Assembly: GCA_021234155.1 (NCBI GenBank)
Contig: JAJEKV010000072.1
Span: 4,813,620-4,877,619, forward strand
Reading direction: 5' to 3'
From: Isoetes taiwanensis
Lineage: Eukaryota; Streptophyta; Lycopodiopsida; Isoetales; Isoetaceae
DNA: 64,000 nucleotides
In this document: positions 1-64,000 of the stretch, piece by piece
Numbering within the stretch: position 1 is the stretch's first letter
Layout of the letters: each line of letters opens with the position of its first letter
Position numbers and translations under genes: made by a program
Notes under the pieces: model-generated
Databases searched by the model: none
The model's input: only the letters and a program-made list of their open reading frames with translations
What the model was told of the DNA's origin: nothing

Positions 1-578
1 CTGACCTGCATCATCGGACCGGGGAGATGTAACCCGGAGTAGTCCCGAAGGGTGATTCCTTGGGATTGCATCTCTGGAAGGCTACAGTGACGCCATAGCT
101 TGATTCAGCTCATCTGCAAAGTGTGCACAGAAGGGGCGGATGGAGTGGACAACCCTAGCCACTGTTCTATGCCAGCCAACGCCAGGTTATACCTCGGTCT
201 GCTGATCTCTTGAGACCGATCCGTCAGTCCATCCTCACAGGAGTTTGAGCCGGGGTAGAACCTGGGGTTTGGGGTGTTTTTCTTAGGACTAGATGCATCT
301 TCTTTGCCATTAGTACTTGGATGGATGTGCCACCCTTCGTGGTGGTTATTTATGTATGATTTATGCTGTATGCTAACATGTATTCACGCTTCCGCGACTT
401 AGGAGTCCCATTGAAGGCGTGGGCCGAATGACACCTCCGTGTCCTTCACCCGGGCATCTTTCTATGGATGGTCCGAGTTAGACGGAGGGCCCTGCTCATG
501 GTGAGCTGATTGCCATGGGAGGGGGAAGGCCCTCTATGTATATGTCCAGAGCGCCATATATATTCAGGGAGCGTCACA
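1..578 (+). repeat. LTR remnant (3' part of an LTR, solo or truncated)
   Basis: This stretch resembles the 3' part of the LTRs at 4860-5416 and 47200-47781: all share an 'aaagtgtgcac...ggggcggatggagtggacaaccctag' type segment, a 'tgccaccc' segment and a purine-rich 'ggagggcc' segment in the same order. It ends GCGTCACA at 571-578, like the GGACGTCACA end of the complete LTR at 15259. No tRNA primer site follows, so it is a solo LTR or a 3' LTR whose body lies outside the window. No coding potential is seen. Confidence 0.6.
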
Positions 579-893
579 TACATGAATATGTACAAGTGCC
601 ATGAATGGCACAAAAGATATTGAAACATGGAAAGGCTCACAAGTGGAGTTGAACCGGAATGTCGAACCCCATGTTAAAGGCTCCCTTATATACTAGCTAG
701 GGGCTGATTCCACAAGTTTCTAGAAGTTTGCTCCTGGAACTTTATGGAACTCTAGAAAATATTCAGAAAGGTTCTAGAGGAATACTCCTGGAACTTTTTG
801 AAAGGTTTCTAGAATACTCATTAGGAATATTCTTGATTTTCAAGAATTCTAGAGAACATTCCAAAAAGTTCTAGAGGAATATTCGTAGCATTA
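579..893. other. Host flank, TTCTAGAA-rich, no gene
   Basis: The sequence is built of imperfect direct repeats around 'ttctagaggaatactcctggaac'. It resembles the 'ggaacattctagaatattc' minisatellites near 39.1, 42.9 and 43.6 kb. The large inverted-repeat element starts at 894. I see no gene. Confidence 0.5.
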
Positions 894-916
894 GGCGGAT
901 TTGGGGTCTCAAAATG
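894..916 (+). repeat. Left terminal inverted repeat of the giant element
   Basis: Twenty-three bases starting GGCGGATTTGGGG, perfectly complementary to 32706-32728. The preceding bases are CATTA. Confidence 0.7.
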
Positions 917-1967
917 ACATCCTATCAGCCATTCCACGTCATATCTCCGCTCCTTTTTTCCCATGCCACCTAGGATACCAAACTCTCATAATTACAGATT
1001 TGCTTGGAATATTCTCCCGGAATAAGGGGGATCGCACATTTATGGCGCCATATGTATTTAATTCTGTTGGTTGTCAGACAGACTCATGCAACACGTGGCG
1101 CTTCTAAAAAGCCACTTGCATTATAGCATACCGACAACTCATGACGGTGTCTCTTGGTTTGTCAGATACCAAGCATGCGCATCACCGATCCTTGTCTTGT
1201 GCTATTTTAATTTAGAGGCCATGGCCATACAAGCTTCCCGCCTTCTACATTTCAAAATTTGAATGTGTAGGTTGAAGCTTTGTATCAGACTTTCATTTCG
1301 AGGCGCTGCCATTGCGCCTTAATAGTTCGTAAACCGGGATCTTTACTTCATCCCAATACAGGCTTCCCGCCCCCCTACAATTCGAATTTTGAATTTGCTT
1401 AATGTATAAAAGCATGAATTGTAGGAGAATGGACTTTTCGATTTCCATATGCACGTTGCAAATTTCAAAAACGAGGTTAGTAATGCGGGACGCTCGCTCA
1501 TAATGGCTTAATTGTCTTTGGGGCATACAAATTGTACACCTTCATTTTCGGCCGCGGCGATCCACGCAGATATGGAATCTCCAAATGATGTGTGGATAAG
1601 GATCCAACCCGACTACATTAATATGCTCCGGTCTTCAATCGCAAAAAGGAGGTCTAAAAATAAGAACTTAGACCTCGGCGTGTTGCGCCTTGGCGTGCTC
1701 AAAAGTGTCGACATCCGGGCGGATGGCGGTTTATATCCATTGATCCGTTGAGTGGCAAGAAACCGCCATTTCGGGACGTTTCAAGTTTAGTCCGATTTTG
1801 TGGTGACGGTGAACTCGGCCTCCTGGGATATTGTGAGAGATTGAGAGAGGATGAAGGCATTCGAATCGAATACTACAGTTCCTTGAGATGAGTCGCCCGA
1901 TTGTCACAAGAGAATTATAACTTAAAAACCAGCCTTTTTTTTCTCTCGCTTCATTACTCCAATCAGA
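917..1967. other. Left subterminal region of the giant element, no gene recognised
   Basis: About 1 kb without a convincing ORF. It includes short inverted pieces such as 'cttcccgccttctacatttcaaaatttgaatgtgtag' near 1230-1270 and a related copy at 1360-1420. It probably contains the promoter of the transposase-like gene that becomes recognisable at about 1968. Confidence 0.4.
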
Positions 1968-3693
1968 ATGAAGGAAAGGAATGATGGCTTGGGGAGAGAA
2001 ACTTCTTTAAGATACGAAGTGGACAAGTCCAAATTGGTGATAGGGCAGCTGCAAGAAAAGATCCAAGAGCTCGAAAGAGCAAACTTTGGGCTTCAATATA
2101 GGTTAAAGAATTTGAAGAAAACACCCTTGGCTTTAAGTAGAAAGGAAGAAGCACTTTTGACCGATAGAGGAACTGAAGTTTGGATCAGGTGCATTCAGAC
2201 GTTAGGTCACGGCCACAAGGTCCGTTTACAACACTAGCAAAGGCCAATTAAGATCTGGGAAAACTAGAAGCAATCTTGGTTACGTAGTGAAGAACCTAGC
2301 GACAAACAGGGAGATAGTGGACATGATTTGCAGCCCTACAACTCTTCTCTCAAGAAGATGGTATTGGTAATGGTACTAGGAGAGATCTACAAGAAGCTAG
2401 AAGAAGATGTACTGATCGCTTGTGATGATGTGGGCATCAAGAGGGCTTTGGTTACCGTTCTCTATTCAAGCCATTCCACCACGCGTTGAAAAGAATGGGC
2501 ACAAAAAAAGTATTCGGCTCCACGCCCACAAATTGTCGAGAATACAAGGGTTACTAGGACAAAAGATGGTGTATGCCATATTAGGAGAGATGGACCACGT
2601 TGAATGTGCCGGGTCCCGCCATAGCCATAAAAGATAAGAATGGCAAGGATTGTTGTGATATAGTTGGAATGAATGAACGCTAATAATCTTTGGGTTGACT
2701 CGGTTACTCTCTTACAATTCCTTGTCAAATATTATGACTTAATAGTGCGTAGAAACTAATGGTGAGATTGAAGTTTGCATAAAATTGGATGAAATGGAAC
2801 CGACCAAGTTTGAGAAGTATGAGAGGGTATCCGTTGTCATCATGAATAGAGCAATTGAGAATGCAATTGCACATGCTAAATCAAAGAGCAACAAGAATAA
2901 TAAAAAAAGATGTAGAGGACGGACGACGAGGAGAAGAAGCGTGTCGAAAAATGGTTCTTATGTCAATCAAGATGACACCGGTGGTTAGGTCTCTTTAAAG
3001 TTAGAAACCCACGAGGTATTGAAATGGGTGTTCAATCAAACCCGACATCCCGAGTCTAATATCTAGATTCGAGGGAGGGAAAAATTGCAAGTAGATCACT
3101 ATGGATCTTACAAAGTAATTTTTCACTTGGCGCCCCGATTTAAAAAAAAAACCGAGAAAGCAATGTACAACATAAGTGGAGGAGGACAAGGAACATGCAA
3201 AAGTTGTCTCAGATCGCAATCATGCAAGGAAATCAAGTAATCGGGAAGACTTGTTTCAACCTTGTCCCTTAACCAAGCAAATGCTCCTAATAGAGGAGAA
3301 GAAGATCCCAAGTTCCATGGCATTTTCCCCATTCCATTAGAGAGGGTTCATATCCGCACTTTTGCGGCTTTGTGAGAATCATCGACAAGATGATATTTTT
3401 GAGCCGCAGATTCGTGTGGAACATTTCGCACAAGAAGAGAAGAGAGGAAGGAATTAGTAGAGTTGAACATGTTCTATCGTATGTGTTTGCATGATGGCAA
3501 TGTAAGATTAGAGCTCGATGAGAAACGGGCAGGAAGAACAAGTGTGCCTCGTAAGGTGTCAATTGGAGGGGTGAAAGCTTGACGCTTCATAAAGAATCAT
3601 AGAGAGGCTCTGAACGAAAACCAGATGGGAGAAAAGGTCTATGAATTTGGAAAATTGCTGGTTGATGCGGAGCAGGACCGCACAGATGGCGTT
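1968..3693 (+). pseudogene. Transposase-like gene, 5' part, frameshifted and split by an LTR retrotransposon
   Basis: The first readable part (1968-2237) encodes an 89-residue coiled-coil segment with heptads such as LQEKIQELERANFGLQYRLK. Coding-like pieces continue in changing frames: KKMVLVMVLGEIYKKLEED near 2355-2415, a lysine/arginine-rich segment near 2890-2960, and FHGIFPIPLERVHIRTF near 3315-3370. The last is reminiscent of the conserved block preceding the catalytic part of uncharacterised transposase-like proteins of plants and invertebrates. The final frame is open from 3583 to 3693 and continues without a stop into 15265-15780 if the intervening retrotransposon and one GCGTT copy are removed. 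Family name is not certain. Several frameshifts or unrecognised introns are present, so this copy is unlikely to be functional. Confidence 0.55.
3689..3693 (+). repeat. Target-site duplication GCGTT (left copy)
   Basis: GCGTT directly precedes the TGTGAC start of the 5' LTR and is repeated directly after the GTCACA end of the 3' LTR at 15260-15264. Five-base duplications are usual for LTR retrotransposons. Confidence 0.9.
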
Positions 3694-5416
3694 TGTGACG
3701 TTTCCAAAGACAAAGATATCGCTCCCCGTGACGTATATTGTAACCGCCCGCCACGCCAGCATTACGCCACCCCGACTGACGTGTACGCCAACGTGTAGCC
3801 AAGTGGGTAGCCCCTAGGGGGCAACTTGCTAAGAATATGCATTAGTATTAATGTGCACATTTTCCAATGTACACATTAATGTGGGCACACATTTCCATGT
3901 GGCCACTTGATGCCAAGTGGGCCATACCCATAGGTGCAATTAATGTGCACATTTTCCAATGTACACATTCATTAATGTGCACACATTTCCATGTGAGCAC
4001 ATTTGGGTGCACACATTTCCATGTGGGCACATTTGGCCACCTAGCCCTTAAAGGCAAGTGGGCCCTTTTCCCAATTATCCCACATGCCTAAAGGGGATAA
4101 TTGGAAACCCTAGCCAACCCCCTTGTCTATTTAAGTAGGAGAACCCTAACTTGCCCATTTTCGTTTCTAGGGTTTTAGAACTTCTGTTTTGGGCTGCCTC
4201 AACGGCCAAAACCGCCCTCCCGCACTCGGGCCTGAGAGGATTGCAACGTTAGTTTCCCTTGATTCAAGCGTTCAGCCAGGATGGTCGAGCTCGTGTCGAG
4301 GATGAACTCAAGGATGGGGTATTTAGGTAAATTTAGTAGTCTAAACCCCATTTCACCCATCGAATCAAGAGGGTTTAGCCTCTTAAATTGCCCATAGCAG
4401 CCCTCTAGATCTCTAGATAGCAGATTCTAACTAAAGAACCTAACTCTATGATGTAGATTAGATCTAGTTCTTTAGTTCTCTGTGAAGTATATGTATGATG
4501 TATCTCTATGAACTCCTTGTATTGGGAAGGGGGGTAGAGACCCAAAGCTTTGTAGTTGATGCTCCTAGAGTAGCCTCTCTAGCACACTGTGAGATGCGGC
4601 TTTGTGCACAAGAGCCACACAGGTTGTGGGTGAAGGGGCGGGACCGGCTTATAAGGAGATTCGTGTTCGACTCGAAGGCGATCCCTATGGTGTGTTAGTC
4701 TTTGCTTAGGGATCATTGTGACTAGGTCTAATGGCTTGCCCGCTGCGTGTGGGCAAGGCATGGGCTCGACACTGCGTGAGGTAGTGGATATGACCTTCCA
4801 TTGAGTTCAAGTCAGAATAAGGCAAAGGCCCTCTAGTCACCTTGAGTCAAGATGTAGATCTCGGAGGGAGTGATCCCTACCCGCCCCATCGGAACCGGGA
4901 GATGAAACCGTGAATAGCCCTTTGGCTATGCATCCCGCTGGCTACTGATCGGAGTCCCAACACTTTTCAGCCTACCGCAAAAGTGTGCACGGGAGGGGCG
5001 GATGGAGTGGACAACCCTAAGCCATGTTCTTATGCCGCCCAAATCCATTGCCATGAATTCCGCCCGCAATGAACTGAGACCCAAGCCGCCGGCCCTCCCT
5101 TTGAGTCCGAGCCTTGGGTAGGATTTCCTCTATGCATTGTGCCGATCATTGTCTTTGTGTGATGTGATGTGCCACCCGTAAGGGTGGGTATATGTGTTGC
5201 TCTTATATACCCGACATGTATGTTTACGCCAAGCAGCTGTTAGGTAGGCCCCGAGGGAGACGGGGTACAATGACCCTTTCACTCTTCCCACCGAACCCGG
5301 CCACGGTTGCGGTGTTATGTGAAGGGCCCTCAGATTCGGCATGGAGCTGGTATGGGGAAGAACTCCTCATTTTGTATCACGGTGAGTGCACCGTGATGCG
5401 AGTAGGGGACGCCACA
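3694..5416 (+). repeat. 5' LTR
   Basis: The LTR runs from TGTGACG to GCCACA. It contains a U3 tract of repeated 'acacatttccatgtg' and 'aatgtgcacattttccaatgtac' modules (3840-4040), a TATA-like TATTTAA at 4128-4134, and a U5-like region shared with the LTR remnants at 1-578 and about 47200-47781. Compared with the 3' LTR it has many small differences, mostly in G+C-rich stretches. Confidence 0.9.
4128..4134 (+). promoter_or_regulatory. TATA-like box of the 5' LTR promoter
   Basis: TATTTAA lies 435 bases into the LTR, downstream of the repeated U3 modules, and is conserved in the 3' LTR at 13977-13983. Start of the R region is expected shortly downstream. Promoter role is inferred from position. 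Confidence 0.5.
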
Positions 5417-5417
5417 A

Positions 5418-5430
5418 TGGTATCGTGAGC
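5418..5430 (+). other. Primer-binding site (initiator Met tRNA type)
   Basis: TGGTATCGTGAGC lies one base after the 5' LTR. It resembles TGGTATCAGAGC, the usual plant initiator-tRNA primer site, with differences in the middle. Confidence 0.75.
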
Positions 5431-5617
5431 AATGTTCTTGGAGACCAAGAGCAAAGCACCGACCATGCTCCCAGAGTACTAACTTGATAGGATCCTCAAA
5501 CCTCGAGTAGCGGGAAATTTTTTTCTGGGGTAGAGCTAGTAATTATCTAAGATTAGGATAATTAGAGAACATAGGCACTTAAGAGATCCTACTAAATTTC
5601 AGGCACTCTTAATAATG

Positions 5618-6712
5618 ACTCCAAGAGTGCGCCAGAGCATGTTAGGTTCAGACCTAATGGCCCTCTCAAAGCACTCTTAGAGTAGTCACCCCATATGAAC
5701 CCTAGAACTTGGCCTTAGGAACTCCAAATGGTAAAATAAAAGATGAAATCCCAATCAAAAAGCTTCGAAATAGCTAGAATTATATGTTAAAAACATCTAA
5801 AAACATTATACAAGTCACTTTTTGAACACGATTTCCAAGAGTGCGCCAGAGTATAGTTAGGTCCCGACCTACCCTCCTCACAAGACTCTTAGAGTCATCC
5901 CTAAAAAGTGACCTCAAAAATTGATCATAACTTACTCAAATGGTAAAGGTAATAATAGAATCTTGTTTATAATGATTAAATTAGTGGGAAACGCATGTTA
6001 AATTGTGTAAAGGGATAAGTTTAGAGCGAAAGGGACAACACCTCTAAGGGTGCGCCAGGCATAGTTAGGTTCTGATCTAATACCCTCCTCAAGATGCTTA
6101 GAGGGGTTCGAGAGAAAATAGTTGAAGAAGACCTAGCCCGATTCGAGATATGGAGGATTTCATCAACAAACCAAGAAATTAAGCAAGGCGTAGATGGAGG
6201 TCGCGGGCAACACTTGAAGACTCATTGCGCGCACGCTCCCGCTTAAAAGACACCGAGAGACATGAGACCGGGCGTAAGTACATCAAGAGGACAGATAAAT
6301 AGAACACAAGCCGCTTTTTGTAACTAACGTGTTTATATGTGATGTATGAAAATTTAATAATAAAGATATATAGTCGATTTAAAATGTGTATTCATTAGGT
6401 ACAAAGAGACGAGCAAATGCGATATTTTTGATCAACGATTCCAAGAGTGCGCTTGAGCATAGTTAGGTCCCAACCTAACCCCCTCCTCACAAGACTCTTA
6501 GAGTCATCCACCAACCGGGGCCTTGATTAGCCCCTACTTGCTCCAAACGTAGTAATAAACAAAGAAACTTGCATTTAGGAAGAAAACTAATAGGAATTTA
6601 CCCTCCCAAAGGGATTCTTGGCATCCATTAGGCGTAGATAGGCCAATGATTCCAAGAGTGCGCCAGAGGCCACTTAGGTCCCAACCTAACACCCCCCGCG
6701 CACTCTTAGAGA
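5618..6712 (+). repeat. Tandem array of five hairpin-bearing units in the retrotransposon leader
   Basis: Five related units lie at 5618-5683, 5832-5895, 6041-6106, 6438-6505 and 6650-6712. Each has an outer pairing (CCAAGAGTGCGCC with ...ACTCTTAGAG) and an inner stem GTTAGGT-loop-ACCTAAC with a four-base loop. Starts are spaced 214, 209, 397 and 212 bases, so the underlying period is about 210 with one unit missing. Sequence between units is only weakly similar ('gaactccaaatggtaaa', 'gagctccaaatcgc'), so the hairpin is the better conserved part. Position just after the primer-binding site suggests a role in the RNA leader such as packaging or dimerisation; this is inference. Confidence 0.7.
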
Positions 6713-9700
6713 CGTCCCAATTTTTCAAACCCCATAACTTGAGCTACAGAGCTCCAAATCGCTTGAAATTTGTTGCAATAGGACCGTTAGACAGCCTAGA
6801 ATCCATTTATGACCTCAAATTAGGCTAGAAATGTCAAACTTTAGCTCAAAATGACCAAAATTGCTCAAACCCTTGAATTGTTTTTCCAAACTATGGTTTG
6901 TTTGTAAATAGAAGCATACCCCATTAGTACCACAAGTATTGCTCGCCCAAAGCTGATGCCTTACTCCAAGGTAGAAGTGCCCAAGAACACCCCTTTGTTA
7001 TAGTCATCTAAACCTCAAAGATAGCAAATCAAGTCCAACTGTTGGTACATCACCTCTGCCATGCCAAAAGCATAAACATTGACCTAATTTTGTGTCCTTC
7101 TAATAGAGTTTGACCTATACATACCGCCACATTCACACTCCCTATTGCCGGGATACCTAGAAAGGAGCTAGAGTCTAGAGCTGCCCAAGTCACTCTCGGT
7201 GTGTAGAGATTGGACCCCCCAAACCAACTTTGCTAGGACCTTAGAGTATGCCTCAAACATCGTGGAGGTCCCTGCAAAACAAACCCTCATTTCATGCCAT
7301 ACCACACGCCTAATGTCCATAGACTTGTAGATTAAAGAGATGTCTCCAATAATGCCGCCGAGCCATCTTGCTTGCTTATAGAGCCCAAAAAAGGTAGGAG
7401 AGCCCTTCAAGTAGACCCTTAGACTCTAGGATATACGAGAGTTGCTTTCAAGTACAGGCCGAGCCACGAGGACGAGCGAGAGGCTTAACTTCTTGAAGAC
7501 ATCAAGGTCCCAAACCATGTACAAACAGATAAGAAGAGGAGACCGAAAAGGCACCCAAGAGAGGGAAGCACAACGACAAACACCTCAACCGACAAACGAG
7601 TAGAACAGACACCACCGACCTGTCATCAATCTCCATCAAATGGGAAGAATATTGGTAACCAACGGCACCAAGAATGTTCTAGATGTCAACCTCCGCTACC
7701 ACGCCCACGAGCTCACATCGAAAAAAGAGGATCTCAACGCCTTCACCAACTCGACGCGCACATGAGTTTCAAATGGAAGAACGCGAGACAACAAAATACG
7801 TGCGGTGAAGATGTTAGGCATCGATGTCGCTAGCATCACGAGCTAGGGCCGAGGGCATAATCTTCCGCCGAGGAGACAACTCATGGCGCTTACACAGTTT
7901 ATAGAAACCGGAGGGAAGATCACCACGACCTTGCAGCCCAAAGCAAAGCCGCCAACGCCAACAAAAGGAGTAACCAAGCTAGGCAACCACAAAGCACCTA
8001 AGGCTGACCAAGATGAGCCTCCAGCCCCTTGCACCAGCCAGGAGAACTTTCATCGGTTCCAAAAGGTAGGAGACCATGAGAGGGAGGAGACGATATCAAG
8101 GAACATTTCGACTCAAGGCCCTCAGACAAGACTAGGGGCAAGACCAAGAAGGAGAATATTCTCGCTCAAACAGAATTCCGGACCCGGGAACACCTAGAAA
8201 CCAAAAAGGAAGGATTGGCTTTACCACGCCAGCCAAGGAGTGCGTGACTCGAATGGAATGGTTAGGACCCAAGGGACGGAGGGAGACGACCTAGCCGCCA
8301 GGTAGAAATCACGCAAAGGCTTACCGTATGAGCTACGGTAAGTGCAATGGAGATGACCACACTTCCAGCACGTGAGAGCCACCCCTAATGAAGCAAAGCC
8401 CAAGCAACAGAGTCGCGACTCGGAAATTCAACTGCGGGGGAATGACAATGCCCGCCCTCACCACGACATCTCGTGAGCTCTCAAGACATTCAAGAATGCC
8501 CGACAGCAACAGCCAGTGACCCTACTCAAGCTCGACCAATGGCACCGCTCTAATAAGCAATCTTGCAACAACACACCGCATGTAGGGACGTGAGCGGTTA
8601 CCGCATTCCTCGCGACGAACATACACAACAAGGAGGAGCATCTTTTTCAAGGGATCACATCGACGAACACTCTTCGCAACTTGAGGTGATCAGCTCGGAT
8701 CAGACATAAAGCTCAACAATAGTAGCAAGATCTCAAGGAATCCCTGAGTCAACCCCGAATCTAAGAAGATGCAGCAAAACCAAGAATCAAATGCGATAGG
8801 AGGAAGGGAAACCTAGAGGAGTATAAATAATTAGGTAGATCTTCGAAGTTGTTTTGCAAAAGTGGATGAATTAAAATCCCAATGTAAATGCGTATATGTC
8901 TATTGTATATCTAGGATGTCCACATATATAGTGGAGAAACATGGGTTTAAAGTCATGTTTTACTTGATTGAAGCGCTTAGATCGAAGCTCCTTCACTCGA
9001 CTACCAAAGGAGGAAGCAAGGAGGCACAACTATAGCCCAAGATCAAAATGGAAGAGCAACTACGAGGGAGAAACGACGAGAGGCCAAGCAAACCTTCAAC
9101 TCCAAACACTTCGAAATGCCCTCAGCGTAAGACCGCCGGCCACCCAATGTTAGAATAAGAGACAACACCCATCATGTCAAGATCATCAACGCTGGGCACT
9201 GTGACATCGTCGGCTAACACTACCTCTTGTAGCGATTGGCAAAGACTTGACTAACTTATGACATGAGTGGCCTCAACAATGGAAGGAGGAACACCCCACA
9301 TCAACGCGAGCCAACTAAGAAGGCAACATCTCGACGACCATAATCCCACCTTGTGGTAATATAGGGTGATGCGCTATGACACGCGGTATTAGATGGAGAT
9401 GCACGCATTTAAAGGCACCGCGATGAGGAGACATGCCTCCAACAACTAGGTGACGGCTTCCGCCGTACTCCTACCAAGAATTAGAAGAGAAGAAGCCGAC
9501 CATATCTCCGACATGTGGCACGCCAAACGCCCAAGGTAGAAGCATTCTAATAACCTTAACGACAAGGCGATAGCAACTGAAGCACCTTCTCGCAAAAAGA
9601 GAGTTCAAGATAATAGCCAAGCTATTCAACGACAAGAGTATATCTAAAGCGTGTACTTCTTCAACTCAAGGGTCAAGTTGCAAGAGATATAAGGATCCAT

Positions 9701-12700
9701 CATCCCGACAATATAGCCAGCAGGAGGAGAGCCATGATGCTTTACTTGCCGGAGAGACCTATATGCATGCATAGAGGGACAAAGGTCGTGAACCGAAGCT
9801 GGAGAAGTGCTAGCAACCGACTTCTTCCACGAGCTCCCTAGAGGCAATGGGAGGACCAAACCTGAAGAGCACAATCAAAGCCACCGGAGGGTACCTCAAG
9901 GCAAGAAGACGGATAGCACCGCGGGAACGCGGTTAACGCCAAGCCATGCGATCGAGGGATCAAACGAGGAAGTTTGGAAGCTCGATGGAGAACCAACTAG
10001 GTGAGGCGAAAGCCGATGACTTGCACGCCGCCTTGCATGCAACTTGGTGAACCCAAGGATGAACGATTCAAAGAACAATCTGTAGAAGAGAACAACTCCG
10101 AGGAGTATAGCCAAAGGAATCGCCAAGACGGCCTCAAGAGATTTCCAAATAGCTTCAAGTATCATGAAGGGGGGGAACAATTATTGCCCGAGAACGGGAT
10201 CAAGAAGCGCACTGAAATGTCCGGAGCATCAACGACAAGCACACCTTAGTTAGAATGTGATGCAAAGCGGTTGTGCCATACCGACAAACGCCTAAGGCCC
10301 AAGTATTTCAACAAGTTACCCGGGGTATGAGTGACGCATACAAATAGGAGGATATAGATCGTCAACACCATTGCACCGGGAGGAACACCGATGACATTGC
10401 CAAGGAGTAGGTGCGCAACTTCGGAAGGGAGGCACAAGGGAGACCTAATAGCTCTAGTAGTATAATTGTAATTATGTAAGCTATATGTTTTGCATGTATA
10501 GTTCCCTTGTTATTCCTTCCCCTCCCATAGCGTAACAGATCAAAGGAAGAGATGTTATGCAAGTTGCGGTGGGTGAAGCAATCAACATCGCCAACACTCT
10601 TCGGCAACTCGACGTATGAGGCATCGATGGAGTTTAAGAAACAATATCGATAATCGAGTCGCCCCTTAGCCGCCAAGACAAAGAGTTCAAGATGAAAGAT
10701 CTCTTTCAACGGGCGCCACCTTCAGCTTTTGAAAAGCGGCATGGAAGATTTCAAGTGATCAACTACGCCATCAAAGCCACCAGCAATGAGAGGCTCCTAG
10801 CTTAACAACGCCAACCTCTACTTCAAAGAGCAGCCACCGCCAAGGAGACCAAGTATCGGCGACTTAAGAACGTTACCTTGCTCCTTCAAGCAAAGTAACG
10901 AGCCGGATGAGCTTCTAGCAAGCTCAAAGATCTAAGGCCACGGGGCCTAGTAGGTTAAATGTATGGATGGTAACATCCATATTGGGATTAGAAGGCATTT
11001 CGGATGATATTCTCACGAAAGGATTTGCCCCAATATTGAGCTAAGCGCCAAGATTGGGAAGGAAATGCATAGGAGTAACTATAATTATACACGATTGTTA
11101 ACAGACATCCAATGTATTGAAACCACTTGGTGAGATTGATCTCTCACTAAGAAGGAATCATTACTAGGATAATTGTTGACCATGTATAAATCTAGTATCT
11201 CCTAAAGAATAATCCAAGCGAAAGAAAAGAAGTAATCTAACAAGTCCGCCAACTTGTTACGATGACATCAATTGGATTGGTAGGAATATTCCAAGAGTTT
11301 AAATAACTAAGAAAGGGGAATCTCTAAAATAATAAAATAATAGTACATGCAAGGTACATCTAAAATAAGAATTATAGTAATCAAATAGTCTTTTGAGACA
11401 AAAGGAATTGTCATGATGACAAAACCTTGTGGTTTAGAATCGTTCTAACTAAGTAGGTAACCCATGTAAATAATAAAGCGTATAACCTCTTAAGGGGAGA
11501 GAATAGATATGACGTTGTGTACAACGTCATTGAAGGGGTTGAGGACCAATTTCTTTTCAAGAAAGTGGGAGGGCTCAATCTTATGATTGAACGCATTTGT
11601 ATCGAATTGACCGTAGAATAGAGTTCACTCCCGGCAATGGCCGTTTAATAGAGCGTAAAATAGATAGATACCTTAGGCTCGGGAGGCCTTCAACGCGTCG
11701 AGGCCCGACGTAGTAGCTAACTACACCAATGAAGTGGAGCAAAACTATGGGAGCAATGCAACGACCAAGTCATCTCCAAAGTACTCAACGCTTGACTCAA
11801 TGGGTGGATCGTTCTAGCCTTAGGTAAGGTGTGCGCATGTATTATAAGCTTTAATGTGTCTTATTGATAAGTTAAATATAGATCCTAATAAGTTGCATAG
11901 AAATTGTTGCATGTATATGTATCATAGGGAAATAAGTTAAATAACAACGATAATGTGAGGTAGCATGTTAATTGATCCTTCGCAGGGACGCTAATTCCTT
12001 CCAAGGATAGCTATATGACCTCGGGGTCCTTATAAATATAGATAGAAAATAGAATTCGGATATACTTAAGTATATCTTAGGGATATATTTCCAAGGGTAA
12101 TGCAGGACCCAAGGAAGAGAATAAGAAGCACATCTAATTCTTGTGTATGATAATTAAAACCTTGTCTATGTAACAATAGGTCTAAGTAGGGTTAGTGTTT
12201 AAATAATCACATCTAAAAGTCGTTAAATATTGCAAAGCTTAGAGTAAATTTAATTGTGCTATCGGAAGTAATATATCCAATACTATGATAATGTTAATTC
12301 ATAAATATTACCTTAGGGTAATTATGTTAATCACATGCATTAAGGGAGCCAGAAAAAAAAAATTGGCCGTGCATGTCGATTTGTGTTTAGATTAGTTTCA
12401 TGTGTAGTTAAGATTAATCTGCGCATGCAACCTATGCTTGGTATGGATTGCATGCGTTGTTACCGATGATGAGACCACTACGGTGATCTCTAGGGCGTGG
12501 TGTAATGTCAATGTAGGCATGACCGCGTTTCCGCCTGGACGAGTGGAAGGTAGATTAGAAAGTCTACTTCTGTCCCACGGAAGTAGATGACCTCGAGAGA
12601 AAGGAGGTCATTAAGGAATGCATTGATAGGAAAGGCACCTTTAGCCCCATATATGCTTTGATAGGAGGAATCTATCCTTCACGCCCCCACGGGAAGGATA

Positions 12701-12930
12701 TCCTCCACTGGGCAACTAGAGGTGTAGGCATGAGCGGCATATAGGCATATAGGCCGTCTCCACGGGCCATAATGGAAGATCCACCCTCTTCCCACGCAGG
12801 AGATTAGCCATGCATCCATGTAGATAGGTGGGGTGGTCACCATATAACCAAAATTTTTTGTAATAATTAATAATAGGTAGTGTCGACTGCCGCAGCCAAT
12901 AGAGCTCAGGGAGGGCAAGGAGGTCGACCA
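6713..12930. other. Retrotransposon interior, no intact gene
   Basis: Only short ORFs occur. The longest are a 104-codon + strand ORF at 7883-8197 (basic, proline- and lysine-rich, possibly a gag remnant) and a 115-codon - strand ORF at 10362-10709 without recognisable motifs. On the minus strand near 8330-8370 the reading LTCWKCGHLHC resembles a damaged CCHC zinc knuckle. No polymerase or integrase signature was found. Most of this stretch appears to be decayed internal sequence. Confidence 0.5.
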
Positions 12931-13470
12931 TTTAAGGCTTGCAACACAAATTTTGTTATAATGTGTTGCAAGGGATGAAGGGTACCTTAGAAGTGTAAAT
13001 TTTGTATGAAATTAATAAACTTTGATAAACTTAAATGTTGTATTAAGTAAGGTTAATAATTACCTTATGTGGATTAAGTTATTATGTGATAAGTTAATAG
13101 GATAACTAAATAGTAATGTCTTAAACATTACCTTAGAGTAATTCTAATAATTAAGATAGTAAGTATGTAATTATAGATATTGTAAAATTAATGCAGGATT
13201 TTAAGGTGCGAAGACCGCAACACAAATTTTGTTGGAATGTGTTGCAAAGGAATGAAGAGTACCTTAAATAATAATTGTATATGAAAGTGTTAAATTGTGA
13301 TAAACTAAATGTTGTGATAATAGAAACTAATAAGTACCTTATTTTAGTAGAAGTTCTGAATTGACAACTTATTTGATAATGTAATGGCGTAATAATGATT
13401 TAAAAATATTATCTTAAGGTAATCGTAATAAATGTGTAAGTATTATAGTAGTATATCGTATGCATCGGGT
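12931..13470 (+). repeat. Two ~270-bp tandem repeats next to the polypurine tract
   Basis: Each copy contains the hairpin GCAACACA...TGTGTTGC (12941-12969 and 13217-13246) followed by 'aaggaatgaag.gtacctta' and an AT-rich 'attaccttagagtaat' segment. A third partial copy of the latter motif occurs near 12305. The copies are spaced 276 bases. Confidence 0.6.
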
Positions 13471-13535
13471 TGATTGCGTGTTAGGAAGATTCCAAGGTGG
13501 GGAGAACCCCGATGTTTGCGGACAAACATCATTTC

Positions 13536-13548
13536 AAGGTGGGGAGAA
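13536..13548 (+). other. Polypurine tract
   Basis: The purine-rich run AAGGTGGGGAGAA directly precedes the TGTGAC start of the 3' LTR, the expected place for plus-strand priming. Confidence 0.75.
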
Positions 13549-15259
13549 TGTGACATTCCAAAGACAAAGATAATGCTCCTAGGACGTATATTGTATCGCC
13601 ACCGCCACGCCGCACACGCCACCCCGACCGACGATGTAACGCCAACGTGTAAGTGGGTAGCCCCTAGGGGCAACTTGCTAAGAATGTGTATTAGTATTAA
13701 TGTGCACATTTTCCAATGTACACATTAATGTGGGCACACATTTCCATGTGGGCCACTTGATGCCAAGTGGGCCATACCCATAGGTGCAATTAATGTGCAC
13801 ATTTTCCAATGTACACATTCATTAATGTGCACACATTTCCATGTGAGCACATTTGGGTGCACACATTTCCATGTGGGCACATTTGGCCACCTAGCCCTTA
13901 AAGGCAAGTGGGCCCTTTTCCCAATTATCCCACATGCCTAAAGGGGATAATTGGAAACCCTAGCCAACCCCTTGTCTATTTAAGTAGGAGAACCCTAACT
14001 TGCCCATTTTAGTTTTCTAGGGTTTTAGAACTCATACGCTTTGGCTGCCTCAATACCAAAAAACCGCCTCCCAGAACTCCGAGAGGATTGCAACGTTAGT
14101 TTCCCTTGATTCAAGCGTTTCAACAGGATGGTCGAGCTCAGTCGAGGAGGAACTCAAGGATGGGTATTTAGGCAATTTAGTAGTCTAAACCCCATTTGAC
14201 CATCAATCAAGAGGGTTTAGCCTCTTAAATTGCCCATAGCAGCCCTCTAGATCTCTAGATAGCAAGATTCTAACCAAAGAACCTAACTCTATGATGTAGA
14301 TTAGATCTAGTTCTTTAGTTCTCCGTGAAGTATATGTATGATGTATCTCTATGAACTCCTTGTATTGGGAAGGGGGTAGAGACCTAAAGCTTTGTAGTTG
14401 ATGCTCCTAGAGTAGCCTCTCTAGCACAATCTTGTAGATGCGGCCTCAGGTGCACAAGAGCCACACCGGGTTGTGGGTGAAGGGGCGGACGGGCTTATAA
14501 GGAGATTCGTGTTCGACTCTTGAACCATCCCTATGGTGTGTTAGTCTTTGCAGGGATCATTGTGACTAGGTCTAATGGCTTGCCCGCTGCGTGTGGGCAA
14601 GGCATGGGCTCCGACACTCGTGAGGTAGTGGATATGACCTTCCATTGAGTTCAAGTCAATCTGAGGGCAAAGGGCCCTCTAGTCACCTTGAGTCAAGATG
14701 TAGATCTCCGGAGGGAGTGATCCCTACCGCCCCCATCGGAATCGGGAGATGAAACCCGTGAATAGCCCTTTGGCTATGCATCCTACGGCTCTGCAAGCCA
14801 GGTCCCAACACTTTTCAGCCTACTCGCAAAGTGTGCAATGTGAGGGGCGGATGGAGTGGACAACCCTAAGCCATGTTCTTATGCCGCCCAAATCCATTGC
14901 CATGAATTCGGCCCCGCAATGAACTCGAGACCCAAGCCAGCCACCCTCCCTTTGAGTCCGAGCCTTGGGTAGGATTTCCTCTATGCATTGTGTTGATCAT
15001 TGTCTTTTGCAGATGTGATGTGCCACCCAGAAGGGTGGGTATATGTGTTGCTCTTATATACTGACATGTATGTTTACGCTTCCGCAGCTAGGTAGGCCCT
15101 GAGGGAGACGGGGTACAATGACCCTTTCACTCTTCCCACTGGAACCCGTCACGGTTGCAGTGTTATGTGAAGGGCCCTGTATCGGCATGGAGCTGGTATG
15201 GGGGAAGAACTCCTGTTTGTATACGGTGAGTGCACCGTATGCGAGTAGGGGACGTCACA
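13549..15259 (+). repeat. 3' LTR
   Basis: Direct repeat of 3694-5416, beginning TGTGAC and ending GTCACA, with the TATTTAA element at 13977-13983. It is followed by the second GCGTT copy (15260-15264). AT-rich parts are nearly identical to the 5' LTR while G+C-rich parts show clustered substitutions and indels. Confidence 0.9.
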
Positions 15260-15264
15260 GCGTT

Positions 15265-15780
15265 CGTTCGGCATTGAGGAAAAAAAAAGCATGGGATGCA
15301 TTGTTTGAATTGTTCCCATACATTCAGAGAATGGACCTCACAAGAGAAGATGCAGAAATGTTCGTGCAAGCGAATAACAAATTTATTAGAGCTTTCATAG
15401 ACGCATGGGGAGAGAGTGAAGTCACGCACTACTTGCACATCTTTTGGGCTCATGCACCTTGGTTTTTTATGAAGTATGGAAGCCTAGCAGTGTGGAGTGC
15501 ACAAGGAATGGAGAAGTCGCATAAACAAGCTAAAATAGCCTTTCATCGTAACACTCAAAGAGGGGGTGGAAATGTGGGAACCAACCCTCTAAGACAGATG
15601 ACAGAGTGGTTTTATAGAAGGGCGATGGCTAAATACGACAAGAAGGTCGCTTTAAGGAGCAACCCAGAAGTCGTAAACACCATTGGCATAATGCTGAAGA
15701 GACAACGGAAAGTTGCTTGGCAAAATTCTAGGGCCCCACTAGCATCTAAGAGACAAAGAATCGGTAAAGTATACTTGTAA
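15265..15780 (+). pseudogene. Transposase-like gene, 3' part
   Basis: This is an open reading frame of 171 codons ending in TAA at 15780. It joins in frame to 3583-3693 once the retrotransposon and one GCGTT are removed, giving 627 uninterrupted bases. Recognisable features are LHIFWAHAPWFFMKYGSLAV (about 15430-15490), WSAQGMEKSHKQAK, HRNTQRGGG and RQMTEWFYRRAM. The order H..P....GSL..(W/F)S.QG.E..H...K...H.T..GG resembles the C-terminal block of a widespread, poorly characterised transposase-like family of plants and invertebrates, possibly within the KDZ group; I cannot assign it firmly. The tail is basic (RQRKVAWQN, SKRQRIGK). The ORF extends upstream into LTR sequence only by chance. It is followed 12 bases later by the first hairpin. 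Confidence 0.65.
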
Positions 15781-15791
15781 TGTGTAGCATG

Positions 15792-15931
15792 TTCACACGA
15801 CGCGAAGTGCTTGCCTCCAACCTTGTTTGCACAACTCAGACCCGGCGTCGCGTGATCTTATTTGTATCATACTGACCTTGAGCAAAGGAGTTCGCTATTG
15901 CTTGCATTTATGTGGCTTCGCGTCGTGTGAA
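15792..15931. repeat. Intergenic hairpin H1
   Basis: Perfect 16-bp arms TTCACACGACGCGAAG (15792-15807) and CTTCGCGTCGTGTGAA (15916-15931) enclose 108 bases. It separates the 3' ends of two convergent genes. Confidence 0.8.
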
Positions 15932-16013
15932 GCTTTACAAGATAATAATAAAAAAAGGTTACTTTTGATTAAAGTTGTGAAAAATGTTACATTGAAAAAC
16001 AAAATACAACGAC

Positions 16014-16488
16014 TCATTGTTGCTCTAGTGCGAGCTCTTCTTCATTATCTTCATCATCATCATCAGCTCCGTCCTCGTCTTCGTCTTCATCTCTTCTCCT
16101 CAAGCGAGCAATCACCCTATCCAAACGTTCCTCCAATCTGTCCACCATCTCTTTGTACATGTCCCGCCTCCCCGTCCCAATAGCACAATGTGTTCTTCGC
16201 TTTCAATTAGCAACCTTGTTACCGGCATAACCACCTCGGTCAGCTTGTTGGGCATCCCCTCCGTCTGCCTTCTATTCAACCGCCCGATTTGCCTCTCCTT
16301 GGCTAATTAAGTATGAGAAGGTTGAATTCATCTCTTCTTCTTCTTTACGCTGAATTGTAACGGCGTTTTCCTTTAGAAGATCATCTTGCTCCTTCAACCT
16401 CTTCATTAGAACACCCAACACTATGTCGAAGGGAGTTCTATCCTCCGGGCGTTTTTCCCTTATCGGCGGTTGAGGATGTGGAGGCCAT
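16014..16488 (-). pseudogene. Small coiled-coil/acidic-tail protein gene, paralogue 1
   Basis: The likely start is ATG at 16488 (MASTSSTADKGKTPGG). After a frameshift the product continues FDIVLGVLMKRLKEQDD, a coiled coil with KENAVTIQRKEEEE, then after another shift MYKEMVDRLEERLDRVIARL and an acidic tail DEDEDEDGADDDDEDNEEE, stopping at 16014. The pattern D(I)xLxV(V/L)MKR(F/L)KE is shared with paralogues 3 and 4 downstream in the array. The span is not a multiple of three, consistent with an indel. Function is unknown; coiled coil and charge suggest a protein- or DNA-binding accessory factor of the transposon. Confidence 0.55.
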
Positions 16489-16719
16489 AGATGACAAATG
16501 GGAGGGATGTTAAGATTATAGAAGTGAGGAGCAAAGACTCTAACCGGCGGAAGGAGCACAATGCAAGGACCTCAATTTATACATATTAGCGCTTGAACAT
16601 ATTAAACACAATTCGGTCAGCCGCCGCGACGTGTCGGCCGGATTCGTTGGTTGTCCGCTAGAACACATTAATGGTACTGTCTGCCGGAGACACATTAATA
16701 ACTATTCTAACTACACTGT

Positions 16720-16783
16720 ATCACACCACGCGAAATCTACACACGCGCTTTAAAACCCTATGAAGGGTTTCGCTTCGTGTGAT
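16720..16783. repeat. Intergenic hairpin H2
   Basis: Arms ATCACACCACGCGAAA (16720-16735) and TTTCGCTTCGTGTGAT (16768-16783) pair over 16 bases with about three mismatches. It lies between paralogue 1 and paralogue 2. Confidence 0.65.
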
Positions 16784-16933
16784 CTATCTTGTCATTCTCT
16801 CTACCACGGATATTGAAAATTAAAAATAGGAAACGTAATATTCGGCACATTTGTCAAAAACTTTTCCCATTGAGAAACAAAATAATTACAAACATTAAAA
16901 AAAAAACGGGCCCCTCTAGGAGGAGCCCGATGC

Positions 16934-17345
16934 CTATGATTGTCGGCCAAGCTCTTCCTGGAGGGCAGTGATAATGTTTTTCTGCTCCTCCAACATGATT
17001 GCCTGCCCCGCAACCACGTTCTCATACTCTGCAACCTTATCTTCCCCGCCATCGAAGTTGAGCTCGAGGCAGCCTCGCCTCGATTGGACAGGCCCTAAGC
17101 CTCTTTGGAGGTTAGATCTCGTGGGCGCCGCACTGGCGGTCTATGGCAGCCCGTGATCAAGCGCACTAAAATCACCTCCCTATAGAAGGAGGCCTTGTCC
17201 CTCGCCGCTTGGCGACGTCTTCATCATTCTTTTCTTTCAAAAGGCAGATCACGTTCCTCCGCTAAAAGCACGTAATGTTCTTAATTTCCTTGACCGTAAC
17301 TTGAGACAAGATCTCGGGGAGGATGGAACCTGAGCTGGAGGCCAT
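16934..17345 (-). pseudogene. Small coiled-coil protein gene, paralogue 2
   Basis: The start ATG at 17345 gives MASSSGSILPEILSQVTVKE. After frameshifts, FERKNDEDVAKRR can be read, and the C terminus is a coiled coil, VVAGQAIMLEEQKNIITALQ followed by EELGRQS and a stop at 16934. The MAS-serine-rich start and C-terminal coiled coil match the neighbouring paralogues, but the MKR(F/L)KE block is not evident here. The length is not divisible by three. Function is unknown. Confidence 0.45.
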
Positions 17346-17830
17346 TGAAAGTGATGGGAGAACGGAGAGATGGTCGAGGGTGATGTGGTAGAACAGTAGA
17401 TGGCGGATAAAAGAAGACAAAGGCCTCCGACGTTTTATATAGAAACTAGAGATACGTTGGAATCTACGGTTGCGAGTAGATAAAAGTTGTGTAATAATCC
17501 CACGAGGTTAAATTATAGCATGCAATCAGGCAACGGTAGCCTATGTTCGCATCATGGGATCCGTCATATCCTAGCCGTACTGTATGCAGGCTGTACAAAA
17601 GATAGTGTTATTGTGGCAGCGCATGCCACGTCCTTGGCATGACGTTGTCATCCACATGCCACGTATGTGAGTAGACGTTGTCATCCACATGCCACGTGCT
17701 TTGGGTGCTGGCGCTTGCCAATCCTAGATATGACTAATTCGCATTTACATCTAGCTAGATATTTGTGTTACATATAGTTTTCCATTAATAAATTAGGAAT
17801 TTGTACATACAACGAGGTGTGCGTTATGGA
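17346..17830. other. Intergenic, no gene; short direct repeat
   Basis: No coding sequence is seen. 'gacgttgtcatccacatgccacgt' is directly repeated near 17641-17665 and 17673-17697. The stretch presumably holds the promoter of paralogue 2. Confidence 0.4.
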
Positions 17831-17881
17831 GATCATACGACGCGAAATCCATTGATTCATGGCATTTCGCGTCGTGTGATC
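17831..17881. repeat. Intergenic hairpin H3
   Basis: Arms GATCATACGACGCGAAAT (17831-17848) and ATTTCGCGTCGTGTGATC (17864-17881) pair over 18 bases with one wobble, around a 15-base loop. It lies 3' of paralogue 3. Confidence 0.85.
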
Positions 17882-17967
17882 TTTTAATAAAACAAAACAA
17901 GAGAACAGATAGAAGCAAGAAATAGAGAAAACTTTTCTTTGAAACAAAAAATATATAGATACAATGG

Positions 17968-18344
17968 CTAGGGATCTTCATGATCCCAGAGTCGATTTTG
18001 ATGATCCCCAGAGTCGCCGTCAAAACCTGCGTTCTCATCCTCCGCATGACTCAAAGCTTCTTCTCCATATCTTCTAACGCCAAGGAATATTGTGGGCGCT
18101 TAAAACTCCGCCGACCCTACGGCATTGGCCCTCGATACACGGTGAATGTTGCCTTGAGCTCAATGTTCCGCCATGCTCAAGCAGCCGCCCCTCGTGAATT
18201 TAATTGCCGACCACCGATCTTCTCGGCGACGAGACGGCCGTTTTCATCGTGAATCTCCTTGAATCTCTTCATCACCACCGCAAGGGTGATGTCCGGGCGC
18301 TTCCGGGCGATTGGCCGCTTGCTAGAGGAAGATGAAGATGCCAT
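17968..18344 (-). pseudogene. Small coiled-coil protein gene, paralogue 3
   Basis: The start ATG at 18344 gives MASSSSSSKRPIARKRPD, followed by ITLAVVMKRFKEIHDENGRL and VAEKIGG. The C-terminal part, after frameshifts, reads LEDMEKKL and ends near EDP at 17968, matching paralogue 4. The unit from hairpin H3 to about 18540 is a tandem relative of 18679-19460 (about 850-bp period). The gene has at least two frameshifts. Function is unknown. Confidence 0.55.
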
Positions 18345-18466
18345 CGGAGCAGAAGGCGGAAGGCAAAAGTAGAAGATGAGCAGAAGGCGGAAGGCAGAAG
18401 AGGATCGGAGGTCGAAGGCAAGATAGAAGGTCTTCTATTTATAACATAGATTTTGTAGTAGCTTGA

Positions 18467-18530
18467 GTCACACGACGTGAAGGATGCCGTCGGTCAGGAA
18501 AATGGACCGTTACTTCTCGCGTCGTGTGAG
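18467..18530. repeat. Intergenic hairpin H4
   Basis: Arms TCACACGACGTGA (18468-18480) and TCGCGTCGTGTGA (18517-18529) pair with one wobble. A partial duplicate of the right arm, 'ttacttcttctcgcgtc', follows at about 18542-18560. It lies 5' of paralogue 3. Confidence 0.75.
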
Positions 18531-18678
18531 GAAAAAGGACCGTTACTTCTTCTCGCGTCTTTTCTTCCAGTGATAATTTTTATTGATAATTTCGGTGATA
18601 CAATCTATACATAAGTAATTGTACTGATACATAACTAAAGATAGAACTTCTCATTGAAGCAAAATAGAACGGGATGGA

Positions 18679-18745
18679 GATCACACGACGTGAAATCCAT
18701 TGATTGCTACCTAATTGCAAGCAAGGCATTTTGCGTCGTGTGATC
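18679..18745. repeat. Intergenic hairpin H5
   Basis: Arms GATCACACGACGTGAAAT (18679-18696) and ATTTTGCGTCGTGTGATC (18728-18745) pair over 18 bases with two non-canonical positions. It lies 3' of paralogue 4, exactly as H3 lies 3' of paralogue 3. Confidence 0.8.
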
Positions 18746-18843
18746 TTTTAATAAAACAGAACATACATTGGAAGAAGAGGATAGATAGAAGCAAAAAATA
18801 GAGAAAACTTTTCTTTGAAGCAAAAAATAGATAGATACAACGG

Positions 18844-19270
18844 CTAGGGATCTTCATGATCCTCTAGCTGATTTTCATCATCGTCTAGCTGAATTTCATG
18901 GTCCTGCAGCTGAAGCCGTAAGCCTGCATTCTCATCCTCCGCAGCTCGGAGCTTCTTCTCCATATCTTCTAAGGCCCATGAAATCTTTGTGGAGCGGTTT
19001 CAACTACCTTTGGCCCTGCATGCTCGTCGCCTCTTGGTACATGGCGAATGTTTCCATGAGCTCAATGTCTCGGCTCATGCGGCAGCGCCCGCGTGAAAGG
19101 CTAATGGTCAATCCGCCTCCATATTCGGCGGCGACAGACAAATTGCTTTTCATCATGGATCTCCTTGAATCTCTTCATCACCACCGCAAGGGTGATGTCC
19201 TGGCCGCAGCTGGTATTTGGGGAGTGCTATCTTGGCGTGGTCGCTTGCTAGAGGAAGATGAAGATGCCAT
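18844..19270 (-). pseudogene. Small coiled-coil protein gene, paralogue 4
   Basis: The start ATG at 19270 gives MASSSSSSKRPRQDSTPQIP. The ITLAVVMKRFKEIHDE block is present after a frameshift. The C terminus is the best preserved of the family: LEDMEKKLRAAEDENAGLRL, then QLQDHEIQLDDDENQLEDHE and DP, stopping at 18844. This is a continuous acidic coiled coil. The total length is not a multiple of three. No known domain is recognised. Confidence 0.6.
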
Positions 19271-19389
19271 CGGGAGCAGAAGGTGGAAGGCGGAAGCCGA
19301 AGTAGAAGAAGGCGTATGTAAGGCGAAGGCGTCGGAGGTCGAGTGGACATAGGTCTTCTATTTATAACATAGATTTCGAGGTAGCTTGA

Positions 19390-19460
19390 GTCACACGACG
19401 CCGAAGGATGCCGTCGGTCGGGAAAATGGACCGCAAGCTCGCAGGGCCGTATGAGGAATA
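19390..19460. repeat. Intergenic hairpin H6 (degraded)
   Basis: The left arm GTCACACGACGCCGAAG (19390-19406) is clear. The expected right arm near 19430-19455 is corrupted. Position 5' of paralogue 4 matches H4 relative to paralogue 3. Confidence 0.45.
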
Positions 19461-19509
19461 AAGAAATTAATTGTTTTTTCTAATAATATTTCATTTCTTC
19501 GAGAGAAAT

Positions 19510-19574
19510 ATCACACTACGTAAAAAACCTAGATATGACGAAAATCGTGACCGATGTATTTCGCGTGATGTGAA
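19510..19574. repeat. Intergenic hairpin H7 (diverged)
   Basis: The arms ATCACACTACGTAAA (19510-19524) and TTTCGCGTGATGTGA (19559-19573) are diverged but recognisable. It lies between paralogue 4 and the 3' end of the large acidic-protein gene. Confidence 0.5.
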
Positions 19575-19675
19575 TAAATACAAATAAAATAATTTTTATT
19601 AGTAATTTCGGTAATACAATCTATACATAAATAATTTTACCGATACAAGTTGGAAAATATATAACTTCCAATTTT

Positions 19676-20780
19676 TCAAGCTTCGTCGTCAATTTCATGC
19701 TCTTTCAATCCCCTGCCGCACTGATCCAACAAGGCAATGACTTCCATGTTATCGACCCGACTTCCAACCTTGGGTGAGTCAAGCCAAAGAAACTAAAAAT
19801 TTAACATATTGCTCGCCCGCAGACCGGCTTGGTCGTCAAAATATTGTAACACAACATCCCGCCGAATTGCTATCACCCTTTCAGTGTTTGATGCCAATTG
19901 GGAATGGTTCCCGAACATGCATAATGCACGGATGTAATAGACAAACTCTGCACCTTTTGGGAAAGTTCTCACGAAGACGATTATCTCCCCATTAACGAAT
20001 CTTGAGATATATCGTAACAATGTAGAGTCCTTCAATCTTTCCCCGCCCCCGTGCATGTCGGCAAGAAAAATCATCTACTTCCCACAAATAAGAACCCTCA
20101 AGCTTATCTTCTTCACATTTCTCCTCATCTATGAGGCTTATCCGCCCATTGACCGGAAGGACCCGCCAAACCTATAGATCCCGTTGGCGACTTTGCACTG
20201 AGACGCTGGAATTCTTCTTCCGTTGGTAGATTCGGGCCTCCTCTTGAGCAAATCGAGACTCCGACCTCTCATAGGCTTCTTTAAGCTTTATAACATTGCG
20301 GTATAAGAAGACACTTCAAACATCTCTTTGTCCAAATCCTCTTCAAAATCTAGGCCTAGGTTTACCCATTCGCCAAGGTGTCTCGATAAGCTCGTCTTCC
20401 CTAGCACACATTTGTAACAAAGACGGGTTCCTCAGTATATCACTTAGCAATAGGTATTCTTTGCCTTCCACTAAAATTGGCGTTATGTCAGACAACTTCT
20501 TTTCATCCTCATCCTCATCCTCATCCTCATCCTCATCCTCATCCTCATCCTCATCCTTCACCTTCAGAATCATCTTCCTCCTCTGGTTCACCCAAGGCCA
20601 GTGCGTCGAAGCTAAAACTCCTATATTCTTGCTCTTCTTCTTGTAGATCTATCTCCATTTCTACGTCATAGTCAGCATCATCACACATAACTGACCCCCC
20701 TTGGCTTAAAGATTTCATTGTTTCCAGTGTATCTTCGGTTTGGCCAAGCAGAATGCAATAACTAGCAAATGCAAACACTA
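19676..20780 (-). pseudogene. Large acidic-protein gene, 3' part
   Basis: Minus-strand reading frames continue across this stretch with a few frameshifts. From the 5' side: LLGQTEDTLETMKSLSQGG, DVEMEIDLQEEEQEYRSFSF, an acidic (ED)n run encoded by a CTCATC repeat (20505-20560), ILVEGKEYLLLSDILRNPSL, then FVRTFPKGAEFVYYIRALCM and a short C-terminal coil ending EHEIDDEA with a stop at 19676. The 5' part of the same gene lies at 29301-29777, separated by the 8.5-kb TA-flanked element, which inserted in or next to a likely intron (donor GTAACT at 29328 on the minus strand). No known domain is recognised. Confidence 0.5.
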
Positions 20781-20829
20781 CCACCCCAATTCTGGGTCCA
20801 CACCTAAAAACAACAGTAACAAAAAGACC

Positions 20830-21560
20830 ACATGTTGTTGTTCCAAAAAATCTACATGTGGTTAAGTGGAGGTGTAGTTTATTAAGGAGGCGGTGTAGTT
20901 TTTTTTATGGAGCTATAGTTTTTTTTTTTTTGAAGGTGTGGTCTTTTTTTGAGGTTAAAAGAAGTGTTGCTTATTTTTTTGAGGGGGTGTTGTTTTTAAG
21001 AAGGTGTTGTTCTTTGAGGTGTAGTTTATAACTAAGTGTAGTTTTTAAGTAGTCGTTTTTATGGAAGTATAGTTTTTTGAAGTGTGGTTTATAAGGAGGT
21101 ATAGTTTTTAAGTGGTTGTTTTTTAAGGAAGTATGGTTTTCTGAAGTGGTATGATTTTTTTTAATCGAGGTGTTGTTTTTTGAGGTAGTTTTTAAATAGC
21201 TGTTTTTTAAAGAAGTATGGTTTTTTGAAGTGTGGTTTATAAGCGGGTGTAGTTTTTAAGTGGCTGTTTTTTAATGAAGTATGGTTTTCTGAAGTGGTGT
21301 AGTTTATAACTAGGTGTAGTGTTTGAGAAGCTATTTTTAAGGAAATATGATTTTTTTTGGTGTGGTTTATATAACTAGGTATAGTTTTTACGTAGCTATT
21401 TTTTAAAGTAAGTATAGTTTTTTGAGGTGTGGTTTTTAAGTAGGTGTAGTTTTTAAGTGGTTGTTTTTTTTACAGAAGTGTGGTTTTCTGAAGTGGCGTA
21501 GCTTTTACGCAGCTATTTCTTAAGGAAATATGTTTTTTTTAGGCTATTTCTTAAGCAAAG
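20830..21560. repeat. T-rich subterminal minisatellite (left)
   Basis: Imperfect tandem repeats of 'gtgtagtttttaagtggttgttttttaaggaagtatggttttctgaa', period roughly 60-70 bases. Its complement-like counterpart lies at 28620-29276. Confidence 0.7.
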
Positions 21561-21654
21561 CACCACCACCTGGAATATTATTTGTGTGCTCAACTTTGGG
21601 AATGTATCGTATTGTTTTACATTCGTGAAAAATAACTTCAACGGTTAGATCCAA

Positions 21655-21955
21655 CCACTACAAGAGAATGAGCATTTTTGTCGAAAAAATCGCCGATCGT
21701 TTCTAGAGAGATTTTTGCCCGACGATGCTGACGAACGCGTCGACGATTACTATTTTGATGCTTTTCCCCGACGATACTACGCCGGACATATAAATCACAT
21801 AAATCGTCAGAAGCCTTCGTCAGGTTAAGCGTCACATTAATCGTCAGAATATACGTCAAATATGTATCGTCAGAATTTGCGTCAGAATATGCGTCAGAAA
21901 ATGCGTCAGATATAACGTCAGATATATCATCAGATTTTGCATCAGCTAATCGGCA
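21655..21955 (+). mobile_element. CACTA-type terminal fragment
   Basis: CACTACAAGAGAATGAGCAT at 21655 resembles the CACTACAAGAAA start of plant En/Spm elements. It is followed by 'cgacgat' motifs and at least six 'cgtcaga' subterminal repeats (21805-21920), the usual TNP-type binding-site arrangement. No matching TCTTGTAGTG end was found, so the element is truncated. Confidence 0.5.
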
Positions 21956-21985
21956 GATGGTGCTTTTCTAGGCGCTATTACAATT

Positions 21986-22629
21986 TTAGTTATAACATTT
22001 GATTGAACAATATATTTTAGATGAAATTTGATGTTTCACAAAGCTCCTCGATTTGTCTAATGATGTGTTATTTATTAAGCTTGATTTAGTTCCGGGAGGG
22101 GGGGGGATTAATTTCCATCCATAGCCTTCTTTGCCGTAATCTAATGAAAGCCCATGTAAAGCATCAATTTCCTTACACATCTCACCGCGGTATTTACAAT
22201 GTTGACCCAAGGAGCATCCACGGACATGCCCAATTCATCTCAAGAATCATCACATAATCCCAGATTCGGTTGAACATGTGTTTCACACAAAATTTCTTCA
22301 CAAACTGGCTCATCGGATACCGAATCATCTTCCTCATAAGTCTTGGCTAATAAATAAAGCGATGGCAACAATGCAATATCTTCATTCTGACTTACCAAAA
22401 GGGTTACCTTTCCTTTTGCTGCGGATTGTGAATTGCATTGGTTGTCTTTATGACATTCAGTTATGCCAAGGTGATTTTCAACACAATCTGTTTCCTCTGA
22501 TGCTTGGGTTTTCTCTTCCATTTTCATCTCATAACTTCCATGACTCATTTTGCATGCCGTATCATCTAATGTTTTTGACATCTTAGTGATCTCCATATTG
22601 CTCATGGGATTTCCATGGTCCACTTTCAC
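21986..22629 (-). CDS. Unidentified acidic ORFs (uncertain coding)
   Basis: A 129-codon ORF (22240-22629) is rich in E, D and C and has no recognised domain; it begins MKVDHGNPMSNMEITKMSKT. An adjacent 74-codon ORF in another frame (21986-22210) includes LSLDYGKEGYGWKLIPPPPG. They may be exons of one captured gene fragment. Composition is compatible with coding, but nothing confirms it. Confidence 0.25.
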
Positions 22630-23129
22630 ATGCCATTTTGTCTACTAAATGAATTTCCTGTTCCATGTCAATTGTGGACTTTCCTTGACCCACTCCAGAA
22701 CTCTCAAACGAATGCGCGATGGCAGATGCGCGTAAAAGGCTTTGTTTCTGGATAGAATTGATAAGTTAGCTGTTTAGGAAATGTATATGGGTGTACCACA
22801 TGGCATACATTACTGGAGTCGAGGAAAAAACTGTAAGTCTTTTTCCTATACTCTTTGCCTTTGCTATCCATCTACTCACGTTAATATCTTTCACTCTCCC
22901 ACAGCAATTTGGCCAAGATCATTTTGTATTAGCTTGCAGCAAAATGGAGCATTATTTGCCACTAAGAACTGCCCTGTCATAAATCTAGATTCGGGGTTTA
23001 AAGTATTGTATGTGGTACAAAATCAAGGCAGAGTGGGAAGCTATGGCAGACACGGTAATATTATCCTTGCATCTTTTGGAATCAGATTGAAGCCAGATGG
23101 CAGGGGCCCCAGACCCCAAAGGGCGAGAT

Positions 23130-23549
23130 ATTACTAGGTCACTCTCAATACCTTTGCCTTTATGTTGTCATTGCAAGCTGGCTTTGCCTCGCCTTGATCA
23201 ATCTTGCTACATTCACATGGTAAGGTATTGTTCTTTTGTACACGGGGTTACAAATATGGTATCCTTACCTTTTATTTTGTCTCAGGTTCAAGCAAGACTA
23301 TTACGCTCTTGCACTTGGTGGAATTATGCTTTCAATGGGGCTGCAACTTTCCTTGGCAGATTTTTCTCTCATTTTCAAAAAGTAGGTATGCTACAGATAT
23401 TAATCTCTTCTATTTGTTTGCTTCTTACATGTCTGTGAAAGTGAAATTTCAGGCCTTTGCCACTGTTGGTGGACTACATTGCTCAATATATATTGAAGCC
23501 TATATTAGGCTTTTTTGTGGTGAATTTGATATTGTACATCATTAAATGA
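23130..23549 (+). pseudogene. Captured fragment of a plastid BASS5-like transporter gene
   Basis: Three exon pieces can be spliced in frame. The first runs to 23219 (LYVVIASWLCLALINLATFT), the second is 23286-23381 (YYALALGGIMLSMGLQLSLA, DFSLIFK), and the third is 23453-23549 (PLPLLVDYIAQYILKPILGF). Introns show GT donors (GTAAGG, GTAGGT) and CAG acceptors. The block FTW...(Y)Y.(L/P)ALGGIMLS.G.QLS..DF...FK(R/K)P(L/V)PL is characteristic of the chloroplast BASS5 (BAT5) sodium/methylthio-oxoacid transporter family. Only the first two or so of about ten membrane helices remain before a stop at 23547-23549. It lies upstream of a Helitron 3' end, which suggests gene-fragment capture. Confidence 0.7.
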
Positions 23550-25540
23550 GAAGTAAGTTTAAGACTAATGGAAGCATGCATCATACTGTATTCAACCTAA
23601 TATCCAGATACCTATTGCAATGATAATGCGCTGTCCTCACAAACTTATGGTTTCTTTAAACTATATGTAGTTCAATACACGGTTTTACGCCACTCCATCT
23701 AAAATAAAGGCAATGTCCTATGTGTTGTACGCCCAAAGTACTCCTCCCATGTCAATTTCAAACCCTACTTTCAAACATAAACTATACTAACAAATAATTT
23801 ATATATCATGCCACCATCCGATTTCATGATTTATTGAGCTCAAATTTAAGATTCGTTCTTTCTTCACAACATTAGCTAATATCGTTTTGTTGCAATCCAC
23901 ACTCAACTGGGACAACCACATACATTTTACATCACAAGCTTACCCTTCAACTTTAACTCATTCAATCTATCAAGCATCACCTTATGGCAGGTTATACTCT
24001 TGCCACACAGAATATGCCTTGCAACGTCGCATATGTAGAGACCTATTGTTACTCCTTTTTTTTTTTCGAATATTTACTTATTTCAACATATAAATATCCC
24101 ACTATGGCAACATCGCATAGGACGTTACTTTAAGGAATCAAATGTTCTTAGTCCCAATACTGTTATGGAGCCCAAAATTCTATAACCCTTACCTATTTCA
24201 TCTACAATGCTACTTCAATACATCTTGCAAACCTGTTTGTAGTTGAAATGGTCGAGAACATAGGTTTGAGTGACTTGGTTGCATTTTACTGGACTGATAA
24301 GAATCTCATTTTACAAAAGAAAATGAAATGTTTCCTTCAATACGAGAAACATGTGCACAATCAAGTCCAGAGCTTAGGTTTAGAGTGACTTCGGTTACAT
24401 TTAGTTGGGAATAGGTATTAACGCTTAAATTAGCCAGTTAGTTTACAATAATTTCCATGGTCCTTGGGACGTGCATGAGATTGTTTTGCATGGTCCTTGG
24501 AACTCATAGTTGGGTTAATCTTGGCTACTAATGTGGCCTTGATTGATGTTGGTAATTTGAGATGTAAGTTGTTAAAGGGCTAATATCTATAATAAGAGTT
24601 GCGCCTTGGCTACTGCTTGAATGCTGCTAATATTCTGATTGCAGGCAATAAAACAACACAGCCAATAATTATTGATGGGCTTGGAGCACCTGACTAAGGT
24701 CAGATTCGCTAATCCTCTTGGATATTCATGAAACATTGGTACATAAATGATATTCATTTTAGGGCCTGAATCTAAATTCCTTTTACTTGATTACACTTTC
24801 TAGGCATTATGATGGGGGAAGGAAGATTAGGATTCTATGTATACATGCTCTAAATCATTTATCAAAAGAATAAAGTTTTATCCACATGTATCTAAGAGAT
24901 ACATTTGCAACAAGATTTGCAATTTATTGTTAGTCTTTTGACATGGTATAGGATTGTGCTAAGTGCCAAACAATTATGAATTGGCAGCATTACAAGTTTG
25001 AACATAAGTTTCAATTTGCTGTAGAATCCAGGTTAATTCTATTTCTTTAATGATGAAATGGTGAGATGGGTTAAGTTTCTATTTTGTGTTCATAGAGAAG
25101 GGTATCTTAAGTTTGCCTAGAACTCTTTGGGATAGGTTCTTCATGATGTGGATCCATTGAGGCTGATGAACATAAACCCTATCATTTCAGATTGCACCAA
25201 AAGCATTTTGTGGTTGTATGTAGAGCCAACATATTTGTTTAATATATTGTTTGAAGGCAATTTGTTGATATATTTGGTAATTGTTGGACCAAGAACCAGA
25301 TGGCATACAAATTATTTCATATTATGATCACACTTCAAAGGCAAAGTTTGTTCTCTATCGGTGTGCCTATTGCACCTTTGTCGTATTCAGTACAAGCCTA
25401 AACTATCACTCACATCAATCAATCCCGTAACAGTAGACATTCCATTATCTATCCATTTCCATCCACACTATGAATTCCATTATTCAATCCATTCCATGCA
25501 CCTCCACGACTAAATCTACCCATTCCAAACGTCCACGATT
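23550..25540. other. AT-rich element interior, no gene
   Basis: No convincing coding sequence or structural RNA is seen. The stretch leads into the Helitron 3' end at 25544-25572 and is probably Helitron body. Confidence 0.4.
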
Positions 25541-25543
25541 AAT

Positions 25544-25572
25544 GCCCGGCATCGCCGGGCACACGTTTCTAG
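25544..25572 (+). mobile_element. Helitron 3' terminus
   Basis: A perfect 7-bp GC-rich hairpin, GCCCGGC-ATC-GCCGGGC, is followed after 8 bases by CTAG and then T. This matches the standard Helitron end (hairpin about 10 bases before CTRR, insertion before T). The 5' TC end was not located. Confidence 0.65.
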
Positions 25573-28500
25573 TTCCTTATATAACTTGATCCGCCAAATC
25601 TAAATTGGCATGTGGGATATATCATCGAAAATTTATAAGAATCCTAAACCTGTGAATGCCAAGATCCAGTCGATTCGGCCAAACTAACTGTGCAATCATG
25701 TTCCAAACCTGTCGAATAACCTTGTTTAATGCCAAGAATGCATCAGAGAAAAGGGGTGTTGAGGCAATAGATGCACGGGGAGCTTGCCAACGGAGATGGC
25801 AAGGGTGCATCGGGCAGGCCTTCCTGGCAGTGCTCCTCTGGGAGGCGGTATGCTAATGCCTTCCCTCTTGGAGCTTGGTTTCCCTATCCAACAGTTGAAT
25901 CCTCCATTGAAGGACCTTGCTTCGCGCAGGTTCAAAAAAATCCAAGATCGGCCTGAGAGAATTTATCAAACCGTGAAGCATCATGCAGGCAACCATGTAG
26001 AAACCCAAGTGTTTCGTCATTCGGGTAACTTTCAAGATCACTTACGAGCGTGTTTAGCATTTATAATCATATAAAGAATTTTCAAGTGCCTGGGCCTTCA
26101 AGAACCTCTCTAACCAGTTCCCCTGATGTATAGTTTCTTAGTTTGTAATTTCCAGTAGGTTCGAACTTCATTTTAGCATCTTTGTGTTTTTTTTTTTTGG
26201 GGGTCCATGACTAGATAGGTTGCAAAGTGGCAATGACGAGCGAAAAAGTCATGATTTAAGCCAAATTCCAAGTTTTAGGGTTCATGGGCTTCTCCTTCAC
26301 GTATTTCTTCTGCGTATTTTTGTCATATAGTTGTATTTACGACATTTAACAATGCTCCCCAAGGTTTTTAAGTAAGGAACTAAGGAAGTCCTTACAGACT
26401 TAATGATCTACCATCATGGGAATTCCATCTACAAGTTTGTGCCTAGAAAATTCCGATGGATCTTCAAGATTTTTCTACAAGGCCTTGGCTATGGGGCTTT
26501 AATCCAAGGTATGACTTCCTTTTAATGAAGCAAGGGATCAACATAAGATATGCATGAAAGACATAGTAGAAAATAGTGAAAATAGTAAGGCAATGGAAGA
26601 TGATGTAGATAGCGTTGTAAAAGTTAACTCGTGATATATTTAATAATTAAATTTTTATCCCCGGCTCATGGTTTAAAATTAGGGGGTTTCACCCTGGAAA
26701 ATTTGGCCATCCTTAAAAAATTTCGATGAGGTAAAATTAAGTCCGAAGTTTTTTAAGCAACTTTTGCAAAATGAATTTAGAAAATAGGCCTAAAAAAGGG
26801 GTGATATGATTTTGTATATACAGTAACATAAAAACAAAGGCAGCATTTTTCCCAGCCGGGTGGCCCACTACCTAATATGTCAGTGTTTGTAATATTATTT
26901 CATCAGTGACAATGTATTGTTAAAGGTAAATGTCTAGGCATGATATTTGTGTTTGGTTTTAAAAAATTGATGGTTGTTGAGATAAAATAATGAAGGGCTC
27001 AGATTGCGATCCAAGTCCCTCAATCTTATTGGTTGCTTTTCTTTGTGGTTTTGGTGGAACAGAGAGGCGGGAACGAACTAATATGGCGGGAGGTCGAGTA
27101 GAGAGGTCGCTTGCCGGATTTTCTAGCCTATTTGAAGCAGAGAACTATGCTTGCAAGGCTTCCATTCGTCCAAAACTGCTCGGCCCACAGCTCTGAGAAT
27201 AGCAGCTCTCATCCGGACTGTTGCCAGAATGGATTTTGAATCACAGACATCACATAGTGCTAGCTCTTCTCGTCACTGAAGTGAATTTGCAAATGCCGCA
27301 GCAGATCTTCGCCATCTTTGCAGTGGGTATGCTCTGGTCTTGAGAAATAAACGAGAGTCTTGAAGGTAGGGCCTCTGCGCTCCTGCTACTGGCTAATGTA
27401 CCAAGCAGATTTATGGAATGGGTCTCCATTATTGCACCAAGCATTGAAATCGGGCTACCAGTCTGCTATTGCCAACACACATGCTGGAGTTGCAAAAATG
27501 CTGGAGTGCTTTAGCCTTTCTTCGGCTCCCAGCGTTGGAGATGAAGCAGTACAAATGCTGAGCCATCGCAGTGGGCATGCAAACCTGTTCCATAAAATAT
27601 TTGGCCAAAATTGCCAACTATTCTCTCTGTACGAAGTTTGGGGCATTTCTGCAAAATAGCAGAAGGGGTTCTCCGCAAGATCCAGGTATTTGCTGGCCCA
27701 AAATATTTCTGTTCAAGGTTTAGACTTTGCTGGTGATGCCATTTTGGTGCTGCATAAAGCCAAAATGGGTGTTTGTTTGTGTTCCAGAAAATAAGACCGA
27801 GGTGTAAGTTCTTCTTGAGGAATTTATAATGAGCTGTAAGTTTATCCTTTATCCTTTCAACTTATTCTGAGAACTATAGGAGCTTCACAGATTCTTCTTT
27901 AGAGGCATTGCTCAAATTTGGTTTTCTTTTTCTTATTTTCTAACCACACATGCCCTTTTTTGTCTTCCAAGTTCCTTCTCGAGTTTGGGTCCATTCCTTC
28001 AAATGCCCCACTGCTTCATTTTCTTCTCTGATCCAACTGGCTCCATCAAATTCAAGCTTTTCTGCAGGTAAGATCTTATTCTACTGTACTGCTGTACCAT
28101 GTTTTTTTCCCAGAAAAATCTGTCTAAAATTGGTTCAAAATATCATTTTTTCCTGTTTGCTTTTATCTTGTTACTCACATTTCTTTTTAAACAGGGGTCT
28201 TTTCCACTACAAGGTCTTTTTGTAGTTTTCAGATATTATACCTGGCTAATGCTCCAAAGGAAAATCTGAAGTAAAAAAAAAAAAAGGAGTTGCAATGCTT
28301 GTAGTATGCTCTGAAAAGGTTGCAGCAGGACTCCAGCAGTTCAGGGCAGAGGAAAAGGCATAAATGGTGTCATGCAAGTATGGCTTAAGGAAATACTACT
28401 AAATTGGATGCTTGTCATCTTTTGTTTCTTTAGTTAGTAATTGTTTTTCTCTAGCTTACTATGCCTAGAATAGAAACATTGAAAGCAGGAACTCTATGCA

Positions 28501-28619
28501 TTAATAACTACAAATAAGAACAAACATAAAAGTAAGACTATGGAAGGCACAACTCATGCTTTAAGAACTACCATATGCCTAATGGATTTTTTTGGGTTCG
28601 ATTCCCGAAAGGCATTTTT
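25573..28619. other. Element interior, no gene recognised
   Basis: Short ORFs occur on both strands (for example 25784-26074 +, 27360-27659 +), but none carries a recognisable domain and they overlap antiparallel. Region 26990-27860 has higher G+C and could be another captured gene fragment. I could not identify it. Confidence 0.35.
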
Positions 28620-29276
28620 TAAAAGAGAACTCAAGAACAACACTACTTTTTTTTTATTTTTTCTGCAAAAACAACACAAAAACAACACGTGAAACAACCA
28701 CTACTTTTAAGGAATGACGTGTTAGTTTTTTTATAACTACACCTGAAAGTATTTATTTCTATAAAACTATATGTGGATTTTATGTAAAACAATACTAAAA
28801 AACAACACCTATTTTTGAATAACCACATTTTTTTCTTAAAACCACATATCATTTTTTTGGGGAAACCAACAATTGAAAACAATATAGAAAAAAAAAAAAA
28901 AAAATAGAGACAACTACATATAGTTTCTAGCAATGTCGGACAAAATTCTATACGTAGTTTTTCCGTGTAGTTTTTTTTGGAAACAACAGTTAAAAACATG
29001 TGGACTTTTTAAGTTTTATTAACAACCACATGTATTTTTTTCACGAAAACAACACCTGAAAACTACAACTACTTTAAAAAAGCAACATGTCGAAACACAT
29101 GTAATTCCTACGTGTAGATAATTTTGACAAAATTCTACACGTAGAGTTTTTACAAAAAAACTACACGTATAAAAGTTTGACTAAAAACTACACGTTGTTT
29201 CTAGCAAATCCGGACAAAAAACAACACGTAGTTTTTTTGTGTTGTTTTTTAGTAAAAAAGACACTGAAAAACAACA
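28620..29276. repeat. A-rich subterminal minisatellite (right)
   Basis: Imperfect repeats of 'aaaacaacacgtg...aaaactacacgtag' type, inverted counterpart of 20830-21560. ORFs called here are low-complexity artefacts. Confidence 0.65.
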
Positions 29277-29300
29277 TGTGGACCCAGTTTTGGGGTGGTA

Positions 29301-29777
29301 GTGAAACGGCAAAGAGAAATAAGTTACCTTCTTAAGTACAAGGACGCAGCCAGGAGGAGCCCGTTGCACAACATTCTTGAAAAACATCTTCGCTGCTTGC
29401 AAATGGGAAGCCGCCTCCTCTAGAGCTGGTTTTGGAATCCACGAGCCAGGGAACATCTGCAAAGGATGTGCGCTGAGACCAAGCGGTCCGGGTGAAAGCT
29501 AAAGCAACCTCGCGATAGCATCCAAGCTCGCTACTGTTTGCCTGCCATGATGTCCAACTCCTTGCAATAGAATGGATAAATTGCAGTCGGCGCAACTTCC
29601 TCGTTGTCATGTGGGGCAGATGCATACCATTCCAGGAACTTCACATAACAATCCATGGCGAAGCAGACGACGAAAGCAAGAAGATGTTTAGGAGCGGTAA
29701 GGCGCCACGCCGAACTCAAGTAGCCATTGTCGATTATGAAAGGGACCTGACCTTTGTGGGGAGATTTGTCCGTACAT
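29301..29777 (-). pseudogene. Large acidic-protein gene, 5' part
   Basis: ATG at 29777 directly follows an (AACCCT)3-like tract on the minus strand. After an early frameshift the readable product includes VPFIIDNGYLSSAWRLTAPK, HLLAFVVCFAMDCYVKFLEW, AIYPFYCKELDIMAGKQ and, after another shift, WIPKPALEEAASHLQAAKMF and FKNVVQRAPPGCVLVLKK. A donor-like GTAACT follows at 29328. The remaining gene is at 19676-20780 beyond the inserted TA-flanked element. Domain identity is unknown. Confidence 0.5.
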
Positions 29778-29799
29778 TTTAGGGTTAGGGTTAGGGTTG
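29778..29799 (-). promoter_or_regulatory. Telo-box-like (AACCCT)n tract before a start codon
   Basis: On the + strand it reads TTAGGGTTAGGGTTAGGGTT (29779-29798), ending against hairpin H8. On the minus strand it immediately precedes ATG at 29777. AAACCCTA telo-boxes are known promoter elements in plants; here role is inferred. Confidence 0.4.
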
Positions 29800-29866
29800 G
29801 ATCACACGACGCGAAAACTACTATGTGCAACAAAAAAGCACAATGCTTGCTGCGCGTCGTGTGATC
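29800..29866. repeat. Intergenic hairpin H8
   Basis: Perfect 14-bp arms GATCACACGACGCG (29800-29813) and CGCGTCGTGTGATC (29853-29866). It separates the large acidic-protein gene from the H3-tail-like gene. Confidence 0.85.
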
Positions 29867-29944
29867 CTCACGTATAACATTAAAAAAAAAAATACAAAGT
29901 GCGAACCTAGGCTTCTAAGAAAGAAATGGACTAAGAGATTAAGC

Positions 29945-30876
29945 TTATAAAGCCATTACATTAAAGAATATTATACATATGAAAAAAACACAAAGGCACT
30001 TCACGGCCTTTTTTTCCGGGAAGTCTTTCTTCTTGTTGTATTCACCATAAAATTTTGACCATAGTACTCGGGATCCCTTTATCGTGAAGACGCGCATGTC
30101 CTGGGCATGATCACCCGCTTGGCATGTATTGCCGCAAGTCTGCGAGTCCTCGAGCAGGCATCGACACCAACCGCTTCGAAGCCATGTGAAGAGCATTTAA
30201 GGCGCTTGCTTGACCCCACAGAATCGGTATGATGTATCGCGACCACACTCTTTGCAGAACCTCTTTCACGAAAGCCGGCAAATGGGAGACTTGGAATGAC
30301 CATCTCGATTGCTCTTCCGATACTTTTAATCTCGCTGCTTTTTAATGCTAGGCTTAGGTGTTCCGGCTTCCGGCCACTACCCTCACCCACCCCAAAGATT
30401 TTGGAGGTTGTTGCTCACCGACTCTTCCGGCCGCCTCCTCACCCCAAGCATTTGCGGTGTTGCTGTTCTACCGACTCTTCCTACGGCCGTCTGCTCACAT
30501 TACGGTCGCCTTCCCCTTTTCGGCGTTGGGCCTCCTCCTTTGATTTGAAGGTCCCGGGCGCCTCCACGTGGAGGAGCGCAGGAAGAGCAAGAAGAGGCGG
30601 CTGCCCAATAATTAATCCGGCGTCATATTCTGCTCGCCGGTCTCTCACATTTTCATCCTCCATCTCCGAACCGGAGTGCACCTCCCTACTTACTCCCGAG
30701 CTGCTTCTCCCACCGTCTGTCATGCGGATTTCTTTTCTGGATCTTCTGTTAGGCATGGTCGGAGGAGGAGAATCTCTATCAGAGACTTCAGGTTCAGATC
30801 AAGGAGGCGGACCAATGTAATCACCTGGCCTTACACCCCCTGGATGGATCCTTGCGGGTTGCTTAGTTCTTGCCAT
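29945..30876 (-). pseudogene. Gene whose product starts like a histone H3 tail
   Basis: ATG at 30876 gives MARTKQPARIHPGGVRPGDY, which shares MARTKQ, AR, GG and a proline at the same positions with histone H3 (11 of the first 17 residues). H3 lysine 4 is kept; the residues at H3 lysines 9 and 14 are I and V. An in-frame TGA at 30799-30801 interrupts after 25 codons; the same frame then continues through SEPEVSDRDSPPPTMPNRRS and a basic/serine-rich region to 30481. After frameshifts, further coding-like text includes RGRAIEMV-type sequence near 30300, CSSHGFEAVGVDACSRTRRL near 30150-30190, and MRVFTIKGSRVLWSKFYGEY near 30050-30100. The rest matches no histone fold. TGA could come from CGA by CpG deamination or be an error. 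Confidence 0.55.
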
Positions 30877-31067
30877 GGCTTCTCAGCGGATGGCGCTTTA
30901 TACTACGAACACTAACAAAAATAGACAACTGGCAAGAGATAAATAGTAAAAAACAGAAGTTAAAGTAAAATATGATGGTAACTTTTTTAAATAACTGTAC
31001 GGAACTCTAAAAAAATATCAAAAAAACATCGGACAAAAACACAAATAAAAAACCGAGATTCAAAGCG
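30877..31067. other. Short intergenic spacer without hairpin
   Basis: This AT-rich spacer is the only boundary between adjacent genes in the array where I see no GATCACACGACG-type hairpin. The genes either side could be co-transcribed. Confidence 0.4.
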
Positions 31068-31820
31068 CTAGGCGATAGACAATTTCTTGTTGATCGCGAA
31101 CTCACTAAACTTTACATTTCCCTCTTGCCTGTAACCAACCCTAATGCCACCAATGAAATAATGGAAGTCGTTAGCAATCTCCTCTGTCTCCATTAGCACT
31201 CTTAGCTCTGATAATGGCCATTCGATTTCCATGGTGGCTGTGTAAATGACTTTCTCCCCTCGCCATACTCGAATATCCACCGCATCGGAGTGTCTGCTAT
31301 GGTCCTCAAACGGCTCCCAAAAAGTTGTGCAGCCTCTCTTTTTCCGTTTCCTTCGTTCTAGTTGACAATTAACGTATAAATATTGTTTTGGAAGAAAGTA
31401 TCTGAACTTAAAGGAGGACTTAACTACGCGGCACTCTGTTAGTTGACCGGATGATTCGTGGAATCGAACATCCCAGGTCGGAACCAAAAATAAGCCATCC
31501 ACGGCAGGGGGGAGAAAGCACGTATATGTCTTCGGAGCTTTTCGAACTTCCTGCGCCATCTGGAATATGTTAGCAAATACCTCAAATGGTGTGAAGATTT
31601 GGAAACTCATCCTCACGCCTCCATTTTCAGACATTCCTGCTTGCACCTCGTCAGCCAGGCATTTCTTCATTGCAATTACATTGTTCTCATTAGTCTGTGG
31701 CTTACAAAGTTCACTTAAAGGGGGCAATTCAACCGGCCTCAAGCTCGGTTTCCGACCTTTACGTTATAATCATGCCTCAGAAAACCGGATGCCTATACCC
31801 CGCAAGGTCACGGCATCCAT
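31068..31820 (-). CDS. Unknown 225-250 aa protein of the transposon
   Basis: An uninterrupted frame of 225 codons (31742-31068) ends in a stop; the best start is ATG at 31820 (MDAVTLRGIGIRFSEA), joined after a small frameshift near 31765. Features include VPTWDVRFHESSGQLTECRV, a basic patch ERRKRKKRGC, WEPFEDHSRHSDAVDIRVWR and a C-terminal FHYFIGGIRVGYRQEGNVKF. Alternating hydrophobic residues suggest a mostly beta structure. No family is recognised. It is the best preserved ORF of the element and lies next to hairpin H9, about 0.9 kb from the right end. Confidence 0.55.
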
Positions 31821-31977
31821 ACCTTGAAAAGGACAATTCCGATGTCTATGTGATACACGACAAGTACACTACTAATACTTTCGATCGGAATGACATCCAC
31901 GACGCCCGATAAACATAAACCCGCACAATAAATTTGTTTGTAAACACGTGTCAACGAAAAGAAATGAAAAATAGGAG

Positions 31978-32045
31978 ATCACACGACGCCGAAACTATCT
32001 CACGCAGGTTAAGTAGTCGATGATAGCTTCAAGGCGTCGGTGATC
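31978..32045. repeat. Intergenic hairpin H9
   Basis: The left arm GATCACACGACGCCGAAACT (31978-31997, continuing ATC) pairs with GATAGCTTCAAGGCGTCGGT (32022-32041, continuing GATC), allowing a few mismatches. It lies upstream of the unknown protein gene, the last hairpin before the right end. Confidence 0.65.
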
Positions 32046-32705
32046 CGATTAAGGTGGTTACCATTTGCGGGCAATTTTGGGAAGCTGTTTTTGTGGAGAT
32101 TAGCTCTTTGGCCATATCGGAAGGGGTATATGCATGTCGTATTGTTATACTTTCCACTTTCCGCCGCTAGAATTCAACTTGAACTCTTTTATCCTACCTA
32201 TCCAATGTGTCCAAGACGCCCTGATCGCTTTTTTCGCTTAACTCTATGCTCACCCTCGTTGATGGCAGCATACTCACCCACCTAATCTATTGAGACAAAA
32301 CCTCCCACTTCTTCACCTTGGGAGTTCTGTAGAATGGGGCAAGAACACGTAAATTACAGGAGACATGGATTGCGATGAGGAGGAAGGCGGAGAGGATGCA
32401 CGTGAGAGGGCCGAGTGACAAGATTTAAGTTTGGCGCCAAAATTTGACAAGGGAGTTGGTGACGCTGACAGTAGGCGGTCAAAGTCACCATTATTTTGGG
32501 CGGCGAAGCGACTCCCGAAAAATACGGGCCATAAAAATGGTTGCAATAAAAGCGCATGCATCCCCTATGAAAATATGCCATGTGGATGCCAAGTAAGCCT
32601 GCTCATCCTTCTACCTGCCAAGTAATACTGACTTTTGTAAAAAAGGCGCAAACCTGATTGGTCCTGGCGAATCTGACGTGGAAATCTTTAACCCAAGATA
32701 TGGGC
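32046..32705. other. Right subterminal region of the giant element
   Basis: No gene is recognised. Short overlapping ORFs on both strands are not supported by composition or motifs. A CCACGTCAG-type motif near 32675 mirrors one at the left end. Confidence 0.4.
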
Positions 32706-32728
32706 CATTTTGAGACCCCAAATCCGCC
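32706..32728 (-). repeat. Right terminal inverted repeat of the giant element
   Basis: Exact complement of 894-916 over 23 bases, followed by C and TAATG, mirroring CATTA at the left end. Confidence 0.7.
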
Positions 32729-32759
32729 CTAATGAAAGTTCTTGGAATATTTCATAGGT

Positions 32760-33440
32760 CCGATATATGACTTATCACCAGCTAAATTGAAGGTTCTGCA
32801 TACATATATTGAGAAGAACCTAGTCGACATTATCAGTCGTCGATTGGAGCACAAATCATTTTTATGAAGAAGAAAGATAACTCTCTATATCTTGTTGTTG
32901 TCTATCATAGTCTCAACAAGATCATAGTGCCAAATTAGTATCCCCTGCTTTTGATCCCTGAGCTGCTCGAATACCTACAAAGTGCAAGCAATTTTACCAA
33001 GATTGATCTCTCTAGGTCTCATAATCTTATTCGGATTCATGAAGACAATGAATGGGCGATAACTTTTCGTACTCTGTATGATCATTTCGAGTATATTGTC
33101 ATATCATATTTTTTAGCTTTCCAGCATATAGTAAATGATGTCTTTAGAGAACATTTGAATCTTTTCATCATTATATATCTAGATGATATTCTTAAATTCT
33201 CGAGGAGCATGAGAGACATGTTCGACACGTTCTTTTGAAGCTTCGTAAACATGAGCTATATGCCAAGCTTAAGGTGCCAGTCTGATCAAGATGGAGTTTC
33301 TTGGCTATTGCATCACTCCTCAGGGAGTTTCTATGGACCCAGCTAAAATCAACACTATTCTGTATTGGCAAATACCTTCTTCAGTCTGAAATGTTCAGTG
33401 CGTTTTTGAATTTGCCAAACGTACCGACGATTATTCTAGA
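32760..33440 (+). pseudogene. Ty3/gypsy reverse transcriptase remnant
   Basis: Coding remnants in order: a GPIYDLSP-type block (about 32757-32785), YIEKNL, then the open frame 32951-33238 with FTKIDLSRSHNLIRI, EWAITFRTLYDHFEYIV, NDVFREHLNLF and the catalytic-box-like YLDDILKFSR (from about 33175). Further text near 33295-33400 (GYCITPQGVSMD type) continues the family pattern. Stops and frameshifts inactivate it. The giant element ends only about 30 bases upstream, so it may have inserted into this retrotransposon. Confidence 0.8.
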
Positions 33441-34806
33441 ATATTCAGAGATTACACTTCCTTTGACACATCTCACTGCAAGCTGAAACATCTTGCATTA
33501 TCTTGAAGAATATGTAGCGCAATAACAGAGGGTTCCAGGGGGATTTAATATAGATGCATAAATCACTATCCCTTTGCATTTTTTTTCTGGCGACAGGTAC
33601 CTTTTTAGGGTGCATCTACTCTGTTCAAAATTGTAAGTTAATATTTTCTTCTGGTCAATGCAATAAGAGTTGACTAGAGAACCTTCAAGTTTATCTTGAA
33701 AGGGACCATCTAAGAAAATGGTGTTCCCCTTGTTCCGAGTATCCATTTTTGAATTACATATTTCAAAATGCAACATAGATAGCTTTCACCAATCCCTCCC
33801 CTTATAAGAAGTAGCAAATATCTTAAAAGAAGCCAGTGAAGTTGATGTATCCACACACATACATCATATACTATTAGACCTTGGAGCGGACCACCTTGTA
33901 GTGAATTTGAATTTTTGACCAGAATGTACATGTTCTCCCATTTTGTGCTCTTCAAGCATGTAGCCTCAATTTTCAGTATACAGAACACTACTTGCGAGCA
34001 CCTCTGGAATATAAGATGACAACAATGACTCACTTTCTTGTAGTAGTGTGTAGAATTTGAGCTGATAATAACATTCAAAAAGGACATCATTACGAATGAA
34101 AATGAAGCAAGCTAGTTCCAGATTAGGGGAAGTGTCATACCTCAGATCCAACTTCCCCTAGAGAAATTTCAAGATCTTCACATAGATAAAACTTGATAGC
34201 ATAGGCACCAACAAGGTACACCTGCACGATAGCATTTTCTGCTCAACAAACCAGGTGCTCGAAAACGAGTTCTCCAAATTACTCAAAAGTAACTAACTCA
34301 CTGGACTGCTGCTATTACCAACATGCAAATGCGTCTCCAGGAAAAGAAAACTTCAAAAGGTTACAGATGCAAGTAAGCCTTTTCAGCCAAGCATTTGCAT
34401 CAAGGATCATATCTGCACACTAAAGGAAAGTCAAAACTCATTAGTGAAAGGTAAAATGAAGTAAAGTTTCATGTAAGTTGTTAATGATTACAATAAATAA
34501 AGCATATGGGCAGCAAAGATGTTAATAAGCATTCATATGTTCCAAATACACTCTTCAAGATCTTTCTTTGTAATCCATAGCTTAGGAAGCCAATCACGCA
34601 CGTGTGACCTGCTCAAACACCCCTTTTCACTAGTGGCTGATAGAAAATGATCTGGATGGTCTTTGAGGTGTTCCACCAAGTTTTCTACTGCAAAGTTAGC
34701 TTGTGTGGTAATATCATTATCAGGTTTGTTTTTTGACCCTTCCCCAGTTGCAGCGACTATACATCTTTCTTAGGGCCTGTTCTTCACAACATATGGTATT
34801 ATTTGG
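33441..34806. other. Intergenic, no gene recognised
   Basis: This AT-rich sequence has only short unsupported ORFs on the minus strand (33498-33776, 33710-34090). It probably includes the promoter side of the PPR gene that follows. Confidence 0.4.
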
Positions 34807-37616
34807 ATGGTGAAGATCAAGTTTAAAAAAGCTCTTCGTTTACATTTACGTGTTATGAGACATGTGCAATCGCTCTGTCAGCATGGTCGATTGAAGGAAG
34901 CATTGCAGATCTTGGATCACATGGAACAAGCTCAGCCAAAGATACTTAGAGAGTCGTGGTATGTTTTCTACGAGGGGTGTACCAGAAGCGAAAGCTTTAG
35001 GCGAAGGACCGGAAAGGGCATGCCGGACTTACGAAAAGGGCCGTTGGTACCAAATACATTTATGTTCAATACAGCTTATCAATATGTATGCTAAATGTGG
35101 GAGCATGGAGGATGCACGCTTAGTGTTTGATAGTATGCACGAGAAGAATGTGTTCACATGGACCATGATCATTGTTGCCCTGTGCTCAACATGGAAATGG
35201 GTGGGAAGCCCTTCGATTCTTCCACCGATCTTCGCTTCAAAATGTGGAGCCTAACTTTGTGACTTTCGTTGGTATTTCAATGCATGCACCGGCATTTCAG
35301 CTCTTGCTCATGGCAAAAAATTCATGCTACCATGGTAAAAGCCAATGCAATCTTAATAAGTTTGCAGTGAAAGTGCCATTATTGATATGTATGCAAAATG
35401 TGGATGCATTGTGGATGCTCGAAGGGCATTTGATACATTAGCTTCACTAGGTATGGTTTCGTGGAACATAATGATTGTAGGATATATAGAGAATAACGGC
35501 GAGAATGAAGCAATTCAATTCTATGGAAAAATGCGACAAGAAGGTGAAGAACCAGATAAGGTGTCATTTTCACTGCTCGAATGGATGTGCCTCTTTAACA
35601 ATATTAGGGATGGGGAAACATGTCCATGCTAGCATTCTGAAATGTAAGTGTAAAATAGACATCTATGTAGGTAATTCTCTCATAGACATGTATTTGAAAT
35701 GTGCATCCCTTAAAGATGCACAGCAAGTGTTCGAGACCATGGTTGTGAGGGATGTTGTGTCATGGAATACAATGCTTGTGGGGTTAGAAAACATGGAACC
35801 GATGTTCTTCGTTATTTGGGAAAATGCAGCTTGAGGGTGTGGATCCGCACAAGATTACGATTTGAATATCTTAAGCTCAAGGTCATTGGAAGTGGGGAAG
35901 TACATGCATGCTAGTACTTTGAAAACTGAATGTGAGTTGGATATAACCTGTTGGAAAAAGATTCTTGGAATGTATGCCAAACATAAGGGTCCGGATTGTG
36001 CCTCTGTATTATTTGACAGCTGCCCATTCGAAAGGTTTTGACGTGGACAACAATGGTTGCAGGATATGCTCAAAGATGGGGATGGCAAAGGAGCTCAAAC
36101 TCTTCAACAAAATGCAAGATGAAGCAGTTCAAGCAAATGAGGTAACTTATGTTAATCTTTTGAATGCATGTGCTAGTATTCGTTCTCGAGCAGGAAAATA
36201 TATTCATGCCTTTATTTTGAGATATGGGTCCGAATCCAACATTTCTCTTGGAACTAATCTCATAGATTTCTACGCCAAGTGTGGCAGTTTAATTTGTGCC
36301 TATCAACTTTTTGATAGGTTGTCACCGAGGGACACGGCATCATGGAGCGACTCATTGGAGGATATGCTATATGTGGACATTTGAAGGAAATCTTTCAACC
36401 TGTTTGGGCAAATGAAGAAAGAGAATACAAGGGCGCATAATATAACTTTCATTAGTCCGTTAGGTGCCCTCAGAGTCTTTAAAGATCCCTTGCATTGGGC
36501 AAATGGGTGCATGCTTACATAATCCATTTCGGGGATGAAGTGAATGTTATTGCAGAAACACTCTTATTGACATGTACGCCAAATGTAGTTTTCTAGGGGT
36601 TGCTCACCAAGTATTTAGCACTTTGCCCTTAAGTAAAATGCCGCTTCTTGGAATGCACTTATTGTAGGATATAAGCGCCATCGGTGTGGCGAGAAGCTTT
36701 CCGCCTTTACAAAAGTATGGATGATAATGTACAAGACCTGATAAAGTTACCTTTGTAAATATTCTGAATGAGAACATGAACTTATATCAGGTAAAACATA
36801 TTCATGCTTTGGTATTTTAAAAAGTGGATATGCAAAGGATTGTTCATCGGGAACACTCTTGTTAACATTTATGCAAAATTGCTAGCTTTTGTGCGATGCC
36901 CGTCAAGTCTTTTGACCCACCCGCGGCGAGATGTTATTTCTTGGAGCCAAGTGATTCTTTGACTTGTAGAGTTTGGCAACAATACAAAAGCTCTCGCAGC
37001 TTTCGAGAAAATGCAATTAGAGTTTGTGCAACCCGACAAGATTACATATGTTTCCATTTTGAGAGTATGCGCTTCTATGACAACGTCGAGAAATGGGAAA
37101 AAACGTTGCTCATGCGTAAGTCCTCGTAATGGGATATGACACCGACATGTTTGTGGCCGGTGTAAACCTGTTGATATGTATGCCAAGTGTGGAATGCCGG
37201 ATAATGCGTGTAATGTGTTTAATATATTGGTCGCACATGATGCGGTGTTGTGGAATGCAGTTATCATGACATATGCCCAACATGGTCGGGCCAAAGAGGC
37301 AATATCACTGTCTTATGGAATGCAAATGGAAGGAATAAGACTAGATGAAGTTGCTTTCACTTCTCTTCTGTTTGCATGCAGCCACGCATGTTTGGTGGAT
37401 GAAGGTTCATACTTGTTGCTATTAATTACTGAATATGGCTTGACACCTATTGTACAACATTATACCTGTTTCATTGATGTTATTCATAGAGCAGGAAACA
37501 TTGGTGTGGCTGAAGACATCATGAAAACTATGCCTTTTGATGTTACATGGATGCCCTTCTCTAGCGATTTGCAAATCATTGCTTACATCTCAAATTCTCG
37601 CATCTCATCAAGGTAA
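34807..37616 (+). pseudogene. PLS-type PPR gene, frameshifted
   Basis: Typical PPR text is spread over all three frames: LINMYAKCGSMEDARLVFDS (about 35078-35140), MYAKCGCIVDARRAFDTL (35387-35440), SLIDMYLKCASLKDAQQVFE (35670-35740), NLIDFYAKCGSLICAYQLFD, and the C-terminal E-like part ACSHACLVDEGSYLLLL...HYTCFIDVIHRAGNIGVAED (37370-37530), stopping at 37616. PPR proteins bind organellar RNA one base per repeat. At least eight small frameshifts interrupt the frame, with no introns evident. No DYW domain is present. Upstream helix-like text MRHVQSLCQHGRLKEALQIL marks the first repeat. Either a pseudogene or a gene damaged by assembly indels. Confidence 0.7.
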
Positions 37617-38299
37617 GCCGTTGCTCTCACCATCATCATCATCAAGTTGAATATGCTGATCCTTATGCTGAAAGCTCTGCGCCGTCATCAATTTTGAATA
37701 TGCTGATCACTGGCTGGAAACTCTTGCATCATATCCCTAAAGTACGTATCATTAAGGCACGAAATTGTGTCTAATTAATCTATAGTTACTCAGATGAATG
37801 GGTATTCAATGTCTTTGCTAATGTATGCTGCCACCAGGTGTTAACCGGCTCGATTGTATTGGGGCACAATAGATTTATATAGAGGGCCCTAGATTTATAA
37901 AGGTCCCTGGCTGAAGAGTGCATGAATGTTGTGCAAATATCCTCATCTTCATAAGACCTTCAGCTACTGATTAGCATTGGAGAACTTTTTGTGCAGAAGA
38001 GTGCTGCGAGCTGTAATTTTGAGATCCCATCTTCATAAGGTGCAAAGGTTTACAAAAGGTTTCACTGGCCGACCATGCTAGCAAAAACGTGCTTTCAGAC
38101 TGGTTTACAAGATGTCATAGCAAAGCTCCTCCTTCAATGCCTTGGTTGAACCAGCCATGCTTTGAAAGATGGAAAGATGGAATTGTGCACTGAGATCAGC
38201 CTTATTTTTGGCAAGATATAAATTTGGAGTGAGGAATGTACTACACATATATATATGCCAAAAGTTATATCTTCTTGGCACTGACTCCTCGCCAAAGTC

Positions 38300-39110
38300 G
38301 GCTTGGACAAATGCAGGCACATATACATTATTCACATGCATGCATGCATGCTTACTTACACCTACTTCCAAAGTATCTTCGAAGAGCCTACTCATATCTA
38401 TTACTACCATGCATGCCTATACATGCACACATATTTACCAATTTTTTGGGCTTTACCCATGGTAATCAATAACTACATGTTCATATCTATGTTACACAAC
38501 ATTCATTGCGGGCTCTTCGGCACTAATTCCTCGACTTTGGCTTGGATAAATGCATGTCCATGAAAGCACACATATATTATTCACATGCATACATGCATAC
38601 ATGCTCACTTACACCTACTTCCAATTCTACTTCCAATTCTAAAGTATCGCCTATAAGGAGCCTACTCATACCTACTACCATGCACCAATTTCTTGGGCTT
38701 TACTCATGTTAATCAACAATAATATGTTCATACCCATGTTATTAAACTTTCATTGGCCAATCTACGAGGGTGCCATCTACTACTATTTCTTAAGCGAGGA
38801 GATTACTCACACTTACTACCAACTCTAATATATCACCCATGAAGAGCCTACTTATATTTACGACTATATGTATGCTAGGCAACACTTATATGTTCAAGGG
38901 ACCCATCCTTGAGGAACTTACTCGCATCTGTTACCAATTCTAAAGCATCACCCATAAGGAGTTTACTCATATATACTACCAACACCTACTGCCCATTCCA
39001 AAGCATCACACACCAGAAGCTTACTTGCATCTACCATCAACTTCAAAGTATCATCCATGAGGAGCACTTCTATTGTAATATTTTAAAAAACTTTCTATTC
39101 ATGGACTTAG
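38300..39110 (+). repeat. Degenerate tandem repeats downstream of the PPR gene (copy A)
   Basis: Diverged repeats of 'aagtatc.cc.ataaggagcctactcatacctactaccat' and 'ttcttgggctttactcatgttaatcaacaa' run through this stretch. The same array is at about 42030-42840 in copy B. ORFs here are chance products of the repeats. Confidence 0.6.
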
Positions 39111-39119
39111 GTTCTTACT

Positions 39120-39450
39120 GATGAGCATTTGGAACATTCTAGAATATTCTAAAATTTTCTATTTTGACTATCTAGAAATTAAAAAAAAAAAAATTCCTAC
39201 TTTTGGACTGAGATGCTTACACATGAGCATCTGAAACAGTCTAGAACATTGCAAAACATTCTATTTTGACTGTTTGCAAAATTTCAAAAAACATTCTTTT
39301 TTACACTCAGGTGCTCACACTGAGCATCTGGAACATTCTATTTTAACTATTTGCAAAGTTTGAAAAAACTTTTTATCTTAAACTGGGGTGCCTACTGCGA
39401 GAACCTGGAACATTCTAACATTCTATTTTGACCGATTGCAAAGTTTCAAA
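39120..39450 (+). repeat. ~80-bp minisatellite (copy A)
   Basis: Four imperfect units of 'gagcatctggaacattctagaatattctattttgactatttgcaaa' lie here, with the same array at 42850-43240 and a diverged continuation at 43560-43870. Confidence 0.7.
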
Positions 39451-39541
39451 AAACTTACTACATTTTCTCCCCTTTACCCCCCTCCTTTTTTTGGAAGAAA
39501 AGGGAATTTTTATATTTTTTATAAAAAGTATTTGGGAAAAT

Positions 39542-41342
39542 GCAGCTTGAGGGTGTGGATCCAGACAAGATTACGTATTTGAATATCTTAAGCTCTGCGT
39601 CGTCATTGGAAGTGGGGAAGTACATGCATGCTAGTACTTTGAAAACCGAATGTGAGTTGGATATAACTGTTGGAAACAGTATTCTTGGAATGTATGCCAA
39701 ACATAAGGGTCCGGATTGTGCCTCTCATTATTTGACAGGCTGCCCATTGAAAGGTTTTGACGTGGACAACAATGGTTGCGAGGGATATGCTCGGCATGGG
39801 GATGGCAAAGGAGCTCAAACTCTTCAAAGAAAAATGCAAGATGAAGCAGTTCAAGCAAATGAGGTAACTTATGTTAATCTTTTGAATGCATGTGCTAGTA
39901 TTACGTTCCCGGAGCAGGGAAAATATATTCATGCCTTTATTTTTGAGATATGGGTCCGAATCCAACATTTCTCTTGGAACTAATCTCATAGATTTCTCGT
40001 CAAGTGTGGCGGTTTAATTTGTGCCTATCAACTTTTTGATAGGTTGCCGCCGAGGGACACGGCATCATGGAACGCACTCATTGGAGGATATGCTATATGT
40101 GGACATTTGAAGGAAATCTTTTCATTTGTTTGGGCAAATGAAGAAAGAGAATACAAGGGCGCACAATATAACTTTCATTAGTCCGTTAGGTGCCCTCAGT
40201 AGTGCTAAAGATCCCTTGCATTGGGCAAATGGGTGCATGCTTACATAATCCATTTAAGGGATGAAGTGAATGTTATTGCAGAAACACTCTTATTGACATA
40301 TGCGTCAAATGTAGTTTTCTAGGGGTTGCTCACCAAGTATTTAGCACTTTGTCCTTGCAGAAATCTTTGCTTCTTGGAATGCACTTATTGTAGGATATAA
40401 GCCAACCGGTGTGGCGTAGAAGCTTTCCGCCTTTACAAAAGTATGGATGATACGGGTACAAGACCGATAAAGTTACCTTTGTAAATATTCGAATGAGAAC
40501 ATGAACTTATATCGGGTAAAAACATATTCATGCCGGTATTTTAAAAAGTGGATATGCAAAGGATTGTTTGGTCGGGAACACTCTTGTTAACATTTATGCA
40601 AAATTGCTAGCTTTTGTGCGATGCACAATCCAAGTCTTTGATGACTACCCCGTATGAGATGTTATTTCTTGGAGCCAAGTGATTGCTGCACTTGTAGAGT
40701 TTGGCAACAATACAAAAGCTCTGCGGGCTTCGAAAAAATGCAATTAGAGTTTGTGCAACCCGACAAATTATTACATATGTTTCCATTTTGAGAGTAAGGC
40801 GCTTCTATGACAACGTCGAATTGGGAAAAACGCTGTTCATGCGAGAAGTCCCTCGAGCGAGGGATATGACACCGACATGTTTGTGGCCGCAACTGTTGAT
40901 ATGTATGCCAAGTGTGGAATCTTTGGATACCGCGTGTAATGTGTTTAATATATTGGTCGCACATGATGCGGTGTTGTGGAATGCGTTATCATGACATATG
41001 CCCAACATGGTCGGGCCAAAGAGGCAATATCAACTGTCTTATGGAATGCAAATGGAAGGAATAAGACTAGATGAAGTTGCTTTCACTTCTCTTTCGTTTG
41101 CATGCAGCCACGCATGTTTGGTGGATGAAGGTTCATACTTGTTGCTATTAATTACTGAATATGGCTTGACACCTATTGTACAACATTATACCTGTTTCAT
41201 TGATGTTATTCATAGAGCAGGAAACATTGGTGTGGCTGAAGACATCATGAAAACTATGCCTTTTGATGTTACATGGATGCCCTTCTCTAGCGATTTGCAA
41301 ATCATTGCTTACATCTCAAATTCTCGCATCTCATCAAGGTAA
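39542..41342 (+). pseudogene. Partial PPR gene, duplicate copy
   Basis: Copy B of the 3' part of the PPR gene, beginning within a repeat (MQLEGVDPDKITYLNILSSA) and lacking all upstream repeats. It contains EVGKYMHASTLKTECELDIT, EVTYVNLLNACASI and the same C-terminal CSHACLVDEGSYLLLL...FIDVIHRAGNIGVAED block, ending at 41342. Several frameshifts differ from those of copy A, so the two copies were damaged independently or carry independent sequence errors. It has no promoter of its own. Confidence 0.75.
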
Positions 41343-43306
41343 GCCGTTGCTCTCACCATCATCATCATCAAGTTGAATATCTTTGATCCTTATCGAAAAG
41401 CTCTGCTACCGTCATCAATTTTGAATATGCTGATCACTGGCTGGAAACTCTTGCATCATATCCCTAAAGTACGTATCATTAAGGCACGAAATTGTGTCTA
41501 ATTAATCTATAGTTACTCAGATGAATGGGTATTCAATGTCTTTGCTAATGTATGCTGCCACCAGGTGTTAACAGGCTCGATTGTATTGGGGCACAATAGA
41601 TTTATATAGAGGGCCCTAGATTTATAAAGGGCCCTGGCTGAAGAGTGCATGAATGTTGTGCAAATATCCTCATCTTCATAAGACCTTCAGCTACTGATTA
41701 GCATTGGAGAACTTTTTGTGCAGAAGAGTGCTGCGAGCTGTAATTTTGAGATCCCATCTTCATAAGGTGCAAAGGTTTACAAAAGGTTTCACTGGCCGAC
41801 CATGCTAGCAAAAACGTGCTTTCAGACTGGTTTACAAGATGTCATAGCAAAGCTCCTCCTTCAATGCCTTGGTTGAACCAGCCATGCTTTAATTTGAAAG
41901 ATGGAAAGATGGAATTGTGCACTGAGATCAGCCTTATTTTTGGCAAGATATAAATTTGGAGTGAGGAATGTACTACACATATATATATGCCAAAAGTTAT
42001 ATCTTCTTGGCACTGACTCCTCGCCAAAGTCGGCTTGGACAAATGCAGGCACATATACATTATTCACATGCATGCATGCATGCTTACTTACACCTACTTC
42101 CAAAGTATCTTCGAAGAGCCTACTCATATCTATTACTACCATGCATGCCTATACATGCACACATATTTACCAATTTTTTGGGCTTTACCCATGGTAATCA
42201 ATAACTACATGTTCATATCTATGTTACACAACATTCATTGCGGGCTCTTCGGCACTAATTCCTCGACTTTGGCTTGGATAAATGCATGTCCATGAAAGCA
42301 CACATATATTATTCACATGCATACATGCATACATGCTCACTTACACCTACTTCCAATTCTACTTCCAATTCTAAAGTATCGCCTATAAGGAGCCTACTCA
42401 TACCTACTACCATGCACCAATTTCTTGGGCTTTACTCATGTTAATCAACAATAATATGTTCATACCCATGTTATTAAACTTTCATTGGCCAATCTACGAG
42501 GGTGCCATCTACTACTATTTCTTAAGCGAGGAGATTACTCACACTTACTACCAACTCTAATATATCACCCATGAAGAGCCTACTTATATTTACGACTATA
42601 TGTATGCTAGGCAACACTTATATGTTCAAGGGACCCATCCTTGAGGAACTTACTCGTATCTGTTACCAATTCTAAAGCATCACCCATAAGGAGTTTACTC
42701 ATATATACTACCAACACCTACTGCCCATTCCAAAGCATTACACACCAGAAGCTTACTTGCATCTACCATCAACTTCAAAGTATCATCCATGAGGAGCACT
42801 TCTATTGTAATATTTTAAAAAACTTTCTATTCATGGACTTAGGTTCTTACTGATGAGCATCTGGAACATTCTAGAATATTCTAAAATTTTCTATTTTGAC
42901 TATCTAGAAATTAAAAAAAAAAAAAATTCCTACTTTTGGACTGAGATGCTTACACATGAGCATCTGAAACAGTCTAGAACATTGCAAAACATTCTATTTT
43001 GACTGTTTGCAAAATTTCAAAAAACATTCCTTTTTACACTCAGGTGCTCACACTGAGCATCTGGAACATTCTATTTTAACTATTTGCAAAGTTTGAAAAA
43101 ACTTTTTATCTTAAACTGGGGTGCTTACTGCGAGAACCTGGAACATTCTAACATTCTATTTTGTTTTTTTTTTTTTTGGAGGTAAGTATAACATTCTATT
43201 TTGACCGATTGCAAAGTTTCAAAAAACTTACTACATTTTCTCCCCTCCCCCCCTTTTTTTTTTTTTTGGAAGAAAAGGGAATTTTTATATTTTTTATAAA
43301 AAGTAT

Positions 43307-44989
43307 AGAGTGCAATGTTTTAAACTTCACAGAGGGCTATCGCAAGAGTATCCATCTTCATCCTCCATGAACTAAAACTTACTCAATTGAGTAGCAACAA
43401 AACAAAAAAAAGTATAAGATAGATACCAATACTTAAACCTGATTCTCAAAATGTTGTGACTGAGGTGCATAGTGGAGTGTTGCATTGTTGAGGTCACAAA
43501 AGCCTAAAGCTAGCTAGACTTAACAAGCCTAGCCTTCAAACTTTCTATTTTTAGACTAAGGTGCGCATCTGGAACATTCTAGCACGTTCTATTTTGGCTG
43601 CAAAATTTCAAAAACTTCTTATTTTCAGACTTTGTTTATCCATGTGCATCTAGGACATTCTGAACATTTTATTTTGACTCTTTACAAAATTTTAAAAAAC
43701 TTGTAATTTTTAGACTACAGTGCTTACCTAATGAGCACCATCTAGAATATTCTAAAACTATCTAGCTAAAACTATCTTGAAAGTTTCTAGGATATTCTAG
43801 AACATTCTATAACATTCTAGAACTTTCACAGACATTCTGGATCTAGAACTTTCTAGATTTCTAGAACTCGAAGGCAGCACTTGGCGGCCTCCTAGCTGTC
43901 GATTGGACTTGGAAGACTCACTTATTCACATACTCACTTTTTTTTTTTCCATGATAAGTATTGGCACCTTCCAGATAATGGAAAAGAAGCAGATATGGTA
44001 AGTATCTAGCTAATGTGATTGTATGATAAGTTCAGCAAAAACATGACTAACTATAGTATACACATGAGATATCTTGGCTTCAAGCTGGTTAATTATTGAC
44101 TTGCCAAGTTTATTTGTGCTAAAATCGTGTTTCATATTTGTTGTAATGCCTCATGCTCAAGGAGGCATCTGGAGGCGATATTTATTCAAACTGATGTTGT
44201 TTCATATGGTGGCTTTGGCAAATCACGCTTATGATTATTGCAACCTATGGAGGATGAAATATCTTTGGATATTATATGGACCAGGATCTTGAGTTGTATA
44301 ATTCCCACCCTAGGAGATATTTCTCAAGGCAAAATTGGGCTTCCAATATTTATACGAAATGGCGAAAATGTCTAGGTAAGCTCTACATTTCCATTGGCTA
44401 AATATCTAGGTTTAAGGGTTTCTGAAAACCCTAATGTTTGTGCTGCCGCTACGCAGTACTACTAGCGGCCTGTTCTTGTTTTTTGCATGTGGCCCACAAG
44501 ACTTGCTGCCTGCAAGCACGAATGCATCAAACTTGATTTGTTTCTGCAAGAAAAGGGTCTCTTACCCAATTTCGAACTATTTGCCAGCTTTAGTTTGTGT
44601 CTGCAAGCACAAATGCATCAAAATGATTTCTTGTGCTAGATATGGACCTCTTCTCCAATTTCGAATTTTGTTTCATGGAGTACTTATGGTAATATGTCCA
44701 TTTTGTTTGTTACTTGGCATAAAAGGGTTCTTTCTTTGATTAGAAAAACCTACTATATGGCCCATTCAAACTGTGAAGAAGCGGATTTGTGAAACAAAGG
44801 GCTACAATCTAGATCTACAACCCAGGTCTGTATATATATTTAAACAGGTCTCTAAATGTTTCGTTTGTGAGATATAATAATAGGCCAATAAGATATGTTA
44901 TCTGATACCTACAGGTCAATATGACATGCTAGTTGTACTTTTCTCGCTAAATATCCTCAGAAAAATCTATTGTGATGTTTAACAGTGAT
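43307..44989. other. Intergenic, no gene recognised
   Basis: It includes a minisatellite continuation (43560-43870) and a diverged ~90-bp direct repeat around 'ctgcaagcac.aatgcatcaaa' (44505-44570 and 44600-44665). ORFs at 44074-44292 and 44434-44739 have no recognisable motif. Confidence 0.4.
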
Positions 44990-45120
44990 ATCTAATTCAT
45001 AAACGAGGTGCACCCTGAACTACCACAATCATGGATTCGTATCCTACGATCCATATCTAATTCATAAACGAGGTGCATCCTGAACTACCACAATCATCGG
45101 ATTCGTATCCTACGATCCAG
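44990..45120 (+). repeat. Tandem 62-bp duplication
   Basis: Two nearly identical copies of 'atctaattcataaacgaggtgca.cctgaactaccacaatcat' through 'cctacgatcc' lie at about 44990-45051 and 45052-45118. Confidence 0.8.
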
Positions 45121-45345
45121 ATCGTAAGTTGGGGCCTCTGGGCACCTCTCATTTTGCTTATAGTCATTTATGATTGGAGGTGCCTATGATTTTAAAATAT
45201 GAAATACGATTTCGCCTAAGGTTTTGAGGGAATATCGAACCTCTATTTTAGAATATGAAATACGGGGACTCGAACCTCTACCAAAATAACTCAATGTCCT
45301 AATAAAGCTACTTTAACCAATGTACCAGTGAGCTAATATGATTAT
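45120..45345 (-). mobile_element. tRNA-derived SINE-like sequence
   Basis: On the minus strand TTAGCTCACTGG (about 45325-45336) resembles a pol III A box and GGTTCGAGTCC (about 45268-45278) is a near-perfect B box, about 50 bases apart, as in tRNA. The 3' CCA stem does not pair as a functional tRNA, and a body continues to about 45120. A SINE head or tRNA pseudogene are both possible. Confidence 0.5.
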
Positions 45346-46180
45346 TTTTTATCTTGAATCTATATTTTTTTTTATAACGACACATTAAATTGTTTTAGGG
45401 ATATATGGTCTATGGTTTCAGGAATTGTTATTTTAACATCCATATCAAATCCTCCTGGAACCCCACGTTATTTTGCTATATATTGAACTGCTATGTTATC
45501 TGAACCATACATTCTTAGTAGGCTCTCATTTATCAAGAGCAAAGGGTACATTGGGTGAAGGGCGAAGAGCCAAGAATCACCTGATGTACCTTTTGGCCCT
45601 TGTGTCATTACCGAATCTATCGCTAACGTATGCATGGTTGGCTGCAGATACGTGGTGATTCTTCTCCCAATGCATTTGCTTTGTTGTTATGGTGATTGAT
45701 TGCTCGGAACGGATGTATGGTCTTGGATACAAATGCTTAAAGATATGCTGGGTATAAAATTGAAATGAACTTGGGTTTGAGAAAAATATGAATTTTGAAT
45801 TTGCTATAGGCAAAACTTAATACTAGGGTAAGTGCATTTGCTGTTACGCATAATAAGATATAGTATACATGTTTTGTTTGAGCAAAGAACTGGCTCAGAA
45901 CAAAAAGACAAGTTGGATCATGTATATGTGATCATGCATGTATCAGATACTATTATTGCTGTTATAAGATCATGTTTTCGAATATATGGAATTTTTGGTA
46001 CTCCCGGATTCACGTGGTTGTATGATTCCTATGGTGGTAAATACTTTGATCTGTTTAAATAGTCTATTCATGCAATTCCATATGGAAATGTCATTGGAGA
46101 TCATTTATTATTGTCACAATTATATGATGGCATAAAACCTTAAATATAGGTGGTTGGCTTTAAAAAAAATAAAGTAGGAA
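45346..46180. other. Intergenic, no gene recognised
   Basis: This AT-rich stretch has only short ORFs. I see no RNA gene or repeat structure beyond scattered A/T runs. Confidence 0.4.
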
Positions 46181-46189
46181 TGGATATTG

Positions 46190-47781
46190 TTCAAACTAGA
46201 GAGATGGAGAACCTTAGAGACAACGGATCTAGCTAGGATACCGGTTAGTGGGTAGATTGCTTGAGTTTCTAGCTAGGATTAACCCTTGTATGAGTAGATG
46301 TATGGTTAATCTTCTACTGTTGCTTAAGTTGAGGTTATGTATGGATTTATGTATTGTGGTAGTTCGATTGCTGCACCTTGTGCTTGTAGGATTGTTGTGG
46401 GGGTGGGGTTAAGAGACCTAAAGGATATAGTAGAAGTAGAGATGTTTCTAGCTAGAATCCTATAAATCCTAATATATGCGGCATGTGCACAAGAATCCGC
46501 CTGATTGTAGATGCTATGCCAAGATTAGGCACTATATAATGGACACAATGGTGAAGTGGAGGTGGAGCCTTGCTGAGCGTGGCTACTGGTGCTCCTATAG
46601 TGTGCTAGGCTTATAGTCGGTCGGTCACTGCGTGTATGGATCAGACACTCTCTAAGTCGCAAGTGTCATCCTGAAAGGATGTCCTGGGGACTCGATAGAT
46701 GTAGGTTAGCCTGACCTATGGATTTTGGGAGGTTTCTAGGGTCTATTCACACCCATGGTTAAATTTAATTTAGTTAAAATTTACCGTTAAGTTAATTAGA
46801 CTGGATGATTACCTTCACACCAAAGCTAGTTAAATAATTTAGTTAGGTAACTTAACAGAAAACCATTTCGCACTCGTTTGGTCAAAAAAATTCGTTAAAA
46901 AAAAACTTAACTAGCTAACTAAATGCTTTTGAACATGTCTTGTTAAGTTAGCCAAAGGCATAAAAAATTTTAATCACGTTTAACTGAACTTAAAGTGACC
47001 TCTAGGGGTGATTTAACTTTTCGTGCTAATTTATAATTTAGTTGACTTTTAGTTAATTTTGTTAATTTGGTGCGAAGACAAGTTTAGTTAGTGTTTTTGC
47101 TAACTTAACTAGTAGTGGAAATGTAAATTTTGTTAAAGACCATAATTTAACTTAACTTAATGGTGGGTAAGAATGTATCCTAAGTTAGGTACGGAATCAT
47201 GCGTGATGTCAGTAATGACCCTCTAGCCACCCTTGGAACCTTCGGACCGAGGAGATACAACCTGAAGTAGTCTCATTTTGTGACTCCATGAGATTATGTC
47301 TCCGGAAGGTTACAATCATGCCATAGCATGTTTCAGCCTATCTGCAAAGTGTGCAACGGAGAGGTGGATGGAGTGGACTACCCTAGCCATGCTCCTATGT
47401 CAGTCAATACCATTGTCATGATTCTGTCTATTGTTCTCCGGAGACCCTGACTGTCAGTCAACCCCCTTAAGTCGGAGCCTGAAGTAGAACCCTCATTTAT
47501 GATGTATTATACATGTTATATTGGTATTATATGATGTTGTCTTGATGATGGATGGGCCACGCTTCGAGGTGGCATATTATTTATGTGTATTGTTGCTAGT
47601 GCGAAGATGTATGTATGTTTCCGCCATATAGGATATCCCAGAGAAGGCATGGGATGAATGACACCTTCGCGTCCTTTCCTCGGACACGGCCATCATAAGT
47701 ACTCCCAATCAAACGGAGGGCCTTTCCTTGGTGATCGAGTTGCCATGGAAGGGGAGCATCATATAGATTCGGGAGCATTAC
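46190..47781 (+). repeat. Diverged LTR (probably solo) of the same clan as 1-578
   Basis: The 3' half (47200-47781) aligns with 1-578 and with 4800-5416: 'aaagtgtgca.cg.ga..ggtggatggagtggac.accctag' then 'tgccat/ggcacc' and 'gcctttcc.tggtgatcgagttgccatgg'. It ends GGGAGCATTACA at 47770-47781. The start is approximate. A MITE-like sequence interrupts it at about 46739-47180. No internal domain is attached, suggesting a solo LTR. Confidence 0.5.
46739..47180. mobile_element. MITE-like foldback inside the LTR
   Basis: The left end 'attcacacccatggttaaattta' and the complement of the right end 'attcttacccaccattaagttaa' are similar, and the interior is full of 'agttaagttaa' in both orientations. 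It has no coding capacity. Target duplication was not resolved. Confidence 0.45.
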
Positions 47782-48442
47782 AATTAGATAAATAGAGCAT
47801 AAAGGGTTCTATCATATGTTTGTGAATAAATAGTAGCTGCAAGCATCCACATAACCATCAGAATATTTAGTACGACCTTGGCTTTTAATCATAATAGCGT
47901 GGCTTTAAAAACACATTTGTTAATGCAGGTCGAGTAACTCCTTACCTAAAATTAAGGAAAAACAAAACATCTAGTAATGCAAAGCTTCTTATTACAAATC
48001 GATTTGACCCCTGCCAATTGGTGCAATGAGATCAAGGTAGAACCCTGATCTAAATCCAGATGGAGCAACGAAAGAGAATTATCACCTGATGCAATAGGTT
48101 TCAATGGAGTAAAGATCAAACTGAAACTCAAAAACCTAAAACTGCAAATATTTATTCCTTCTACACGTAGTTTCTCCAGTGTCAACTACATAAGAAAAGA
48201 GAGATTTGTAAGATAAAAGAAGAAATGCAGCCATCTGACGTTCGTCGATTCCATGCAATCGCCTCAAGACATCCCACGTTTGATGAACTCAGAAACATGG
48301 TGATACAAATTCGGATCTGCCCATTTGAAGAAGAAAACCAAATGCAAAATTAGAAAACTTATCCATATGGCCAACATGCATGCTTCAACAGCCGTAGCAG
48401 GAAGAGATAAGGCATCCGTCGAATCCTCGCAATGGATAACGC
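47782..48442. other. Intergenic, no gene recognised
   Basis: ORFs at 47952-48185 (-) and from 48325 (+) have no recognised domain. The latter runs across the 5' boundary of the retroposed sequence and is not credible as one gene. Confidence 0.4.
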
Positions 48443-49834
48443 AAAGTTTGAAAATCAGGAACAGGGCTGCAGGAGTCTTATGCAGCTGGGTTTTCCATTC
48501 TTTCGTTCCCTCTTGTGCTACTAATCAGGAAAGTCTCCTTCCTTATCTTTCAGCTTCTAATCCAGGGGCTTCTGTGTTGCTTGGCAAGGACAGCATACCT
48601 GGTTTTCTGTTACATATTTCTGCATCTTCCACAAGATTTCCGGTCAGGGGAGCTGTGCCTCAGGTTAGTGGTCAAGTTTGTGGGGAGAAGCTCTATTTAA
48701 GATATGTCCTTTCTTGGTTACTTCTAGTATGCCGGCTAGGAGAAGGGATACATGTTTTAGGAAAAAAATGCAAGCAGAGCTATAGTATTCATAGCCTGAG
48801 GAAGAAGGAGAGCATTGCTTAGTACAGAAACCTTTGCCAGAACATTTTTCGGAAGGGATCTTTAAGGCTGGGCAAAAGGCAGGCTGGAAAGAATTGATGC
48901 TATCCTGTAGTACTATGGTAAGGAAGAAGAAGACGATGCTTTCATTACTAGTACTAGGCTGTAAACTTTCTTTGAGCAGATGCCAGGGGTTCGCAAGAAT
49001 AAGATATATTGAGTGGAGCAACTCCTCATAATCTGTCTGCATTTATTTAGAAGATTTTGTGGTAGTTTGCTTAACATGTAGCAGGGCCTGCGCTCCCCTT
49101 TCCCAGCAAGGGGTGGCTTGTGTACTGGCAGTCAGGAAGTACGGGGCAGATTGGGAGCCATGGGCTTCTAGTAGGCGGGAGACCCTAGAAATGTCTCACT
49201 CTTGGTTTTGCAGGAAGACAAGGCCTGCATAGCTAGATGCAGATGGGCTTGGCATGATTCAGGATTCTAGCGGTGGTGCCCCTGCTGGTCCGCTTAGTGA
49301 GAAGAAGGTTGAGTGCTGCTCACACCGGAGCACTCCCTATAGTACTGCTACAGCTTCTAGCCTGATCACCACTATATTCGGGAGGAGCGTACAGAGGATC
49401 CTAAATTCTTGCTTAGTGGTAGATCAGTGCACTTGGCTGCTCCGTTCTTCTGTGGCTCTCTAACTCAAGTCTGGTTTCTTCTGTTTATCTTAGGGCCAAC
49501 TTTTTTGAAGCTATGATGCAATTGGGGCATAGGGAAAGACAAGAGCTGTGCTCCCATAGTATCTGTCTGGAGAAGAGGCCGGGTAGCTCTTGTCCAGTAG
49601 CTGGCCCTTGTTGCATCACTAGGGTCTAGAAACTTAGTCCTCCTCTCCTGTAGTATCCCATGGAGAAGAAGTTGAGAGGGTTCTAAGAGTACTAGGCTTA
49701 GAGTATGGACTTCTATTCATGGATCGGAGAAGTGGTAGTAGTTCCATACTCAACTGTATATACATAAACGTTTTATCATTCGAATAAAATACAAATTCTT
49801 GCCTTCAAAAAAAAAAAAAAAAAGTTTGAAAATC
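48443..49834 (+). mobile_element. Retroposed sequence with poly(A) tail and 14-bp target duplication
   Basis: AAAGTTTGAAAATC occurs at 48443-48456 and again at 49821-49834. Between them is 1.36 kb ending in an A-run of about 17 (49807-49823), preceded by AATAAA near 49784. This is the signature of target-primed reverse transcription of a polyadenylated RNA. The insert has higher G+C than its flanks and no intron-like features, but no ORF longer than about 65 codons that I can recognise except fragments such as LPEHFSEGIFKAGQKAGWKE (from about 48838). It may be a processed pseudogene, a truncated LINE or a retrocopied non-coding or organellar transcript. Confidence 0.75.
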
Positions 49835-50898
49835 CTATCAATAAATACATTCTCGATTTTTGGAAATCGAGATTTTCCCCAGCATCTAAAATCCCCAATA
49901 AAGCTTCCAAAATCTTAGTAAATCTGGCCAAAGAAAGATCCAAAATGTTTTCCTCCAAACCAGAAAATCCAAATTTAAATAATAGATTCAAGTCTCTGGA
50001 TGAACTATTGCAGCCATTGTGTTCAACCATTTAGAAATGAAAATTTTTCCAACAGGCATGATAGTATACCATGCTTAAATTAAATAATAAAAAACATAAC
50101 AAAAGTTAAATAACAAAAACTAAATATCAGGAACTAAATTACTGAAAATTCATAAAACAGAAAAAAGTAAAATACTTACATTTTTTTTTATAACGAGGAA
50201 TAGGCTACAAGAGGAAAAGGCGCGACTCTTTCTCAGTTTCCTTGACAGTCAGGCAGCAGCAATTCCAGCAGGAGCTGAGCTTCCAACCTTAGAAAGTAGA
50301 GGCCGCAGCAAAGGCCACGACAGTCCACACTGGCTGATGAAAGTAGCGATCATCGTATTTAGTAACAGTAGGATTATAGATTTTACTTAACCTTTCTTCA
50401 TACTTCACTAATTGCCCAACCCCGTGTTTCACAATCCTTAACATTATGTAACTCTTTATCTCCCCCGATACAAAAATGCATTAACATGTAACACATGAGC
50501 CTTTTAATACACCATGTAGGGTGTGTAATTTGATGATCTAAATCATCAAGAATATCCTTCTCAATGGTGGCCTTTTTCTTAGGCTTATCATAATTGCCGT
50601 CTAATCTAAGCTTTTTTTATCATGCAAACAAATGCCTCTCGGGTCTTGGAGAATATGGGATCAGTCAAAATATTGAAAGGAAGTCATCAAAAATCAAAAT
50701 ACCCAAACATGATTCTAAAGTATTGGTGTCGTGCACGTGGCTCTACCAAATTGCTTGCAATACCAGAACAAAATGCGGCCTTATATAATTTGTGGTGGTT
50801 GGACTATAATTTCTAGGTAAATACCTAAAAAAGCCCATTATGAGAAAAGAAGAGTTATTTGCTTGGAAATGATGTAGTTCTATGTTGTATAAGGGAAC
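49835..50898. other. Intergenic, no gene recognised
   Basis: This AT-rich sequence has unsupported short ORFs on both strands. Confidence 0.4.
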
Positions 50899-50964
50899 GC
50901 CCATTTGGGCAACATTCTGGGTCTGTCAGCCATGTCACAGACCCAGAATGTTGCCCAAAAGGGC
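50899..50964. repeat. Strong 28-bp-arm hairpin
   Basis: GGGCAACATTCTGGGTCTGT (50907-50926) pairs perfectly with ACAGACCCAGAATGTTGCCC (50937-50956) around a 10-base loop. Outer bases (GCCCATTT / AAAAGGGC) extend the stem to 28 positions with one mismatch. It could be a foldback MITE core or a hairpin RNA; nothing around it resembles a known precursor. Confidence 0.75.
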
Positions 50965-50981
50965 ATTCTCGTTATGTGGAG

Positions 50982-51193
50982 GAGGGTTAGTGCAATTCAG
51001 TGCTACGTGTCAACACTAGGCTATCATGTTCAGAATTGTTAACAAAATGTAAAGTAGGATGTAAGTAAAACTAGAATGTTAAGTAAATGTCAATAAAACT
51101 AGAATGTTAAGTAAATGTCAATTCAGGTAAAGAAAAGTTGACACATGGCAATTTTTGATTCGCAGTTAGGGCTGAATTGCACCTAACCCTCCC
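50982..51193. mobile_element. 212-bp MITE
   Basis: Ends GGAGGGTTAGTGCAATTCAG (50982-51001) and CTGAATTGCACCTAACCCTC (51172-51191) are inverted repeats. Inner 'cgtgtcaac'/'gttgacaca' also pair. A related end, TTGAATTGCACCTAACCCTC, occurs at about 55078-55097 upstream of the ABCD2-like gene. Confidence 0.6.
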
Positions 51194-51209
51194 TTACGCT
51201 AGTGCCTCC

Positions 51210-51640
51210 TAAAAGTAACAAGGTGCTGCGCACGGAGGGTTGCCCTCTATGGCCAGAGAGTGAAGTGGACTGCATCTTTTAAAACCAATATTGAGCATTA
51301 GCTCTATCCAACTTTTCCACATTCTTGAAATAGATTTGCAGATTAGACATTCTTCCAAACTGCACCACTCCTTTTCTTGCTTGTCTTGAATCAGGGAATC
51401 ACTCTTGATGCTTGTTCTTAGGTACGTGGCTCTGATACCATGTGACAAATCAGAGTAGGCTAGAAACGGTAGGAAAAAGAAGCAAAAATATGGACGACAA
51501 AGAAGCCCCTATATTCTCTTGAATATCAATATATATACAATCATACAATATCATGTACCATTGTAGTTAAAACCTTGCCAGGGAATAAACATAAAGGCTA
51601 GACTAACTACCTTTATGATCCGAATATACATTATGTTCAT
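51210..51640 (-). mobile_element. Copia-like retrotransposon remnant
   Basis: On the minus strand TGGTATCAGAGCC (51428-51440) is a perfect initiator-tRNA primer-binding site, directly preceded by an LTR-type end ...TTGTCACA (51441-51448 on +). Downstream minus-strand text (51209-51420) includes KLDRANAQYW, resembling the start of copia gag. The LTR would extend right from 51441; its outer end is not determined. A related gag-side piece ('gaagtggcccttcatggccgga') is near 63332-63365. Confidence 0.55.
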
Positions 51641-51970
51641 CACCTTCGCCATGAGATCTCTGTCAAAATTGCCGGAAAGGATCATTATCAAACACTACGT
51701 GCAACTGTTTAATTCCATTTCATCAATTTTCGTGGATTTCACTTCAACATTCCAAATTTTCCAAAGAATTTCACTTCAAATTTCAACTTTTTCAAAGATG
51801 CTACGCGCTTGCATTCCTAGAAGCATGGTCAAAACTTGCTCTATTTTCTGGACAGTTTTCCAGCTAGCAGGCCCAAAATGGAAACCTTAAGTTTACAAAA
51901 ATGAAACCTCTTTAACCATGTACTTTTTTCAAACAAGTACATTGTATAGCAAACATGGAATTAACTTAGT

Positions 51971-52116
51971 TGGAAAGAAGCATTTTCAGAAACCAGTCAG
52001 GCTGCTGGTACTTCAATAAATAAAGTTCTGACATGTTTAGTATTGGAAAGAAGCATTTTTAGAAACCAGTCAGGCTGCTGGTACTTCAATAAATAAAGTT
52101 CTGACATGTTTAGTAT
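51971..52116 (+). repeat. 73-bp tandem duplication
   Basis: 'tggaaagaagcatttt.agaaaccagtcaggctgctggtact' through 'acatgtttagtat' occurs twice head to tail, at 51971-52043 and 52044-52116, with a single difference near the start. Confidence 0.9.
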
Positions 52117-52540
52117 TGCAACTTACCTCATGTTGGGAGGTCCTTGGACGCAATGCCAACTAAAGAATCATTTTCAAACAGAAAGAAAAGGTCCATATCG
52201 AATGACAGATAATAGAATGCTTGGATGAAAAGAAAAGATATGATGTGCATAGACATCAGACGCCAAAGTAAGCCAGAAACTAATCAACACATGAGATGTG
52301 CAGAGATATCAGATTCTAAAGTAGGTCCTAGTCTAACTGATAAAGATACTTTCAGGCTGTGCAAAAATTCCATTCTAAATTCAGGGTATACTCATCAAAC
52401 AAGGCTAGATTTGTTTGACCATGGTAATCACTTTCCGAAAGATGCCCTCGGAGTTGAGAAAGCCTTGTTTCCTCTGGGGAATGTTTGAATTGAACAGGGT
52501 TGATATCTTTCGAGACCCTATAGGTGGGGAACAACAAAGA

Positions 52541-54800
52541 TTACCCTATCTTTGCCGCAAGTATCATCTGCGAATAATCAGCATACATATTTGACATGAG
52601 CACATATCCACCTACACAGCCAGAGGAATCCATAGTGGCTATATGACAGAAGCAACGCCTTCCTACTTCCACATTCCCATGCATTCTACAGGCACTAAGC
52701 AAACTTGTCCATCCAACAATGTTCTCTTGCCTGGAAAATAAGAGGAGATTTTCTGCTTCTACAAAACATCCAGCACGCCCAAGGATATCGACCAGGCAGG
52801 CATAATGAGAAGGGGATGGTGCAATTTGATGGCATGCTTGCATCGACCTCAAGTACCAACGGCCTTCATCTCCTAGCCCTGCTCGGCTACATGTGACAAG
52901 AATGTTAGTAAATGTTGTCTCATCTGGCTGTATTCTTTCTTGTTGCATCCTTTCAAAACATTCAAGAGCCAAAAGGCAGTTGCCATGCTGGCCGTATGCA
53001 GCAATAATTGCACTCCATGATACTAGATTTCGGTTTGGCAAACTTAAAAACACTTTTCCTGCCTCCTCCAAATTTCCAAATTTAGCATACATGTCAGGTA
53101 CACCCCATGACAATATCTATCTCAGGCCCTCCTTTGCTAACTTTATCATGAACAAGCATGCCCTGTTCTATTGCTCCTACACTGGCACAGGCTTTCAAGA
53201 CATTTAACAATGCAACATCATCCTCCTTTATGCCTTCCTCTTGCATCTGCTCAAAGCATTTCAGTGCTAGAAGACCTTTTCCTTGTTGCGCATATCCTGC
53301 AATCATTGCTGCCCAGGAAACAACATTTTTGCCTGGTAGTTTATGGAATACTGTATCTGCTTCCTTTAAACTACCACACTTGGCATACATATCAACTAGT
53401 GTGTTAGCGATGGTATGAGATTGCAGTCCACTTTCAATGGCTTTGTCATGGTTGACCCTACCTTGTTCTATTGCTCCAAGGCTTGCACAGGCTTTCAATA
53501 TGCCAAATAAAGACACCTCGTCTGGATTGATTCCTTCCAATTGCATCTTCTCAGAGCACTGGAGAGCCAAGCGACCTTCTCCATGCATTGTGTACGCTCC
53601 AATAATTGCAGCCCATGAGACGACATTCTGGTATGTAATTCCCGAAAAGATTTTGTAGGCCTCCTCCAGGCTTCCGCATTTGGCATACATGTCAATCAAA
53701 CTATTTGACATGGTGACATCAGATTGAAGTCCCATTGTACAGATTTCATGATGGATGAGCCTACCGTGTTCTATGGCAGCCATTCTTGCACATGCCTTTA
53801 AGATGCTCAAATATGTAGCTTTGCTTGAATTTATACCTTCTTGCTGCATCTTATCAAACCATTGGAGTGCCATAGTACCCTCCCTATTTTCAGCATATCC
53901 TGCAATTATGGCATTCCAAGATACCACATTTTGATTTTGCAAATAATTAAAGACATTTTCTGCCTCTTCTAAACTTCTGCATTTTGCATACATATTAGCC
54001 AAGCTGCTCCCTAGGACAACACACAATTCAAATCCATGTTCAATAACCTGCTCGTGAATGAGCCTTCCATGCTCTACCAAATTTATGCAGGCACATGCCC
54101 TCAGAGCGCTCAAAAATGAGATCTTGGTTGGCCCTATTTTTTCATGCTGCATGTTATAGAAACATTCTAGGGCCAAAACTTCCTCACCTTGTTGAGTATA
54201 ACCTGCAATCATTGCCCCTCATGTAACTTCATCCCGATTTGGCTACCACATCTAGATTCTGGAGGTTGTCAAATACACTTTGAGCTTCCTTCAAGCTCCC
54301 ACATTTGGCATACATATGAAAAATTGTACTTCCCACCACAATGTCAGATTGAAGACCACTTTGAATAATTTGCTCATAAATTCTCCTACCCTGTTCTACA
54401 TAGTCCAATGCTGGAACATGCTTTTAAAATGCCTGGAAACGTAAATTTATCTGCTTTCTTACCTGATTCCTCCATCCGTTTATATAAATGGAGCACTGTT
54501 CCACAATCTCCAAGTTTGGCATGCGCCTCAATAATTGCATTCCATGTACACTGACTTGGTCGTAAAACCTTGATGGAGGCTTGAATTGCTTGATCCAAAC
54601 TTTCGCAAGAAGTAAACAGACGAATAAAGTGATCAGAGAGACATGCATTTGAAGCAAGCCCACCTAGTCCTATCAAAAACTTGGTCTCCTAACTTGGTGC
54701 ATTCTTGAACGAGCACGTAAGCAGCTTCTCGGGAGATAGATATGCCTTGCATCTTCTGACTATTTTCCGTGAAATGAAAAGCCTCATTCAAGTGTGTGGA
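52541..54800 (-). pseudogene. PLS-type PPR gene, frameshifted
   Basis: From the 5' side: REAAYVLVQECTKLGDQV (about 54690-54745), then after a shift LASNACLSDHFIRLFTSCES (54600-54660), CTWNAIIEAHAKLGDC, then a 372-codon open stretch (54212-53097) with successive repeats such as SSLANMYAKCRSLEEAENVF, NSLIDMYAKCGSLEEAYKIF and NTLVDMYAKCGSLKEADTVF, and finally 53113-52541 with DMYAKFGNLEEAGKVF, ACLVDILGRAGCFVEAENLL and SACRMHGNVEVGRRCF. Frameshifts lie near 54670, 54400, 54220-54250 and 53100. The C terminus ends within the E motif at 52541; no DYW. The product would be an organellar RNA-binding factor. It is related in order and motif to the intact gene at 60370-62694. Confidence 0.75.
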
Positions 54801-55515
54801 ATGCTTGAACTACATTCTTTGCACGCACAGAAAACAGAGGGTCCCTTTTCTAGAATCCGGTTAGCCGGTTTCTAAATCGATCCCTAAGAACAACCACGAC
54901 CGCCAATTTACACCCTACAGCAAGTTTTTAGCAGTGATTGGCATATTCTTGGCATATACTAGCATATACTTAGAATATGCTATAAACCCACATAAACAAG
55001 GGCTTGCCCCCCTAGGGGCAACCCAAAAAAATTGGAGATGCCTAAAACCTGTAGAATAAGGTAATCATAGCTAGGGTTGAATTGCACCTAACCCTCCTTC
55101 ACGTTTTGTAAAAAATTTGGAGATGCCCAAAACCTCTACGTATCTTGACGTCGTGGAAAGGAAAAGGGTCAATTATTCTTGCCCAACCCCCTGACCTGTA
55201 GAATCCAGGAGCGCCTCGCCCCCTTCCCGTTCCACATCGCGTATACTCAAATGCCACGTGGAGAAACAACTTTTAAAAGGATTCGTATTAAAATTAACGG
55301 TAGAATCTCTGTCAGAACACAAGCTTTCCATGCCATGTGCTCTTGGTGTGTTTTGAGATTAAACATCCCCATTTTTCTCCAACTGGAGCTATCAGACTCC
55401 AGTCATGCATTTGTTTTTTGTATAAGGTGCTTGCCTTATAAGCTGAAGGCGTTGGTCCCAATATTACGGTGGCCATTTCTCTTCATATCACATGTGAGCT
55501 GGAGAATTTGAAAAG
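54801..55515. promoter_or_regulatory. Divergent intergenic region upstream of PPR (-) and ABCD2-like (+) genes
   Basis: This 0.7-kb stretch must contain both promoters. It includes a MITE end (about 55078-55097) and short direct repeats 'ttggagatgccyaaaacct' at 55031-55049 and 55119-55137. No core promoter motif stands out. Confidence 0.45.
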
Positions 55516-58500
55516 ATGGATCCGGTTTCTTGCATTCCTGAAGGGTGGGATTTCTCTAAGACTGGTAACAATCTATTGCATAAGCTCGTTCTGGAAAATG
55601 AGAAGAAATGTTTGACAGCTTTGGTAATGCGAAATCCCTGGACGTTCTGCAAAACCATTTCTATCAAATTACCCGTTATAAGACCCTCTCAAAGCCATGT
55701 ACGGTGCAGTTTCAAACCCCTGGAGGATTTAAAGGCCTCTTGGGAAACTCAATGGTGGAGTGATAGCATTCATGGATCTGCGCAGGCTTCATCACAGGTA
55801 ATCCAGTTCCCTGAATCAGATATGGAGATACGTAGTACATTACTTTTATTTTGGATATTTCGCTTAATTACTGATCTGATGCCTGTTGTCAATGTAAAGA
55901 AGAGGGAAAATATGAAACTTCTAGTCCAAAGGTTCTGGATAGTTGTTCTGCCCTACTGGAAGTCTGAAGATAATGTGCAGGCATTGTTGCGCGTTTTTGG
56001 AATTCTTATTGTCACCTTTGCTTCAGCTGCCCTCAATGTCCATACAAGCTTTTTGGGAAGAAATTTCATCAATGCACTCGCAAGTAAGTACCATCATTTA
56101 AGACTGCTTGATTAATGAGAAATCACCTCTTCAATGGATTACGTTTGTGACTGTAGGCAAAAATAAGGAACTGTTTATAAGGCAACTAGTCAATTACCTG
56201 GCAGCCATTGTTGTGATTGTTCCAGTGAGTCAAAGCATATTCACAGGATCAACTAGCATTGCATTACTTTTGTTTTCCTTGCTTCAACTGTAGGATTTAC
56301 TGGATTTCCTCTTATGCAACCTATTGGCTGTAGGTTTTTGTTCTGAAGAATTATACTAGGCGGGAGTTCGCACTACAGTGGAGAGCATGGATGTCAAAGT
56401 ATTACTTGCAGCTATATTTGAAAAATAGAGCGTTTTATAGCATCAAACTTCAGCCCTTCATTGACAATCCTGACCAAAGAATTGTTGACGATCTTGAATC
56501 ATTTGCAGCAACCACTATTACTTTTGCATTGTCTGTGGTTGATGCATTAATGGATGTCATATCCTTCAGTGCTATACTATATAGCATATATCCACCTTTA
56601 TTTGCAGTACTGATAGTGTATTCAGTTGGTGGTACCGCAATAAGTATAAAATTAGGAAAGGTTAGGAAGGATTTTATATTTTGCACATTGTATCTGTGCA
56701 TGGACTATGATTAAATTGGAGCTTGCTTTTGACAGAGACTAGTTCAACTCAATCAGATGCAAGAAAAATGGGAGGCAGATTGCCGGTATGGATTGATGCG
56801 AATACGAGAAAACGCAGAATCCATTGCATTCTATGCGGGGGAATTTATCGAGATGAATGTCCTTTTGGGTTTTTTCAGCCAAGCTTTCCAAAACTCCATG
56901 GTATGATACCTTCCATCTCTGAATGCTTGCAGATGTATGCAAGATTGCTTGTGTGTGTTAGTCTTTGAATCATCGATGGAACTTTATCCATTGGTCACGA
57001 CACTTATTTTCAATCCATATACTCTGTCAGTTTCATATTTATTCTGAGGTTACTATTCTCCTTCCCTATGTTGTGTTTTCACCTGTTAGTCACTGTCTTT
57101 GTTCCCTGATCAAAGCTCTCGAATGTTGGACCCGGCTTTTAATAAAACTTTAAAATTTGTGTAAGTTTTGAAAGCACAGATGACAGGCCTGGAGTACTTC
57201 TGGTCAAGGTTGCGATTTTGAAGATAGACTAGAAGTCAGAGTAAACTATTTTAGTTGACCGAAATAGAAAAGAAAAAAGGAAAAAAAAACCTTAATTAGA
57301 TAGACATTGAATCAGTACCTCTTTGATATATACAAAAATGTCTGTCTTTTCTTCGTCCTGTAGATCGTGATTACCCAACTGAAGAAAATAATAATAGAAA
57401 CAACTTCCTGGTGCAAGTTGGGGTGGTTGTAATTGATTCTTGTATATTTGTTACTTGTTTTCCGACTATTTTCTCATTTGCTTACTATATTGAAGGTTCT
57501 AACAAGTACTGATTTGGTTTGGCTTCCTGCCAGAAAAGAATTATGGCTGAAACTAAGTTGAAGATATTTAAAGTGCCCTTTGGTGCAATAATTTCTCTTG
57601 TGCCATCAGCTGTGGTTGCTCCTTTATATTTTGCTGGCAAGATTGAGATGGGTGTCATTACTCAAAGTGAGCTTGCGTTTCAAAGTGTCTATAGAGCATT
57701 CAACATAGTTGTCAGAGACTTCGAATATTTGTGCAGCTTCTCGGCAGTAATTCATAGATTGGGTAATGTATTTTCTTATGAATCATTTACTCTTAAATCG
57801 TTCTTTAAATTTGAAGTGGCCATGCAGAAAATTCTTGCTTCTTTTGTCCAAGATTACATACCAAGAGCAAACAACTCTGCCATATCTACATGGTTAATGC
57901 ATCTATGTCAGTACCTCTACTACCCCCCTTTAAAACAACAGTATACAAGATATATAAACCTAGTCCTTGCAGGCCTGCTAAGAGGTGAGGTAAAATCCTT
58001 GAGCACTTTTTGGACAGACTCCACTATCTTCATTGTCATTGGAATCGATCAGGATAACAATCTCAATAAGTTAAAGTGGCAGTTGTGGGTTGTCCTCATT
58101 TTTCAGCAAGTGCACTGGTTATCGTATATTTTACATTCACATACTGCATCCCTGCCTGTAAGGCGGGATAACCATTATGCCATATCTATGATCTTTCTCT
58201 GTTTAATAACTCTTGTTAGGTGGGATGTCATACAGATTGCAAAATATAAAAGCATAATTTAAGTTGTATTTACTAATTGTTCTTTTTAAATTTACAGGTG
58301 AATTTTTTGAGGCACTCCAGGAACACTCTACAGCTATTCCACTATCATTGAAGAGTGGCATAACTGATGATGAACAGACTCATATTTTATATGATACAGA
58401 ATATTCATTTCATTTAGATGGTAATGTGCCTCTTCTGCAGGTGGAGAATTTAAGTGTGGAGACTCCATGTCGGGGTCTACCATTGATCAGAAACTTATCT

Positions 58501-59339
58501 TTTGTGGTACACAAAGGTGATCATATGCTGGTGGGTTCTTTTTGACGTGAGCTTGAAATGAGTATTCTGTTATCATTTCTTATCTGTTGGCATATGCAGA
58601 TAACTGGAATAAGTGGATGTGGTAAAACATCACTTCTTAGAGCAATAGCGGGTCTTTGGCACTATGGAAAAGGCACCATTCAAAGATATTTTGATTATAC
58701 AGATGCCAAACAGATATTCTTTTGCCCTCAAAAACCTTACATGGTTCTTGGGACACTAAGGCAGCAGCTTTTGTATCCTGTATGGAATGTGGACAGCGTG
58801 TTAATCAAATCTCATAAGCAAGGTATGTGTTCCTCTCATGAGAGCTGTTATTGATTTGAGAATATTAGTGAGATACCTTACCTATCTATGCAATGGCAAA
58901 GATATGTGTTGCCAGCCAACAGATATGGAATTGATCGATATTCTCCACAAACTTAATCTACAAAGTGTAACGGCTCGATACAGTCTAGACTCTACAGCTG
59001 ACTGGTCTAGTGTACTGTCACTTGGTGAACAACAACGGATTGCATTTGCAAGGATACTGTTGTGCCAACCAATACTCGTTCTTCTAGATGAAGCTACAAG
59101 TGCAGTAGATGAAGAGAACGAGGTAATAAATAAATGAAATACGTTTCGTTAGACTCTGCAGTATAACCTAATCATATTTGTTTAACTGTTGGAACTCGCA
59201 GGCGTTTCTATATAGGCAACTCCAGAGTGCGGGAATTTCCATTATTAGTGTGGGTCATAGGACAAGCCTCCGAGGTTTGCACACCAGCCAGTTGAGACTC
59301 CATGGGGATGGCACTAACTGGGATATAATACTTCTTTAA
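55516..59339 (+). CDS. ABCD2: Plastid-type ABC transporter, subfamily D member 2-like (nine exons)
   Basis: Exons read in frame: 55516-56083, 56157-56224, 56334-56660, 56736-56900, 57534-57762, 58298-58530, 58600-58822, 58923-59122 and 59202-59339. They sum to 2151 bases, or 716 residues plus stop; Arabidopsis ABCD2 is of similar length. Introns begin GT and end AG. The N-terminal ~130 residues are non-conserved, consistent with a transit peptide. The SbmA/BacA-like membrane domain follows ([80 protein letters not shown]). In the nucleotide-binding domain Walker A is GISGCGKTS, the Q-loop [19 protein letters not shown], the signature LSLGEQQR, Walker [17 protein letters not shown] and the H-loop SVGHRTSL, so it should be catalytically competent as a half-transporter. 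A 102-base in-frame segment (55798-55899) starts GTAATC and ends AAG and could be a further intron. Confidence 0.88.
57763..58297 (+). other. Longer intron of the ABCD2-like gene
   Basis: The intron starts GTAATG after ...VIHRLG and ends TTTACAG before EFFEAL, restoring the conserved RLGEFFEAL junction. An ORF running through it is not coding. Confidence 0.8.
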
Positions 59340-60369
59340 ACAGGACAATTCCAATTAATAGTGTGATCCACAAGTACATGATCAAAATATTTAAAACCAA
59401 ACGAAGAGTGTAGAAATGATTTTTATACAAAATGGCTTTATAAGCTTGGATTAAATCAAGCTCTTCTTATATGTTGACAATGGTATTTATGGGCGGAATT
59501 GTGGAATTGACATCCTCTTTTACACAACTTACCACTTTCCTTTATCCTACTATACGTGGACAATTAGTTAGCAGCCCTAATCCATGCAGCTCAGTTTATA
59601 CTTTCTGTTTCTCAAGGATAAGCTTATATTTATTAAATATCTTGTGTGGATGCACTTATGTTGTTTCAGCTCCAGTTTAATACTATATAGTTGTGACAAC
59701 GGGCTGGCGACATATCCGCTAACCCATCGGGTCATGTGCCACGTATGGTCTATGGTTGGGGTACAATTCAAGGTCCATAACAGCACTCAAAATTGTCCAC
59801 GTACTAGTTCCCCTCTATACTTTGTTGGGGACAGCTTGATTGTCCAAGAAGTGATCTGACTTGAGCGGCAACCCTGGGTGAACAATATGTCAAAAATTAA
59901 CTACTGAAATTTGGGATCCAAGTTATAAAAGTTAACTACAAATGAGAAACAACAAAATTTCAACCGTCAGAAGAGCGGATTTGAAGACTTACCTAGTTAT
60001 CCAGTTTGAAAACTGATCTGCTTGCAAATGCTACTAAACACCAAGGCAGTACAGCGCTACATCCGCTACATTCTTCAAGAATACAGAATATGAAAATGAA
60101 GGCTGTCTACTCAGTACATCATGTATACAAGCTACAAGGTGTTACCCAGCGCCCTAAATCAAAGAACCTCAGTAGGTATTCCTCGTGTTTCAACCGGTAA
60201 ATTGGTTGTAATACCCATCTATGCAGGTTTACATGAATTGGGCATAGATTTCTTTCTTAAGCTTATTAAAACCTTCAATACTCAATATGCTGCAACCAGG
60301 GTTGTTTCATATGAATAAAGGTTGGTATCAATGTCATTCCTCCAACCAGTACCAGCTATTATGCTATGT
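59340..60369. other. Intergenic region between convergent genes
   Basis: It holds the 3' flanks of the ABCD2-like gene (+) and of the PPR gene (-). No further gene, repeat or RNA is recognised. Confidence 0.5.
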
Positions 60370-62694
60370 CTATTGCTTGCTGCTCAATTTATGTTCTGTA
60401 AACTTGCATTTCTGATCTTCCTGCATCCCAGCATCAGCAAAGATGTTTGACATGAGTATATATCCAGCAGCGCAACAAAAGTCCAGACTGACTACTTGGT
60501 CAAAACAATGCCTACCTGTCTCTATGTTCCCATGCATTCTGCAAGCATTAAGCAGAGATGTCCAACCGACAATATTGGGTTGCAAAGAATCCCTAAGTAA
60601 AATGTTAGCCTCATTTAGACACCCCGAACGACCCAAAAGATCAGCCATGGAGGTGAAATGAGGAATGCCTGGTGTAATCTCATGAGCTTCTTGCATTGAT
60701 ATAAAATAATGGCGGCCTTCATCCACTAGACCTCCATGACTGCACGCAATGAGTATATTAGTAAATATAATCTCATCAGGACATAAACCCTTCTGTTGCA
60801 TCATCTCAAAGCACTTTGACACAAGTACAACTTCACCATGCTGAGCATATCCCGCAGTGATTGCACCCCATAAGACCAAAGTTTCAGAGTGCAACTCATT
60901 GAAGATCCTGCATGCCTCATCTAGGCTCCCACATTTTGCATACATATCTATCAGTGAGCTTCTCAGAGTTGCATCTAGTTGAAGTCCACTTTCAGCAATT
61001 TGTTCATGGATGTGCCTTCCCTTCACTATGGATCCTATGCTTGCACATGCTTTTAGAGCTGTAGAAAGAGAACCTGCATCTGGATTTATTCCATTCTCTC
61101 TCATCTTGTCAAAATATTTCAGGGCAACATCACCTCTATGCTGTAAATATCCTGTAATTACTGCATTCCACGAGCCCACATAAGTGTTTGGCAACATATC
61201 GAAGACTCTACATGCATCTTCCATCCTGCCACATTTAACATACATGTCAACAAGAGAGCATCCCACAACAGGATCCAATTCCAATCCGCTGTCCATAACC
61301 TGGTCATGGATCAACCTCCCTTCCTCTAAGGCCTTTAAACCTGCACATGCCTTCAAGACTCCTGAAAATACAACATTGCTTGGCTTTATATCCTCCTCTT
61401 GCATTTTTTCAAAAACTCTGAGAGCAAGGCTGCATTCAGAGTGATCTGCATATCCCCCAATCATTATGCCGAACGAGACCACATCCTGGTTTGGCAGCTT
61501 ATCAAATAGTTTACATGCCTCCTCCAAATTGCCGCATTTAATATACATATCAACTATGGTGTTTTGGACAACAACATTAGATCCAAGCCCACAATCAATA
61601 ATGTGGCAATGGAGAATCCTGCCCTCTTGTATGGCTCTTAGAGTGGCATATAATTTCAAGGCACTTAAAAATGTGATCCTGTCTGGTTTAAGACCACTCT
61701 CTTGCATTTTCTCATAGTATGCTAAAGCAATTTGACCTTCACCATTATGAACAAGCCCCTCAATTAGCACTCCCCAAGTTACCACATCTAGGGCTGGAAT
61801 TTTATCAAATACCTTGAAAGCTTCCTCTAGGCTTCCACATTTAGCATATGCATCAATGAGAGTGCTTCCCATGACAATATCTGATTTGAGCCCATCTTCA
61901 ATGACCTGCACATGAACAACCCTGCACCGGCTTATTGCTCTCATACTCATACATGCTTTCAAGAGACCTAAAAACATAGCCCTTGTTGGACTTACATCCT
62001 CTTCCTGCATTTTCTCATAATACTGCAATGCAAGGAGCCCTTCCCCATGTTGAGCACATCCTGCAATGATGGCCCCCCATGAAACCACATCTGGACTAGA
62101 GAGATTATCAAAAACTTTACATGCTTCTTCAAGGCTCCCACATTTTGCATACATATCAATAAGGGTGGTCCTAACAACATCTGATCGAATCCCGCTTTCG
62201 ATAATTTGGCTGTGGATGAGCCTCCCATGCAGAAGGCCACATGTTGCTGCACATCCCTTAATTGCAGCGACATAAACATGGTTATCATTCCTCACACCTG
62301 ACCATTGCATTCTGTGGTGCAATTCATTTGCGTTCTTACCTTGCCCAAGATTGGCATTTGCAGATATAATAGCAGTCCAACTATGCGCACCTGGTTTCGT
62401 TATTTTCGTGAAGACCCAGTTTGATTCAAGTAGCCTTTCATGGTGAGAAAATAGGCGGATCAAATGGTCCCCCAAAGCAGCAATTGAATCCAACCCACTG
62501 TGCGTTAGACGAATTTGCAGTTTCCTGAAACATTGCAGGTCTTTTATTTTCTCACATCCCTGCAGAATGTCGTAGGCATCATCCCTTGATAAGGGAATTC
62601 CATCCATGTCCATGAGCTCGGCCGTTTTGAGTGCCTCATCGATCTGTCCAGCATGGCGAAATCTTCTGAGATGTGTAGAGTTTCTACTAATCAT
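60370..62694 (-). CDS. Intact PLS-class PPR protein, 774 aa
   Basis: A single uninterrupted 774-codon frame without introns starts at ATG 62694. After a poorly conserved 60-residue leader come about 20 PPR motifs of P, L and S type, for example TLIDMYAKCGSLEEACKVFD, TLIDAYAKCGSLEEAFKVFD, TIVDMYIKCGNLEEACKLFD, SLVDMYVKCGRMEDACRVFD and SLIDMYAKCGSLDEACRIFN. The C terminus has ACSHGGLVDEGRHYFISMQE, FTSMADLLGRSGCLNEANIL and LLNACRMHGNIETGRHCF, that is an E1-like motif, but the sequence leaves the family pattern after YILMSNIFADAG and has no complete E2 or DYW domain. PPR proteins of this class recognise organellar RNA, often as editing factors; without DYW it would need a partner for editing. The start has no later in-frame rival, and targeting to plastid or mitochondrion cannot be decided by eye. 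Confidence 0.9.
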   Translation of the reverse strand: MISRNSTHLRRFRHAGQIDEALKTAELMDMDGIPLSRDDAYDILQGCEKIKDLQCFRKLQIRLTHSGLDSIAALGDHLIRLFSHHERLLESNWVFTKITKPGAHSWTAIISANANLGQGKNANELHHRMQWSGVRNDNHVYVAAIKGCAATCGLLHGRLIHSQIIESGIRSDVVRTTLIDMYAKCGSLEEACKVFDNLSSPDVVSWGAIIAGCAQHGEGLLALQYYEKMQEEDVSPTRAMFLGLLKACMSMRAISRCRVVHVQVIEDGLKSDIVMGSTLIDAYAKCGSLEEAFKVFDKIPALDVVTWGVLIEGLVHNGEGQIALAYYEKMQESGLKPDRITFLSALKLYATLRAIQEGRILHCHIIDCGLGSNVVVQNTIVDMYIKCGNLEEACKLFDKLPNQDVVSFGIMIGGYADHSECSLALRVFEKMQEEDIKPSNVVFSGVLKACAGLKALEEGRLIHDQVMDSGLELDPVVGCSLVDMYVKCGRMEDACRVFDMLPNTYVGSWNAVITGYLQHRGDVALKYFDKMRENGINPDAGSLSTALKACASIGSIVKGRHIHEQIAESGLQLDATLRSSLIDMYAKCGSLDEACRIFNELHSETLVLWGAITAGYAQHGEVVLVSKCFEMMQQKGLCPDEIIFTNILIACSHGGLVDEGRHYFISMQEAHEITPGIPHFTSMADLLGRSGCLNEANILLRDSLQPNIVGWTSLLNACRMHGNIETGRHCFDQVVSLDFCCAAGYILMSNIFADAGMQEDQKCKFTEHKLSSKQ

Positions 62695-64000
62695 CCAGTA
62701 AGAGTTTCAAACAGGAAATTGAAGGGATAATCGACCAAGACATTCCAGAGTTACTCCAATCTCTGCATTCCAGCCATAAATTTTACGTTATCATCTTGTA
62801 TCTTCCAGTTCGTAGTGAAATCTTCAAGACTCTAGCATATTGGTCTATTCCTGCTTCTAACGATGGCTACAAGGCAGTTATCTCTTTCCTTAACACACTG
62901 CCCCTCAAGTTTATAGTGATCCAACGGCTCAGATCAATCTTGATCAGTGTGTTACTGGAGCTATAACACACTGCTACTCCATAACACCCTAGGATGTTAT
63001 GAAATGGACGGATCCAGATCGATTTTGATAATGACGGATGGCCCAAAAAGGCGGTGTGTTAAGGCGATAGCCCTCGGTGTTACTTCAAAAAATTTTCGGG
63101 CCTCACCTGGCGACACCCTCGCCATTTTGATGGCCCTCAAATTTTTTCAAGAACACCACCGCCGGCGTTATCTACTCCACCAGTAAGTTTTATAGTTGAG
63201 ATCGAGCTCACCGTTGGTAAACATTTTGTTGATAACACATTGAAAAGCCATAAACATTTTGTTTGTTCTTACGCATAAACACCTAGCGTGTTATAAAAAC
63301 ACAACACAAAAAAAAAAACAACACAAAACAATGAAGTGGCCCTTCATGGCCGGAGGGTGAAGTGGCTTGAATCATAGTTCAAAGTTTTTAACAATCAATT
63401 CAAAACTATAATCCTAAACATTTGGAAGCCTTCTCTGGCTATATCTGTTCTGTCTGTACATAAAGAATTCGGGGACTCATTTTCTGGCTATACAGATAGA
63501 AATCGTAAATGCTTATGTTGCAAGTAATAATAAAGAATCTCAGCTCAAAACAAGTTGCTTCTTGGCGTCCGTTTCTACTCTATGGTACATTTTCTGTGGC
63601 CCTTCCGCCATAAGATTAGTTGACCTCTGGATTCATTTGATTGTCTAAGCTCAATTTTCCTTGTTCGTCGGCTCACAATACAGAATTTAAGTGGTGAAGA
63701 GCGTACATTTTTTATCTTGTCGATGTTTTGTTGCTCCATTCCTCCATCCTCTATCTTGTGCAACTTCTTACTATTCTAGGGCATATACTAATATGCAGCC
63801 ACATCTACAATGATACCAACAACCATTGAAACATTCTATATTGGCACACAATCCCCCATGCGCCGGCTAGCCGCCCTAATTTTCTTGTCCTATTATCTAC
63901 TTTGTTAATTTGGGATTATCCGGTATGGCAAAAAAGGTTTTTGGAATTTTTTTTAACTTAATTTCATATGATTTTGGGATTTCTGAACTCCGGAAAAACT
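62695..64000. other. Upstream region of the PPR gene, repeat-rich, no gene
   Basis: It contains diverged direct repeats 'gatccaacggctcagatcaatcttgat' (about 62918-62944) and 'acggatccagatcgattttgat' (about 63008-63030) with 'gtgtgtta' motifs in both orientations (62880-63065), suggestive of a decayed small transposon. A copia-gag-side repeat lies near 63332-63365. ORF 62947-63186 has no recognised domain. No gene is supported to the end of the window. Confidence 0.4.

Follow-up and report, generated by a model that had tools for sequence, protein, structure and literature searches.

In plants, a cut-and-paste element usually has only one or two genes. How, then, is a locus to be read in which a transposase-like gene and about seven further genes lie between a single pair of short inverted ends? 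Here, we analysed a window of 64,000 nucleotides from Isoetes taiwanensis (assembly GCA_021234155.1, contig JAJEKV010000072.1, positions 4,813,620 to 4,877,619 of the forward strand), with one decayed element copy as material. We favour, at a probability of roughly 0.7, the reading that the locus (Table 1) represents a single old and now dead copy of an unusually gene-rich land-plant DNA transposon that was large and autonomous.

Table 1. Features of the locus, in window coordinates
Feature	Position	Strand	Basis or remark
Left TIR, 23 bp	894..916	+	GCATTA directly 5'
Transposase-like gene, 5' part, several frameshifts and stops	1926..3693	+	reading frames
Nested LTR retrotransposon	3694-15259 (with repeats 3689..15264)		GCGTT at 3689-3693 and 15260-15264
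Transposase-like gene, 3' part, 172 open codons then TAA	15262..15780	+	H-x4-H, Glu, G-x10-E
Dyad unit and extra half-site between convergent genes	15793-15855, half-site 15917-15930		right arm 4 mismatches
Small protein 1, acidic end, remnant	16017..16571	-	ORFs
Dyad unit	16721..16782		motif scan
Small protein 2, remnant, starts MASSSGS	16930..17342 (approximate)	-	ORFs
Dyad unit, degenerate	17498..17559		4 and 3 mismatches
Cassette 3, protein start MASSSSSSKR, frameshifted	17826..18539	-	TATAAATA at 18436-18443
Cassette 4, frameshifted	18674..19464	-	TATAAATA at 19359-19366
Dyad unit	19511..19573		3 and 2 mismatches
Acidic protein gene, remnant, split by CACTA-type insert	19700..29790 (approximate)	-	frames read by eye
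Nested CACTA-type insert	20776-29303 (with repeats 20773..29306)		ends CACTACCACCCC...GGGGTGGTAGTG, AAA repeats
Dyad unit	29802..29864		0 and 1 mismatches
Histone-H3-tail-like protein, basic C-terminus	30001..30876	-	291-codon frame
231-codon open frame	31071..31763	-	ORF
Dyad unit 5' of 231-codon frame	31979..32043		2 mismatches in left arm; spacing used to place right arm by eye
Right TIR, perfect copy of left	32706..32728	-	CTAATGA directly 3'

Ends, nested insertions and base composition

The locus is enclosed by perfectly matching inverted ends (TIRs) of 23 bp, in agreement with the preliminary description, and no other 23-mer in the window resembles them at five or fewer mismatches. The outer boundary can be drawn in two ways: the GCATTA directly 5' of the left TIR is either a possible TA target duplication, giving GG..CC ends, or an outward extension of the TIR as CATTAG, giving CATTAG..CTAATG ends with no duplication, so that the target site duplication (TSD) is at most 2 bp (TA) and indistinguishable from a longer TIR without one. 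Neither boundary has a 5-bp repeat, the TSD length of Transib and the RAG transposon, nor CACTA ends with a 3-bp TSD, the ends being GGCGG or CATTAGG with no 3-bp duplication. A comparison of the joined flanks with the window found no empty site there.

Two nested insertions, each flanked by its own duplication, cut the core into three pieces. Once the two inserts are excluded, each together with one copy of its TSD, the core measures 11,733 bp, and the inserts explain the extra ~20 kb, which bears out the earlier claim of an ~11.7-kb core enlarged to 31.8 kb. The first insert is, as had been described, an LTR element, a retrotransposon between GCGTT repeats whose LTRs differ by K2P 0.086; the 12 of its ORFs that were scanned gave a best Pfam E of 0.091. 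The second had been taken for a TA-flanked element, but it is bordered by AAA on either side, starts with CACTACCACC and has GGTGGTAGTG at its other end, the termini and 3-bp TSD of CACTA/EnSpm elements. A Pfam search of its six frames for a CACTA transposase domain gave no match at E 0.1, and this insert may be non-autonomous.

The observed-to-expected (o/e) CpG ratio of the core pieces is, in order, 0.85, 0.96 and 0.92, against 0.53 and 0.46 in the left and right flanks, 0.69 in the LTR insert and 0.54 in the second insert. In bins of ~500 bp, which are not independent, the core differs from the flanks (p = 1.2e-9) and from the inserts (p = 1.7e-4), and the inserts likewise lie above the flanks (p = 8.8e-4); with the dyads described below removed, the second and third core pieces (B and C) still reach 0.88 and 0.89. 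Because this undepleted average is common to the three core pieces, we regard it as independent support for one element. A CpG change coinciding with the TIRs was rejected, as 500-bp bins give no sharp step: single core bins are as low as 0.51, and the first right-flank bin is still at 0.74.

Could unrelated inverted 23-mers simply surround a host gene cluster of unusual composition? A target duplication not above 2 bp, the lack of a sharp CpG step at either TIR and the occurrence of further exact inverted 18-mers in the window would all fit such a coincidence. However, those 18-mers that were listed lie in or are paired with PPR frames, or belong to a local palindrome or a T-run, whereas a perfect inverted 23-mer pair is expected ~3e-5 times per 64 kb (by arithmetic with equal base frequencies). 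The segments bounded by the TIRs also differ on average from both flanks in CpG, and the dyad motif is confined between the TIRs. We consider coincidence highly improbable.

The plus-strand gene and its possible clade

In the 3' part of the transposase-like gene, residues 59-64 form H-x4-H, a glutamate follows 20 residues past the second histidine, and G-x10-E comes thereafter. This is the H(3-4)H and downstream catalytic-glutamate pattern of the CMCT clade, although the underlying RAG1 alignment is sub-threshold: a PDB search matched RAG1 over 41 residues that include two histidines and a glutamate (E 0.045, below accepted thresholds), Pfam returned RAG1 at E 0.025 (score 13.2 against a cut-off of 25), and the full read-through gave E 0.3. 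The matched positions we take to be the zinc histidines and the catalytic glutamate, Glu962 in RAG1 numbering; the match was gone in the reversed sequence and in two shuffled sequences. CMCT transposases also have a C(2)C motif between the second catalytic aspartate and the glutamate. Upstream, the frame-shifted part contains a CxxC (CKSC) with no alignment placement, and the two catalytic aspartates were not placed in the broken part.

Among 5.8 billion proteins, no homologue was found at E 1 with the whole read-through (words from its first 500 residues) or at E 10 with residues 410-706, and a plasmid search with the 5' transposase region (894-3690) gave no match. The C-terminus modelled by AlphaFold2 without an alignment (mean pLDDT 49.9) was too poor for a fold search. 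Pfam gave no match to a Mutator or VANC-type domain at E 10 in the plus-strand read-through or at E 1 in the minus-strand core frames, the broken genes lowering the sensitivity. The gene has the appearance of a DDE transposase and points, weakly, to the RAG1/Transib/CACTA (CMCT) clade, and the earlier statement that genes between the ends cannot be assigned to known transposon cargo is softened to that extent.

In RAG/ProtoRAG and Transib the two histidines and the catalytic glutamate are spaced in the same way, but the locus differs from these in having no 5-bp duplication, no kelch domain that we could find, and other ends. ESTA, described from fungi, is placed in a wider CMCT clade that includes EnSpm/CACTA, Mirage, Chapaev, Transib, Plavaka and Lanisha (Kojima 2025, PMC12730594), and the same source describes fungal CMCT elements with extra genes (TET/JBP) that may counter silencing. 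The locus is like these elements in its RAG1-like transposase signal, its H-x4-H followed by a glutamate, its compatible TA duplication or CA..TG ends, and its extra genes. Of the CMCT traits of a 2-5 bp TSD and mostly CA..TG termini, the TA duplication fits the GG..CC ends, and CATTAG..CTAATG fits without a duplication. The ESTA traits of TA duplication and RAG1-like transposase are both compatible and both weak here. In contrast to the fungal elements, the host is a land plant, no TET/JBP domain was found, and there are seven other genes as well as dyad sites.

Dyad sites and minus-strand genes

A 14-nt motif, TCACACGACGCGAA, recurs mostly as inverted pairs. All 15 matches at two or fewer mismatches fall within 15793-31992, and at this stringency both inserts, the left core piece and the sequence beyond the TIRs are free of the motif, which upholds the earlier claim that the hairpin repeats occur only inside the TIRs. 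In 20 order-1 Markov windows the mean was 0.15 and the maximum 1 match; the motif was picked from the same window in which it was counted. At four mismatches 35 matches were seen against 20.2 expected, so the weaker matches are mostly due to chance. The resulting dyad units have 14-nt arms and usually span 62-65 bp overall.

Are these units RNA hairpins or DNA sites? The arms pair in 80.5% of cells, compared with 18-49% when the register is shifted by 1 to 3 and 79.2% after 3'-letter shuffles, and their covariation is no better than shuffled. Seven of ten dyad units, when folded, gave z of -1.9 to -7.3, which we put down to the conserved arms. Pairing of the inner loops was not significant (own against swapped halves, p = 0.076, nine of the ten units being long enough), with a Stouffer z of -1.6 for all 10 units and -0.5 for the 8 non-duplicated ones; the unit at 19391 by itself reached -2.2. 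Rfam gave no matches at gathering scores. The preliminary description called the repeats hairpins, but the covariation and loop results do not support selection for an RNA hairpin, and we read the pairs of TCACACGACGCGAA as dyad sites in the DNA that lie next to genes.

All core genes but one look broken. Cassettes 3 and 4 are 73% identical in DNA and share a layout of upstream dyad unit, TATAAATA, coding start, conserved 3' region and downstream dyad unit, with TATAAATA 24 bp on from the dyad unit in both. The preliminary description counted four coiled-coil paralogues; only these two (17826-18539 and 18674-19464) are clearly paralogous, whereas small protein 1 (16.0-16.6 kb) is similar to protein 3 over 29 residues (BLAST E 8e-4, among few ORFs and without composition correction) and small protein 2 (16.9-17.3 kb) resembles none of the other small proteins at E 1e-3. 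The acidic protein gene contains an Asp/Glu repeat at 20503-20557.

The frame between the acidic gene and the 231-codon frame has 5 in-frame stops, against 12 and 16 in the other two frames, and begins MARTKQPAR, agreeing with the histone H3 tail at 11 of 21 residues. The runner-up among 3059 ATG peptides of the window has 7 and the maximum in 30 random windows is 8, so the earlier observation of an H3-tail-like protein stands. ARTKQ (the H3K4 end) is retained, and isoleucine occupies the Lys9 position. As Pfam found no histone domain in this frame, we regard it as a tail look-alike and not a histone.

For the 231-residue frame, protein searches gave no match at E 1, PDB seven matches (best E 1, set aside), NCBIfam none and PHROGs two sub-threshold ones (best E 0.05); its AlphaFold2 model made without an alignment (mean pLDDT 33.9) was too poor for a fold search. 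Across the minus-strand core frames Pfam gave nothing under E 0.14. Other Pfam matches (FCD at E 0.055, INO80F at E 0.047 and others) were set aside as below the cut-off and without supporting context.

The left core piece (894-3693), with the transposase part, lacks a dyad unit, which we count against the one-element reading. It would be expected if the ends belonged to a smaller, transposase-only transposon and the minus-strand genes were a captured foreign or host block, that is, passive Pack-type cargo, and PMC6431247 documents plant elements that have captured gene fragments. Against this stand the higher average CpG common to all three core pieces, the gap of only 12 bp from the transposase stop to the first dyad unit, the o/e CpG of just 0.23-0.51 in four flank ORFs, and minus-strand frames without a recognised host domain. 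We hold passive cargo to be unlikely.

Still less likely as a source is a DNA virus, or a virus-like element of the Polinton or another type, that became integrated and has short inverted ends, genes on one strand, TATA boxes of its own and intergenic palindromes. The compact, mostly one-strand genes, the small and acidic proteins and an average CpG unlike that of the host flanks would suit it, but the TIRs have just 23 bp, the sole plus-strand gene signal is transposase-like, and the five Pfam families matched by the minus-strand frames (E 0.14-0.79) include no viral domain. Viral contigs searched with two proteins gave no pattern match for one and three for the other, none confirmed, and searches of these contigs for the TIR and for an exact pair of dyad arms likewise gave nothing. 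Genome contigs searched with the first 17 TIR bases yielded 14 stretches, all in prokaryote records, which were rejected, with ~30 expected by chance (arithmetic over 257 billion bases). Nothing related turned up in these mainly prokaryote and virus collections.

A probable gene-rich transposon and a possible role against silencing

What would one element have looked like when active? The preliminary description is partly borne out and its outline holds: a single multigene TIR element is supported by the ends, the core-only dyads, the TSD-flanked inserts and the raised average CpG. Some eight genes, rather than one or two as is usual, seem to have belonged to the element, and their functions are an informed guess. 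A CMCT-type DDE transposase would have bound the ends, which measure 23 bp or possibly 29 bp, cut there and reinserted the element with a TA duplication of no more than 2 bp. The minus-strand genes, some seven in number and convergent with the transposase gene, would each have had a dyad at one or both ends as an element-specific regulatory unit, and a factor, probably element-encoded, may have bound the dyads as a dimer and kept the element's promoters active. Insertion of an LTR element into the transposase gene and of a CACTA-type element into the acidic gene would have come later, as would the decay of the genes.

Possibly, the element carried anti-silencing functions. VANDAL elements of Arabidopsis, as described in PMC10398659, encode VANC anti-silencing proteins and have short specific motifs concentrated in their own noncoding regions. 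They too are multigene DNA transposons, and the use that we propose for the dyads is modelled on their motifs, but they are Mutator-like with tandem-repeat motifs, whereas the motif here forms inverted pairs. More speculatively, and in our opinion improbably, the locus could represent a land-plant CMCT lineage with its own anti-silencing kit of a dyad-binding protein and an H3-tail decoy, the undepleted CpG being a trace of long escape from CG methylation, or of horizontal transfer. Such a decoy could keep H3 readers occupied or hold on to H3K9 methyltransferases; in fission yeast, according to PMC5030085, H3K9M prevents methylation of H3K9.

For En/Spm elements one or two ORFs are usual (PMC6431247), and the same source cites enlarged EnSpm elements of 16-20 kb with 4-5 ORFs from the red alga Chondrus crispus. 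Those are likewise multigene, of the same broad clade and from a plant-like host, but the outer ends here are not CACTA. If our reading is true, a plant RAG1/CMC-like element that carried some seven additional genes would lengthen the short list of multigene cases (Chondrus EnSpm, fungal TET elements, VANDAL). It would also permit a direct test of transposon resistance to silencing, of which the histone-tail look-alike is a specific, testable part.

Outside the element, support for a land-plant host comes from a PPR protein at 60370-62706, the E motif of which scores 24.0, under the cut-off of 27.3.

Boundaries and composition of the element

The preliminary description placed perfect 23-bp terminal inverted repeats (TIRs) around a multigene DNA transposon, and the two ends (Table) are indeed an exact inverted match; no further TIR-like 23-mer occurs in the window within 5 mismatches. 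The bases on their outer sides, GCATTA (left) and CTAATGA (right), fit either duplication of a TA within the palindromic target CATTAATG, with an extra base at one end, or no duplication and a longer TIR, CATTAG(G)GCGG, in which 28 of 29 columns match with one gap. The window holds no empty site. On the left the element directly adjoins an inverted repeat (751–884), imperfect and with abundant TTCTAGAA/GAATATTC, of which a weak 19-nt version (E 0.055) starts the right flank. The palindrome TTTGGCGCCAAA, found once in the window, lies near the right end (32430–32441) and two copies of CTTCCCGCC near the left end (1234 and 1363); both motifs resemble E2F sites, a likeness that would suit S-phase expression.

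Both nested insertions proposed earlier carry flanking duplications. The first, an LTR element marked by its repeat pair, starts with TGTGACG, ends with CGTCACA and has GCGTT on both sides; its LTRs diverge by K2P 0.086 (1692 aligned sites), with 65 transitions against 73 transversions, an order unusual for a methylated plant element. The second is flanked by AAA, not TA as first thought, and its ends and duplication identify it as CACTA-type. Its six frames gave no Pfam match at E 0.1, and short GT/AC-rich repeats, perhaps transposase-binding, crowd both of its subterminal parts. Once both inserts are left out the core measures 11,733 bp, in line with the ~11.7 kb predicted.

Do the three core pieces belong together? 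Their CpG observed/expected ratios are 0.85, 0.96 and 0.92, compared with 0.53 and 0.46 in the left and right flanks and 0.69 and 0.54 in the LTR and second inserts, a contrast absent from the earlier predictions. In bins of ~500 bp (22 core, 63 flank; neighbouring bins are not independent) the core differs from the flanks at p 1.2e-9, each core piece by itself at p ≤0.0021, and from the inserts at p 1.7e-4; the inserts also lie above the flanks (p 8.8e-4). Removing the dyad units, inverted pairs of a 14-nt motif, leaves the excess in place (0.88, 0.89), and four flank ORFs range from 0.23 to 0.51. In the core, TG and CA stay close to expectation (0.98–1.10); they are raised in the right flank (1.27/1.24), but the left flank, which is short, shows no such rise (1.09/1.08). 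The step at the element ends is not sharp, because the lowest core bins reach 0.51–0.60, the last core bin (0.72) is followed on the right by a flank bin of 0.74, and values above 1.0 occur in two bins of the second insert. On average, the core pieces have a history in common that sets them apart from the DNA around them. Either the family evaded CG methylation for a long time, or it came in from elsewhere.

Features of the element and its surroundings (window coordinates)
Feature	Position	Strand	Remarks
Left TIR	894–916		GGCGGATTTGGGGTCTCAAAATG
Right TIR	32706–32728		perfect inverted match
LTR pair	3694–5416 / 13549–15259		91% identical
Second insert	20776 to 29303		CACTACCACCCCAATTCTGGGTCCACA at start, near-complement at end
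Its GT/AC-rich parts	20890–21540, 28640–29260
Dyad units, both arms ≤3 mismatches	16721, 17833, 18468, 18681, 19511, 29802		n=6
Dyad units, one arm with 4 mismatches	15793, 17498
Dyad units, second arm placed by eye from spacing	19391, 31979
TATAAATA in cassettes 3 and 4	18436, 19359
Small proteins, n=4		-	two clear duplicates
Acidic protein		-	split by CACTA-type insert
H3-tail-like protein	ATG at 30876	-	291-codon frame; 5 stops vs 12 / 16 in other frames
231-codon open frame	31071–31763	-	sole gene without visible damage
PPR frame	60370–62706		778 codons

Genes of the core

The plus-strand gene is frame-shifted ahead of the LTR element, which appears to split it; its frame resumes beyond the insert, with 172 open codons. 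Against all PDB sequences this part gave 15 distinct matches at E ≤10, all RAG1 (best E 0.045); its reverse gave none, and two shuffles gave 2 and 1 matches, all to proteins other than RAG1 (best E 0.51). With the whole read-through, RAG1 accounted for nine of 10 matches (best E 0.3). The alignment of the 172-codon part covers 41 residues and takes in a pair of histidines (H-x4-H) and, 20 residues further, a glutamate, which we take to be the zinc-binding histidines and Glu962 of RAG1, numbered from chain positions. The Pfam RAG1 model scores 13.2 (E 0.025), below its cut-off of 25. The gene likely encodes a transposase of the CACTA-Mirage-Chapaev-Transib/RAG1 (CMCT) clade, a grade set by the sub-threshold RAG1 match and by finding no homologue among 5.8 billion proteins, a collection presumed poor in plants. 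The features of the element fit this clade best.

On the minus strand the genes run, from the right end leftwards, 231-codon frame, H3-tail-like protein, acidic protein and the four small proteins. The 231-codon frame had no relative in protein, viral-contig or PDB searches. The four small proteins, described before as coiled-coil paralogues, are clearly paralogous only in part: those of cassettes 3 and 4 (73% DNA identity, both frame-shifted) are duplicates, a third has a 29-residue similarity to another (E 8e-4), and the fourth has none to the rest at E 1e-3. Damage to small proteins 1 and 2 was assessed from the ORF list alone. Small protein 1 and the acidic protein also align along their acidic runs (E 1.2e-6), in low-complexity sequence.

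The H3-tail likeness is borne out. The start MARTKQPARIHPGGVRPGDYI shares 11 of 21 residues with the H3 tail, ungapped; the runner-up among 3059 ATG peptides of the window shares 7, and 30 random windows give at most 8. This excess is large even though the comparison was picked post hoc. A Pfam search found no histone domain in this frame, making it a tail look-alike, which retains A1-R2-T3-K4-Q5, A7 and R8 and has isoleucine at position 9. Speculatively, the protein might act as a decoy for chromatin readers or methyltransferases. In fission yeast, K9M in one H3 gene dominantly blocks H3K9 methylation (PMC5030085). Open-licence literature on histone mimicry, transposons and H3K9 decoys contained no transposon-encoded H3 tail among the matches listed.

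Dyad units and proposed working

The motif TCACACGACGCGAA has 15 matches at ≤2 mismatches, all within 15793–31992; the two inserts, the left core piece and the DNA beyond the element have none. A Markov control averaged 0.15 (maximum 1, 20 windows). At 4 mismatches there are 35 against 20.2 expected, so the weaker matches are mostly chance. Ten inverted pairs span 62–63 bp (eight), 65 bp (one) and 47 bp (one), and represent fewer independent events since cassettes 3 and 4 are duplicates. Each of these cassettes has one unit 24 bp upstream of TATAAATA and a further one past the 3' region. Described initially as hairpins enclosed by the TIRs, the units have all their motif matches (15/15) in the core; covariation between arms is no better than in shuffles, and pairing in the inner loops is not significant. 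Kept arm sequence, kept spacing and free loops would be as expected of a predicted dimer-binding DNA site; an RNA role is possible. Three TTAGGG repeats (29777–29799) adjoin the unit at 29802.

Judging by its clade, the transposase would act on the element ends. The dyads, close to the promoters of the element, may be bound by a factor that it encodes itself. The latter proposal follows VANC, which binds short motifs in VANDAL noncoding regions and removes silent marks; the likeness lies in short motifs in the element's own noncoding regions (PMC10398659). Multigene DNA transposons are known from Chondrus EnSpm (16–20 kb, 4–5 ORFs; PMC6431247), fungal TET elements (PMC12730594) and VANDAL (PMC10398659). 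No land-plant CMCT-like element with the same gene set was found in the literature among the matches listed, a scope that omits most TE catalogues. The whole reading rests on one dead copy, sub-threshold homology and no relative found, which are serious limits.

Surroundings of the element

The window is, by its coding sequence, plant nuclear DNA, because the PPR frame matches Pfam PPR_2 (E 1.6e-76) together with an E motif scoring 24.0, under the cut-off of 27.3; the combination is one known from land plants. A tandem duplication of ~3.73 kb at 35.5–43.3 kb includes several 255–300 bp blocks at 91–100% identity, and parts of it resemble PPR coding repeats by appearance. A direct repeat, 70% identical, links 1–524 with 47242–47754, and a 60–90 bp stretch from it is also present in each LTR of the first insert. 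Outside the element, at 50895–50968, lies a long near-perfect hairpin with 32-bp arms and a 10-nt loop, unrelated to the dyad motif.
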